Shown: positions 1-64,000 of the stretch, piece after piece
Numbering within the stretch: the stretch's first letter is position 1
Layout: every line of letters begins with the position of its first letter
NCBI GenBank assembly: GCA_002964805.2
Contig: PUDQ02000003.1
Location: forward strand, 3,596,001 to 3,660,000
Direction: 5' to 3'
Length of the DNA stretch: 64,000 nt
From: Trametes villosa
Lineage: Eukaryota > Basidiomycota > Agaricomycetes > Polyporales > Polyporaceae
Notes under the pieces: model-generated
The model's database searches: none
The model's input: only the letters and a program-made list of their open reading frames with translations
Told to the model about the DNA's origin: nothing
Made by a program: the position numbers and the translations under genes

Positions 1-2310
1 GCCCCCCAACTGAAGAAGCGGACTCGCTAGACCCTGAACATGATCGGCTTCCGCAAGGCCCTGAAGAAGTTCGAGAAGGTGACCAATGTGGGTGCTTGTA
101 TGCGCATGTCCACACGCACGCCCCACCCATCGTTATGATATACAGATCCCTGCCCAACAAGCGTACACCAAGGAGAGGATCGAGCCTAGCGCCTTCTCTT
201 CCGGGGCGACCGTGGACTCCCTGATCCGTGACATGGAGGCCCTGTTCGCGGCTCGTTTTGGTAGGCCTTCCACCCTTTTGGCAATGGAAGTTGCGGTTAA
301 TTCATTCCGGGCCGTATAGCGCGCGGGGACAAGAAGAAAGCCCTCGCCCGCCTGCGCGGGGGCGCGAAGCACACCAGCCATCACTTCAGCACCTTCAGGA
401 CGGGTATGTTCCTCGGGCTAGCTGTTCCCGCACTCGCGGACGGCTTGTATCGGAGTCAGTCGAGATCCCTCCGCCCCCACGCATTTCCTGCCCTGACGCA
501 TGGTATCGCTTCTCAACTCAGGCTTCCGCGCAGATACTCGAGCAGAGATACCCGGCTGGGACGCCCTGATGTACATCTACGCTGTGTTCTTCGTTCCCGT
601 CTTGTTCACCCTCCTGGTTGGGACAAACCTGCTGGTATGGTCGCGGGCGCGCATCAACTACGTTTTCATTTTCGGTACGTACTACAGCTTCTGCAGATCG
701 CAGGCATGCACTGATCGTCGTCTCGGCAGAATTGGATCTACGGACTCGGATGGATCACCGTGTATACTTTGAGGTGCGTGATACCTCCATTTCTCAACCT
801 CGCTCGCTGTAGGCACTGACTCGCCGCGGACAGATGCCTGCTTTCCTGCTTTCGTTGCTTTGTTACGCTTTCTGGTTATCGTTCGCGCGCGTGGGGGCGG
901 GCAACGTTGCACCAACGACTTGGCCGTTGCTGTGGCTCGCCTTCGCAGCGTTGGTGGTGTTCAACCCGCTTCCGGTCATGTTCAAGCCGTCCCGCTGGTG
1001 GCTCGTCAGGAATGTCAGCAAACTGCTTACCTCGGGTATGCACCGTGTCGAGGTAAGGCACTAGCTTGATCGTTACCAGCTCGTCGGCTTATCTGTCATT
1101 TTCTGTATAGTTTGCAGACTTCTGGATGGGGTGAGTACTTGAACTACTACCTCAGTCTAGCTTCCCGCTCACACGTTGCGCGACGCGACGGCAGAGACCA
1201 ATTCTGCAGCCTCGTGTTCACCCTCTCGAACCTCTACTTCGTCGGGTGCATATACGCGACAGGCATCGACGACACCTGGCGGCGCTGCACGGCGAACCCG
1301 GGCCCGCGGTGGGGTGTCACGTTCCTGCTCGCCTCCCTCCCGCTCCTCGTCCGCCTGGTGCAGAGCGTGAAGCGCTGGGTCGACTCGCGCCTCATCACGC
1401 ATCTGATCAACGTAGGTGGATTCGCCGTTCTCTCGAGCCCCTCTGCTGACGCGCGCGTAGGGCGGGAAATACGGGTCCGGCATTCTCTACTACCTGTTCT
1501 ACTACCTGTGGAGGGAGCAAGGTATGGTTCCGCGCGTCGTGAGAGGCAGCCGTCGCTGATCGATTTTCAGGCGGTAAACGTGGGCCCATCTTCGTGGTCT
1601 GGTGTGTATTCGCGACCAACTACTCGCTATATGCGGGCGCATGGGTACGTCCCTGCGCATTGTGCTCGTCCTGGTACCTTTCTTGATGCGTTGTGCAGGA
1701 CCTCTTGATGGACTGGTCGCTCATGCGCCCGCACGCTCCGTATCCCTTCCTCCGGCCGAACCTACTGTACACAAACTATATACCAGTGAGCTGTCCTCTT
1801 TTCACACCTCCACGGCGGTCTATGCTGACGTCTGCCGCGCAGTTCTATTACTTTGCTATAGTACGTCGGCGCGGTGCACTGCTGATAATTCGCTCACATC
1901 TTGCGGCCACAGGTCTCCAACACACTAATACGCTTCATCTGGGTGTTCTACATCCCCGAGAACGGCCCCGACTTCATCTTACGGACGTTCATCGTGGCGA
2001 TGCTCGAGGCCCTGCGGCGCTGGCAGTGGAACTTCTGTACGTGGTTCTCGCAGGATCCTTGCGCGCGTATGCTTCTAACGGCGCGTTTGTCTGGGCAGTG
2101 CGCCTGGAAAACGAGCACCTCGGTAACATCGATCAGTACCGGGTGACCCGCGAGGTGCCGCTCCCGTACTCGTACGACGACCCCTCGCACGAGTCCGACG
2201 GCGACGAAGAGGAGGACGGGCACGACCGCGCGAGCGCCACGAGCAAGACGTGGAAGCGCGCTCGCAGGAGCACGCCGTCGGACAACACCGCCGCGGAGGT
2301 CGATGCCTGA
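1..2310 (+). CDS. SYG1: SPX/EXS-domain phosphate transporter, SYG1/XPR1 family (5' end outside window)
   Basis: This is the C-terminal part of a SYG1/XPR1-like polytopic membrane protein, a family that exports or senses inorganic phosphate. The first visible exon starts after an acceptor at 28-30 and encodes the end of the SPX domain (MIGFRKALKKFEKVT), followed by AQQAYTKERIEPSAF and the ARGDKKKALARLR linker. The EXS domain follows, with several hydrophobic segments (DALMYIYAVFFVPVLF, PAFLLSLLCYAFWLSF) and the signatures WMGDQFCSLVFTLSNLYFV and EALRRWQWNFLRLENEHLGN. I read exons 31-87, 146-259, 319-454, 522-674, 730-773, 834-1052, 1111-1130, 1195-1411, 1461-1521, 1571-1644, 1699-1785, 1843-1860, 1913-2036 and 2099-2310. 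All phases agree and all junctions are GT-AG. The tail is acidic and Ser-rich, and the stop is TGA. Two exons are only 20 and 18 nt long. I see no damage; the family call is strong. Confidence 0.93.
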
Positions 2311-2932
2311 GGTCGGAGGATGGGAACGTGGACGAGGGCGTGGTCTCTAGGGCTCTAGATTAACCTGGCTGCACCACTCTGGGAGTGGTTGTGGCGGGGC
2401 ATTCCCGTATCTATAGTATCTGCTTAATCCGTGCTAGATGGTCCACTCAAACGTCAACAAAGCTGCAGCCTGCTCGAGCGTCGGCTTCGATCGCGCACGC
2501 CCAGTTCTGTATGGCGTCGGGTGGGAGGGCGCACGTGGTTCGAGGATGTGTCGGGCGGGAGCAAGTGCAGTTGCCGGGGGATCAGGTGAGTCAGGGAGAG
2601 CTAGTTAGCGGCGGGCGTCCGTGCCCTTCGCGATCACCTACGGGATCGCGCATGGGTGGCCGCCGCGCCGCTCAGGCTGTTGTTGGCGCGCTCCAGGTAC
2701 GTTGACTCCGTAGGCCTAGACCTCTGACGAAATGACAGGGCGTGGAGACGTACGCGGGGAAGACGGGTGCTCGTGTCAGAAGAACGGAGCCCACGTCAAT
2801 CGGAGTCCACGTCAATCGTCCAGTATCTTCTGTTCCAGAAGCGGGCGTGGTCCAGCTTGCCGCGGGGCGTTCATGACCGGTTGTCCGCTTTTATGGGGGC
2901 TTATGCCTTAGGGTCTATGTTCAGGCTTTCGT
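2311..2932. other. Intergenic stretch after SYG1
   Basis: This holds the 3' flank of the SYG1-like gene and the approach to the first repeat A copy. Short open frames around 2385-2705 have no recognisable motif and no convincing splice structure. I see no gene here. Confidence 0.5.
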
Positions 2933-3900
2933 TATAATGGCACTAATTCCGCGGCGACGTCGCATCTCCTGCAGCTGCAAACTCCCCCGAAGCGTGCCGG
3001 GCGATACCAGACACCCGCGTTGGGATCGGCGGCTGCCGAACAGAACGAAGACGCCGCAACGTCTTCACGCCCGCAAAGATCTACGGACGAAGAACTCGCC
3101 GCCGCCGCCGATGGCTGGCCGATTGACGCACTCACTGTTCGCTTCCGGCTGAGATCCTACCAACATCGCCCACCGCTGCCCCGGCCTCGCCGCGACAAGA
3201 GGCTGACCTGCCAGCCGCTATCCATCCACCGAGCCAAACACGCGCCCCCGTTAAGAAACCCGCGCCTCCCATCCACCCACCTCTTCCCACTCCCCCCTAC
3301 CCCTTCCCCCGCACCGCCCTGTTCTGTTACGGGCTACGGCTCCTGTCCTGGTAGAAAGCGGACCTGTACGGGTCGTACGGGGACCTGCCACTAGTCCTAG
3401 TGTGGCTGGTCCTGTCGGCGGCCCCCGTGCGCCTCGGCGCGGCGGCGGGTCTTACCTTTGTCGGGCGCCCTGAGCAGCCTCGCTGCCGCCTGGAGAGCTC
3501 CTCTAGGCCGGGGGTATTCTCCAGGCCGTACGAGTGTCTGCGGCGGCCTTCACGTTGCCGCCACGGCGGCGGCGTGGCACGAGATCTGAGGACCGGCGGT
3601 GCACCCCCCTCCCTCCACCTCTACCTCTCGTGAGTACCCAACTTCTGTCGCGCATTCCGGATTCTAACTAACTCACGTGTAGATCTTCCCTCAAGCTCTT
3701 GTCTCGGTTCTAGAAATGGTACGCTTCTTTTGGTTGGCCGGCGAGAAGTTCACTTCGTCGTGATTACCATGGCCGCATGCCTACAGCGTGGCATGTCGTG
3801 CCCTTTTCTTACAACCTGTGACGTTCGCCTCGGGCCAACAGCGCGGGTTGTAAGCAATGGGCACAGCGTGCCCCTGGTTGGCTGTTGGACGGCCACGAAG
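2933..3900 (+). repeat. Repeat A, copy 1 (subfamily I)
   Basis: First of 11 copies of a ~1 kb repeat. It starts with a left block (TAATGGCACTAATTCCGCGG, then GCGACGTCGC) shared with copies 6, 9 and 10. Next come a CT-rich leader (about 3240-3320), a conserved exon-like core (about 3340-3630) and a fungal-type intron: donor GTGAGTAC at 3631, CTAAC branch motif, acceptor TAG near 3683. The second exon-like block contains the hairpin at 3808-3854. This copy has no VPS16 sequence beside it; unique DNA leading to the DUF7918-like gene follows. No known repeat family is recognised. Confidence 0.85.
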
Positions 3901-4179
3901 TATGGGGGCATCTGGGCCGTTGCGAGCCTGGTGTGCCGTTATCTCTCTCGACCTATGATTTGGTGGTCGCGGTATCGCTTCTTTCCACGCTGTATATTTT
4001 AGTATTTCATCCAATGCGTCCAGTCCCGTTGCGAGTCGTCTCGATTTGGCCACAGTTGCGAGAAGCGGCGCGGAGTGGGATCTGCGTGAAGTGTGGCGGA
4101 ACTGCTTCTCTGTGACACTGCGGAGGGTGCCGCTGTCATGTTGAATCTGGCGAGCGAGCCGCTCCCGGACTCCAACAAG

Positions 4180-4330
4180 ACCTGGGCGCACCACCCACTC
4201 GCTTCCCCCACTGCTTATAACCACCACTCCCTCTCGGTTCCCCCCTCATTCCCTCCCCCATTCCCTCCCTCATTCCCGTCGTCCCTCCCCTTCCGAACCT
4301 CCCACAGACTACCCCACAGGTCTCGGACTC
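4180..4330 (+). promoter_or_regulatory. Promoter region of the first DUF7918-like gene
   Basis: A TATA-like TTATAA at 4215-4220 is followed by a strongly pyrimidine-rich tract (about 4228-4300) and then the start codon at 4331. A TATA-like element, then a CT-rich tract, then ATG is the usual arrangement for well-expressed fungal genes. The transcription start is not determined. Confidence 0.5.
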
Positions 4331-5869
4331 ATGCTCCTGCGCAGGTTCCGGCTCTACTTGACCAATTCCGCAGGTGTTAGGCTTCCGGAATACGGGGTCG
4401 AGCACTACCAGAAGCTCGCGAAGTGTCATGTCCCAAGCAAAAGCGGCGAGGTGAGCGATTTCCTGTAATTGCGTGGGCCTCCGGCCCAACACCGTCGTAC
4501 AGGGCTCACCATGGATGGTGCTTTCGTTTCTTCAGTCCTTTACTATACATTGCCAGGACTTGAGGGGTGACAACCACTTCACGTGCTCGGTCAAGCTCGA
4601 TGGCCGCTGGGCTGGGTCGGGCAGATGCACCCCGGGTACAGCGACACGGCACGACGGTCTCCGTACCTTGTCTCCGGAGTTCTACCATCCCTTCATGTTT
4701 GCAGACATCGAGCCTCCCGGTAAGCACACTCTTCCCGTATCTGCTGCCAAAGAGGCGGATCATTGCTCATCGTGTCTGCCCTTACAGAGGACGGAGAGCT
4801 GCCCGCGTTGAGCGTCTCCAGTGATGCCCTCGGGACGATCGAAGTCATAATCGAGTTCATCCTCCCGTCCGCGACCGTCGTTCCGTTCGTACCCCGTCCT
4901 CCTCTGCAACCGCTAGGGCCCGTCAGCGATGAATGGTCCAAGATGGACGGCGCGCACTGTGCAACGTACGTCGCTTTGTTACATGTTAGTCACTTCATCT
5001 CATACGATTCGCTTACCATTGGGTGTAATCGCCCGCACCAGGGTTGGGTCTCCGAAGCGCGTCAAGGACCCGTCGAGCTGGGAAACATTCGAGACGGTCC
5101 CCGTCAACCCAGGTGCACGCGCCCCGTACGCAACGTTCAGGTTCCATTATTTGCCGTTCCGTAAGCACCTGGGCCATCACTACTAGTAGGCGCATGACGT
5201 GCCAGTGCGTCGTTCTAACAAAGGACTGTGACTCACTTCAGATGTCCTGGAAGCAAGGGGCTTCAAGTTAACGAAGACGCCAACGCCGCAGCCAGTTTCT
5301 GAGCCGAGCAGACCTCAGAAGCGGCAGCGTGCAAAGGACGCAAAGAAGATCACGAAGCCTCGTGGAACAGCAGTGCTCCAGCACCGTAGAGGAGCATCTG
5401 TGAACGAGAACGCAGGCGCGACGCGGCCGCGCATCACACAGGAGACTACTGCGCTACAACGCCTCACGCAACTGATTGACACACTGCGACGCATGCCAGC
5501 GCAGCAGACTGCCGCGCCCAAAGCCGGCGGGAACTGTGGCCCGTCCGTCAGCCTCGGCAGCAGGGTGAAGGTGAGTTCTTCTTTCGGCGTCCTTCGAAGA
5601 GTCGACTGCCAGTCCTGACGCGTGGATGCTCTAGATCGAGCAGCCGCACACACCCACCCGAGTCAAGCCCCTGGCGACGAACGCACTGAAGCGCGCTGCA
5701 CCTGACTCTGGCAGGTTCCTCACCAGCACTAGTCGGGTCACGAACGTGAGTCGACTTCCCTGCCAGTATTTTCCTGATGGCCGAATGAACTGACCGCCGC
5801 CCAATATTTCAGATCAAACCCGAACCGTCTCCCGAGCACAAGCGCATCAAGTTGGAGCCCGTCGATTGA
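4331..5869 (+). CDS. DUF7918-like basidiomycete protein, intact
   Basis: I read seven exons: 4331-4450, 4536-4719, 4788-4965, 5042-5160, 5242-5570, 5635-5745 and 5813-5869. They total 1098 nt (365 residues) with consistent phases and GT-AG junctions. The N-terminal half looks like a beta-rich DUF7918-type domain: FRLYLTNSAGVRLPEYG, a CHVPSKSGE turn, TIHCQDLRGDNHFTCSVKLD, RCTPGTATRH and a GTIEVIIEFILPS strand. A Lys/Arg-rich low-complexity region follows (RPQKRQRAKDAKK), and the C-terminus ends in HKRIKLEPVD, which suggests a nuclear or nucleic-acid-associated protein. Function is not established for the family, which is common and often multicopy in Agaricomycetes. A diverged paralogue with the same exon layout lies at 49040-50268. 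The start is the first ATG after the CT-rich leader. Confidence 0.8.
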
Positions 5870-6825
5870 CGCACCTATGAGCTACGTACAGACCCCGGCC
5901 TTGCAGTGGGCCTCAGAGGTGTTCGTGATCCGTCACCGCCTCACCTGAACTCCGTGCACCAACTACTATATCCACACCGTCATTACCTGTATACACACAG
6001 ACTAATATACCCACCTGCCACACCCTACGTGATTGAACTCCTCGTGACTTGATCATGTAGCGTGCTCCTAGCGGCCGTCCCTACTAAGTATTCATGGCGT
6101 GGTTCTCTCAGCGCATCGTATGATTGTCGAAGGCTGAGAAACGGAGGTGTGCAAAGGTCCGAAAACGAGACCTGACATCGGCGCGAGTTGCCCCGCCGCA
6201 AGAACATCCGCTGTCTACTTTGCTGTATCCCTCGTTGAGCCTACCCCGCGCCTGCCCGCGCCTACCCTCCAACGCCTGTCTGGGCCCCTCCCTACACCTG
6301 CGCTTGCACGCCCCTCCTTAGTACGCCTGCCCCCTGGGCCCGCTCGTCTGCGCCTGCCCTCGGACTGCCTGCGCCCCTCTCCGCCTGCCGCCTCTCTTCT
6401 GCCGCCTCTCCCTGTCCCTCCCCACGCCTACATGTCTCCCCGCGCCTGTAGGCCCTCTGACCTCCCAGTACACCAACGCCCGCCTGCGTCCTTCCCCTAC
6501 GCCTGCGCCTACCTGCCCCGGATAACGACACCCTATCAGTGGGCGAGCACTACACGGGTTCGGATGACTGCTCTCAGGCCGGACGATCCTACCCGTGACA
6601 ACCGAGACAAGCGCAATGCACGCGAGCGCAACTGCAGAACGGATGGCCGCAATGGAGACATCATATGTACATTCACAGCCGCACGCATCCTTGCCGCCGA
6701 GGCAAATTCGGCTCGAACAGCCCTCCCAAGGCGGATGTGCGCGAGTACTGGGTCGTACAGCGTGCACGGACCGGGCGGGTGTCGATGGACAGTCCCGTCA
6801 AGACCATGCATTCCTAGGTAAGCCT
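5870..6825. other. Spacer with low-complexity CT-rich tract
   Basis: No gene is recognised. A C/T-rich degenerate repeat built on CGCCTGCC/GCGCCT-like units occupies about 6235-6525 and resembles the larger tract at 11.3-12.1 kb. Open frames through it (for example 6147-6821) are by-products of base composition. Confidence 0.5.
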
Positions 6826-7759
6826 GGCTGCATGAGCATATTGAAGCTGATTCGCCGCCGTAGCTAGAGGCTAGCTGATCGACGCACTCACTGTTCGCTT
6901 CCCGCACGAGATCGCGCACCAACTTCATCGCCCCACCGCCTCCCCGACCTCGCCGCGGCGAGTGGCTGACCTGCCAGCCGCTATCCGTCCACCGAGCCAA
7001 ACATGCCCCGCCGTTAAGAAACCCGCGTCTCCCATCCACCCAACTCTCCCCACTCCCACCTACCCCTCCCCCCGCACCGCCCTGTTCTGTTACGGGCTAC
7101 GGCTCCTGTCCTGGTAGAAAGCGGACCTGTACGGGTCGTACGGGGACCTGCCACTAGTCCTAGTGTGGCCGGTCCTGTCGGCGGCCCCCGTGCGCTTCGG
7201 CGCGGCGGCGGGTCTTACCTTTGTCGGGCGCCCTGAGCAGCCTCGCTGCCGCCTGGAGAGCTCCTCTAGGCCGGGGGTATTCTCCAGGCCGTACGAGTGT
7301 CTGCGGCGGCCTTCACGTTACCGCCACGGCGGCGGCGTGGCGCGAGATCTGAGGACCGGCGGTGCACCCCCCTCCCTCCACCTCTACCTCTCGTGAGTAC
7401 TCTACTTCTGTCGCGCATTCCGGATTCTAACTAACTCACGTATAGATCTTCCCTCAAGCTCTTGTCTCGGCTCTGGAAATGGTACGCTTCTTTTGGTTGG
7501 CCGGCGAGAAGTTCACTTCGTCGTGATTGCCATGGCCGCATGCCTACAGCGTGGCATGTCGTGCCCTTTTCTTACAATCTGTGCTGTTCGCCTCGGGCCA
7601 ACAGCGCGGGTTGTAAGCAACGGGTTCGGCATGGCCGTGGTCGGCTGTCAGACGGTCTTGGCGATGGGGTGTCGCAAGATAGATTCTCTGGGACGCGGTC
7701 GCGGGGTGGAGCACCAATATATCTATATTATTTGGAGAACGCATACCGGATGATGGGCT
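6826..7759 (+). repeat. Repeat A, copy 2 (subfamily I)
   Basis: Nearly identical to copy 1 in the core. The donor GTGAGTAC lies at 7394 and the acceptor TAG just before 7447. The hairpin is at 7571-7617. The right end runs directly into the 3' end of VPS16 pseudogene copy 1 on the opposite strand, so the two are convergent. Confidence 0.85.
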
Positions 7760-10204
7760 TCCGCATAGATTCCGCGACGTATTCGAGCTGACTCGCTATC
7801 GACGAGCTCGGCCATGACTTCCTGAGAAATTGCGCGCGTCAGCAAGCCGCCTGCTCATGAGAGAGGAGCGGCAAACGACGTACTCGCGCTTCGCCTTCTC
7901 CCTGCGGTCCTTAAGCACTCCTTCCCCACAGCGCGCGAATCGCCGCACAGAACGTACAGGTTCGCCCGCCCTCTTCGCGCGCGCGTCCACCCAATGCGGC
8001 CTCTCTCCGTCAGATTGCGTGTGCATTGAGATCCCGACGACGCTGGAGCCCGTCGTCGTGTGCAGCTACCTCGAGCGCATTGGCATCCGCACGCTCGCGA
8101 CGTACCCCCATCCGCCGTGATACGCCCCCCTTCGCGCCGACACGCCCACCTCCGCCGCGATACGCCTCCTCCGCCTCGACACGGTCTCCTCCGCTGCGAT
8201 ATGTCCCACCTCGCCACGACATGCATCAGGTAATCATTTGTGCCCCTCCGCCATAATACGCCCCACCCTGCCGAAATACGCACCAGCTCACAATATCCTC
8301 TGCCCTGACGCCCCCTCCGCCGCGATACGGTCCGCAGCTGTTGCTGTAGCGCGAGTAGGCGCATATACTCGTCCGTCATCTAGCATGCCAAGGACAGCGT
8401 CAGGATGGCGCTCCAAACCATTGCGCACCGAACGCACTCACCTTCGCCTCGAACGACCGATACTTATCCTCGGAGAAGCTCTGCGCCGCTTGCACATACG
8501 ACAGCTTCGGAGCGGGGTCCTACGAAAACCGCGCGGCTATCCATTAGTACACTCACGCCGACGGGCTTGAGGGGCGGCGCGACATACTGAGCTACTCGCG
8601 GCGTCCTCCAGGCAGAGCACGGCGCTCTCCACGCGTCGGGCATCCGAGTAGTAGAAGTTGCGGAGCATACCCCGGTTCTGCTCGCGCGCGTACACGTGCA
8701 GCAGCCGGCTCGCGAGCGCGAGCCGCGGCCCGCCCTCCTCGATGAGCCGGAAGAATGAGCCGAGCGAGAGCCGTTTCTGCAGGTGGAGGAGAGCATGGTA
8801 TACTGCGTGCAGCGTGCGTCGGTCAGGTGTATACCGTCGTGGAGGCAGAGAGAACGCGTACTAAGGTCGGTGTCGACGCTCTCGGCGGCCTTCGCGAGCG
8901 CGCGCTTGTCCTCCTGCATGCTGACCAGCAGGAGCACCCAAGAGCTACGCACACAGTGAGCGCTGCCTATCGCAAAAACGACGTCTTGCGGGGAACTGCG
9001 CACATATCCTAGTCACAAGCGCTGTCCGTCCCGCCTCTCACTTTGCGATGTCCGCGTAGCTCACCCCACCCCCGCCGAGCCGCTCGAACTTCTCGACGAT
9101 GACTCGGCAGAGCGCGTCCTCTCCATTGAGCTCCGCATTCTTCCGCGAGCCGCACGCGGCCGGCTTCGAGCGCAGGATCCTTGCGCATACCCAAGGATTC
9201 AGCACCGCGTCGGGGGGCAGGGCGATGTACGAGGAGATGCGGAGTGCGAGCAGGCGCAGGTTCCGGGCGAGGAGGTGCGAGATGAGGTGTGTGGGGGAGG
9301 CCTGGTGCTCTGGATGCGCTCGTCCGCTTTCGGTGACCGTCGAGAGAAGTTCTCCCATGCGTCGGAGAGGATTGCGGAGGGCAAGGTCGAGCCTGGGTGG
9401 AAGGCAGACACGGAAGATGCTATCTTCACCATGAGTATCGTAGAATATATGCAGCAGATAAGTGACGTACCGGTGACCTTCGCATGCGTCGGGCCCGATG
9501 ATGCTGATACCGGCTGGCTCAGTAACCGTGAGTGTTGACCCAGGGTAGAAGGACCTGCGAAGGAGGCGCATACATCGTTAGTCAAGTGGACCCAGCAGTA
9601 TAGATAGACGTACTGCAGAGTGTCGCCGAAAGGCCCAACCAAGACTGTGAAATGGCTCCAGGTAACAAGTACTGTGCCATTCCCGCACTACTCCACCTGT
9701 AGCACTCTGCGCCTAGTACCCCAGCCGTGTTGAACTCTGCTAGGCCACGCTGGAAGTCCGTCGAGACCACCCAGCGCAAGCCCGAGAACGTCAGCAGCGC
9801 GAGCGACTTGCCGTTCGGGGATGGGGACATGTGCGTGAATGACCCGAGCGAGATGCGCTAGTCGAGGCTCTCGAGGCTGTCCACACTGTAGATCTTCACG
9901 TCTACAGAAGGGAGCACTTCGACATGCCGGGAGATTATGGTCTGGGAGAATGCGGGGGCGGCGCGGCCGAGCGCAACAAGCTCCGTCGTATTGCGCATGA
10001 GAGCTAGCGTAAGGTACGTTTCAGCGAATACATGCGTAAATAGGCTAGCCTACAACCTATAAGCCCGCCATATCGACAGCCTGCGACGATGAAGTCCTGC
10101 TAGTCCCCAGGAAACTTGCCGAGGATAGAGTGGAGCTGGTGCCGCCGGTAGAAGACAAAACCGTCTGGCATAGCCTCTCATAAGACCGTCGGATGTTCTG
10201 TCAT
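7760..10204 (-). pseudogene. VPS16: VPS16 pseudogene, copy 1 (full span, decayed)
   Basis: Vps16 is the core alpha-solenoid/beta-propeller subunit of the HOPS and CORVET tethering complexes at the vacuole and endosome. Reading leftward from an ATG at 10204, the N-terminus is recognisable (DFIVAGCRYGG), then ALLTFSGLRWVVSTDFQRGLAEF, EDALCRVIVEKFERLGGGGVSYADIAK and finally VTDEYMRLLAL-type C-terminal sequence near 8379. It is broken from the start: the ninth codon is TGA (expected TGG) and a TAG follows KFPGD. The C-terminal exons between about 8105 and 8345 are replaced or interrupted by degenerate CCGCGATACG-type repeats. This is a clear pseudogene, convergent with repeat A copy 2. Confidence 0.9.
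8105..8345. repeat. Degenerate short tandem repeat inside VPS16 copy 1
   Basis: Imperfect units of about 20-25 nt built on CCGCGATACGCCxCC (variants CCTCGACACG, CTGCGATATG) recur here. They sit between recognisable VPS16 segments and are absent from the other copies at this place. It looks like a local expansion or insertion. Confidence 0.6.
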
Positions 10205-10429
10205 GGTCGCCGACGAGAGCCAGTAGACGAGGCCGGGTAGGTGTGGTCGAGGTCAGCGAGCAAGGTACAGTTGCACGCTGCTCGCCTACTCGCGCGCCCT
10301 CGCGCGCCTCGCGACTTGACGCGCCCGCTCTTGACCTTGCACACCACCACTAGCTCTCGCAAAACGTAGACCTCCTTGCCCTCTCGATTTCTTCGCCCTT
10401 CCCTCTCCATTCCGACGAGGTGCTAAATC

Positions 10430-10830
10430 ACTGAGCGCGCGAAGATCCTGCCCTTGAAGCCGATTTCATCCAGAACGCGGAGTTGGACAGAGAGGGCGCG
10501 CCTGGACGGGTCAGTCGACTTGACTCGGAGCGGTTCAGGCGGCTCGGCGGGGGATGGACCAGTAAACTCGGAACCTTGGACAATAGCAGCGCGAACACCG
10601 TACCTGTGAAACTTAGCCTCTCAAACTGCCAGGGCCACAATGCCGGTGAGTGAAGCACGCCACTAGTACTAGATGAGCGCATCGTTGATGACCATTCCCA
10701 GTCAACGGCACAAACGCAAGCGAGCGCCGAATGAACGGCCACAACTGAAGCATGCACGACAAGGTCACTGCGCGCGGGCCCCCGACCAGGACGAGTTCTA
10801 CTCGGACCACCGTAATGCAGACATGCACGG
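10430..10830 (+). pseudogene. VPS16: Inverted VPS16 fragment beside copy 1
   Basis: On the + strand, opposite to copy 1, the sequence GCGCGAAGATCCTGCCCTTG and the peptides QNAELDREG and RFRRLGGG match the VPS16 segment that reads KNAELDGEDALCRVIVEKFERLGGG elsewhere in the window. Near 10780-10810, DQDEFYSDHR corresponds to REQNRDMLRDFYYSDDRR. The similarity is patchy with frameshifts. It therefore looks like an old VPS16 piece in head-to-head position with copy 1. Confidence 0.6.
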
Positions 10831-11279
10831 TGAGGATGGACGTTGCTCGACGGTCACATCAATGCCGTGCATCTAGATGTTGAGGTGAGCACTAGACAAC
10901 CACGGTGGGCAGTGATTGTTGTGGGAGATAAGAGCGTGGACGGCCGTGTATGCTGATGCCGAACCCGGGGGGGCGGGAAGGACCAGGCACGGCGGCGCGG
11001 CGGGTGAAGCAGCAGAGCAACGCATATCGTCTCGGGAGAGCAACCGGTGTGGGGTGTGCAGGTGTACCGCAATATATGGTGCGTAGCGTAGCGGATCGGC
11101 GCGTGTCCCTACCAGCGTGGAATGACATCCCTCATGCGGAATGAAGCAGCCCTGGCGTATGTGCCGACCACGCGAACACGCCCTGAGCAGGGCGAAGTTC
11201 TACCGCGACCCACGATTCCCTGCCCAACCCTGCAGGATGCTATTCCGAGCGCATATCGGCACTAGCTAGGTGTACACGG
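10831..11279. other. Spacer
   Basis: Short open frames exist on both strands, but none has a recognisable motif or splice structure. I see no gene. Confidence 0.4.
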
Positions 11280-12110
11280 GCAACGGCGTGGATGCGTGTC
11301 TGTCCCTCCCTACGCCTGCGCCCGCCCGCCCTCCCTGCGCCCCTCCCCCCGCCCTCCCTGCGCCCCTCCCCCCGCCCTCCCTGCGCCCCTCCCCCCGCCC
11401 TCCCTGCGCCTGCCCCCCGCCTGCCTGCGCCCTTATTACGTACCTCCCCATCCCTACGCGCATCCCCACCCCTAATATGCGCCTCCCCACAGCTATACGC
11501 ATCGCCACCCCCCGCGCCTGTGGGGCCACCCTACGACTGCACCTGCCTGCCTGTCTGCGTGCCCCCTTCCTGTCACTCTCTACGCCCGCGCCCGCCTGCG
11601 CCCTCTCTACGCCTGCGCCCTCTCTACGCCTGCGCCTCTCTCTACGCCTTTGCCCCTGCCTATGTCTGCGCATACCCCCCTCCCCGCGGCTGCGCCTCGT
11701 CCTGCTCCTCCTCGCTCCTACGCGCCTTCCTGCACCTGCGCCGACCGATACCTGCCTGCCAGTGCGCTGACTGGCGCCCGCCTCTTCTTGCGCCCGCCTC
11801 TTCTTGCGCCCGCCTCTTCTTGCGCCCGCCTCTTCTTGCGCCCGCCTCTTCTTGCGCCCGCCTCTTCTTGCGCCCGCCTCTTCTTGCACCTGCGCCTCCC
11901 CGCGCCTGCACCTGCGCCTATACCTGCGCCTACGCCCCTACCCTCCCCTCGCATGCGTTCGCCTGCCTCCCTTCCCACCTGCGCCGACCAACCCAAGGAC
12001 TGACCGGTGCCTGCTACGACTCGTACCCGCGCCTGTGCGCAGCCTGCACGCGCTCCGACTTGCGATTGCCCGGATATGCCCCTAGCCTGTAGGCCTCGCG
12101 CCTGCCCCTG
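11280..12110. repeat. CT-rich low-complexity block with two minisatellites
   Basis: One strand is almost purine-free through this block. It includes a 23-nt unit (GCCCTCCCTGCGCCCCTCCC plus CCC) repeated three times perfectly from 11328 to 11396 with a partial fourth copy. It also includes a 16-nt unit, listed separately. The long open frames here (for example 11292-12092 and the opposite strand) come from the repeats and should not be taken as genes. Confidence 0.85.
11775..11886. repeat. 16-nt minisatellite, seven perfect copies
   Basis: The unit CGCCCGCCTCTTCTTG is repeated seven times head to tail with no spacer and no mismatch, covering 112 nt. Such perfection in a decayed zone indicates recent expansion or ongoing slippage. 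Confidence 0.95.
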
Positions 12111-14584
12111 CCTATCTTCTGCCCCAACCTGTATATACCTACCTATGCTAGCGCCTGCTGCGACGTGTCTCCTCTAACTCGCACCTACGTGTCTAGCAGA
12201 CTTCGTTATTCCCCGGGCTCCGCTCCTACTAATGCCGCCGCAGTCGCTTCCAGAACGGGCGCGAGCCGCGTGAGCGGCAGCATTGACACTCCCGCGCGCC
12301 CGCGACCTCCAGCCGGCTACCGTCCACCCCGGCAATTCAAAGCCTAAACGCTTCACGCGCACGGCCCACCTCTACAGGCGCAGGGGGCGTCGACACGCTG
12401 CCGCTCCGCACTGGAACCCGCCACACTTGTCGTGCGAGCATAAACCTCGTCTCACCTCGCCTACACCCCCGCCCTAGCTCCCCTTTGATCCCCACCACAA
12501 CCGACGACGAGTGGCGTACACGGGCCCAGCTTAAGTGCATTGACATGACGTCGGAGGCTTTACAGGTGCGTTTGCGACCCATGCCGACGCGGTCTGGACC
12601 CACCACTCCCGGTTCACACAGCCCCGCACCAAACATCTCGACCAGCCGCACCTACACGCGCGGCGGAAGCGGGGAAACACCTACAAGTCGTGGGCTATCT
12701 GGAGATGCGTGAGAGGCTGTGCGCGGTGAGATGGAGATCTATGGGATGGGCAAGGGCAAGGGCCTCGCTTGCAGGTGCGCCCGTCCACTCCTCCCGCTTG
12801 CATCACTGACAGCCCGGCTTCTAGTCGCTCGGGGAATGCCCTCCAGCCGCAAGCGATGGCATGGACGTGCGCGCGCAGACGCCCTCGACATCCTGCGCCG
12901 GGAATGCCGTCAGCTCTTACCCCTCCCCCGACGGTACTCCTGCCGTCCTCCTGCCTTCTCCTGCCTGTCACACCGTGGGGTCGCTCCACACCGGGATTGC
13001 TGAGAAATGGCAACTGAAGCGCGGTGCGCGCCGGTAGGGCGTCCGCTTCCGAGCTGTACCGATGGCGGCGGGTTTCCCGCTCGCCTCTGCCCAGAAAGTA
13101 AGCTATCCTCTGTTTTCTCCTATCCTTGCTCCCATTCCGTAATATAGAGTCAACACCCCCAAGACACATCACGGCACGCACCGCTGTCGGAGCCGTGCAC
13201 CGCCCACAAGGCAGTCGCCCCCGCATACGTCCCCTCCGTCCCGCGCCGCCACCTCACGCCATGAAAACGCCCGCAAAACGGGCGCGACGCCACCCGAACG
13301 CGTGCACGCGTTTCCTGTTGCGACACGCGCCGCGCTTCTGTTACTGGGCACCGCACTCGGCCGACGGCAAGCCCGCGCCCAGGAAGATGCGCCTCCCCAC
13401 CGCGCCCCCACCCCCGGACCGATTTCCCGGGATGCATGCATCAGGGGGCGTGTGCGCTGCACGTCTCACGCCGATCGGGGCAGAATCAATATGTGCGTTT
13501 TTGCACTGTTTCATGGGTGTCAGCGCGAACACCGCGGCGGTGCGCCCCCGCCGCCCGCCCTCCCGCACCGCCACTTTGCACGGGGGCTCGCTTAGACTAG
13601 GGCTATTGAGGAACACCGGTCCCAGGTGCGTGCAATCGGAAGATTGAACTTGGGGTTTTGTGGTCGGCCGCGGGGAGGTTGACTGCTCGAACATCCCCGG
13701 AGCCGTCCGGGGCCGGGCCCCGCGCCCTCTGAACGCCTGCGGCGCGCGCAAAGCATACATACGACGTCATTCGAGCGCGTCGACGTGTCGCCCGTCTTCC
13801 TCGCGTCGCGTTGCGACCCAATCGGCGGGCCCGCCCTTGACGAAACTCGCCGCCTGCGCTCGTATACGTCGTCCGAGCCGTCCCCCCGACTTCGTCCCTC
13901 GCCTGCCTCGTGCTTGCCTAGGTCCCGTCTCGCCCCTCCATCTGCAACCCCTTGTGCCTCCGCCGAAGCTCGCGCCTCCCCCGTGTCGTAAGTCTACTTT
14001 TGATGCCACTGCTGTCTTGCGCTGTCTCCTACTATTCTCTTGCCCTGCCTCACGCTCCTCTGCCTCGCATCTATGACTGGTCTCTCCGCCTCGGCCTGCA
14101 CCCCTGCCTCCTGCGATTCGGCCCCCCTCCCCCTGCCGGCCATCAATCCCCCGCACGTAGCGTAGGAAGCATTGAGGAGTGACGGTGGGTATGCGGGGTG
14201 CTTCGGAACTACGCGGGGGGGAATCGGGACACATAGTAGTGACCTCAGCGTCCCTGTATTGCTGTACGTATCTCAATGGATCCGTCGTTGCGGATACGTG
14301 CAGAGTAGGGCGTATCGGCGCAGAGATGCGCGGATCCTGTGTTTCTGTGTATCTGTAGTACATCTATTAATCTAGTAGCCCGTGCCGCACGTACATGCCA
14401 TGAAGGAATCTGTCCAGATATGCACAGATACGCCCAGAAAGGAGCTGATCCCGCTGGGCCCGAGGCCTTGACCGGTGACCCTTCGTTCGAGTTGATGGTG
14501 TCGCGCATATAGTTTTTGAGACTGGCCGTGCCAGTAGCTAGAGGGCGGCCGCTCGGCGAGTTCGCGCTGCCAGACACCCGAATC
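12111..14584. other. Spacer without recognised genes
   Basis: A 2.5 kb stretch with open frames in several phases (for example 13126-13647 +) but no family motif, no consistent intron set and no VPS16 or repeat A similarity that I can see. It may hold decayed sequence of unknown origin. Confidence 0.4.
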
Positions 14585-15561
14585 GACGGATGCTGAACAG
14601 AACGAAACGAACACGCCGCGAGGTCTTCACGATCCACGGACAAACACAGGCTCGCCGCCGCCGCCGATGGCTGGACGATCGGCGTGTTCGCTCTTCGGAC
14701 CCGCGGCAGTTCGCTTCCCACATGAGATCGCGCACCAGCATCGAGCCACCGCCTCCCCGACCTCGCCGCGGCGAGTGGCTGACCTGCCAGCCGCTGTCCG
14801 TCCACCGAGCCAAACACGCCTCGCCGTTAAGAAAGACGCACCTTCGCCCAACCCACCTCTTCCCACTCCCCCCTACCCCTCCCCCCGCACCGCCCTGTTC
14901 TGTTACGGGCTACGGCTCCTGTCCTGGTAGAAAGCGGACCTGTACGGGTCGTACGGGGACCTGCCACTAGTCCTAGTGTGGCCGGTCCTGTCGGCGGCCC
15001 CCGTGCGCCTCGGCGCGGCGGCGGGTCTTACCTTTGTCGGGCGCCCTGAGCAGCCTCGCTGCCGCCTGGAGAGCTCCTCTAGGCCGGGGGTATTCTCCAG
15101 GCCGTACGAGTGTCTGCGGCGGCCTTCACGTTGCCGCCACGGCGGCGGCGTGGCACGAGATCTGAGGACCGGCGGTGCATCCCCCTCCCTCCGCCTCTAC
15201 CTCTCGTGAGTACTCTACTTCTGTCGCGCAATCTGGATGCTAACTGACTCACGTGTAGATCTTCCCTCAAGCTCTTGTCTCGGCTCCGGAAATGGTACGC
15301 TTCTTTTGGTTGGCCGGCGAGAAGTTCACTTCGTCGTGATTACTCTGGCCGCATGCCTACGGCGTGGCATGTCGTGCCCTTTACTTACAACCTGCGACGT
15401 TAGCCTCGGGCCAACAGCGCGGGTTGTAAGCAACGGGCACAGCGTGGCCGTGGTCGATTGTTGTACGATCTCGAAGTTGAGTTGTCGCGATCTTGATTCT
15501 CTGGGACGTGGTCGTGGGGCGGGGTACCAATGAATCTATAGTATTTGGAGAATGCGTACCA
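14585..15561 (+). repeat. Repeat A, copy 3 (subfamily I)
   Basis: Core nearly identical to copies 1, 2 and 7; the donor GTGAGTAC is at 15207. The hairpin is at 15384-15430, with arms less complementary than in copies 2 and 11 (GACGTT in place of GCTGTT). It is convergent with VPS16 copy 2. Confidence 0.85.
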
Positions 15562-18500
15562 GATTATAGGCTACTACATAGTACACAAATGCCGCGACCT
15601 GTTCGAGCTCCCTCGCTATCGAGTTCGGCCATGACTTCCTCGACTACCTGCGAAGCACATCAATAAGCCAACCACATGCGGAAGAGCGACGTACTCGAGT
15701 ATCCCCTAGTCTCCGCGGTATCCGCACGCCAATCGCCGCACAGGACGTAAAGGTCCGCGCGCTTGTTGCAACCCCGCCGCGCGACGAACATCACGGTCTC
15801 CTTCGGGTGGCCCTCTTCACGAGATGCTCAGAGACTGTCCCGTAGCCGATCGGACTGCGCTTCCAATGCGCGAAGAGCTTGAGGCCCTCGAAGTCGCATA
15901 TCTTTGTCAGCATGTACTAGGCCTTCGCACACCAGAAGCTGTCCAGGACTCGTCAGCTCAAGTCTGCTACGGTGGCGTCAGGAGGGGACTGACCACTTCC
16001 GTGCGTTTGACCATCCCGTTCACGAGGGAGGTAGGCATGATGTCGTTGATAGTCAATTCGAGGAACGCAACCCTGCCGCCCGCCTCCTCATAGCTGTTGC
16101 TGCAGTGTCAATGAACGCAGATGCACTCTCGCCACTCGTACGTCTACGACAGTGCTAGCAAGAGCCTTCACGGACATCGCGTTGGGGGTGCGTTCACCTT
16201 AGCCTCGAACGACTGCCATTATCCCGGCCGCGTTCACGGAAGAGAGCTTCGCGGCGGGTCCCACGTAAGTCGCGCACATATATATGCCTCAATACACTTC
16301 CACCGACGCCTGCACGGGGCATGGCGACGTATCGAGCCAGTGGCGATATCGCCGAGGCAGAGTGCTGCGCTCTGAACGTGCCGGTGGTCCGAGTTATAAA
16401 AGTTGCGGAGCATGTCACGGACCTGCGCGCGCCGCGCGCGCGTACACTTGCAGCAGTCGGCTCAGGAGCGCGAGCGGTGACCTACCTTCCTCAATGAGAC
16501 GGAAGAACAAGCCGAGCGAGGGACACTTCCACGGGCAGAGCGGGACATACAGCGTGCGTTAGTCAGGGGTAGTAAGTGTTTGCGGGTGGAAGCAATGCAT
16601 ACCGAGGTCGGTATTGACGATGTCGACGACCTTGGTGGGCGCAAGCCTATCCCTCCGCATGCCGAGCAGCAGCCGGAGCTGGTTGGATGTGTTCTTCCCG
16701 TGGTCCAGAAGCTGTGTAAGTATCAGCATTGTACCGGTTGACTCTCTATGGAAGCTATATGCGTACCCTCGGCGCGAGCGCCGTCCTGCTCACCTCCCAC
16801 GCACACTTTGCGATATCCGCGTAGCTCACCCCGTCCCCGCCGAGCCGCTTAAACTTCCCGACGATGACTAGGCACAGCGCGTCCCCGCCGTTACGCTCCA
16901 CGTTCTTCCCCGAGCCGGACGCGGCCCGCTTCAGCTTCAAACACACGAGCCTGGCGCGCGCCCAGTTCATGAGCACCGCGTCGGGCGGGAACGCGAGGTA
17001 CGAGAAGATACAAATAAGTTGAACTCGAACAGGTGAAGGTTCTGGGAGAAGAGGCGTGAGATGTGGCCGGTGTGCGAGGCCTAGTTATACCTGTCGGATT
17101 GACTGAAGGTTAGGAGGGTACGCAAGCAAGATATCGATGAACGGGGAAGGCGTACTGCAGCGTAGGAGAGCGGAATGCCAATCTTGGGGAAGCGCATGGT
17201 GTCGAGTACCTTGAGCGCCTGCCTGGCACGCACGAGGTTCGACGGGTCGTACAAGTCTAGGAACGACGGCACGAACTTCGCTGCCTACTACCACGCGCAC
17301 CGCGGTAGCCAGCGTATGTGCTAGGGAGGTCCACGCTGAGCTGCCGTCTCTGCCGATAGGGCTCCCGCTTCCGCGCCGCGGTAGCGAGCTCGGTATGTAT
17401 ACGAGAACATGCTTGCCACCGGGTTCTCGAGCGTGTCGAATGGAACCTTTGGGGTGTAGTCTTGGGCGGCTATGAGCAGGGATTGCAGGCGCGTTCGGGG
17501 AGCCCATTGTTGTGGCCGTAGACGAGGCGTTCGAGCTTGCGGGAATGAGTCGCGAGAACGAATGCTTCGGATACTCCCATTCGCCCTCGGTGGCCGCCGC
17601 GAGATATTCTCCCATGCATCGACAAGGATCGCGAACCGGGACGTCGAACCCGGACGGAAGACAGATACCGAGCACACTGCAAGCACTCAGCGTGTAGACG
17701 TGCATATAGTGGGCACATGGCGGACCTGGGGCATTTTGCACGAGATCGTAAGTGTCGGACCCGATGGTATCAATACCGTCTGGGCCGGTGAATGTTAACG
17801 TCGAGCTAGGGCAGAGTATCTGCAAGGAGGAGCGTACACGTTAACTTAGGGGACCGAGTCGTGCAGTACAGATGCACTTACTGCAAAGTGTTGCCGAGAT
17901 GCCCAGCCAAAACCGCAAGACGGCTCCAGGCAACGAGCACTGCGTCGTTCCAACACCAATCCACCCGCAGCATATCGCCCTCCCTGCCCATGAGCCCAGC
18001 CATGGAGAACTCCGCCAAGCTACGCTTGAAGCCGGTCACGAAGGCGGCCCAGAGCAAGCCCGAGGGTGCCAGCAGCGCAAGTGACTTGCAGTCGATCGGC
18101 GATGAGGACATGGGAGTCAACAAACCGTGTGAGGCGCAACAGTCGAGGCTTTCGAGGAAGTTGTCCACGCTGTAGATAGTCGCGTCCACGGAGAGGAGCA
18201 TTTGGACGTGCCGGGAGATTGTCTGTCTTTGAAGAATGACCGTCCATAGCTGCAGTGACTAGGGCAGCCCTGTGTCATTGTCAAGCTCAGCATACGCACT
18301 CAGGGAAAAACTGAGGTCGTGCGTACCTGCATTCACCAGTGTTCGCCGGTTGGGGAGTACACCTGGTTTTGCGCCGTGGAGAATGCGGGGGCGGCATAGC
18401 CGAACGCGCCGAGCTTCGTCGTATAACGCATGGGCTATCATACTATCAATATGAGCGCATACATGCATGCATAGGGTATGCTACGGACCTAGTAGCTGCC

Positions 18501-18625
18501 ACAGCGATATCCTGCAATAACAAGTCTTCAGGGAGCTGATCAGGAATATGGGTAGAGCTGCATCCCCTGCTGAAGACCGCGTCGTCCTAGGTGGTCTCCC
18601 ATAAGACCGCCGTATATTCCGTCAT
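15562..18625 (-). pseudogene. VPS16: VPS16 pseudogene, copy 2 (full span, decayed)
   Basis: From the ATG at 18625 the frame hits TAG at codon 13. Further along, recognisable pieces include SLALLAPSGLLWAAF with FKRSLAEFSMAG (18.0-18.1 kb), FLDLYDPSNLVRARQALKVLDT (17.2 kb), MNWARARLVCLKLKRAASGSGKN and GDGVSYADIAK (16.8-16.97 kb), and C-terminal pieces down to 15.57 kb. Frameshifts separate the segments. The KLKRAASGSGKN segment is shared with fragment 41575-41945 but differs from copies 1, 3 and 4 (xSKPxASGSxKN). This shows at least two source lineages of VPS16. Confidence 0.88.
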
Positions 18626-19044
18626 AGTCATCGGCGAGAGCAGGTAGAGATGAGGCTGGGAAGACTGTGTGGGTGTAGTTCAAGTTGAGGTCAGCGAGCA
18701 AGGTACCCCGCGCGCTGCGCGCCTACTGTAGCCCGGGAAGCGCCCGTGTCATGGACGCGTCCGGCGCGTGCCTCGCGACTTTCGGACGCATCCTCTCATC
18801 GACGACTCCTCAAGCGGTCAAAATAGTGGAACACCTGAGGCCTGGGTATCTACGAATTGACATGTTTATAAAACGTATGTGCATGGTACACCGCGACCGC
18901 ACGTATTCTCGTCCAAGTTCCAACCTGCTCATGGTTTCTTCCGATCATTCCCTTTTCACATGCACGGCACTCCAGAGGGCGGGTCTCATGTAGTAACTGC
19001 GTGTAAAGTCAGCCACCACGCGCAAGAACAATAAGTGACGCTGG
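18626..19044. other. Spacer upstream of VPS16 copy 2, itself duplicated
   Basis: The stretch contains the former VPS16 promoter side and then sequence around 18830-18990 (ATCTACGAATTGACATG and onward) that resembles 45480-45600 and, more weakly, 26410-26560. The duplicated unit therefore includes this spacer. Confidence 0.5.
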
Positions 19045-20050
19045 ATCCATACTGTCTTCACGGTCTATTTAAGGTAGACTGAACGGGCGTAAACGAACTC
19101 TCCGCCGTGGCCATAAGCTCACGATCGGCGCACACACTGTTCGGCCCACGACAGTTCGCTTTCCGTAGAGATCCCACCAACGTCGATCGCACCGCCGCAG
19201 CCCGCCGCATCCCCAATCGCGCCGCGGCGGAAGACTGACCTGCCAGCCGCCATCCGTATACTGGAACAAACACGCCTCACCGTTAAGAAACTCGCACCTT
19301 CGCCCGACGCACCTCTCCTAACTTCCCCTCCCTCCCCCTCCCGGGCATGCACCGCCCAGTCCTGTTACGAGCTACGGCTTCCATCCGGGTATGAAGCGGA
19401 CCTGTACGGGTCGTACGGGGGTCGGCCACCAGTCCTAGTGTGGTCGGCCCTGTCGGCGGCCCCCGTGCGCTCAAGTGCGGCGGGTCTTACCTTCGTCGGG
19501 CGCCCTGAGCAGCCTCGCTGCCGCCTGGAGAGCTCCTCTAGGTCGGGGGTATTCTCCAGGCCGTACGAGTGCCTGCGGCGGCCTTCACGTTACCGCCACG
19601 GCGGCGACGTGGCAAGAGATGTGGGGACCGGCGGTGCACCCCTCCCTTCAAGTTCGGCTCTACCTCTCGTGAGTACTCCCTGTTGTCGCGCATTCTGGAT
19701 GCTTATTGACTCACATGTAGATCTTCCCTCAAGCTCTTGTCCCGGCGGTTGCTGCATGGGTACGCTTCTTTTGGTTGGCCGGCGAGAAGTTACTTCGTCG
19801 TGATTACTTTGGCGGCATGCCTACAGCGTGGCATGTCGTGCCCTTTACTTACAACCTGCGACGTTAGCCTCGGGCCAACGGCGCGGGTTGTAAGCAATGG
19901 GCACAGCATGGCCGTGGTTGGTTGTTGGACGATCTCGGAGTTGAGTTGTCGCGATATAAATCCTCTGGGACGTGGGCGAGGACGAGGGGCCGAGTCGTTC
20001 CCTGGCTGCAAAACAGTGGGAGTAGGAGTGGTAGCGGATCATCGTGTCTA
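19045..20050 (+). repeat. Repeat A, copy 4 (subfamily III)
   Basis: It shares with copies 8 and 9 the variant leader GTCCTGTTACGAGCTACGGC and the GGGTATGAAGCGGACCTG core start. The donor GTGAGTAC is at 19669 and the hairpin at 19848-19894. The left flank (ACGGGCGTAAACGAACTCTC) matches 45868-45890. It is convergent with VPS16 copy 3. Confidence 0.85.
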
Positions 20051-20084
20051 TAGCGCCGGGACAAACCGCACTATACAGGCTACT

Positions 20085-21294
20085 TCATGGATGTCGCGAC
20101 CCTCGCGGCGTCCTCGAGGCAGAGCACGGCGCTCTCCATGCGCCGGTCGTCCGAGTAGTAGAAGTCATGGAGCATGTCCCGGTTCTGATCGCGTGCGTAC
20201 ACCTGCAGCAGCCAGCTCGCGAGCGCGAGCGGCGACCCGCCCTCCTCGATGAGCTTGAAGAACGAGCCGAGCGACAGCCGTTTCTGGAGGTGGAGGAGGA
20301 CATAGTATACTGCGTGGAGCATGCGTTAGTCAGGTGTATACAATCGGTGGTGCCGGGGCGGACGCGTACCGAGATTGGTGTCGCCGCTCTCGACGGCCTT
20401 CGCGAGCGCGCGCTTTTACTCCTGCATACGGACCAGCGGGGGTACCTGGTCGGATACCTTCGTCTCGCGGTCCAAGAGCTATGCACACAGTGAGCGTTGA
20501 ATATCGCAACAAACGACGTCTTGCGGGGAACCGCGCACGTACCCTAGTCGCGAGCGCCGTCCGCCCCATCTCCCACGCACGCTTCGCGATATCCGCATAG
20601 CTCGCCCCGACCCCGCCGAGCCGCTCGAACTTCTCGACGATCACCTAGCAGAGCACGTCCTCTCCATCGAGCTCCGCGTTCTTCCCCGAGCCGGACGCGG
20701 TCGGCTTCGAGCGCAGGAGCTTTGCGCATGCCCAGGGTTTCAGCACCGCGTCGGGGGGCAGGGCGAGGTACGAGGAGATGCGGAGCGCGAGCAGGTGCAG
20801 GCTCCGGGGGAGGAGGCGGGACATGAGTTGCGCGGGGGAGACCTGTTGTTCCGGATGCTCTTATCTGCCTTCGGCCGTCGAGAGAAGTTCTCCCATACGT
20901 CGAACAGGATTGGAGGGGGCGAGGTCGAGCATAGGCAGCAGGCAGACGAGGCTCTCTAGGTTGTCCACGCTGTAGATCATCGCGTCTACAGAAAGGAGCA
21001 CTTCGACGTGCCGGGAGATTGTCTGGTCTGGGAGAATGCGGGGGCGGCGTGGCCGAGCGCGACGAGCTTCGTCGTATCGTGCATGAAAGCTAGCGTAAGG
21101 TAGGTATTAGCGGGTATCTGCGTAAATAGGCTAGTCTGCGAACCTATGGGCCCGCCATATCGACATCCTGCGACGATGAAGTCAAGTTGCAAGTCTCCAG
21201 AAAGTTTTGCGGGAATAGAGTACAGTTAGCGCCTCCAGTAGACGATCGCGCCATCTTGCATAGCCTCCCATACGACCGCCAGATGTTCTGACAT
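20085..21294 (-). pseudogene. VPS16: VPS16 pseudogene, copy 3 (two internal deletions)
   Basis: The ATG at 21294 opens 22 codons without a stop (MSEHLAVVWEAMQDGAIVYW), then a frameshift gives TAA. After the first two N-terminal exons (HDTTKLVALGHAAPAFSQT), the sequence jumps near 20940 from the propeller (VDNLESL) straight to VCLxPxLDLAP, deleting several hundred bases. A second deletion at the 3' end fuses ESAVLCLEDAARV to ATSMK-stop, removing the last ~240 codons except the terminal five or six. In between, ALATRV, EDALxxxIVEKFERLGG and LLHLQKRLSLGSFFKLIEEGG are well preserved. Confidence 0.88.
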
Positions 21295-21439
21295 GGTTGT
21301 CGGCAAGAGCAAGTAGGCGAGACCGTGAGGACGATGTGGTCGAGGTCAGGGAGCAAGGCACGGGCCCGCGACTCGCGAGGCACACGTCGCGGGCGCTCGC
21401 AGGCGCTCGCCTAGCTGCAGCAAGCGGCACCGAGACGCG

Positions 21440-21570
21440 TATAAGTCGTCGCAGTCTGAGCTTGACTTGAAGCCCATCCAGCGCAAATGGCGGTCTGCTT
21501 AACGCGTGACGTCATAGCTGTGATGCGCTCAAATAGGCGCGCATGTCGCGTCGCGTCGCGCCAAGCGAGC
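21440..21570 (+). repeat. Promoter-like repeat with TGACGTCA, first occurrence
   Basis: It contains the palindrome TGACGTCA at 21507-21514 and then CAAATAGGCGCGCAT. The same order and spacing recur at 24837-24875. At 24.8 kb this block precedes a VPS16 5' fragment on the + strand. Here it points away from copy 3 and no VPS16 follows on the + strand, so it looks like an orphan promoter segment. Confidence 0.5.
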
Positions 21571-22199
21571 ACGACCGAGCAAGCGAAGGCGAGCTCCTTC
21601 GGGCTCAGCTTGCCTGCATCAACGCCCGTCTGGCTCCATATGTAGCACAGCACACCGCGAGAATAGCACACTCGGGCACTTTGTTTCGCACGTGTCTTGT
21701 TGTTATCATGAAAATAACAGGCCAACAGCCTACAAACGAAGTACAGTACATCCTCCTCAACTCGGGGCACGTCTGCCGCCTCCGTCGCAAGTTGCGCGAC
21801 ACGGAGGTCGAGTCGGTATGATCGGCATGAGAGTAGCACTTCGAAAGGATTCGCACGACCTGGTCGAAGAGGTGATCAGCGTGCTGTTCAAGTAGGAAGA
21901 CAACAGGGACGTACAATCGTGCAGAGTCCTATATGCACCCCGGGAACCAGTCCAGGTGAGATGAGGCTGAGGCGGGTGCGGGCCGGGCGGCGTCGTTCGG
22001 TAGGTGTCGGAGCGCCGCCGGTGAATGTTGTATGTCGAGAGCGCGGGGGCAGCACGGCGTCGAGAATAGGAAGGCGAGGAGCACACTGGGTGTGTGTGGG
22101 CAGCGTAGTTGTCGGCGCTGGGGTAGGAGTGGCGCCAGGAGACATGGGGTAGCGGGCGCGTCGTTTCCATGCATGGAGACGCCGCGCGCGCGCATCGAA
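21571..22199. other. Spacer
   Basis: No gene is recognised. On the minus strand, about 21520-21620 encodes KLSPKELAFACSVVLAWRDA, which looks protein-like, but the flanks do not extend it and I cannot name it. Confidence 0.35.
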
Positions 22200-23430
22200 G
22201 TACGTCGGAAGACCTCCCGCATGCATTCGCGAGGTTCCCGGAGAAGATCTAGAGGGACGTCTGTGAAACGATTGCTTATGCCGGTCGCGAGGTACTCACC
22301 AGATGCGGGGATGGACAGAATGTTCGTCCGGGCGATCTTGGCACGCCGGTGAGGACGATGGGGGCATAATCACCGCTCGCGAGGTTGCACTACACACGTG
22401 CAACCCCGATATACGATCTACAAGACATATGTTAGAGGGGATCTGCGAGAAGCGAATGCTGGTACTCACCTGATTACCCAGTGGATGAACAATGAATGAA
22501 AGTTGGACCGCCCGGACAAGTTGACGATGTCGAGGAGGCGGCCAACACGTCTCTCGGCGATCTTGACACGCCGAGAGTCGGATAAGGCAGGAGCGCATCC
22601 TCAACATTGCATGTCCGCATGCATGCAATGCCAGAAGAGGGCCTATGAGAAAATGCGTCAGCGGTGAAAACCAGCAGGCAACAAACAATTCGTGCTTACT
22701 AGGCCATGGAGGTGAGCAATGAACAAGAGTCGAGCCTCCCAGACAGGTTGACAAGGGGAGGCCGATGTCCCTCGCGAGAGCGCAGAGGGGAGGAGACCGT
22801 CGTCGCGTCGTTGAGGGCGATAGCAGTCCCGAGGGAGGCGCAAGGAGTGGCTTTCACCAGAGGGTGACAGGTGAGAGGCGCGTCCCCGCGGTGGCGTCGA
22901 CACAGAGAGCGGTGTCGACGATGTCGATGAACAGGTGAGACGCCAATCTTGGAAGGTGTCTCGATCGGAAGGGTGGGCGAAGCGGAACAACTTCGCCCGG
23001 AGCGGTCGCCAAAGCCGCTCATGCTCGGTGCCCGAGGATCGTCAACCCGTGAACGCGTCGGGCGGTGCGCGACGACGGATGAGATGTCGGGCTCGTGTTG
23101 GCGAAAGACACGCGGCATGCGCAGGCAACGTGAAGGCGGCGCCCACCGCCTCACGATGCCTTGTATGTCGAGCGCGTCTGGGAGAAACAATGGCGGGTCC
23201 GTCGGTGGTGGAATACTCGCGGCCGTGAGCGGAGGCCGCGAAGCCGGCGAACCGCCGTCGCCAGTGAGTATGCGGCGATGGACTTTCTCAAGGCCCATCG
23301 CCAGCCTCAAGCACCGCCGACATTGAAAAAACAAACTGAAAATGGCCAGGATCGGGCTGGGGCGCCGTAGGGATCTTGAGGTGCTAACGCACTGCAACGG
23401 ATCTCATCAGGACGGCAGCGGAAAGGAAAA
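22200..23430 (-). pseudogene. Tandem exon-like units of unknown gene (minus strand)
   Basis: Three related blocks occur near 22290-22360, 22460-22590 and 22690-22800. Read on the minus strand the middle block gives RRVGRLLDIVNLSGRS, the right block gives PLVNLSGRLDS, and the left block is shorter. Two blocks end at a GTGAGTACC donor. A longer open frame (to about 23397) precedes the right block. I do not recognise the family; this could be a tandemly duplicated exon of a decayed gene. Confidence 0.4.
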
Positions 23431-23606
23431 GGGAAATCGGGCTTACCTGGCCAGAAGCTAGAAGAATATTACTACTATCATACTGTCGAGAAGAGAGGGG
23501 TGGGGAGGGAAGCAGAGAGAAGCGGCCGGGATATGGGAATGATCAGGCGTGGCAACAGACGAGGTCGCTTAGAGCATCTTGATATGCTCATGCTTCCTCG
23601 ACGTTG

Positions 23607-24279
23607 TCAGCCTATTCCGGCACGCTCGCTCTTGGCCGTGTTCTCCTGCAACGCGAGTCAGCGATGAGCTCAATGGGATAGGTGAGAACGCACCATTGCT
23701 CTGCGGTCCCCCAGCGTGCGTCCCTCAATCTCTTCCGCTCGATCCCTCACCAGACCCTCGCCCTCCACCTCCCCGAACCCGAGCCAATCGTCCTCGTCCT
23801 CCTCCTCGCCCGAGATGCTGATATCTTCGGACGGACTGCCGGTGATGCTGAAGTCCCTGTCGTTGAATGTATGGCCACGCGCCTCCTTGATAGCCCCAGG
23901 ACTGACACCGTCCTGAGGGTCCTCGGTACGAGCGCGTTGGCCGACTTCGACGACGTCGACTTCCTTAGCATCGAGGCTGACAGCCCTTGGCGGCGGAGCG
24001 ACGGTGGCCGAGCTGTGCCAGTAGTCTCGAGCGGGGTGGTACACGAGATTGCAAGCGAGACCCCCAGCGTCGGTGGACTGGACGATGGGCAGTAGCGGCA
24101 TATCGGAGCTGAGACGTTTGCGGATCTGTAGTATGTCAGTATAACCGTCTATCGAAGACGAACTGATGGAAACTCACCCGGGACACCTCCGCCTCCAGAC
24201 GGCTGCATGCCTTCTCCACCAGAGAGCCGGAGAAAAAGTTGGCCACGCGGGCGAGCTGCGTGTAGACGAAGCTTGTCAT
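23607..24279 (-). CDS. Hypothetical protein, small acidic, apparently intact
   Basis: Three exons read cleanly on the minus strand: 24178-24279, 23694-24125 and 23607-23645. Both introns (52 and 48 nt) are GT-AG, the upstream one with a CTGAC branch motif. The product is 190 residues. It starts MTSFVYTQLARVANFFSGSL, with a basic stretch (RIRKRLSSD) after the first intron. The C-terminal third is strongly acidic (SGEEEDEDDWLGFGEVEGEG). There is no signal peptide or clear membrane segment, and I do not recognise a domain. It is the only gene between 6 and 48 kb that looks undamaged, so it may be a native gene of the locus around which duplications accumulated. Function is unknown. Confidence 0.65.
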
Positions 24280-24749
24280 GGCGGTAAAGTACCGTTCGAG
24301 TTAAGCGTATATGAAGGTTCGATGAGCGGCAATGGTGGTAGATAGTGGTGAAGGAGCGCAAGGGGCTGTCGAGCTTGCGTGCAGTCTACTTAGTCCAGGC
24401 GGGCAGGAGGCGGGCAGGAGGCGGGCGAGGCTGGCACTGTCAGCCCCGGGCCCCTCCCGTGCACCCGAGTATGCCGAACACCCTCCGTCCGGAATGTGAC
24501 GGCATACGTGTTCGTATTTGACCTTTCAGGTGGGTACGAGACGTTGCAACCTTGATGTCAGGCTGGATGCGTGGTCTACGGCGGGAGCACCGGCGGCTTA
24601 TCTTGAGGACAGGTAACCTCCATGGCCGTGGTTGCGCAGAGGACTCTCCCAGACTGAGCGTTGGACGGGGCCCGTATGCGGAGCGGGAGACCGCAGATAC
24701 CATGAACGGAGTACTCTCCTCGTATAGTGAATGGAGTCTAGATGAGACC
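24280..24749. other. Spacer, 5' flank of the hypothetical gene
   Basis: This is the upstream region of the minus-strand gene at 23607-24279. It includes a short direct repeat GGCGGGCAGGAGGCGGGCAG near 24398-24430. No gene is seen. Confidence 0.4.
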
Positions 24750-24879
24750 TAGATGGAGAGAGCACCGAGAGGAGGGAGTCGTAGTTCACTTCAAGCCCGT
24801 CCCGACTCCGACTCGGAGGAAGGCGGACAGGACGCGTGACGTCAGAGCAACGCGTACAAATAGGCGCGCATATACTGTC
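24750..24879 (+). repeat. Promoter-like repeat with TGACGTCA, second occurrence
   Basis: TGACGTCA at 24837-24844 is followed by CAAATAGGCGCGCAT, as at 21.5 kb. It lies about 140 bases upstream of the ATG of the VPS16 5' fragment on the same strand, so it is plausibly a copied VPS16 promoter. VPS16 copy 4 also has TGACGTCA upstream (30781-30788). Confidence 0.5.
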
Positions 24880-25250
24880 GCGGCAGCGTGCGAGGCTACC
24901 TTGCAATTGCTCTCGACCACACCCACGTCCGAGTCGTGGACATTGGCCTCGCCTACTTGCTCCCACCGATGATGGTGATGGAGGATCCAACGGCTTTATG
25001 CGAGACTATTCTACAGGCGGCACCAGCTCCATCCCTAGCAAGCCTCCTGGAGCTTCCAAGGATCGCAGAACGTCGACACGGTGGTACCGAGGTTTGTAGC
25101 ATAACATATACATGCACATATGCGCCCGTATTGATTGCATTCCAGCACTCAGGCGCGATACAACGCGACTCGCCGCGCTCGGGCATGCCGCGCCCATATT
25201 TGCTAGGCGCAGATCCAGGTATACTTATACTCTCTCGCGGCGGCTCGCCG
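24880..25250 (+). pseudogene. VPS16: VPS16 5' fragment on the + strand
   Basis: The leader matches the leaders of the minus-strand copies (GACCACACCCACGTC, then GGCCTCGCCTACTTGCTC). From the ATG at about 24979 the reading MEDPTALCETI corresponds to MTEHPTVL-EAM of copy 1. After a small deletion, FYRRHQLHP precedes a TAG. After the intron-like gap, YNATRLAALGHAAPIFA matches the second exon (HDTTKLVALGHAAPAFS). VPS16 homology then stops near 25220. It is an inverted, truncated copy. Confidence 0.7.
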
Positions 25251-25329
25251 GCGAAGGCATACTGCTGTTCAATGTGAATCCTCTTTCTATCATCCGCAAT
25301 GGGCATTGTATCTAACGCTCACAGTGGGA

Positions 25330-26060
25330 ACAGGACGACCGCGACCGCAACGGGCGCATCAAAGCAGACCTCCGAGGGGGAGAATGGCACCCCCCACCCC
25401 CGAGGCACATTCGACAAAGACAAGCCCGCCACGGCGCGACGAGCTGCAACTACGACGGGCCCTACGACGGGTTGGACTCCTGAGGGCGAGACCCACGCAT
25501 CAGAACGGGCCCAAGCAAGACGAGCCCGCTACGGCGTGACGCCCACGAGTGTGGACGCGCGCGACCGCAACAGGCACGGCGCCGCGGATTCCGGAACCCC
25601 CAAAGGGAGGGCGGAACTGACGCCCCCAGACGCGCCTGATAGCGTGTATCCCGGAGGAGGATCACCGCGCCCCCACCCCGAGACGCGCCCGACGACGCCG
25701 ACTCCCGTGGAGGAGCGCCGCGCCCCCCCCCCCCCTCAAGGCACAAACTTGGCACGAGCCTCCTAGGGAGGGAACGACACCCCGCCCCGAGACAGGCCTG
25801 ACGCCACACCTCAAGAGACCGCGACTCCAGACAACGACGAGGGCGACCACATACCCCCCAGGGAGGAGCACGACACCCCCACCCTAAGATGAGCCTGACG
25901 TGGACGAGCCCGTCGCGGCGCGAACGACCGCCACCGCGGACGGACACGACCGCGACAGGCGCGACGACGCAGACCCCCAAGAGGGAGTGCGGCACCTCAC
26001 TCGAGACGGATCCGACAAGGATGGCACATGCCAGAAGACAAGGTGGGCGATTGAGAGGGC
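25330..26060. repeat. Degenerate minisatellite, GC-rich
   Basis: Units of roughly 100-170 nt recur, each with a GACGAGCCCGCyrCGGCGyGACG-like part, a GCGACCGCAACAGGC-like part and a CCCCCnAAGGGAG-like part. The longest open frames here (25299-25766 + and 25462-26163 -) are repeat-derived and have no domain. Confidence 0.7.
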
Positions 26061-26839
26061 GCGGGGGAGCTGTGCAGCAGAGGAACGACCTAACAGCATG
26101 TCGTATTGTTTCCTTGTGTGACTGTAAGCAGGTCTTCAGTCCCGGAAGACTCATACAGCGCAACGTGCTGTGGTGAATACATCCAGGATTCCCCCCGAAT
26201 TATGATAGGTACCACCCTGTGTCGAGAAAGAACAGAAAACAGAACGAAAAAAAAACATACGAACAGGGTGACCAAAGGGATGTAGCACTAGCGGGCCGGT
26301 CGGGTACATGCGATCATAACGGCTCCGTGCGTGTGGGCGGTGGTGCCCGATGCCGCGCATGTCTCGCCGCCGACTTGGCCTGTCCTCTCATCGTTCACGA
26401 ACTTAGTAGCGGTTGGAATCGTATATTGACATGCCCATGATACCTAGAGAGACCCGCACGTAATGGTATGAACTCTGCTGTATGCTGTGTCCCGCTGACG
26501 ATGCCCTTTGCACAGCTTCCTCGAATTCAAGCGTCGAGTGCTCCGTCCACCACTCTTCTAAAGACGTAGAACCAGGGTCAGCATACATAGCTCCCCATGG
26601 GATCTTGCAATTCCGCGTGTGCATTGTTGAAAGTCACGCGGGGCCGGTACTTATTCCATCCCATCGGCGGGGGGATTGTTTCGCCCGAGTCGCGTCCTTC
26701 GCGCTGGAAAGTAGGCCTGCGCAGTGAATGTGTGCCGCGTAAGGCCATGCACCGCGCACATCGGGGCCGACAGACACCACACCTTCTCCACGGTATCGAA
26801 ACGCCTGGCCCCATGAGCGTAAGATAATACAGTGCCATG
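26061..26839. other. Spacer, partly duplicated
   Basis: A poly-A run (AAAAAAAA) lies near 26248. From about 26410 to 26790 the sequence resembles 45490-45820: GCTCCGTCCACCACTCT, AGTCACGCGGGxxCGGTAC and GCAGTGAATGxGTG are shared in order. This is the spacer part of the duplicated unit. No gene is seen. Confidence 0.5.
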
Positions 26840-27796
26840 GCCGGAGATTAGCATCCGTTCGCGATCGGCGCACTCACTATTCGGACCCCGGGCCCGCTAC
26901 AGTTCGCTTGCCGCCAAGATCGCCCCAACATCCCCCCACCGACCCCCGACCGCGCCCCGACGCGAGGCTGACCTGCCAGCCGCTATCCGTCCACCGAGCC
27001 AAACACGCACCTCCTCAAGAAACCCTCCCCTCCCCTCCACGCAACTCTCCCCACGCCCACGCCCACGCCCACGCCCACTCCCCTCCCCTCCCCCGCACCG
27101 TCCCATTTTGTAACGAGCCTACGAGCTCCCGTCAGGATCGAAGCGGGTCTGTACGGGTCGTACGGGGGTCGGCCACTAGCCCTAGTGTGGTTGGCCCTGT
27201 CGGCGGCTTCCGTGCGCTTCGGCGCGCGGCAGGCTCTACCTTTGTCAGGCGCCCTTGAGCTGCCTCGCTGCCGCCTGGAGAGCTCCCCTAGGCCGGGGGT
27301 ATTCTCCAGGCCGTACGGGGCATGCGGCGGCCTTCACGTTGCTGCCACGGCAGCGACGTGTCAGACCTGGAAGTGGGCGGTGCTTTCCTCCATTCGCCTC
27401 TACCTCTCGTGAGTACTCCCCTCCTGTAGCGCGTCATTGGTGCTGACGAGCTTACCGGTAGATCGCCCCGCAAGCTCTCGACCTGGTCGACTAGATGGTA
27501 CGTTTCGCAAGGGTATGCTTTCTTTCTGTCGGTCGGCGAGAAGTGACTTCGTCGTGACTACCAATGCCATGGCCGCATGCCTACAGCGTGGCATGTCGTG
27601 CCCTTTACTTACAACCTGCGCTGTTCGCCTTGGGCCAGCGGCGCGGGTTGTAAGCAATGGGCACAGCATGCCCCTGGTTGGCTGTCAGGCGGTCCTGAAG
27701 TCGCGCTGTCGCGATAATGATTCTCCGGGACGTAGCCGTGGGGTGGGGTACCAGTGTATCTATAATATTCGGAGTATACGTACTAGATGATGGGAT
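26840..27796 (+). repeat. Repeat A, copy 5 (subfamily II)
   Basis: It shares with copies 6 and 11 the leader TTTTGTAACGAGCC and the core start ATCGAAGCGGGTCTGTACGG. A CCCACG hexanucleotide microsatellite lies at about 27052-27080. The donor GTGAGTAC is at 27410 and the hairpin at 27608-27654. It is convergent with VPS16 copy 4. Confidence 0.85.
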
Positions 27797-30662
27797 ACTA
27801 CATGGATGCCACGACCTGCGCAAGCTCCGAGTCCCTTGCTATCGACGAGTTCGACCATGACTTCCTCAGTTGCCTGCGAAGCACATCAGTAAGCCGACCA
27901 CATGCAGAAGGGGCGCCGAGCGACGTACTCGAGTATCCCCTCGTCTCCGCGGTACTCGGTCACAAATCGCCAAAACGACGTAGAGTTCTGTGCGCTCGGG
28001 GCAGTCGCGCCGCGCTACGAACGTCACGGTTTCCTTCGGGCGGTACTCTTCGCAAGGTGCTTGACGACTGTCAGAGCCGATCGGGCTGTGCTTCGAGCGC
28101 ACGAAGAGCTCGACGCCCTCGAAGTCGCGCACCTCAGTCAGCTCATACAGCTTCACAAACCAGACGCTATCCGGGCCTGGTCAGCTCAAATGTGCTACGG
28201 AGGTGCCAGGAGGGGACTGACCACTTCCGCGTGTTTCCCAATCCCGTTCACGAGGCAGCCACGCATCGTCTCGTCCACGCTCGATCCGAGAACATGACCT
28301 TCAAGTTGCCGTCCGCATCTCCTAGTACCTGTCGCCGCAGTGCCAGTGTGTAACTGTATACATACGGACCCCCATCCCTGGGAAGAACTCCTGAGCCGCT
28401 TCCACGGAAGAGAGCTCTGCGGCGGGCCCTACGCAAGCCGCAAGCCGCGCACATGCCCGCAAATACACCTACGCCGATGCTTTCGGTGCGAGGCCCGACG
28501 ACGTACCGAGCCGCTCGCGGCGTCCCCGAGGCGGAGCACTGCGCCCCCACGTGCCGGTTGCCCCAGTAGGAGAAGCCGTGAGGCACGCCCCGCAGGCGTC
28601 ACGGTACACCCCCAGCAGCCGGCTCGCGAGTGCGAGCGGCCGCCCATCCGCCTCACTCAGGCGGAAGAACGAGCCAAGCGAGAGGCGCTTCTGCAAATGG
28701 AGCAGGACACGGCACACTGCGCATAGTACGCGTCAGTCAGGGGTATGCCGTCGGTGGAGGTGGGGAGGACACGTACTGAAGTTGGTTTCGCCACACTTGA
28801 CGGCCTTCGCGAGAGCGAGCTTGTCTTGCACGACGCTGCTCATCGTACGTGCGCGTACTCTTGTCGCAAGCGCTGTCCGTCCCATCTCCCACGCACGCTT
28901 CGCGATGTCCGCGTAGCTCACCCCGCCCCCGCCCAGCCGCTCGAGCTTCTCGACGAAGACCCGGCAGAGCGCGTCCTCGCCGTCGAGCTCCGCATCATTC
29001 TCCGAGCCGGACGCGACCGGCTTCGAGGGCAGGAACTTCGCGCACGCCCAGTGCTTCAGCACCTCGTCAGGGGGCAGGGCAAGGTACGAGGACATGCGGA
29101 GCGCGAGCAGGTACAGGTTCCGCGCGAGGAGGCGCAAGATGAGGTGTGGGGGGAAGGCCTGGTTTTACCTGTTCAGGCGATGGTGGGTGAGGAGGGTATG
29201 CGACTAGGAAGCATGTGAAAGGCGTACTAAGCGTATGGGAGCGGGATGCCGATCTCGTGAAAGCGCGCAGCGTTGAGCACATTGAGCGCCAGCCCGACGT
29301 GCACGAAGTCCGATGAGCCGTACAAGTCCAGGAATGACCGCCCGAACTTCGCAGCCTACAACCATTGGCGTCGCACTGAGCATACAGTCAGCTGAATGTG
29401 GCAGGGGGACCTACGCTGAGAAGCCGCCGCTGCCAGTAGGGCTCCCACTCCCGCGCTGCGTCGTCGACGCACTCATCGACCGCCGCGGCAAGCTCCAGGC
29501 GGATGCTCCGGATGCTCTCGTCCGCCTTCGGTGACCGTCGGGGGAAGTTGTCCCAGGCGTCGAAGAGGATTGCGGAGGGCAAGGTCGAGCCTGGGCGGAA
29601 TACGGATACGGAGGATGCTCGTATATATGCATGCAGTAAATGCCTGACGGACCTGGGACCTTCTGCACGAAGTCGCATGTGTCGGGTCCGATGACGCGGA
29701 TGCCTTCTAGCTCGGTGACCGTAAACATCGAGCCGGGGTAGAAGTGCCTGCGAGGAACGCGCGTACAAGATGAAACCAGTTAGTCCGATTCCGCGCATCA
29801 TATATGGAACGCACTGCAGCGTGTCTCCGAAAGGATGGACCAAGACCGCGAGGTGGCTCCAGGTGACGAGCACTACGCCGTTCCCGCACCACTCCACTCG
29901 AAGAACACCGCCCACCGCGCCCACGACTGAGCCATGCTGAACTCCGCCAGCGGCCAAGCGACGCTGGAACTTGAGCGAGACTACCAAGAGCAGGCTGGAG
30001 AGCGTGAGCAGCACGGGCGACTTGCCGTTCGACAACGGGGACGCGTGTGTGAACGAGCCACGCTCGATGAGCCGGTCGAGGCTCTCGAGGTTGTCGACGC
30101 TGTGTAAATTGTGGCGTCTACGGAGGAGCGCCTCGACGAGTTGAGAGATCGCCTGGTCTGGTGGAATGACTGCTGGTCACCGAAGTGATTGTCTCAACCA
30201 TATGTTCATCTCAGCATGCGTACACGGGGAACAATTGCTGTGTTGCTCACCTGCGTTCGTCAATGGGGGCCCGCTTCCCGCCCACCCTACTCCAGGACCT
30301 CCCAGAACGTCGATGATTGCGACGGCGCGAGGAGGCCCGCCTCATGTATCCGCGCGTCGATAGCCCCCGTCTTCCCCGCTTCGCTTCCGAGGACTCTTTA
30401 CTGAGCATGAGGAGCCTCTCGTCCTCTGTCTAAGTGGGCGGGGTGATGTTCGCCTGCTCAATGTACGCTCGCGTTGGATATAGTGCACCAATATCCTGGT
30501 TTACGAACTGATGGGCCTGATAGATCGAGACGGTGGGATTCTATTGAAGTCTTGCAAGCCTGACGAAGCTTGTTGCTTGTAGGGCTGGAGCTGGTGCCGC
30601 CCGGTGGGGAAGACTGTGAGATATTGCAAAGCGTCTCACAAGTCCGTCGGGTGCTTTAGCAT
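27797..30662 (-). pseudogene. VPS16: VPS16 pseudogene, copy 4 (most complete)
   Basis: This copy covers nearly the whole gene. From the ATG at 30662 the ninth codon is TGA. Recognisable in order are SNGKSPVLLTLSSLLLVVSL (29.9-30.0 kb), VTELEGIRVIGPDTCDFVQK (29.7 kb), PGSTLPSAILFDAWDNF with RRSPKADESIRSIRLELA (29.5 kb), LARNLYLLALRMSSYLALPP and DGEDALCRVFVEKLERLGGG with VSYADIAKRAWEMGRTALA (28.9-29.1 kb), VLLHLQKRLSLGSFF (28.7 kb), and KLYELTEVRDFEGVE (28.1 kb). Numerous frameshifts separate them. It spans both the propeller and the solenoid half and is the best minus-strand template for comparison. Confidence 0.92.
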
Positions 30663-31172
30663 AGTCGTCGGCGAGAGTAAGCAGGCGAGGCTGGGGTCAA
30701 GGGCGTGGACGTGGACGAAGTCAGTCTGAGGTAGTAGTACTTACCCGGCCGCCCGCTGCGCGCCTGTCGCAGCGCGCATCTGACGTCATTGACGCGTCTG
30801 GGACGCGTCCTCTCAGCGTCTCTAGCGACCATGATAGGACCATGATACGTACGGGGAGCTGCATGCATATATAGCTGACATCCTCGCGGGCCGCGTTGAT
30901 TCAATGATCTCGATACTTATTCAAGAATGAACATACACAACTTGGCGTCACACGACATCCAAACTCGTAGCAGTACGATCGTCACTGCAGCACACCTTGC
31001 GTTTTCGCGCGGCAGAGTTCGAGGAGCATATTCCCCAAGCTACAAATTGCTACACGCAGACCGTGTTTTACACTGCGCGTCGGCGAAGCAGTTTGGAACG
31101 TCTAGACATTAAGTAGATACATGTAAAACTGAGGGAGCTACGGACGTTCCCTATCATCAACCCCGCCGACAA
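30663..31172. other. Spacer upstream of VPS16 copy 4
   Basis: TGACGTCA lies at 30781-30788, about 120 bases upstream of the pseudogene ATG, in a GC-rich promoter-like stretch. The rest has no recognisable gene. Confidence 0.45.
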
Positions 31173-32348
31173 CACCATTAGTCTTACCACGACGTCGCAT
31201 CCTCCGGAGACCGGACTTCCTGAGTAGATGTGTGCCATGCCGTGCCGAACACCAAGCCCGGATCGACAAAGGCTGAAAAGCCCAGATCGCCGCCGACGTC
31301 TTCCCATTCCTAACTCAGAGGACGATCGGACGGCGGCGTGGACAGACTCGCGGTGGTGGCCAGACTCCGGGGCTGGCAGCACTCACTGTTCGGACCCGCG
31401 CGCCGGCAGTTCGCTTCCCGCCATTGCAAGATCGCCCCAACGTCCCCCCGCCGGCCTCCCCGGCTTCGCCGCGGCAAGAGGTTGACCTGCCAGTCGCTAC
31501 CCGTCCACCGAGCCAAACACGCACCTCCTTAAGAAACCCGCCCCTCCCCTCCACCCAACTCTCCCCACGCCCACGCCCACGCCCACGCCCACGCCCTCTC
31601 CCCTCCCCCTCCCCTCGCACCGTCCCATTTTGTAACGAGCCTACGAGCTCCCGTCAGGATCGAAGCGGGTCTGTACGGGTCGTACGGGGGTCGGCCACTA
31701 GCCCTAGTGTGGTCGACGCTGTCGGCGGCTTCCGTGCGCTTCGGCGCGCGGCAGGCTCTACCTTTGTCAGGCGCCCCTGAGCTGCCTCGCTGCCGCCTGG
31801 AGAGCTCCCCTAGGCCGAGGGTATTCTCCAGGCCGTACGGGGCATGCGGCGGCCTTCACGTTGCTGCCACGGCAGCGATGTGTCAGACCTGGAAGTGGGC
31901 GGTGCCTTCCCTCTTCCGCCTCTACCTCTCGTGAGTATTCCCCTCCTGTAGCGCGTCACCGATGCTGACGCACTTACCCATAGTTCATCCCTCAAGCTCT
32001 CGTCTTGGTCGACTAAATGGTATGCTTCGCAAGGGTACGCTTCTTTTTGGTTGGTCGGCGAGAAGTGACTTCGCCGTGAATACCTTGGCCGCATGCCTAC
32101 AGCGTGGCATGTCGTGCCCTTTACTTACAACCTGCGACGTTCGCCTCGGGGCCAACGGCGCGGGTTGTAAGCAACGGGCTCGGCGTGGCCCTGGTCGGCT
32201 GTCGGGCCGTCCCGGCATCTGGGTCTTGCGATATTGTGTCTCCCGCACGCGATTGGGGATGGGGAGCCTGGACCTGACCTCATTACAGGACTCTGGGAGT
32301 GGGTAGGGTGGGAGGGTATCGTCGGATGTATAACTTGTGGGTACTTCA
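31173..32348 (+). repeat. Repeat A, copy 6 (subfamily II)
   Basis: The left block (ACGACGTCGCATCCTC) matches copies 1, 9 and 10. The CCCACG microsatellite is at about 31566-31600. The core is very close to copy 5; the donor GTGAGTAT (variant) is at 31932 and the hairpin at 32124-32171. It is convergent with VPS16 copy 5. Confidence 0.85.
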
Positions 32349-33715
32349 CGTTAGTAATTCATTTCATGGACGTTGTAACCTGCTAGAGCGCTCTCGCTAT
32401 GAACGAGTTTGAACACGGACCTCTCAGTTGCCTACGGGGCACATCAGGACGCCATCTGCGTGTGGAAGGGGAAGAGTAACGAACGACGTACTCGAAATTC
32501 GCCTTATCCCCGGCATTTGAGGCTGTCGCGCCGCACTGCGGATCCCGCGGCCTCCTGCGGGTGGCTCTTCTCCACTACGTACTTGACAGATGTCTCGTAG
32601 CCAGCCTAGTCGCGCTTCGAGCGCGCGAAGAGCTACAGGCCCTCGAAGTTGCGTACTACACCCAGCGCACACAGCTGCTCGCACGACATCGAACGACCGG
32701 CGCAAAGGAAGTTGTACGCCGCCTTCACAGACGAGGGCTTCGCAGCGGAATATGCGTCGCATACGGTCATCAGTGCACTTGAGATAGTGATGGCGTTGGG
32801 CGAGAAAGCGACATACCGGGCTGCTGGCGGAGCCCTCGACGGAGGGCACCACCCTCTCCACGCGCGGGTTGTACGGGTAATAGGACTCACGAAGCTTGTC
32901 CTGGATCTGTCCGCGTGCGTACGCCTGCAGCGGCTGGGTCGTGAGCGCGAGCGACTCGTCTTCCTCGATAGGGTGGAAGAACACGTCGAGTGAGAGGCGC
33001 TTCCGCAGGGGCAGGGGGTGGTGCACTGCGCGCAGCCTGCGTTGGTGAGCAGCATACGTATGCACTGGGGTGGCGAGGGTACGTACTAATGTGACGTCGC
33101 CGCTCTCAATAGCCGTCGCGGGCTTGTTCTACCGGACGCTGAGCAGCAGCGAGATGGGGTTCAACGCTCTTGTTTCGGGATCATACAGCTATACGCGCGG
33201 GCCTGCCAAGACTGAGCGACATGCCTCTGAACAGCCCTCTATGGACAACTGCACACGTACCCTCGTCGCGAGCGCCGTCCTACCCACCTCCTACGCGAGC
33301 TTCGCGCTGTCCCCGCCCCCGCGCTCGAGCTTCCCGACAATGAGTCGTCAAAGCGCGCCCTTTCTGTCCAGCTCCGCGTTCCGGACGGGGTCGGCTTCGA
33401 GCGCAGGATCTTCCCGCAAACCCAATGCTTTAGCGCCGCGTCGTGGGGGCTGGGCAATGTGCTAAAAGGTGCGGAGCGTGAGCAGGTACTACATCGTGTT
33501 CTGCGAGAGGAGGCTGCGCAGGAGACGAGAATTGGGCGAGACTAAGTTGAATCTATGTTTATGGCAGTAGGTCAGAAGGGTATAATCACGCGTGAGAGCT
33601 GACATACAATAAGTATGGGCGCATATACGCATGCGGCGCCTGTTATGATACGAACTTAGAGGCCGCCATGTCGACATTGAAATTCTGCAATCCTGGCGAG
33701 CGCGCACGTCCACCG
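32349..33715 (-). pseudogene. VPS16: VPS16 pseudogene, copy 5 (large internal deletion)
   Basis: The C-terminal half runs from about 32.35 to 33.53 kb with frameshifts; a LQAYARGQIQDKLRESYYPY-type segment is at 32.9 kb and EDPALEADPVRNAELDRKG at 33.4 kb. Near 33530-33600 it jumps to the end of the N-terminal first exon (LQNFNVDMAA, cognate of LQDFIVAGCRYGG). The propeller is missing. The breakpoints differ from those of copy 3. Confidence 0.82.
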
Positions 33716-33959
33716 ACGCGTGCCTCCCAGCTCGGCGCCGTGGTCAAGCTCTTTCGCCCGCTTTAACGCAAGCTACGCGCGTTTTCACGGAGCGGTGGGT
33801 CTCAATCCAAAGTAGATAGCACGTGCGATGTCGAGCGAGTTGTCGTCGAACGTCTCCGTCCTCGGACGTCAGCCTCGCCGCGACAAGCGCGCCGTCGCAT
33901 CTCTTTGGACCCCGTTTGCCGCCGATACGTGTCGCAGGACATACCGCGTCGAAATCGGC

Positions 33960-34849
33960 GGGTGGAGAACAGTTCAGAAGGCGACGCCTGGGGACTTCCG
34001 GCTCGGGGGACGATCGGACGCAGGTGAACATGTCCGCCGTGGTGGCCAGACTCGGCCTGAGGCTGACCGCATTCACTGTTCGGGCCCGCGGCATCTCGGG
34101 TCCCGCCGAGATCCCCTCAACAACACCCCGCCGGCCTCGTCGCGGAAAGAGGCTGGCCATGTTCAACTTGTCAGCCGCCAGCTATCCACCGAGCCAAACA
34201 CTCACCCCGGTTAAAAAACCCGCGCCTCCCATCCACCCAACTCTCCCCACTCCCACTTACCCCTCCCCCCGCACCGCCCTGTTCTGTTACGGGCTACGGC
34301 TCCTGTCCTGGTAGAAAGCGGACCTGTACGGGTCGTACGGGGACCTGCCACTAGTCCTAGTGTGGCCGGTCCTGTCGGCGGCCCCCGTGCGCCTCGGCGC
34401 GGCGGCGGGTCTTACCTTTGTCGGGCGCCCTGAGCAGCCTCGCTGCCGCCTGGAGAGCCCCTCTAGGCCGGGGGTATTCTCCAGGCCGTACGAGTGTCTG
34501 CGGCGGCCTTCACGTTGCCGCCACGGCGGCGGCGTGGCGCGAGATCTGAGGACCGGCGGTGCATCCCCCTCCCTCCGCCTCTACCTCTCGTGAGTACTCT
34601 ACTTCTGTCGCGCATTCCGGATTCTAACTAACTCACGTGTAGATCTTCCCTCAAGCTCTTGTCTCGGTTGTGGAAATGGTACGCTTCTTTTTCGGTTGGC
34701 CGGCGAGAAGTTACTTCGTCGTGATTACCATGGCCGCATGCCTACAGCGTGGCATGTCGTGCCCTTTTCTTACAGCCTGCGCTGTTCGCCTCGGGCCAAC
34801 AGCGCGCGTTGTAAGCAACGGGCTCGACGTGGCCGTGGTGATCTGCCTG
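33960..34849 (+). repeat. Repeat A, copy 7 (subfamily I)
   Basis: Core nearly identical to copy 3; the donor GTGAGTAC is at 34591. The hairpin is at 34769-34815, with one change in the outer stem (ACAGCC). It abuts a short VPS16 fragment. Confidence 0.85.
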
Positions 34850-35110
34850 ACGTACTTGAGCTTTGCCTCGCCTGCAGCAGCCGGGTCGCGAGGGCGAGCG
34901 GCCACTCGCTCTCCTCGCTGCAGGGGAAGAACCAGCCGAGCGCGAGGCGCTTTTCCTGATGAGAAAACGTAGTGCATTGCGCGCCAGAAACATATGTCAG
35001 CCCTGGCGAAGGGTATACAGGACGCGATGCATACCGAAGTTGGGGTCGCCGCCTTTAACGACCTATGCGAGCGCGAGCTTGGCCTCCAGCATGCTGAAGC
35101 GCGGCGGTCG
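34850..35110 (-). pseudogene. VPS16: VPS16 fragment, copy 7
   Basis: The minus strand carries the solenoid segment around the LLxVYARxQ region (CCTGCAGCAGCCGGGTCGCG on the + strand matches GCAGCAGCCGGCTCGCGAGC of copy 1), followed by the exon seen in other copies at the xxxLALAKAVxSGD region. It is truncated on both sides and frameshifted. Confidence 0.65.
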
Positions 35111-35629
35111 CGAGGATGCTCGGGCGGGGACGCTGCGGGGCGAGTTGTGAGCGGACGGCGGCGGAGAGGAGGCTTGCCCGGGCCGATGGGCGACGGATGT
35201 CGTGGACGGTGCGCCTTGAGTGTGGAGAGCGAGGAGTTTCGCTAAAGAGAGAAAGCTGCTGTAGACAGGGACCTGCGGGGGCGAGCAGGGTTACTTGGAG
35301 AGGAAACCGAGTCTCTTGATGATGATCCTAGAGCCCGAGCCCGAGTCGCAGAGCCCGAGTGCCAGTGGCCAGACTCCAGCCCCCTCCTTCCCAGAGCCCA
35401 AACAGCACCCGGCGTCGAACCAGCACCCAGAGTCCGGTCCAAGGTAAGAATTCTCGTCCAGGCAGTTTGCAGCGCGTGCAGCCGGGCGCCGGCGAACGAG
35501 AGAGCGAGAGCAGAGAGGTCGCGCACACCGCTCGCTCGGCGTCTGTCGCGTGACGTCACGCGCCCAGATCCCTCGATCGCGCCCGACTCGCTCTTCTCTT
35601 CCCAACTCCCGCCCTCCGCCTTTTCACAT
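35111..35629. other. Spacer, promoter-like
   Basis: It contains GAGCCCGAG-type direct repeats near 35330-35365 and TGACGTCA at 35551-35558. No gene is recognised. Confidence 0.4.
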
Positions 35630-35910
35630 TTCAGCGCCAGCCCTCGGCGACATAAATATTGGCGTGCACGCGGTGCGCATCTCGGACCTCGCGAGCGCCG
35701 AATTTCCCGCCCACTAGTACATGCCCCGACGTCGCGTTCGCCACAAAAACGTGCATGTCCTTCAACGCATCACGCTCCGCTCCGCCAAACACCAACTTGA
35801 GGACACGAGGCGAGCTTTCAGTCTTCGGGACGGAGCGAGACAACTCCAGTTTCGCGAGTAGCGCCGAGAGTGTTCGTGGCCTCCGGGCTGTAGTCAGGGT
35901 GAGCTAGGTG
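35630..35910 (-). pseudogene. Unidentified protein-like fragment
   Basis: On the minus strand the frame LSALLAKLELSRSVPKTESS, VLKLVFGGAERDALKDMHVF, VANATSGHVLVGGKFGAREV and VHANIYVAEGWR ends in TGA at 35631. The composition looks like real coding sequence, but I cannot assign it. It adjoins the gene-fragment mosaic to its right and may be another captured or decayed piece. Confidence 0.35.
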
Positions 35911-36189
35911 AGCTTGGTCTCTCACTGCATCGCGCGTCAGTTCACTGACGCCGTTTCGCAGTGTAGAATGGCGCGTCAAGCCATGGTGCGCATGAGGTCG
36001 GCTATGAGGCTGTTTTGAGGCAGACCGGCAACCTCACGCCATCAGCATCCATAACGTACGTAAAGACCACGCCGCCTACAATGCAGCTTGTTGACCTCCT
36101 ATCTACAGTATGCGGGAAGCGGCGGGCCAGTCAATCAAGTCTTCCGTGTACCACTCATGCACGCGAGACACCCGGGCCGACCGACTATT

Positions 36190-36650
36190 TGGGACGCGAG
36201 GATCGTATACCAAGCCCTTCCCAGAGTTTGCGGGCTTGCGAGGGACATCGGAGATGAGGTTAACGCCTGTCGAGCAGTAAAGACTTCCGCCCAAGGAGTC
36301 CGCTGTGAGGGTGTTGATCAGGCGATCCTCGAGCATCAGCAATGAGTGCGTGCTCACCACCGTCGTGAGGCCCCATGCCATGCGTCCTGGACATGCGCAC
36401 GCTGACAGGCCCCCCAACTTGAAGCTGGAACCGGTCGGAGAAGAACGACTTGCTTCCGAGGTTCCATAGCAGTCCTGACCGCGCCGCGAAAGGGACCGTC
36501 TGTAACATCGCGAGTCAATATGGTAGATGAGGGACTACAGCAAGTATGCGCACCAAGCCCGGAAGTAGGGACCGGGCGAACTGGCCGTGCGCCTCCGTCT
36601 TGTAGAAGTTGGCGTCACCGCCGAGGCCGTACTCCCGGGCCTGTTAAAAC
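36190..36650 (-). pseudogene. SAM50: SAM50 (Omp85 family) fragment, inverted part
   Basis: SAM50 is the beta-barrel core of the mitochondrial sorting and assembly machinery. On the minus strand are YGLGGDANFYKTEAHGQFAR, then after a GT-AG intron (36500-36553) FAARSGLLWNLGSKSFFSDR with FQLQVGGPVSVRM and HGMGPHDG. A second intron (36303-36357) precedes DSLGGSLYCSTGVNLISDVP and RKP. These are the C-terminal strand-rich signatures of the family, in the right order. The N-terminal POTRA part is absent, and the piece breaks off after RKPANSGK. Splice signals are preserved, so it derives from genomic DNA, not from cDNA. Confidence 0.75.
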
Positions 36651-36654
36651 CCAT

Positions 36655-36890
36655 CTCTTCTCAAATGCCGACCGCCTCGACAGTTAACGTCGACAAGTGT
36701 CAGCATTGCCGCCCCTCTCCCTCTCCTTCGCACTTCGCCTACACAGCGTCTGACTGACTTCCCAACAGCGCGCCCCCTTATCGACAGCGTGACCGCGAGC
36801 GTATCTCCGCCGTCCATCTCCGCCGGGGTCGGGCTCAACTTCGGCGCGCCCCTCGTCGCGAGCAAGAGCTACGGCGCGCGCCCGCGCCGC
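36655..36890 (+). pseudogene. SAM50: SAM50 C-terminal fragment, opposite strand
   Basis: The + strand reads FSNADRLDS, then a GT-AG intron to 36768, then LIDSVTASVSPPSISAGVGL and NFGAPLVASKSYGA. In SAM50 this follows directly after the RKP segment that lies on the minus strand at 36190-36300. The two pieces meet head to head near 36650. The VASKS motif is just short of the usual C-terminus, and the RFDPVRVEV-type strand is missing. Confidence 0.72.
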
Positions 36891-37150
36891 TCGCGCAGGT
36901 GTACCTCCCGCTGATCGAGAAGAGCACGAAGAAGATGTTCATACACGTCTCGAGCTCGTTCAGCGCGCTCGGGTACGGCCACGGCGAGCTCTGGGCGTCG
37001 TATGCGATCACGGAGACCGGGCTGGACATGCTCGTGCGTACTCTGTCCCCTTCCTCAATCCTCCTCTCGCCTGGTGAACGTGTTGCATGGCATGCGAGCT
37101 GACGGCGCGCGTGCTAGACGTACAGCTTGATGCAGCGCGCCGAGCGGCCA
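36891..37150 (+). pseudogene. Short-chain dehydrogenase fragment
   Basis: It reads YLPLIEKSTKKMFIHVSSSF, SALGYGHGELWASYAITETG and LDML, then an intron (donor GTGCGTAC at 37033, acceptor TAG near 37112), then TYSLMQRAERPD. This matches the SDR region carrying the catalytic Ser and the Tyr-x3-Lys motif, here YAITE in place of YxxxK, so the catalytic Lys is lost. Only ~60 residues remain. Confidence 0.6.
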
Positions 37151-38185
37151 GACCGGGGAGGACCACAGCAGGAGCTTGGCGCGGTTTAACCAGGTGCGCA
37201 ACAAGAGTACAGACCAACCGCCGGACGCGTTGCAGAACCTGACGGTCTCTGTGACAGGCCTTCACCGCGGTCAATTGAGCTTGACTTCGTCGGCGTTGAT
37301 GCATCTGTCGCGAATGCGGTCCGACGAACGATGGTCGCGGAGGTGAGCACTGCTGCATTCGGCCGAACCCGCAGTCTACTAGCTGCACGCCGCGACTCGG
37401 CTCGGAAGCTGCGGTGTAAGCCCGGTGTCCTAGTGCTCAAACTCTGTGGCACGCTGAGCCAGGCCTTCGTGTGTAAAGCCCGAGTGCGGCTCGGATGAGC
37501 TACAGCTGTCGAGCCTGGCAGACAGTTTCTCTTACTTTCGGTGTCCGCTCGAGCAGCGCAGCGCGCCCGCGCAATAACTGGTTAAGCCTGGTCGCGCTCA
37601 GCATGCGACGATGATTCGTGGCGGAGCTCGAAACGGCGGGCGAGTCGCGCGTATTCTGCTGCCTACGCGGTCGTGCATCGCGTAGCACAAGGTCGAAGAG
37701 AGCCGTGCTAAGGAAGTTTTTAGGTCCCCACTATCGCCCTCGAAGACGTCTTCGTGCGGAACAACGCCTCCGTCATCCACGACGAGATCCTCGCATAGCG
37801 TCGTACCTCGGCCTCATCCCGCTCAACGTCGACCGCGCGCTCTTCTCGCCCCATCTGCCAGTGCCCGGGGACATCCCCTGCTACCGGAACACGGTCGTCG
37901 TCCAGCTTGATGTCGAGTGCACGCGGGAGAAGGGCGTGATCGTGAACGAGTACGTGACGAGCGGGGACCTGAAGCGGGTGCCGCAGGGCGACTCGGAGCA
38001 GGAGTCGGTCTTCGGGGGTGTCGTGCCCTGTGCTGCGAACAAGGTACGTCCTCTATAACCTCCGTCCGTGTTTGCGTTCGCTCCTCATCTCGCGCTTCAG
38101 GCAATCGTGATCGCACAACTGCGACCTGGGCAGGTCATCAACATGGAGCTGCACGCCGTCCAGGGCGTTGAAAGGAGCACGCAAA
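37151..38185 (+). pseudogene. RPC40: RNA polymerase I/III subunit AC40 (RPAC1) pseudogene
   Basis: It begins with EDHSRSLARFNQ and, after an intron-like gap, SIELDFVGVDASVANAVRRT with MVAE, the alpha-like N-terminal motif of AC40. After an enlarged 380-base gap (37343-37721) come VPTIALEDVFVRNNASVIHD and EILA, a TAG, and a frameshift into LGLIPLNVDRALF. Then NTVVVQLDVECTREKG, and after an intron (about 38044-38099) AIVIAQLRPGQVINMELHAV. The stop, the frameshift and the truncated 3' end show it is dead. Confidence 0.8.
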
Positions 38186-38271
38186 CCGGTCAGCAGCCCG
38201 GTGTACACTATTGAGCGATTGGGGTGGAAGGTGATGTCGGAGGTCTGCGCGTCGACTGGGATGTCGGGCAT
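38185..38271 (-). pseudogene. WD-repeat protein start (JIP5/WDR55-like), truncated
   Basis: From an ATG at 38271 on the minus strand the reading is MPDIPVDAQTSDITFHPNRS followed by IVYTGLLTG. This resembles the N-terminus of JIP5/WDR55 WD-repeat proteins. It then runs into antisense AC40 sequence. Only ~29 codons are present, so the family call is tentative. Confidence 0.5.
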
Positions 38272-38749
38272 TTTGGCGGGGGAGCGCGAGCCTGGATGAG
38301 GAGGTCGCGGATGTCGAGGGAGGAGAGGGGAGGCGCCAACGACACATCGCGCGCTTGACTGCTGCCGCAGGCCAAGGGGGTGCCATGCGTCTCAAGATTC
38401 ATACGGAGCGAGTCGACTTATAATGGGGGAGATCCCGATCCAAAGTGAAGGAGAATGCATTCGAATGACATTACAACGCGTGCACTACTCGATTGCACAA
38501 TATGCTCGTAATAACCACTCCGAGCCCAGCCACGAACCACTCACTTCGGCGCACGTTGGTTTCCCCAGCAGCGTCCACGAAGGCGCGCCGCCGAGTACTT
38601 ATCCCGAGGGCCACGGAAAGGCCTGCGCCAGGACCAGGTGCGCGCGCGCACCCGGCCCGTACCTCGAGAATCTTGAAGCACACATGTCGAGGTCTGGAGG
38701 CACGCGTGGTCGTTGGTGCAGCGGGACGGTAGTCCACAGCTGCATTGAC

Positions 38750-39490
38750 CGGGGCAGCTCGCGTCGGCCCGTGAGGACCTCGGCTCAGCGCCCGCGAGCG
38801 TCGGCCCGTATGGGCCTCAGCTCGCGTCGCACAGCCCGCGGTGTAGACCGGGGCTGACGGGGTCGGTGCGTCGTGACGCGCCGACCGTGGGGCAGTGACG
38901 CCCCCCTGGCGTCGGTCGGTGAAGACCTCGGCCAGTTAGCACGGATCAAGAAGCCTCCTGGGGGAGGGCAACTACCGCGTGGCGAGAAGATGTCCTTTCG
39001 GACGCTCGCCCATCTGCTTCAACTAGAGGCCCCGGGCGCAAGCCCGAGGCCTGGCAGGACGGCGCATCACTCCCGATGATTGAGAGCGGAATCCGCAAAG
39101 GGCAGCTATCCGAGAGGGAAGCTGCCCATCCACAAGCTCGGAAGATCCGTAGCAATACCTACTGCGGTGGTATCGCATTGAGTGTGTGAAAGCATGCGCG
39201 CGCGCCCTTGCGTCGCGCGCATCGACAGCGGGGCAGTGATGCCCCGCCTGGCTTCAGTCTGTGAAGACGTCGGCCAGTTAAAACGGGGCCCAGGGTGGTA
39301 CCCGGGGCCCGACATAGCGCGGGGCCGCCCATGGGTAGGAGCGACCGTCCGCGTGGCTTCGGTCCGTGAGGACGTCCGCCCATCTGCGCAACGGGAGGCC
39401 CTGGGCGTGTGCCCGAGGCCTGCGGGTGGCAGGACGGAGCTTCAGTCCGTGAGGACATCCGCTCGACCGCGAGCTCGGGGTGGGACCCGG
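38750..39490. repeat. Degenerate tandem repeat with GTGAAGAC/GTGAGGAC units
   Basis: Variants of a block resembling GGCTTCGGTCCGTGAGGACG, then TCGGCCxxxT, recur at least five times (about 38766, 38914, 39256, 39356, 39444), at irregular spacings of 90-340 nt. Some are followed by a shared GAGGCCCxGGGCG stretch. No protein function is apparent. Confidence 0.6.
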
Positions 39491-41574
39491 AGCTCGTTGC
39501 GGTGGTGGCGCGGCGCTGGTTCAACAGCGCGTCGCCGCGAACATATTCTAAAGAGGGGAGGGGGTGAGCGCATACAGACATAGCTGGGTGGATGTTGGCA
39601 TAGCCCCACTGGCTCGGGTGCCGCCGTAAAGCGCGGCTCCCAGACCCAAGCGGGGATGACGAAGGAGTAGGCTAGAAAATACTGTATCATCAGTCGTATG
39701 GCTCACGATCAGCAGCTGAACCGGCTTACTGCGTGTGACACCGGAGCTGCTGCCCACTTCGCCAGGTGGGCTCGTCGCCGTCGGTGGCCCGTAGCGGGCG
39801 TGACGCTGAAGATACAACGCCGTCAACCAGTGAAGCTGAAAGCAGCAACAACACTTACCCGATCGCGCGACGTCGTGGTTTGCTAACGACAGGAAAGAGC
39901 TCAGTGATAGGCCACCGTAGAAGACGAGCGACACACCGTCGAAGCCCTCGCGAGGGCAGCGCGCGCCGCGATAGAGGCGCGCGCTGTGGTTGCCTCGCAG
40001 GGGCTTGAGCTGGCGAGTGAAGGCCGTGAAGGCTCTGGGGAGGGGAGAGGGCGACCGTGCCCCTTCTTATAGATTCCTGGGCGCTCGCCACGGCCCTCGA
40101 CGGCACGGCGAGCACGCCCTCCCGCACGGACCCCACAAACGCTTCGCCGCATTCGGCGGGCTCGCGCAACGTGTTCCTGGCTTCGACGGCTGAGCTTCAG
40201 ATGGGCGTATCGATGGGCGCGCGTGTCGTGCTTCCGCCTTGCCCTTCGCGGCCTGGAAGGCAGCAGAAACAAAAGGAGGGGTCGCCTCCTCCCGCGATGG
40301 GTTAGGAGATAATCAGAGACCCAAGTATCCCACCCTGCTTCCTGTGGGTAAAGTGCGACGGGGATCAGGAAGAAGCCTCCCGTCGGAGTCGAGTGTTGTC
40401 TTCTGGGCCGGGGGCGCCGGCCGGTTTAACTGCCACCGAGGTCTGGCCCGACATGCCCTGACAATCCCCTGGATGATATCACTCACAATGCTCTCTGCTC
40501 AGGAAGATGGGTAGAGACTCGGTGAATTGTTTGCGCACTCGGCGCAGCGACGTTGGTGGTTTCGGGTGACGAAGAGCGATGATGGAGGCCGAGTTCAAGG
40601 CGCGGCGAGCGCCCATCAGTGGCGGCGAGGTGTTTGGGTATGTTTAGCGCAGTGTAGGGTCCTTCCCGTTCCGCCCGGCTCTCCCTGGCTCTCCCCTTAT
40701 TCTCCATGCGGTCGCATGCTCCTCGCACCGGGCACCCACCCTTCTAGACTCCAGATAACGCTCTGATAAATTGCTGCGCCCGCCCACGATGTACTCGGGT
40801 TCCCCTCGTGCCAGAAGACACCCCTTTTCTTCACGCAGGACGGTGGAACTTCGGGCCTCGGTGCCTCCTCTGGTAGGCGGGCGCCGTCTCTGCGATTGAG
40901 CGGGCGGTGCGCAATAGTCAGCGCCGGAATGCAGACCCTAGGATACGCACACGCCGGCAAGGGCACCTACAGTCCCGGGTGCAGTGCACGGCCTCGCCGG
41001 CCCCTCCATCATGCTTAGCTTCGACACTCCCTGACGCCTGCGCGTTGGGGGTCCATCCTGGATTCAAGCGTTACGAGCCCTCCCCCGCTCCCGTTGTGCT
41101 GTTCAACCACCAGGATCCTAGGATCTGGCCAGTAACTTGGCAGTACCTCGCCTGACACCCACGCATGTACCGACGCGAGACCGGTGCGTACTGCACGACG
41201 GATTGAGTAATGTCGGGGTACACAGCAGGCGGCGACGCGGGGACCACCGAACGGTGGCGTATGGTTATTCTTCCGCCGCAGTGCTGCGACGTTGCACAAG
41301 AGATGTTCGCCCAGCTCGGGATCACTATGTGCATTGTCTCCGGTGCGTTATCCTTCCTCTCAGCCTTGCAACACCATCCTCATCGTCGCTTCCCCGGGTA
41401 GCCTCCGGTGTGCCCTTGCCGACTACTGGTACTCTCTGCGCTTCGAAATACGACTCTCAGGACATCCCCGCGCTTCACCCGGCCACGGAGGTACTGGTAC
41501 CCTACGTATACTACCGTTTCCCCCAGCTTTGACCACCGAGACCAGATGTGGCGCACGTTCGGCATCGTTCAGCT
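39491..41574. other. Spacer without recognised genes
   Basis: Several moderately long open frames exist (for example minus-strand LREPAECGEAFVGSVREGVL at about 40.1 kb and GVSLVFYGGLSLSSFLSL at about 39.9 kb). They may be remnants of unknown genes, but none can be assigned and no consistent exon structure emerges. Confidence 0.35.
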
Positions 41575-41945
41575 AGGTGCGGCCCAACGTACACATCTCG
41601 AAGTCAAGCTCCGCGTTCTTCCCCGAAGCGGACGCTGCCCGCTTCAACTTCAAACACATGATCCTCGCGCGGGCGCAGTTTCCAAACGCCGCACTGGGCG
41701 GGAACGCGAGTGAGGAGAAGACGAAGAGAACTGAGCTCAAGCAGGTGTAGGTACCGGGAGAGGAGGCGGGAGATGGGGTGGGTGGACGAGGTTTGGCTAT
41801 ACCTGTCGGAGTGACAGGTGAGTAGGAGAGCACGCAAGCAGGGTGACGACGAGCGGGGAGATGTACTGGGGCGTAGGAGAGCAGAACGCCGATCCTGTAC
41901 AAGCACGCGGCGTCGCATACATTGAGGGCCTGCCCGACGCGTGAC
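41575..41945 (-). pseudogene. VPS16: VPS16 fragment left of repeat A copy 8
   Basis: The minus strand carries RVGQALNVCDAA, LYRIGVLLSYAPVHL, LFVFSSLAFPPSAAFGNCA with RARIMCLKLKRAASASGKNA and ELD. It matches the middle of copy 2 and ends abruptly at both sides. It has no start or stop and sits directly beside repeat A copy 8, which itself has a different VPS16 copy on its right. Confidence 0.8.
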
Positions 41946-42914
41946 AGACTGTACGGAGACAAACAAACCGGCGGTGGCGGTCGAAGGCTGCCATCGACGC
42001 ACACGCTGTTCGGGCCCGCGGAAGTTCGCTTCCCGCACGAGATCGGGCACCAACATCGCCCCGCCGCCTCCCCGACCTCGCCGCGGCAAGAGGCTGACCT
42101 GCCAGCCGCTGCCCGTCCACCGAGCCAAACACACCCACCACTTAAGAACCCCGCACCCCCGCCCGACGCATCTCTCCCCGCTCCCCCTCCCTCCCCGCAC
42201 TGCCCAGAACTGTTACGGGCTTCGGCTCCCACCCAGGGTACTAAGCGGACTTGTACGGGTCGTACGGGGACCTGCCACCAGTCCTAGTGTGGCTGGTCCT
42301 GTCGGCGACCCCCGTGCGCTTCGGCGCGGCGGCGGGTCTTACCTTCGTCGGGCGCCCTGAGCAGCCTCACTGCCGCCTGGAGAGCTCCTCTAGGTCGGGG
42401 GTATTCTCCAGGCCGTACGAGTGCCTGCGGCGGCCTCCATGTCACCGACATGGCAAGCGGTCTGAGATCGGGCGGTGCTTGCCTTCCTCCAGCTCTACCT
42501 CTTGTGAGTACTCCTCTTCTGTCGCGCATTCTAGATGCTAACGGGCTCACATGTAGGTCTTCCCTCAAGCTCTTGTCTCAGCTCTGGAAATGGTACGCTT
42601 CTTTTGGTTGGCCGGCGAGAAGTTCACTTCGTCGTGATTACTTTGGCCGCATGCCTACAGCGTGGCATGTCGTGCCCTTTACTTACAACCTGCGCTGTTC
42701 GCCTCGGGCCAGCAGCGCGGGTTGTAAGCAACGGGCTCGGCGTGGCCCTGGTTGGCTCTCAGACGGTCCCGACGTTGGCTTGTCCCGATGTTGCTTCTCC
42801 TGGACGTGGACGAGTATGAGGGGCTTGAACTTTCCCTGACTGCACGACACTGGGAGTGGGAGCGGCAGAGCCTCACTGCATCTATAATATCTGGACATAC
42901 CGCACTGTATCGGT
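41946..42914 (+). repeat. Repeat A, copy 8 (subfamily III)
   Basis: Donor GTGAGTAC at 42504, acceptor TAG near 42557, hairpin at 42682-42728 with nearly complementary arms. The exon-1/intron/exon-2 frame reads ...LKLLSQLWKWYASFGWPARS and continues past the hairpin. It is convergent with VPS16 copy 6. Confidence 0.85.
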
Positions 42915-45272
42915 TAGTTCGTGGCTGCCGCTACCTACTCGCGCTCCCTCGCTATCGACGAGTTCGGACAAGACTTCCCCAACTGCCTGAGCCGCGCGTC
43001 AGTAAGCCGTCCGTATATGAGAAGGGAGAAGTGGCGAACAACGTACTCGAGCTTCGCCTTGTCCCGGCGGTCCTTGCACTCCTTGCCGGAAGCGCGCGAA
43101 GAGCTCGAGGCCCTCAAAGTTGCGTACCTCGGCCAGCGCGTGCAGTCTCACGTACCAGAAACTGTACAGCGCCCGTCAGCCTGTTCACCGACTATTGTAG
43201 TCACGTAGCGGCACTGACCGCTTGTGGGGGACGTTGAAGTCTGACACGACCTTGTCTGCGTGTTGCGTTATGTCGTTCACGAGGCAGGTATGATGTCCTC
43301 GTTCATACTGAGCCCGAAGAACGTGATCTTGCTGCATGCTTCCTTCTCCAGCTGTTGCTGCAGCGCCAGGAGGCGCATGTACTCGGGCGTCGTCTGACAC
43401 GCCAAGGGCGGCGACAAGCCTAGACAAGCCTAGAAACCATTGCACACCGAAGGCACTAGAACTCGTTTCACACGACCTGTCCTTGTCTTAAGAGAAGAAC
43501 GTCTGAGCCGCTTTCACGGGCGGCTTCGCAGCCGGGACCTACGGCAGTCAAATCCACACTCATCGATACGTTTTACAGACTGTCATAAAAGAACCGCGAC
43601 ATACCATGCTGCTGGCGTGGTCCTCGAGGCAGAGCACTGCACTCTCCACGCACCGATCGTCTGAGTAGAGGAAGCCGCGAAGGATATCTCGCGGGCGTAC
43701 ATCCGCAGCCGGCTCGCGGACGCGAGCCGCTGTCCGCCCTCCTCGATGATGCGGAAGGTCGAGTCGAGCAAGAGGCATATCTGTAAGGGGAACAGAACGT
43801 GGTACACTGCACATTATACGCGTAAGCCAGGTGTGTGCGGTGAGGTGTGAAGCGGACACATACGGATGTCGGTGTCGCCGTCGCTCTCGACGGCCCTCAC
43901 GAGCCCGCGAGCTTGTCTTCCTGCGTGCCGGGCAGCAGCGATCCCTGTTGCGACGACTTCGTCTCGTGGTCCAGGAGCTGCACACACCATCCAAGGTGAG
44001 GAATACACCTGACGAATCTTGACGACGAATCGTGCAAGTACCCTCGGAGCCAGCGCCGCCCAATCCACCCCCCATGCGCTTCGCGATGTCCGCGTACCCA
44101 TCCGGCCCCGCCGTGCCACTCAAACTTCTCTGCGATGCCCTTGCAGAACGCGCCCTGGGATCTAGTTTCACTTTGGTCCCCAACCCGGAAGTGGTCGGCC
44201 GATCTCGTACAAGCGCAGCGTCGACGCACTCGTCGACTGCAGCGGCGAGCTTGGGGCAGGTGCTGCCGAAAATCTCGTCCGCCTACGGGATCGTCACTAG
44301 AAGTTCCCCCATGCGCGCCACCTGCAACACGCCGCCCTCTGTGCCTACGACTCCAGCCACGTTGAACTGCGCCGAGCGACGCCGGAGGTCCGCCGAAAGG
44401 ACCCAGGGTAGGGCCCGAGCGACTTCCCGCTCGGCGATGGGGATATGGGGGGTGAAGGGGCCACACTCGATGAACTGGCTAGGGATCTTGAGGTTATCCG
44501 CGCCGTAGATGGTAGATGGTCGCGTACACGGAGAGGAGCGCCTCGACGTGCTGGGAGGACGTCTGGTTCGGTGAAATGTCTACTCGATGCTGAAGCAGTT
44601 GCGTCTGCCTTATGTCAATCTCAGCATATGTACCCGGGGAACGACTGAGGTTGTGCTCACCTGCGTTTGCCGATGGAAACGGCTTCCCGCCCGCCCTCCC
44701 CCAGACCTACAACGATTCCGTCCACGCAACGAGATCCGTCTCGTGTATCCGCGCGCCGATGTTTCGCGTCTCATGTATCTGCACGTCGATGATCTGCGTC
44801 CCCCCGCCTGGCTTGCGAAGGGAGTACTGCTGGTGTTACTCGCCCGCTTCACTGAGCGCGAGGAGCCTCTCGTCCTCCGTCCAGCCAAACCGGGCGATCT
44901 TCACCTGCTCAACTGTACGCATGCATCAGATACAATATTTGATTCGGATCATCGAGATAGTACCCACAGTGAATAGAACGATGCATTCGCCGGCGGGACC
45001 TGGATGTGCGCAGCAAAGAATGTGGGTGCGACATGTCCGAGCCGACGAGCTTCGTCGGATCACACATGGGACCTAGTATACAGCTAATACAGTGCATATA
45101 TGCATGTCTCAGTTATGTTACGAACCTATGGGCCCGCCACATCGACACCTGGCGATGATGAAGTCCTGCAAGTCCCAAGGAAGCTTGCCGGGGACGAGGT
45201 AGAGCTGGTGTCGCCAATAGAAGACAGCGCCATCATGCAGTGACCCCATAAGACCGCCAGATGTTACACCAT
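42915..45272 (-). pseudogene. VPS16: VPS16 pseudogene, copy 6 (full span, decayed)
   Basis: The ATG at 45272 is followed by TAA at codon 3, but the same frame afterwards still reads QLYLVPGKLPWDLQDFIIAR with CGGPIGS. A DPTKLVGSDMSHPHS segment marks the second exon. In the solenoid half, VESAVLCLEDHASS and MYHVLFPLQICLLLDSTF-type sequence are visible near 43.6-43.8 kb. At the 3' side a KLEYVV segment lies at 43.05 kb. Parts of the middle are missing or heavily altered. Confidence 0.85.
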
Positions 45273-45844
45273 GGTCGTTGGCGAGAATAAGTCGACGAGG
45301 CCGGGAGGACGATGTGGGCGTGGTCGAGGTCAGCGAGCAAGGTACCCCGCGCGCCGCGCGCCTACTGCAGCCCGGCAAGCGCCCGTTCTCACGGACGCGT
45401 CCGACGCGTGCCTCGCGACTTGGCGCGTCCTCTCATCGTCCACGACTCCTCAAACGGTCCTCAAACGCGGAACACCTGCTCCAGAGATTGACATACTCAT
45501 AATATATATACACATAGTACAGTACACCCCACGTATGCTCGTGCAACTTACTAACGATTTTTTCGATCGTGCCCTTTCCACTGCACGGTACGTCTTGCAA
45601 ATGTTCCGTCCACCACTCTGCAAAACGCGTCCAACGAAGGTCTTCAAGAAAGTGAGATCCTTTGTTACACGCGTGTATATCTGACAGTCACGCGGGTGCG
45701 GTACACATTTGTGATGCCGTTTGGGGTGCGCATGCGCGCCCTCGCCCTCGCCCTCGCCAGAAGGGAGTCCCACGCAGTGAATGCGTGACAGGCCAGGCAT
45801 TTCATCGCGCATGCCGGGGTAGACTGACGCTGAATATTTCCTTC
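45273..45844. other. Spacer upstream of VPS16 copy 6, shared with other units
   Basis: Promoter-side sequence (GCGAGCAAGGTACCCCGCGC, also at 18.7 kb) is followed by sequence resembling 26410-26790 and 18830-18990. No gene is seen. Confidence 0.5.
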
Positions 45845-47030
45845 ACGTTCTAGGGAAGATTTTACGGGCGTAAACAGACTCTCCGCCGTAGCCGGAGGCT
45901 GGCCGCTCGGCGCAGAGTCGCTATTCGGGCCTGCGACAGCAATCGGTTTCCGCTAGGACCCTGGGCCGCAGTATTATCGCCGGGCCCATAGCCTCCTGAA
46001 CCTCGCCGTGACGAGACGTCGCCATAATGATACTATGCCGCGACGGCGTCGCATCTCTGGATTCTCTCAACGCATGCGTCTTGGGCGATGCTATACACCC
46101 GTAGTGGGTTCGCCACCGGATGCGGGACAGTACGACCCCGCGGCGTCTCTACGCTCGACGAGACTGCACGAACATAAACAAACTCGCCGTGGCGGTCGAA
46201 TCGAAGGCTGCCATCGGCGCACACAGTACTGTTCGGGCCCGCGGCATCTCGCTTCCCGCCGACATCCCACCGGCATCGCTCCACCGCCTCCCCGACCTCG
46301 CCGCGGCAAGAGGCTGACCTGCCAGCCGCTGTCCGTCCACCGAGCCAAACACACCCACCCCTTAAGAAAGCCACACCCTCACCCGACGCACCTCACCCGA
46401 CGCACCTCTCCCCACCCCCCTCCCTCCCCCGCACCGCCCAGTCCTGTTACGAGCTTTGACTCCCATCCGGGTATGAAGCGGACCTGTACGGGTCGTACGG
46501 GGATCGGTCGTCAGTCCTAGTGCGGCCGATCCTGTCGGCGGCCCCCGTGCGCTTCGGCGCGCGGCGGGTCTTACCTTCGTCGGGCGCCCTCAAGCAGCCC
46601 TGCTGCCGCCTGGAGAGCTCCTCTAGGTCGGGGGTATTCTCCAGGCCGTACATGCGCTGTGGGAGCCTTCACGTTACCGCCTCGGCGGCGACGTGGCAAG
46701 AGATGTGGGGACCGGCGGTGCATCCCTCCCTCCAGCTCTCCCTCTCGTGAGTGACACCGTCTACTGCACATTCTGGGTACTGATTGGCTCGTGCAGGTCC
46801 TTCCTCAAATTCTTTTCTCGGCTCGTGAAATGGTACGCTTCTTTTGGTTGGCCGGCGAGAAGTCTACATCGTCGTGATTACCATGGCCGCATGCCTACCA
46901 TCGTGGCATGTTGTGCCCTTTACTTACAACCTGCGACGTTCGCCACGGGCAAACAGCACGGGTTGTAAGCAATGGGCACAGGATGCCCATGGTCGACTGT
47001 CAGACGGTCACGACGCTGAGGGGCGTTTTG
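45845..47030 (+). repeat. Repeat A, copy 9 (subfamily III, with a duplicated 5' part)
   Basis: A partial 5' segment (45845-46010, with ACGGGCGTAAACAGACTCTC) precedes a second, complete element that starts with the left block at 46023 (ATAATGATACTATGCCGCGA). The donor GTGAGT lies at 46748 and the hairpin at 46923-46969. There is no VPS16 on its right, in contrast to copies 2-8. Confidence 0.8.
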
Positions 47031-47204
47031 ACTGCTCACCCGTGCTCTCGCGAGGATGTGCGGCCATCTCTCCCGGTTATTATGCCCGTTCTTACCATGT
47101 CGTTCATGATAGTTCAATCTATTTCCATGAGCGCACTTGGAATCACTAGTAGCGGCGCACACGATAACGAAGGTTTAGAGCCCAGGGTCACGCTGTCGCC
47201 AGCG

Positions 47205-48100
47205 TAATACTCATACCGCGACGCGATGTCGCATCCTCCCGTACACCCTCAACCCATGCGGCTGCAGTACACATCGACGGGGCCGACAGAGGCGCGTGCC
47301 AGCCCTCGCTCCGAATCGGCGCCGCGACTCCGTACTGTTCGGTTCCGCACGCCGGCGGCTCGGTTCGCGCTGGGACCTGCACGAACGTCACCCACGGCCT
47401 CCTCCCCGACTCCGAGTTCGCCGCGGCAAGTGGCTGACAGCGCTCGACATGCCAGCCTCTCTCCATCCACTGGGCCAAACAAGCACGGTGGACAATAGAC
47501 CAGGGCCTCGAGCCCCCCCTCCTCATAGGTTCCCCCTCTTCTCCCCACACGTTTCCTCCTTTCTCTTCACACGTTTCCCCTCTTCCCCTGCACCGCTGTC
47601 TTATTCTGGTACGAGCCGGCGAGCAATCGTCGGGCTCCCTGTCCTGGCTGGAGCGGTCCTGTACCAGTCGTACGAGGGTCGGCCACTTGTGGTCGTGCCT
47701 ATCGGCGGCTTCTGTGTGCCTCTGGCGCGCGGCTGGGCTTACCTTCACGGGGCGCGGGTTTAAAGTCACCCTGCACTGTTGCGGATGCCCTCAGCGGCTC
47801 CGGCCGCTGACGGCTCTCATAGAGCAGACGTGCACCGCGCCTTCTCCCGCCGCCACTTCGGTGGCGGTGGGCGGGACTTGCAGGGTGGGCGGTGCTCATC
47901 GACTCTACCCCTTCAAGACCGTCGGTTTGTGCATTTCTTTCTTTCCCGGCGAGGCGGTCACTTCGACGTCTGGCCACATGCCTGGGTCTTGTCGCACCCT
48001 TTCCTTACAACCTGCGATGTTAGCCTCGGGCTAGCCTCGCGGGTTGTAAGAGAGGGACCGTAGCGGGACCATGGTCGGTTGTCAGGCGATCTCGAAGTCA
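47205..48100 (+). repeat. Repeat A, copy 10 (diverged)
   Basis: This is the most diverged copy, recognisable by the left block (TAATACTCATACCGCGACGC), GTACCAGTCGTACGAGGGTC in the core, GGCGCGGGTTTAAA, and the hairpin at 48004-48050 (CTTACAACCTGCGATGTT ... GCGGGTTGTAAG). The intron motif is not conserved. Retention of the hairpin despite divergence elsewhere suggests constraint or a recombination hot spot. Confidence 0.7.
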
Positions 48101-49039
48101 ACTTGGAAAAGCGATTCCACCGCACACCTCCGCCATAGCGGAGGTGCGCGGTTGATCTGCATTACGTTGCTCTACATGCCGCTTCGGGTACGGCGCGGCG
48201 TGTTATGCTTCTGTGCTCTGGGGGCAGAAGAGTCGCCATAGATCGGGTGGTTCGTTTGTGATTACACAAAAGTGCGACTGTGGCGGCTGAGCACGGGAAG
48301 CGAACTTCATCCGTACTCCAACATATCAGCAGACACTCGTGCCCCTCACACGTATGATCCCTCCCTGCTCCTCTCCGAACCTCCCGGACGACTCGAATGG
48401 CTCATACTTCGATGAATTCACCTTAACGCGCCGTTTCGCCTCTGCGGTCCCTCCTAATCATCAGGAAGCGGCTCGGGATCCAGGAGCGCCATATGGTGCC
48501 ACATGGCTGGATGGAGCGATGGAGAAACCCCCCGACCATGTGGCACCAGATGGAGACTTTCCCACGGGCTTCTCCTGAGGCTCGCGGGTTCCCCGCACGT
48601 CGCTGCCCTTCACCGTCATTCTCGTCGGTATACGGGGGCCCATGTATGTATTTTACCCTCTTCTTTCATTGAGTGAACACGGGAAAATTGGCGTGGCAGT
48701 ATCCATATGGATAACGTGTCTCCAGATGGAGGCCCATGGAGCTGCGGAAACGGGCGTCTCCATATGGAGGATTGACCACTTCCTGATGATACCCACGTAT
48801 CAATGTATGATTTATGCGTGTTTGTGTCTCGGTTTGCAAGGTATTGGAGGTTAGCCACGCCGGACGCTGCGGGAGGTTATACAAAAGAGGTTGGCTTGTG
48901 GCTGTACGCGGGTGACCGAGGCGGCCGATGACGAGTTTGGCAAGCGAACTTCTCCCGAACAAGTTCAACTTGTCAGCCAGCCCTGCGGCGGGCACCGTGA
49001 GCTCTTGCCTTTGCACGTCCACCCCCGGCTACCCACGAG
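48101..49039. other. Spacer and 5' flank of the second DUF7918-like gene
   Basis: It contains short palindromes such as TCCATATGGA (48709 and 48760 areas) and repeated ATGTGGCACCA/GGTGCCACAT motifs near 48500-48550. A TATA-like TTATACAAAAGAG lies at 48877-48889. No gene is recognised. Confidence 0.4.
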
Positions 49040-50268
49040 ATGCGTATACACAAGTACGCTGTTTGGATTACCGACAGCTCCGGGAGGATGTTGCCGGAGT
49101 GCGAGAGGTCCCTGAAGAATGAGATTGGGACGTGCTACATCCCCAGCGAAAGCGGCCAGGTCAGCACGGTGCCGTATATGCGCGTATTTTGCGATCCTGA
49201 GCACTCACGGTGGAGTCCGTTAGAGATTTATCGTACACTTCAAAGACTACAACCACGTCCCGAAGCAGATGAAGCACTTCAACCTCGCCGTCAAGCTCGA
49301 CTCACGGGCGGCCGGCCGGGGTTAGTAGGTGCACTCCCGGCTCGGCGACGAAACGAATGGGGGTGCATATGGGGTCGTGGGACACGTACCGGGCCTACCA
49401 GTTCTCCAACGTTCTGCAAACAGGTGCGCCGGGTTTGCGCCGTTATTTCATCCACCATCGCTCAGGCTGATCGTTCTCACCTTGTGTCACTCGCAGGGGA
49501 CGAGAACGCTCCTCAAGGGTCCCTCGAAGAGCTCGGTACTATCGAAGTTTCAATTGAGCTCATCAGCCCAGACGATATCCTCGTCCCGTCCACACCGCAC
49601 AACTTCGAGCCGGTAGGTGCCGTCGCCGAGGGCGCGAAGCAAGTGGGCGTGCATTGCGCGACGTATGTGACAGCGTTCAAGTCCATCCGCAGTAGGCTGA
49701 CAATTATCATGACCCGGCTTCCTGAACCTATAGGCTGGGGCCTGCGTTAGCAGCAGAAAACCAGGAGCACGCAGGGCGGTTCCACTCTGCGCCCTTAAAA
49801 CGTAATCGCCGCCCCGGCCCCCATGCGACCTGGAAGTTTTTCTATAGACCTGCAGGTATGTGCTCCCCCCGGAGCCTCATCGACACGTCCCTGAAGACCC
49901 GACGGCCGTGCAGATATCTTGCAGGCACAGGGGATAGTGGTGCCGCAGACGAATTCAAAGAAAGTCGAGAAGAAGAGGCGCGCAAAAGCTCGAAAGCTCG
50001 CGCTGCAGAACGGTGGACCGGCGCGCTTCGCGGGTGCATCGGTGCCCGTAGTACCAACCGTGGAGCGTGTCTTGCCAGCCTCTGGGACGAGACCCGCCGA
50101 CAGCACGGACTGCAGGGAGATGAACGTGAGCTTTTATTGCAATGTCCAGCGGAGTGTCGAAGGAGCTGACCACCTCGTGTCTAGGTTGGACCCGCACGTC
50201 CGCACAAGCACACGAGGCTGGAGGAATCCGCTCACCCGTACAGGCGCATCAAGATGGAGCCTGCCTAG
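49040..50268 (+). pseudogene. DUF7918-like gene, second copy, with a 4-base frameshift
   Basis: The exon layout mirrors the gene at 4331: 49040-49159 (120 nt in both), 49224-49423, 49497-49662, 49734-49855, 49914-50125 and 50185-50268. The product would read KYAVWITDSSGRMLPECERS, CYIPSESGQ, FIVHFKDYNHVPKQMKHFNL, RCTPGSATKR, GTIEVSIELISPDDILV, then a basic region (NSKKVEKKRRAKARK) and the end RRIKMEPA. At 49323-49326 an extra TAGT in the second exon creates an in-frame TAG between AGRG and RCTPG. Apart from that, all frames and splice sites agree. It is either a very young pseudogene or a sequence error; the predicted exons are otherwise intact. Confidence 0.75.
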
Positions 50269-50978
50269 GATACGATACCTCACCACGTTCAGGACGCGTT
50301 GAGACTCTAGAGGGGTAGCGCGTCCCCGGCCCAGCTCGCGACTCTTGTGGGTGAGTACCGCTCTAAGCATTGGCCGACTTCTCCAGGACTGATAAAATTG
50401 ACATCATGTAGCCTGCGCCGCAACATGATCACCCTATTGACGTTCCTTACGCGACACCCTGCACAGACTAGTATACCCACTGGCTCGATCTTTGTACCTC
50501 GATGTTGTAGCACCACAGACGCCATAAAATGTACTCACTTCTCGGGCACTTACTACCCATCTTAGCGGTGTGTTTCGTGCGCAGCTTCGAGGGGTTACCG
50601 GCCATACTTCTGCGAGGACCTCATGGTGGTCAAGATATGAGAGTTTCCAGGGGGGATTGGGCGTGTAACCCACTTATCGTTGGGTGGGCAGCAGGCGTGG
50701 GAAAGCTGATAACCGGGCGTGTTGTGCTGCCTCGCGTTGCGAAAAACCCTCTTGCCCTCCGTCCACATCCTTGCCAACACCGTCCCGCTGCCTCCCACTG
50801 CCACTGCTCACTTCCGCCTCGAACACCCCCGCCGCAACGCGTTTTGTCGCCGACATCAACCCCCTCGATTTCAACCGACTGCCGTGCCTCTTGTCTACGC
50901 CAGAAGCTACACTAGACAAAGTACAAAACCGCACACGCACGCACCCCCTCCTCCGCATCCACCCCAATCACCCCCGCA
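50269..50978 (+). promoter_or_regulatory. Upstream region and CT-rich leader of DHH1
   Basis: The last ~220 bases before the ATG at 50979 are C-rich and nearly purine-poor (50755-50978), as expected for a strong fungal promoter or 5' leader. No upstream gene is seen between this and the DUF7918-like gene. Confidence 0.5.
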
Positions 50979-52667
50979 ATGGCCCAACAAGCACGCCCCT
51001 CCTCGTCCACCTCGTGCGTACCAAACTGCTGCCCGAGACGCGCTGATTGTATGGACCGCGTCACATAGCCATAGCGACGCCTGGAAAGCAGGTCTGCGCC
51101 CGCCACCAAAAGACTCCCGCCCGCAGACCGAAGATGTCACCGCAACAAAGGGCATCGAATTTGAAGACATGTACCTCCGCAGGGAGCTCCTCATGGGCAT
51201 CTACGAGGCCGGCTTCGAGAGGCCGTCGCCCATCCAGGAGGAGGCCATCCCCATCGCGCTCACCAAACGCGACGTCCTCGCCCGCGCCAAGAACGGCACG
51301 GGCAAGACCGCCGCCTTCGTCATCCCCTCCCTCCAGCAAGTCGACGTCAACAAGAACAAGATCCAGGCCCTGCTGCTCGTCCCCACACGTGAGCTTGCGC
51401 TCCAGACCGCGCAGGTCTGCAAGAACCTTGGGAAGCACATGGGCGTGCAGGTCATGGTCACCACCGGCGGCACAACGCTCAAGGACGACATCATGCGTCT
51501 TTCCGAGACTGTGCATGTGCTGGTCGGTACCCCCGGCCGTATCCTTGACCTTGCCGGCAAGGGCGTTGCAGACCTCAGCGAGTGCCCCGTCTTCGTGATG
51601 GACGAAGCGGACAAGCTCCTCTCCCCCGAGTTCGCGCCCGTGATGGAGCAGCTCCTCTCCTACCTCCCCAAGGACCGCCAGGTCATGCTGTTTAGTGCTA
51701 CATTCCCCATGATCGTCAAGGACTTCAAGGTGCGTGGTGCTCGTCTATCTCTCGGTAACGCTTGCCGATCGCGTGCCGCAGGACAAGCACATGAAGTCCC
51801 CCTACGAGATCAACCTCATGGACGAGCTCACTCTCCGTGGTGTCACCCAATATTATGCCTATGTCGAAGAACGGCAGAAGGTCCACTGTCTCAATACGCT
51901 ATTCTCGAAGGTACGTCCCCACCCCTGCGCCCAGCGGCCCCCCGCGCGCCCCGTGCCGACGTCATCTGCCGCAGCTGCAAATCAACCAATCAATTATATT
52001 CTGTAACTCTACGAACCGCGTCGAGCTGCTCGCGAAGAAGGTCACGGAGCTCGGCTATTCATGTTTCTACTCGCACGCGAAGATGCTGCAGTCGCACCGG
52101 AACCGCGTCTTCCACGACTTCCGCAACGGCGTGTGCCGCAACCTCGTCTGCTCGGACCTCCTCACGCGCGGCATCGACATCCAGGCGGTCAACGTCGTCA
52201 TCAACTTCGACTTCCCGAAGAACTCGGAGACGTACCTGCACCGGATCGGCCGCTCGGGGCGCTTCGGCCACCTCGGGCTCGCGATCAACCTCGTCACGTA
52301 CGAGGACCGGTTCAACCTGTACAAGATCGAGCAGGAGCTCGGCACGGAGATCCAGCCGATCCCGCAGCAGATCGACAAGGGCCTCTACGTCGCGCCCTCG
52401 GGCGGCCCCGAGGAGAACGGCGGCGAGCACCAGCCCCAGCAGCCGCAGAAGGGCAAGGGCCCCGCCCAGCCGCAACAGCAGCCCCAGCCCGCGAACAGGC
52501 AGGCGCACCCGCAGGCGGCGTCGCCAGCGCCGGGCCGCCAGGGACCCGCACAGGTCGTCTACCAGAGCCAGCCGCAGGCTCCTCGAGCGAACGGCTCGGC
52601 CGTGCCTCAGCAGGGCGCACCGCAGCAGTACCAGAACGGCTACCGCGGCGTGCCCATCGCGCGATGA
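50979..52667 (+). CDS. DHH1: DEAD-box RNA helicase DHH1 (DDX6/Me31B family)
   Basis: DHH1 is the P-body ATPase that promotes decapping and translational repression. I read exons 50979-51013, 51075-51729, 51782-51910 and 51975-52667, giving 503 residues in consistent phase. In order they carry the Q motif [14 protein letters not shown], Walker [31 protein letters not shown] (FSATFP), then the second RecA domain with [14 protein letters not shown] and [10 protein letters not shown]. The C-terminal ~90 residues are Gln/Pro/Gly-rich ([18 protein letters not shown]), typical of fungal DHH1 tails. The start [12 protein letters not shown] sits right after the CT-rich leader. Every catalytic motif is intact. 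Confidence 0.96.
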
Positions 52668-53376
52668 GGACCGCATCCGTCCGGTGTGATGCTGTCTACG
52701 GTGGTCGGCAGAGGCGCCGGGCATCGAGCATCGAGAGAGGTAGGAGACGGGAGGAAGGGAGAGTGGAGGGAGCGTACGGGGATGGATGAACACAACGCCG
52801 GCCGGACCACACGCGTGCCCTTCGCGCCGCATCGACTGTCTCGGCTTCTTCGCAACCACCAGGGGACCTTGTAACATATTTCTGACTTTGCCGCCTCGCT
52901 CGCACCTCCGCGCACGACCACACCGCACTTCACACTCCACCACATCTCTCATCCCACCTCGACACCACAGCGCGCCTGCATCACCACTCCCCCAGAATAA
53001 CACACTCGTCTCGCGCACGCGCCCACCTACCTAGCTACCTGCCGTGCTCTCACCGTGGAGGACCTGCGCCCGTTTGTTTCCCTATCCGCTGCTCTACCGC
53101 CGTCTCAGTACTACCAGCATACGGTTACAGTCTTTTTACTCTTACCCTCCTCTTTACCCAGGCCCCCTTGCCTTTCTGCGTTCGCGCGTTGCATGTAGCC
53201 GTAGACGTCGCTGTCGATACGAAAGCAATCGTTGTGGTTTGTCCGTAATGTTCTTGTGTGTGACGTCAGACTTGCATTGGTTCCGCGCTGACCAGGCTAT
53301 ATGCGGTGTCTACTACAGCGTATATGGTGGGACTGTAGCTGCAGCATTTTATATCGTGGGGAGGATAGGGGGAGCT
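52668..53376. other. Intergenic region between convergent DHH1 and SDH5
   Basis: This is the 3' flank of both genes; it includes TGACGTCA at 53261-53268. No additional gene is recognised. Confidence 0.5.
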
Positions 53377-53929
53377 TTACGAGAGGTCGGGCATCCTCCG
53401 GACGACCTTGCCCTCGTTCCGGACATGCTCCCGGAGCTTGTCAAGGACAGCCGAGTTCGACCACCGCTCCGGCGGTGTCCTCTTCCCCGTCGCCCAGTAG
53501 TAAATATCCCAGTCCGGCTCGTCCATCAACTGCATGTGCACCCCGGTTAACCTCGACCCTCTCCTTGAACGAACTGTACAGACGCACCTTGTCGAACTCG
53601 TGCAGCTCCGCCTCGCTCATCGCCCCAAGACGCTCCTGCGCGAACGTGCTCAGGAGCAGGTCGCTCTCGAGCGTGCCGCGTTTGCGCGACTGGTACACGA
53701 GGCGCGCGCGCATGTTCTCGACGGGCTCGCCCGGACGCGGCAGCGGCTCGGGCGCGGGCGCGTCGGGCGCCGACGTCGTCTTCTCCACGTGCTCGGGCGT
53801 GTTCGGGAGCAGCCACGGGTCCGCCGCGCGGCGCGCGGTCGTCGACAGCGCACGGGCGGGGAGGCGGGGGAGGCGGCGCCGGGCGAGTTGTCTGAGGAGG
53901 GCGGGCGCGGACATGACGGTTGAGAGCAA
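53377..53929 (-). CDS. SDH5: Succinate dehydrogenase assembly factor 2 (SDHAF2/SDH5)
   Basis: SDHAF2 inserts FAD into the flavoprotein subunit of mitochondrial complex II. Exons are 53588-53929 and 53377-53529, with a 58-nt GT-AG intron. The product is 164 residues from the outer ATG (53929), or 159 from the inner one (53914, MSAPALLRQ). The N-terminus is Arg/Ala/Leu-rich and free of acidic residues ([20 protein letters not shown]), a typical mitochondrial presequence. The family signatures are [20 protein letters not shown], a [19 protein letters not shown] helix and [13 protein letters not shown]. The annotated start is the outer ATG, but the inner one is equally possible. Confidence 0.93.
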
Positions 53930-54888
53930 GTGTGGACTGTGGGGAAGAGGGCGGCTCCGCCGGACGGCGGATCGAGCGTCCGCGTCAACGGTCAGCGTGC
54001 GGCTCGGCCGCTCGCCCGGGTTCGAAATCTCGAGATAAACTTGCGAGCTTCGCGGGATGTCAGCATAGCTCGGGGCGGAGGACGGAGAGACGGATGTATT
54101 ATGAGTTACGTATTCTCACACAGAACGCTGAGAGCAAGACGAGGGCAGCAGCTGGAGTACAGGTGGGAGGAGCGATATCTTATGTGAGACGGCGCGGGCG
54201 GGGAGGGGGAGACTGCGGAAGAGAGAACTGGGGGAAAATAAGGAAGGGCTATGTACAGGTGGAACAGAGGTCAGAAGGGAAGAATAAGTAGGCCGGAGCG
54301 GGTGAAAAGGCTTGTACAGGAACGAGTGGCAGGAAGGGACTGGACGGTCCCAGCGGAAAAGGGCGGGTAGGAGTGAGGAGAGCGAGGGAGACAGCGAGCG
54401 GCAAGCCAGTGGGATGTGGGGGAGAAAAGCAAACAAACGAAGCCTTGCATAAAACAACATGTCGTACGAAGTATGCAGCGAAGTGTCCGGGAGTGCGTGC
54501 GTGTCGTAGGTGTCGTTGCGATTTTGCACCGTCCCCTCCTCTCCAGCGGCCCTGCCCACCACTCGCCCTCCTCGCCCGTCCCGGGAGACACGCCCTAGGT
54601 CTGTCGTCGCGACCATCGCCGCCGCGCCACCACTCCCCCATTCATCCTACTCGTACACTTGCCATCCTCCACTGGGGTGTGTTCCGTGTCCTAGCCGGCC
54701 GTCCGACGACCCGCTCGGGATCTGCTTTACAAAGTCCATGTATATCCACAACCAACAACCACAGCGGCGCGACACGCAAACGGCGGCGGATGCGCGGCAG
54801 GGGGGAACACCAAAGAGAGGGGAGGAAGGGAGCGTCTGTGACGGGATGCGCGAAGGAAAGGAGTGTAAGTACTGACGGTGCGCAATGC
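53930..54888. other. Intergenic region between SDH5 and GLC7
   Basis: It holds the SDH5 upstream region and the 3' flank of the phosphatase gene. Purine-rich tracts occur around 54180-54430. No gene is recognised; open frames here (for example 54373-55011) have no motif. Confidence 0.5.
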
Positions 54889-56343
<1,455 letters not shown>

Positions 56344-56994
56344 GTCTACTGCGTCTGCTTATGCGTCTGCGGGGGCGTTCGTGGACGTGGGTCGTGAGGT
56401 CTGGCTGGGGTCGTGAGGTTCGGGAAGGCGGGAGAACAAGGACGGTTAGACGCTTGTTGGCGGGCGATTTTCGGGGTCGGGCGACAGCACCGGGGGCGGT
56501 GGGGTGCGCAGTGCGCTGACTGGGCTGCCTGTCGAGCGGAACGTTGGCCGCCGGATGCGTACGATGTCGAGAAAATTGGAGGACGCGGCGGAAGATAACG
56601 AGCGTCGGATGATGCTCAGCTCTCTCGCCCTCGTGGACCGCGCGCCACCATTCCAGAGCGGAGTCCGAGCGGGCTTCCAATCTCCCCCCTCCTGGCCCAG
56701 CCCGCGGTCTCACCAGCGCAGTCCTCTTGCGCTTTGTCTTCAAAACATACGCCGTGCAAACATATTCCGAGTGACGACCAAACCAGTGGGATTGACACAC
56801 ACTGAGACAAACGACTCTAGCTCAGAGCAACGATTGCTACAGGCTACCCCCGAGTACTCTCTCCATTCGGCTACAGAGTCAATACCGTCTCTACAGAGTA
56901 GCCGCGAATCGCGAAGGCCTGCAGCTGCATACAACGACCAAGAGCTGAGAGTAGGGCATCGACCAGGCGGAACAGCAAGCACTAAACTTTTGTA
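56344..56994. other. GLC7 promoter side and junction to the inverted VPS16 fragment
   Basis: This is the upstream region of the phosphatase gene; toward 56850 it merges into intron-like sequence that precedes the VPS16 exon at 56999. No other gene is recognised. Confidence 0.45.
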
Positions 56995-57736
56995 GGTCCC
57001 GCCGCGAAGCTCTTGTCTGTGAAAGCGGCGCAGAAGTTCTTCTCCGAGGATACGAACCGGTCGTCCGAGGCGAAGGTGAGCGCACGATGGCAAGTACTAG
57101 GCACTCTTGCTGACATCACCCCGGGCAATATAGGTGACGGACGAATACATGCGCCTGCTCGCGTTGCGGGAACAGCTAGAGAAGGGGGCATACGGCAAGA
57201 TCGCGTTCTTCGGGCTGAGCGTGAACGAGACCATCCGCACCTGCCTCGTGAACGGCAGCGAAACGCGCGGATGAGTTCAAGTCGGTCTTTAAGCTTCAAG
57301 ACCCCCGACAAACGGTCAGTCTCTCCCCCTGGCCCCGGCCATGGACAGCTTCTGGTACGTGAAGCTGCACGCGCTGACGGAGGTCCGCGACTTCGAGGGT
57401 CTTGAGCACTTCGCGCACTCGAAGCGCAGCCCGATCGGCTACGAGGCGTTCGTGAAGCACCTCGTGGAGAAGGGCCACCCGAAGGAGGCGGGGACGTTCG
57501 TCGCGCACTGCGACGGCCCCAAGAGCGCGGACCTGTACGGCCTGTGCGGTGACTGGCGCGTTGCCGGGAAGGAGTGCAAGGACCGGGGGACAAGGCGAAG
57601 CTCGAGTGCGTCGTTTGCCGCGCCTCCTCTCATATGCGGGCGGATTACTGACACGCGGCACAGGCAACTGAGGAAGTCTTGTTCGAACTCGTCGGTAGCG
57701 AGGGAGCTCGAGCAGGTCGCGGCATCCATGAACTAG
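56995..57736 (+). pseudogene. VPS16: VPS16 3' portion on the + strand (least decayed copy)
   Basis: Exons read AAKLLSVKAAQKFFSEDTNR with SSEAK, then VTDEYMRLLALREQLEKGAY with GKIAFFGLSVNETIRTCLVN, then PDKR, then FWYVKLHALTEVRDFEGLEH with FAHSKRSPIGYEAFVKHLVE, GHPKEAGTFVAHCDGPKSAD and GDKAKLE, then QLRKSCSNSSVARELEQVAA with SMN and TAG at 57734-57736. These are the terminal exons of the Vps16 C-terminal domain with intact introns. A frameshift in GSE-KRADEF near 57263 gives a premature TGA, and a base is missing in the GDKAK region near 57587. The N-terminal ~600 residues are absent. Repeat A copy 11 lies tail to tail with it. Confidence 0.88.
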
Positions 57737-57779
57737 CTCATACAGTGCGGTCTGTCCAGATCCTATTATACGATGATAC

Positions 57780-58770
57780 CCTCCCACACCCATTCCCAGA
57801 GTCTTGTAGCCAGGGAGTGACCCAGCCCCTCATACTCGTCCACGTCCAGGAGAAGCAACATCGCGACCCCAACGTCAGGGCAGTCTGGCAGTCGACCAGG
57901 ACCACGCCGAGCCCGTTGCTTACAACCCGCGCTGTTAGCCCGAGGCGAACAGCGCAGGTTGTAAGTAAGGGGCACGACATGCCACGCTGTAGGCATGCGG
58001 CCATGGTAATCACGACGAAGTGAACTTCTCGCCGGCCGACAGAAAGTAATCATACCCATGCGAAGCGTACCATCTAGTTGACCAGGTCGAGAGCTTGAGG
58101 GATGAACTATAGGTAGGTTCGTTAGCACCTATGACGCGCTACAGGAGGGGAATACTCACCCGAGGTAGAGGCGAAGGGAGGAAAGCACCGCCCACTTCCA
58201 GGTCTGACACGTCGCTGCCGTGGCAGCAACGTGAAGGCCGCCGCATGCACCCGTACGGCCTGGAGAATACCCCCGGCCTAGGGGAGCTCTCCAGGCGGCA
58301 GCGAGGCAGCTCAAGGGCGCCTGACAAAGGTAGAGCCTGCCGCGCGCCGAAGCGCACGGAAGCCGCCGACAGCGTCGACCACACTAGGGCTAGTGGCCGA
58401 CCCCCGTACGACCCGTACAGACCCGCTTCGATCCTGACGGGAGCTCGTTGGCTCGTTACAAAATGGGACGGTGCGGGGGAGGGGAAGGCGGAGGGCGTGG
58501 GCGTGGGGAGAGTTGCGTAGAGGGGAGGCGGGGCTTTCTTAACGGCAAGGCTTGTTTGGCTTGGTGGACGGGCAGCGGCTGGCAGGTCGGTCAGCCTCTT
58601 GCCGCGGGGAGGCCGGGGAGGCTGCGGGGAGATGTTGAGGGCGATCTTGGCGGGAAGCGAACTGCCGCGGACCCGAACAGCGAATGCGCTCCATGGGCAG
58701 CCTTTGGCCACGGTGGCGAATGCGCTTATATTACAGTCATGCAGCCAGGTTTCCCTAGAGCACGATCGGA
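57780..58770 (-). repeat. Repeat A, copy 11 (inverted, subfamily II)
   Basis: Reverse complement of the other ten copies, closest to copies 5 and 6. The hairpin at 57919-57965 has the best-matched arms of all (CTTACAACCTGCGCTGTT against AACAGCGCGGGTTGTAAG on the element strand). The intron donor lies at about 58159. Its exon-1 frame is open for 227 codons (58139-58822). This copy and its VPS16 partner are inverted together relative to the main array, so the pair moved or was duplicated as one block. Confidence 0.85.
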
Positions 58771-59278
58771 GGAGTATGTTTGGCTTATGTCGACCCCGAC
58801 GCACGCGATGTAGTGTCCGCAAGTAAGCTGAGCTTCGTCGAACTCACTCGCTTGCCCTTCCTACGCCCGCACACCGTAGATACTCGTTCGGGAGTGCCTT
58901 CTCAGTTCCGAGTCCCACTCCCATAGATCTGGCGCATACTCACATATTCCGCGGAGGGTCGTCCTTGTAGCATTACATATTGTGTAGTACACGTAGCGTA
59001 GGCAGAAGGGGCGGGGGGTACAAGCACCGTGAAGCGTGCATGGTCATGCAAATGCGGTGGGACTGTGTATGCGGGTATATGCGTAGTGAAAGAACGAGCG
59101 TGTGTGGTCGTGAATGCACGTGAAGTGGGCGGGCAGTACGCCGTTCTACAGGGGGTCAAGCAAAAAGTACACACAATGTACATCGAAGTAGTCCTGTGGC
59201 CGCGGCCGGAGTAGTCGTAGAATACGGCGGGGGTTGGGTAGGGTAGGAGGGTGTGCTGGGAGCGTTGACACTGGCAGG
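58771..59278. other. Spacer and 3' flank of the PH-domain gene
   Basis: No gene is recognised. Confidence 0.5.
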
Positions 59279-62192
59279 CTAAGAGCCACTTGCTGAGGGC
59301 TCCACGCGACGGACGCGTCTCCGCCTCCGTCTACACATCACGAACACAGTCAGCTGAACCGCACACATCACACACCGCACGCGGCACTCACCTCGGGAAG
59401 ATCGGGCCCCGCGGCATCGGCCGCTCGTCCAGGTCGAGCGCGACGTTCGTGCCCATCTGTATGCCCTAGCACGCCCATCCACATCAGCACACCATCCGAG
59501 TCGAAGACGCCATCCAACCGAGAGCGAGCACATACCTCGATCCAGTCGATGACCGCCGCGACGTCGGGCGCCTGTAGGAGGAACTGCTCGCCCTCCATGC
59601 GCACACGGATCACGTTCTTGCGCTTCACGTAGTCGCTCGCGAGCCCGCTCTCCGCGTTCTGCAGCGTGTACTTGCGGAGGAGGTCCTTCGCGTCCGGCAC
59701 GTACGCCGCCTCCTTCTCCTTCTCCTTGGTGTCGCCCGCCGAGTTCGTGTGCGCGAGCAGCCGGCTCCGCGAGAAGCGCGAGGTGCTGTCGCCGGCGGTC
59801 GGAGATGACGCAGTGGGGGAGGGCGTGGTGAGGGTAGTGGATGTCGTGGCATGCGACATCACCGACGACACGTTCGACGTCCGCGACGAGCCGAGCGTGT
59901 CCATCGACCGCCGTGCGTGCGCCGCGGACGGCCGGTCGATGCTCAGCCTCGAGCTCGAGTTGCTATGATTCGACCCGAGCCTGCTAGCGCTCTTCGAGCG
60001 CTGCCTGTGGAGCAACCGCGACCCAATATGCAACCGTGACTTCGTCGGTGGCGGCTGCGGGGATGACGGACGCGACGAATCCGCGCCTCCGCCCCCGTTG
60101 GCCGCGGAGGGCGGCCTCTCCTCCCGCTCCTCGACGATCTTCTGCGGGCGCTCCGAGGGGTCCTCCCTCGGACGCTCGCGCACCGCGCTGACGCGGATCC
60201 CGGACGTCGTCATCGCCGCGACGTCCACGCTCGTGATGTCGCCCACGCCGACCTTGCTCTCCCACCACTGCTCGATCGCGCTCACCGCGGAGCCCGCTGG
60301 GGGCGCCTTGTACACGCGGAACATCGTGCCCTCGAGCACGCAGAAGACGCGGCGCCACTTGCGGTCCTTCGCCTGCACGCCCGGCTGCGTGAACTCCATC
60401 TTGCGCGGCATGACGCCGGCGAGGTGGATCGCGTTGGTGTAGGCTGGCAGCTGCTCGCAGCCCTCCTCGTCGCGTGGCACGATGCGCGGGCGCTGGCTGC
60501 GCCGTTGGAACTGCAAATCCGGGTACGGGGGCGGTTCCGAGGACGGCTCGTACACAGGCAATGACCGCCGCCGACGCAACATGGGGGACGCGATGACGTC
60601 GTCCGGGGACTCTGGCTCGGGCGCGGGTTGCGGCTCTTCTTCCACTGGCGCGGGCTGACCTTGCGGTGCCGGTGCTTGTGGCTTCTTGCGCGAGAGTGAA
60701 TGGACGAGCTTTGGGGAGATGATCTTGTCCCGCTCCTTGCGCGTGGAGAGAAGGTCGACCATGCTCTTCGACCCGAGGTGATACAGCCCGGGTCGCGGAG
60801 AGCCGGGCGTGGACGGCATCGGGACGGTTCTGAGCTGCGGTATATCCTGGCCATGAGAGTGGAAGTCTGCGGGACGGGGCGTGCGCATAGGCGAGAGTGT
60901 GGGTTCGGGGGACTTGGAGGTGAAATAGTCGAGGGAGGAACCGGCTTGCGCGTGCGGCGTGCGCGGGGTATGCGAGCTGCCAGCGTCTGCGAACGAGATA
61001 CTAAACCCGGAGGTGTCAACGCGAGGCAGAGGGGCGAGGCGCGGTGTACCCGCCGTCGCCGGTGGCTGTCGGGGCGCCGCGTCGAGGTACTCCTGATCGT
61101 CCTCGTCTCCGCTGTCGCCCGAGTCATTGTCCGGTCCCTCTCCGCTTGCGCCGTCTCCGTGTTCCTCCCCGTCCTCTTCCTCTTCATCCTCCTCAAGGCT
61201 CGCATTCTCGTGATCCGCGTCCTGGTCCATATCGCTCGGCCCTTGCATGGGTAACGCCGGTATACTGCGTAACGGCGCTCTCCCACGCCCGGGGCGCACG
61301 GGCTGTGACGGCGTCGGTGGGGGCAGAGTCGGTAGGTGGAGGATGGGCATGGGTGGCTGTCGAGTGACCAACGATGGGGTGAGGCGGGCCCTCCCTTCGG
61401 CATTATAGCCAGCCATCATCGGGGGTGGCAGAGTGGCCAGGCGGGGCGCGAGAGCTCGACGCATAGACGCGCCGACAGTGGCGGATTGCTGAGCATCCTC
61501 TCGGGGTACTTCAGAGATCGTGAAGCCGCGCGACGGGAGGGTCTGTGCACGCTCATCCATGGGCAGTGTCCTTGATGAGGTGGCTGAAGGGAGACGGGAG
61601 GTGGTAGATGGCGAGCTTGTGACTGCACTTGTCGGGGACGGCTCCGTCAGAGAAAGGAGTGGCAGTCGGTCGACCTGCAGCGGCTCCTGAACACGCGCAG
61701 TTGGCATACTGGGCGAGGTCGTCTGCGGTTGCCCGTTCGTAACGAGACTGGGAGGAGCAGCCGCAGGAAGAGGTCCGGCGACCGACGGCAGGCCGTCCGC
61801 TACGCGCCTCCGCGATGATTCCGAGGACGGTGATGGGTTACTTGATTGTGGCAGACCAGACGGCGCGCTGGTGAGGGATACGCTGTATGGAGGGGACTCG
61901 CCGGATTCTCTGCTCTGATCCAGCGACTCGTGGTGTGCGCGCACGTCGAGCTTAGAAGGCGTCTTTGTGGTGAAGTCCATTGAACGCGTAGATCTGTCGT
62001 GCGACGCGTTCTGCTGCCTGCTCTCGCTCTTCCTGCGAGATGTGCGGAGCTGGGAGACCTTCTTCAAGAACTGGCTCGTCCGACCCTGTGAGTTGTTGTG
62101 AGAACGCCTACGCGCTATTGGAAGGAGATACTTGCCAGCAGCTGTGGCCTCGACTGCGCCGTCTCCGTTGTGCTTCCGTTAGCACTCGGCAT
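59279..62192 (-). CDS. Split-PH-domain protein with long disordered N-terminus
   Basis: Exons are 62136-62192, 59536-62085, 59392-59465 and 59279-59330, giving 910 residues in consistent phase. The first intron (62086-62135) uses a GC donor (GCAAGT) instead of GT; the next two are GT-AG. The N-terminus is MPSANGSTTETAQSRPQLLG followed by RTSQFLKKVSQLRTSRR. Residues ~40-570 are Ser/Pro-rich and disordered, with an acidic patch (EEDEEEEDGEEHGDG). A PH domain starts near residue 575 (RKMEFTQPGVQAKDRKWRRV, FCVLEGTMFRVYK). It is interrupted by ~200 low-complexity residues and resumes near 820 (KNVIRVRMEGEQFLLQAPDV, AAVIDWIEGIQMGTNVALDL). The end is basic (PRRRRRRVRRVE). It probably binds phosphoinositides at membranes; its exact role is unknown. 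Confidence 0.85.
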
Positions 62193-63400
62193 CGGGTGCG
62201 AGACGAGAGCGTTGAGCGGGAAGAAGAAGAGCAGAAAAACGAAGCCGCGGGATGTATAAGCTGCGAAGATGGAGCAGGTGGAGGACAGCCGGCATGAGGG
62301 GAGGACCAACGAGCGTCGTCCCCGCCGTCCAAAATTATGCGGCTGCCCATTCGCCCAATTCCGGGATTCGCGGAGTCCCCGAATGACGACGCGCATCATA
62401 CCTTTCCAGCTCCGACACCCCCCGAAGTGCTCGGGTCCCCACACCATCAAGCGGGGACAGATCGGAGCTCGAACGTATAAATACGGGCCTGCAGGCATGA
62501 CGTCGCACCTCCTGCGGCCTCGCCTACCCCGCACTTTCAAGTTCCTGCCCAGCTGCGCTGATATTTTGGCGTGCATCACAAACTCTTTGCTGCTCCTGCG
62601 ACACGTTTAGATCCGCTATTTTGAACACACGGCCAACTTCCTGGCATGACGACAGCTCCAATCGCTCTGCGTGGCCAGGCACGTGGATCGGCGTTCCTCG
62701 CTCTCACCAGGGACTGCCAACGTAGATTGGCTCGTTGGGTGCCGAAGGTGAAAGAAGACAAACCACGTTGGTAGGAAGTCTTTGTGAATGCTGGAACGCG
62801 TACTGCAGTTCCGTTGTGAAGTGCGCCGAGTGCGCGTACTGTGTCCCGCTGACGCAGCAATGACATAGGGCCCTTCCAGACAGGTGGGCAAACCAGCAGC
62901 TTTGTCGTCGTCATGGCTGTCGTTATGGTGGAATGGCCGGAGCTGGCGGCTGTGAACCCCTCAAACACGCCCCCACAATTCAAAAACCTCTTGGAGTCTG
63001 ATTTCGTTACGCCACATGCTGGGGACATCGTCGTACACGTCTCCGGTACGCCTCACCCGCGGGATTGGACGGCGTTCCTTTGTTGCTCTACCGTGTACCT
63101 ACGCTCTTCGCAGCACTCGGGCAACTAGTCTACATTGAACTCTATGAGCTTTCCCAATAGATGTCTAGCGCGTAGCTTCTAACTCAATCGAATGTATGAT
63201 TATGATCATGGACGCCAACTCTCCATGACGTGATGCTGTAGCCTAACCGTCTTAATGCTCCGGCGCTTGCCGACCTGTGCCTTCTTCTTCCTACGTACAG
63301 TTGTACCGATTCCGTCCTACTCAGCTGCTGCTCAGCCAACTCATCGTCAAACGGGCGTATAACGATAACTGCGCCCAAATTACCTTTCTCGCGGCCCACT
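62193..63400. other. Divergent intergenic region
   Basis: It contains the upstream sequence of both the PH-domain gene (-) and the MGR3-like gene (+). A good TATA box (CGTATAAATACGGGCC) lies at 62468-62482 on the + strand, but only a short open frame (from 62498) follows and I cannot support a gene. Frames around 62576-63028 on the minus strand have no motif. Confidence 0.45.
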
Positions 63401-64000
63401 ATGCTCTCTCGCGCCGCCAACAAACGGCCAGCAGCCCTGCTGCGAAGCCGGCTTCTCCCACACCGTACGGCAGTCTCCATACCTCGACGGGCGATATCGA
63501 CGAGCCCCTCGGGATGGACGCAGGCGAACCCGCGCGTCTCCACGCTCTTCGGCGTGCTCATGGCCGTCGGGGTCGCGTCAACGGCATACGGCGTGTGCGT
63601 GCCCCGAGCGCGAGTCCGCGGGCGACGACGCTGAAAGTATGTGCGTGTCAAGGTACCAGTTCTACACCACGTTCACCATGTGGCCGCCAGAGGTCCGCGG
63701 CGACCTGCGCGCAGGCATCAAGGCGAAGCACCAGGGCGACCTCGACCTGAGCGTGCGGTATCTCCACCGGTGTGTGCTCAGCAGACTCCTGTCAACGGAC
63801 GAGCCCTCCTAACGCGCTCGTAGAGCATGGCAGACCGCACAAAGCCTCCCCATATCGGCGTTTGCGTACGAACCCCACCTCAAGCTCTCCGGAATCGCCG
63901 TGGTCCTCGCAGAAGCCCTCGAGGGCACGAACCGCCCGCAAGACGCGTACGACACCTACAGCGCCGCGCTCCTCCAGCTGCGCGCCGCGAAAGACCTCAC
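63401..64000 (+). CDS. MGR3: MGR3-like mitochondrial TPR protein (3' end outside window)
   Basis: Mgr3 is an inner-membrane adaptor of the i-AAA protease that helps deliver substrates. Exons are 63401-63594, 63653-63769 and 63824 onward, continuing past the window. The first exon gives an Arg/Ala-rich presequence (MLSRAANKRPAALLRSRLLP) and one hydrophobic segment (VSTLFGVLMAVGVASTAYG). The second begins YQFYTTFTMWPPEVRGDLRA with GIKAKHQGDLDLSVRYLHR, and the third AWQTAQSLP, YEPHLKLSGIAVVLAEALEG and QDAYDTYSAALLQL. These are TPR-like helices as in fungal Mgr3 relatives. Both introns are GT-AG (58 and 54 nt). The start is the first ATG before the presequence. Confidence 0.8.

Follow-up and report, generated by a model that had tools for sequence, protein, structure and literature searches.

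In the 5S rRNA and snRNA arrays, RNA genes stand in tandem in many copies and evolve in concert, and retrozymes and SINE-like non-autonomous elements are short, non-coding and present in many copies, with structured RNA. The locus described here, examined in a window of 64,000 nucleotides of Trametes villosa DNA and in the contig around it (C3), contains a non-coding element of ~770 bp, found in 24 full-length copies within 367 kb of that one contig, 10 of them in the window. Like the 5S rRNA and snRNA arrays, it appears to consist of many near-alike, clustered RNA genes that exchange variants by recombination; unlike them, its units are irregular, lie in mixed orientation, diverge by 7–22% and mostly carry a decayed protein gene, and the predicted product is a two-domain RNA of ~540 nt with a spliceosomal-type intron and no Rfam match. 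The element is short, non-coding, structured and multicopy, as are retrozymes and SINE-like elements, but it is not dispersed, its copies share flanks, and it combines a spliceosomal-type intron with the lack of any match to a ribozyme or other Rfam family. The decayed gene is VPS16, whose multiple dead copies recall the processed (retroposed) pseudogenes of a housekeeping gene, from which they differ in retaining introns and the 3' flank. We put the probability at roughly 0.6 that a structured non-coding RNA gene has multiplied here into an array, together with VPS16 passengers that decayed. Possible polypore ncRNA transcripts are also on record as the long non-coding RNAs of Ganoderma and of Sparassis (PMC4059649, PMC10772075), which differ in that they read as transcript catalogues. 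Among the matches listed in the literature (titles and starts of abstracts), no paper on the array or its RNA was found.

An earlier note had drawn attention to the window for at least eleven decayed VPS16 copies and fragments, and this identification holds. All 11 places align, near the coordinates claimed, to the intact VPS16 of the same genome, which served as reference (best E values of the individual copies between 0 and 6.8e-14), and in a check named beforehand, Vps16_N or Vps16_C exceeded the Pfam cut-offs at four places in the window. At 29388–30176 of the window, minus strand, Vps16_N scores 2.5e-16. The genome search returned one intact VPS16, at C3:3548894-3552207, ~44 kb to the left of the window. 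It has 14 exons and 847 codons, its protein (exons joined by hand) matches PDB 8dit_B (3.4e-184), and it lies amid nine further decayed copies or fragments (C3 3,544–3,580 kb), such that the cluster exceeds the window. The VPS16 matches found in the genome are confined to this C3 cluster; four weaker HSPs were left out of the copy count.

Four copies in the window span the full gene, all on the minus strand (copy 1, 7758..10204; copy 2, 15579..18625; copy 3, 27796..30655; copy 4, 42915..45272), and two on the same strand are internally deleted (20102..21294 and 32361..33604). The remaining five are fragments: 10354..10572 (plus strand, inverted relative to its neighbour), 25007..25338 (plus strand, 5' part), 34869..35107 and 41604..41938 (both minus strand), and a 3' fragment at 56986..57736 (plus strand), the least diverged of all with 89.6% in exons. 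No functional VPS16, that is, an intact frame with splice sites, was found in the window, all 11 copies being decayed or fragmentary: premature stops occur in nine, and the fragments at 41.6 kb and 57 kb, stop-free across their aligned codons (0 stops in 193 codons in the latter), are truncated and carry indels. As had been claimed, each full-span copy is interrupted within its first 13 codons (first stops at codons 9, 13, 9 and 3 in copies 1 to 4), with further stops in copy 1 at codons 35, 215, 274, 534, 551 and 723. The TGA at codon 9, where the intact gene has TGG, had been assigned to copies 1 and 4; we find it in copies 1 and 3, with TGG in copies 2 and 4. We rejected it as a marker of shared descent because its carriers (copies 1 and 3 and one more at 3561 kb) are not mutual nearest relatives among the pairs compared. 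Intron positions are retained in the copies, which must thus have been copied as DNA, as the earlier note had concluded, and retroposition was rejected on the same ground. At 14 lineage-special sites the copies show the derived residue in 48 cases, the ancestral residue in 8 and some other in 37, a tally that places their origin probably later than the divergence from the six closest relatives that have been sequenced.

The intact VPS16 has the element at its 3' side, as do 16 of the 20 decayed copies; the VPS16-linked element copies have flanks in common (viewed by eye), and no VPS16 was detected alongside 7 of the 24 elements. In the window, nine copies are on the plus strand. Copy 1 (3131..3889), with no VPS16 found adjoining, would comprise a promoter-like part, exon 1 (3310-3629), an intron (3630-3682) and exon 2 (to 3889), and copy 2 (6887..7652; predicted exon 1 7073-7392) faces VPS16 copy 1. 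They are followed by copies 3 (14687..15465; exon 1 likewise predicted at 14886-15205), 4 (19133..19929; 19348-19668), 5 (26873..27689; 27094-27408), 6 (31382..32206; 31616-31930), 7 (34072..34850; 34270-34589), 8 (42002..42763; 42196-42503) and 9 (46222..47004; 46430-46746), the last again with no VPS16 found adjoining. A plus-strand relic of the 3' domain only (47933..48086) scores 75.4 bits to the covariance model, and copy 10, on the minus strand (57884..58684; predicted exon 1 58160-58475), faces the VPS16 3' fragment at 56986..57736.

A coding function of the element was rejected, since no codon-phase pattern was found, the longest ORFs differ between copies, and two of its ORFs have no protein homologue at E ≤ 1. 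A known RNA family, ribozymes included, was rejected as well: Rfam 15 gave 0 matches at the gathering cut-off in the whole window, the single match within 2900-4200 (38 nt, E 0.57) is far under its cut-off, and the window contains no tRNA. A conserved 19-mer had 0 matches in a viral-contig scan. Linkage to a mating-type locus was rejected, with STE3 matches on C10 and the sole Homeobox_KN match on C49, and repeat-induced or CpG mutation was discarded with element C>T at 0.072 at CpG vs 0.074 elsewhere.

Constraint across the 24 copies sits in this element next to VPS16, and a conserved RNA fold was found on the strand facing VPS16. Counts of fold and substitutions cover 24 copies and only those columns in which half of the copies or more have a residue; of two alignments used, A2 comprises 23 of the 24 copies and A3 all 24. 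The whole fold has 146 pairs, with 98.3% of cells paired vs 38–48% when slid and changes on both sides at 17 pairs vs 2–9 when slid, the fold being predicted from the same alignment on which pairs are counted; its RNAalifold z is -7.75 (60 column shuffles). G-U outnumbers A-C by 583 to 23 in the 24 copies, divergence is 7.2% at paired vs 15.3% at unpaired sites, and 58 pairs are broken vs 200 expected. The 5' domain is formed at 98.8% of its 93 pairs in the 24 copies, and 15 pairs show compensatory changes in 86 cells, a number not reached in 500 shuffles (1–4 pairs when slid); four of five measures were reached by 0/500 shuffles and the fifth, pair types, by 242/500. The 3' domain alone covaries weakly (3/51 pairs, 23 of the 24 copies), its five measures being reached by 26, 118, 67, 202 and 48 of 500 shuffles. 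The 53-nt spliceosomal-type intron keeps GT and AG in 24/24 copies, with invariant splice sites and most other intron columns variable; among the decayed VPS16 copies, 68 of 95 introns whose two splice sites both align do so (Fisher p = 0.0018, the copies not being independent). The invariant splice sites suggest that the RNA is transcribed and spliced, and with a compensatory fold and no conserved frame the element has the sequence features of a structured non-coding RNA gene. Weak covariation in the 3' domain and weak constraint on private changes count against an RNA-gene array.

Those private changes break a pair in 33 of 63 cases vs 42.2 expected, or in 21 of 39 vs 25.6 expected when the two copies richest in them, one of which is element copy 9, are removed. 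Single copies may therefore be redundant or decaying, and a selfish structured RNA element has to be weighed, spreading locally by insertion or conversion and provoking inverted duplications of the adjacent gene, with a fold that serves its own propagation and not the host. That common variants respect the fold and private ones hardly do is expected of copies descended from active masters. The element also adjoins duplications at three places: the VPS16 units, a second element pair at C3 3811491(+)/3865439(-) with homologous flanks beside an F-box-like reading frame, and a site on C1 where an unrelated gene is present as inverted copies of 2.1 kb (82%) and a truncated element copy occupies the spacer of ~400 bp that separates them. 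A mobile element would explain this truncated copy and the seven elements without VPS16 too. We nevertheless consider a selfish element rather unlikely. Dispersal through the genome was not observed, at least 27 of at least 28 matches lying within C3 3,499,657-3,866,161 with one relic elsewhere; each VPS16-linked copy adjoins the 3' side of its VPS16 and has flanks in common with the others; and neither a coding pattern nor, by eye, an insertion signature was seen.

Recombination among the elements is clear: linkage disequilibrium drops with distance and PHI is 0.401 vs 0.506 (sd 0.014) when permuted, so that the element copies, judged by this exchange between them, are a multigene family under concerted evolution (conservation, divergence and recombination were counted in columns filled in at least 60% of copies, insertions left out). 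Segmental duplications, both direct and inverted, are the dominant feature of the region, and a tract of 89.8% identity (3602893-3603823 / 3610709-3611640) extends ~170 bp beyond the element into the VPS16 side. The array could thus be neutral, the product of unequal exchange in a recombination-prone region, with the element no more than the stretch that gene conversion homogenised, and private changes are indeed nearly as frequent at paired as at unpaired sites (63 at 292 and 60 at 245). Copies differ by 7–22% in the element and by 11–43% in the adjacent VPS16 (correlation -0.01), VPS16 being the more diverged in 85 of the 86 unit pairs that offer 400 or more comparable bases and in all 73 pseudogene–pseudogene pairs. 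Conversion alone leaves unexplained that paired sites diverge overall half as fast as unpaired ones, that G-U exceeds A-C, and that splice sites are invariant in a variable intron, and we regard a neutral array as improbable.

Among the causes suggested in the earlier note, a recombination-prone locus agrees with these duplications, whereas selection on VPS16 or its dosage is unsupported, since an intact VPS16 exists and stops are shared by copies. Amplification of VPS16 for dosage, followed by its death, would fit the presence of VPS16 in most units and of one intact copy. Stops at codons 180, 441 and 847 are common to three copies, however, and those at 180, 441, 442 and 847 to copy 3 and the copy at C3:3565149-3567733, pointing to a dead sequence that was duplicated again (or to spread by conversion); divergence within pseudogene pairs extends to every codon position (0.27, 0.30 and 0.34, pooled), and the conserved part is the neighbouring element. 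We therefore disfavour it as very improbable. An assembly artefact, by unmerged haplotypes or misjoins, is least credible of all: the copies are known here from the assembled contig alone, but the VPS16 parts compared differ by 11–43%, and copies with different flanks and deletions lie within one 4.68-Mb contig.

In an RNA-gene array with passengers, the typical unit would be an RNA gene with VPS16 as its convergent neighbour. RNA polymerase II would transcribe the RNA from the promoter-like ~200 bp, and the RNA would be spliced, fold into two domains and act in trans. The RNA genes would owe their preservation and amplification to selection for the RNA or for its dosage, gene conversion would keep them alike, and the extra VPS16 copies, which look like passengers copied along with the RNA gene, would decay while one VPS16 was kept. 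More tentatively, and with some doubt, the element may represent a new class of structured, spliced mushroom RNA element that multiplies together with the gene beside it, often in inverted repeats, is kept uniform by its own gene conversion and leaves the neighbour as a pseudogene array by way of collateral; it would be either a new RNA that acts in trans at high gene dosage or a palindrome-generating selfish RNA.

A pseudogene array that would otherwise be filed as genomic noise thus borders a conserved RNA fold with strong statistics and no Rfam match, a candidate for a previously unrecognised and apparently spliced RNA gene of a wood-decay fungus. The locus would carry its own internal control, in that RNA gene and VPS16 passenger were duplicated together and one is conserved while the other decays, and it can be tested elsewhere whether dead gene arrays mark selected non-coding neighbours. 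If expressed, the element would constitute a large unknown RNA family of a wood-decay mushroom lineage.

Genome searches covered the 46.7-Mb genome in its 140 contigs. Spliced alignment to the Trametes gibbosa protein revealed an intact VPS16 at C3:3548894-3552207(-) (C3 is contig PUDQ02000003.1), with 14 exons, 847 codons and no internal stop, approximately 44 kb to the left of the window, which spans C3:3596001-3660000. The VPS16 proteins scoring best against the hand-joined protein came from Pilatotrama, Trametes gibbosa, Lenzites and Cubamyces (92-93% identity). With the intact gene as query, we recovered all 11 places in the window where the earlier note had reported decayed VPS16, as well as nine additional copies or fragments at 3,544-3,580 kb, left of the window, a count that leaves out four weaker VPS16 HSPs. 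That observation was right and precise except for one codon detail, namely which copies carry TGA at codon 9. Genome matches to Pfam Vps16_N (8 of 8 candidates scored) and Vps16_C (10 of 10) were confined to C3 3,544-3,654 kb, as were those to the T. gibbosa protein among the 53 of 65 candidates scored. Apparently ordinary genes, for a DEAD-box helicase and a PH-domain protein, lie amid the VPS16 copies at 50713-52689 and 59368-62178 of the window, which also holds frames resembling, by eye, a Ser/Thr phosphatase (55243-56281(-)) and 7.1 mismatch-free repeats of a 16-bp unit (11774-11887). Elsewhere, clustered STE3-type receptor matches at C10:124824-167349 likely mark the B mating-type locus.

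Stops are present in 17 of the 20 decayed copies, and 13 to 56% of the residues invariant in 15 relatives are altered. For pairs of pseudogenes sharing 450 or more comparable coding bases, the pooled difference at codon positions 1, 2 and 3 was 0.27, 0.30 and 0.34, near the expectation under loss of constraint. At 14 lineage-specific sites, defined as differing from the six best-matching relatives, the residue in the decayed copies is derived in 48 cases, ancestral in 8 and of another kind in 37; unless these sites were reset by conversion from the intact gene, the copies probably originated within this lineage. Stops at codons 180, 441 and 847 are common to three copies (3,565 kb, 3,577 kb and 27.8 kb of the window): already dead sequence was copied anew or was spread through conversion. 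The array region consists of direct and inverted segmental duplications, for example an inverted one of 5.5 kb and 90.6% identity (3568693-3574144 versus 3632626-3638099). Another inverted repeat (C3:3526572-3528907 / 3536166-3538541; 2.4 kb, 73%) lies left of the array.

The intact gene and 16 of the 20 decayed copies each have an element of ~770 bp on their 3' side, the other four decayed copies being fragments of 219-335 bp. This element occurs in 24 full-length copies, 10 of them in the window, and seven of the 24 have no detected VPS16 adjoining. Outside the array, two distant copies, C3:3811491-3812274(+) and C3:3865439-3866228(-), have opposite orientations and homologous flanks and adjoin a reading frame that is F-box-like by eye; a truncated copy sits in the ~400-bp spacer between the arms of a 2.1-kb inverted duplication (82%) of another gene, membrane-protein-like by eye (C1:6919357-6923935). 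Relative to the consensus, copies show 82-90% identity and, over its 770 columns, 0-21 gaps (insertions disregarded), and we looked for a coding pattern in them and found none. A covariance-model search matched no Rfam family, and no paper listed in literature searches dealt with the array or the element RNA. Among 86 pairs of units (element plus convergent VPS16) comparable over 400 or more VPS16 bases, VPS16 diverges more than the element in 85, with a correlation of -0.01 between the two divergences; the sole exception pairs the intact gene with the copy at 20 kb of the window (21.3 against 21.8%).

With its intron-like segment removed, the element is predicted by RNAalifold on the 24 copies to form 146 pairs at -186.7 kcal/mol (z -7.75 versus 60 column shuffles), compared with -130.0 kcal/mol for the opposite strand (z -4.1 versus 30 shuffles). 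In the whole fold 98.3% of 3493 cells are paired and both sides have changed in 17 pairs, against 38-48% and 2-9 when partners are slid, although the fold has an advantage here, having been predicted from the alignment used for the counts. Broken pairs number 58, versus 200 expected if the same substitutions are placed randomly. In the 5' domain, both sides have changed in 15 of 93 pairs (86 cells; 1-4 pairs in slid structures). None of 500 shuffles attained this domain's percentage paired, pairs changed, cells changed or covariation score, while 242 attained its number of pair types; pair count is the safer measure, as score and percentage can surpass shuffles in related sequences without structure. 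Strong conservation of the 3' domain leaves little room for covariation there (3 of 51 pairs; the five measures attained by 26, 118, 67, 202 and 48 of 500 shuffles). A DNA palindrome is disfavored by the 583 G-U cells against 23 A-C cells, an excess that speaks for RNA and fixes the strand.

The transcribed-looking part is interrupted by a 53-nt segment that begins with GTGAGT or a close variant, contains a CTRA branch-point-like motif and ends in AG. Although it is among the element's most variable stretches, all 24 copies retain GT, AG and the branch A and C of the motif; by comparison, both splice sites are retained in 68 of 95 introns of decayed VPS16 copies where both could be aligned. 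The RNA is putatively transcribed and spliced.

Element copies exchange variants, since linkage among 133 informative variants declines with distance and a PHI-like statistic is low (0.401 versus 0.506 permuted, sd 0.014, 300 permutations); one copy has its closest relative 103 kb away. The fold is respected by common variants but scarcely by private ones, of which 33 of 63 break a pair versus 42.2 expected (21 of 39 versus 25.6 once the two copies with most private variants are left out). Private changes occur almost as often at paired sites (63 at 292) as at unpaired ones (60 at 245). Redundant copies mended by conversion would fit this pattern, as would a selfish element having a few active masters. 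The earlier note had framed the array as repeated amplification and death of VPS16, a framing that is reversed here: what is amplified and conserved, and may be functional and under selection for dosage, is best interpreted as a multicopy gene for a structured RNA, and VPS16 as its passenger.
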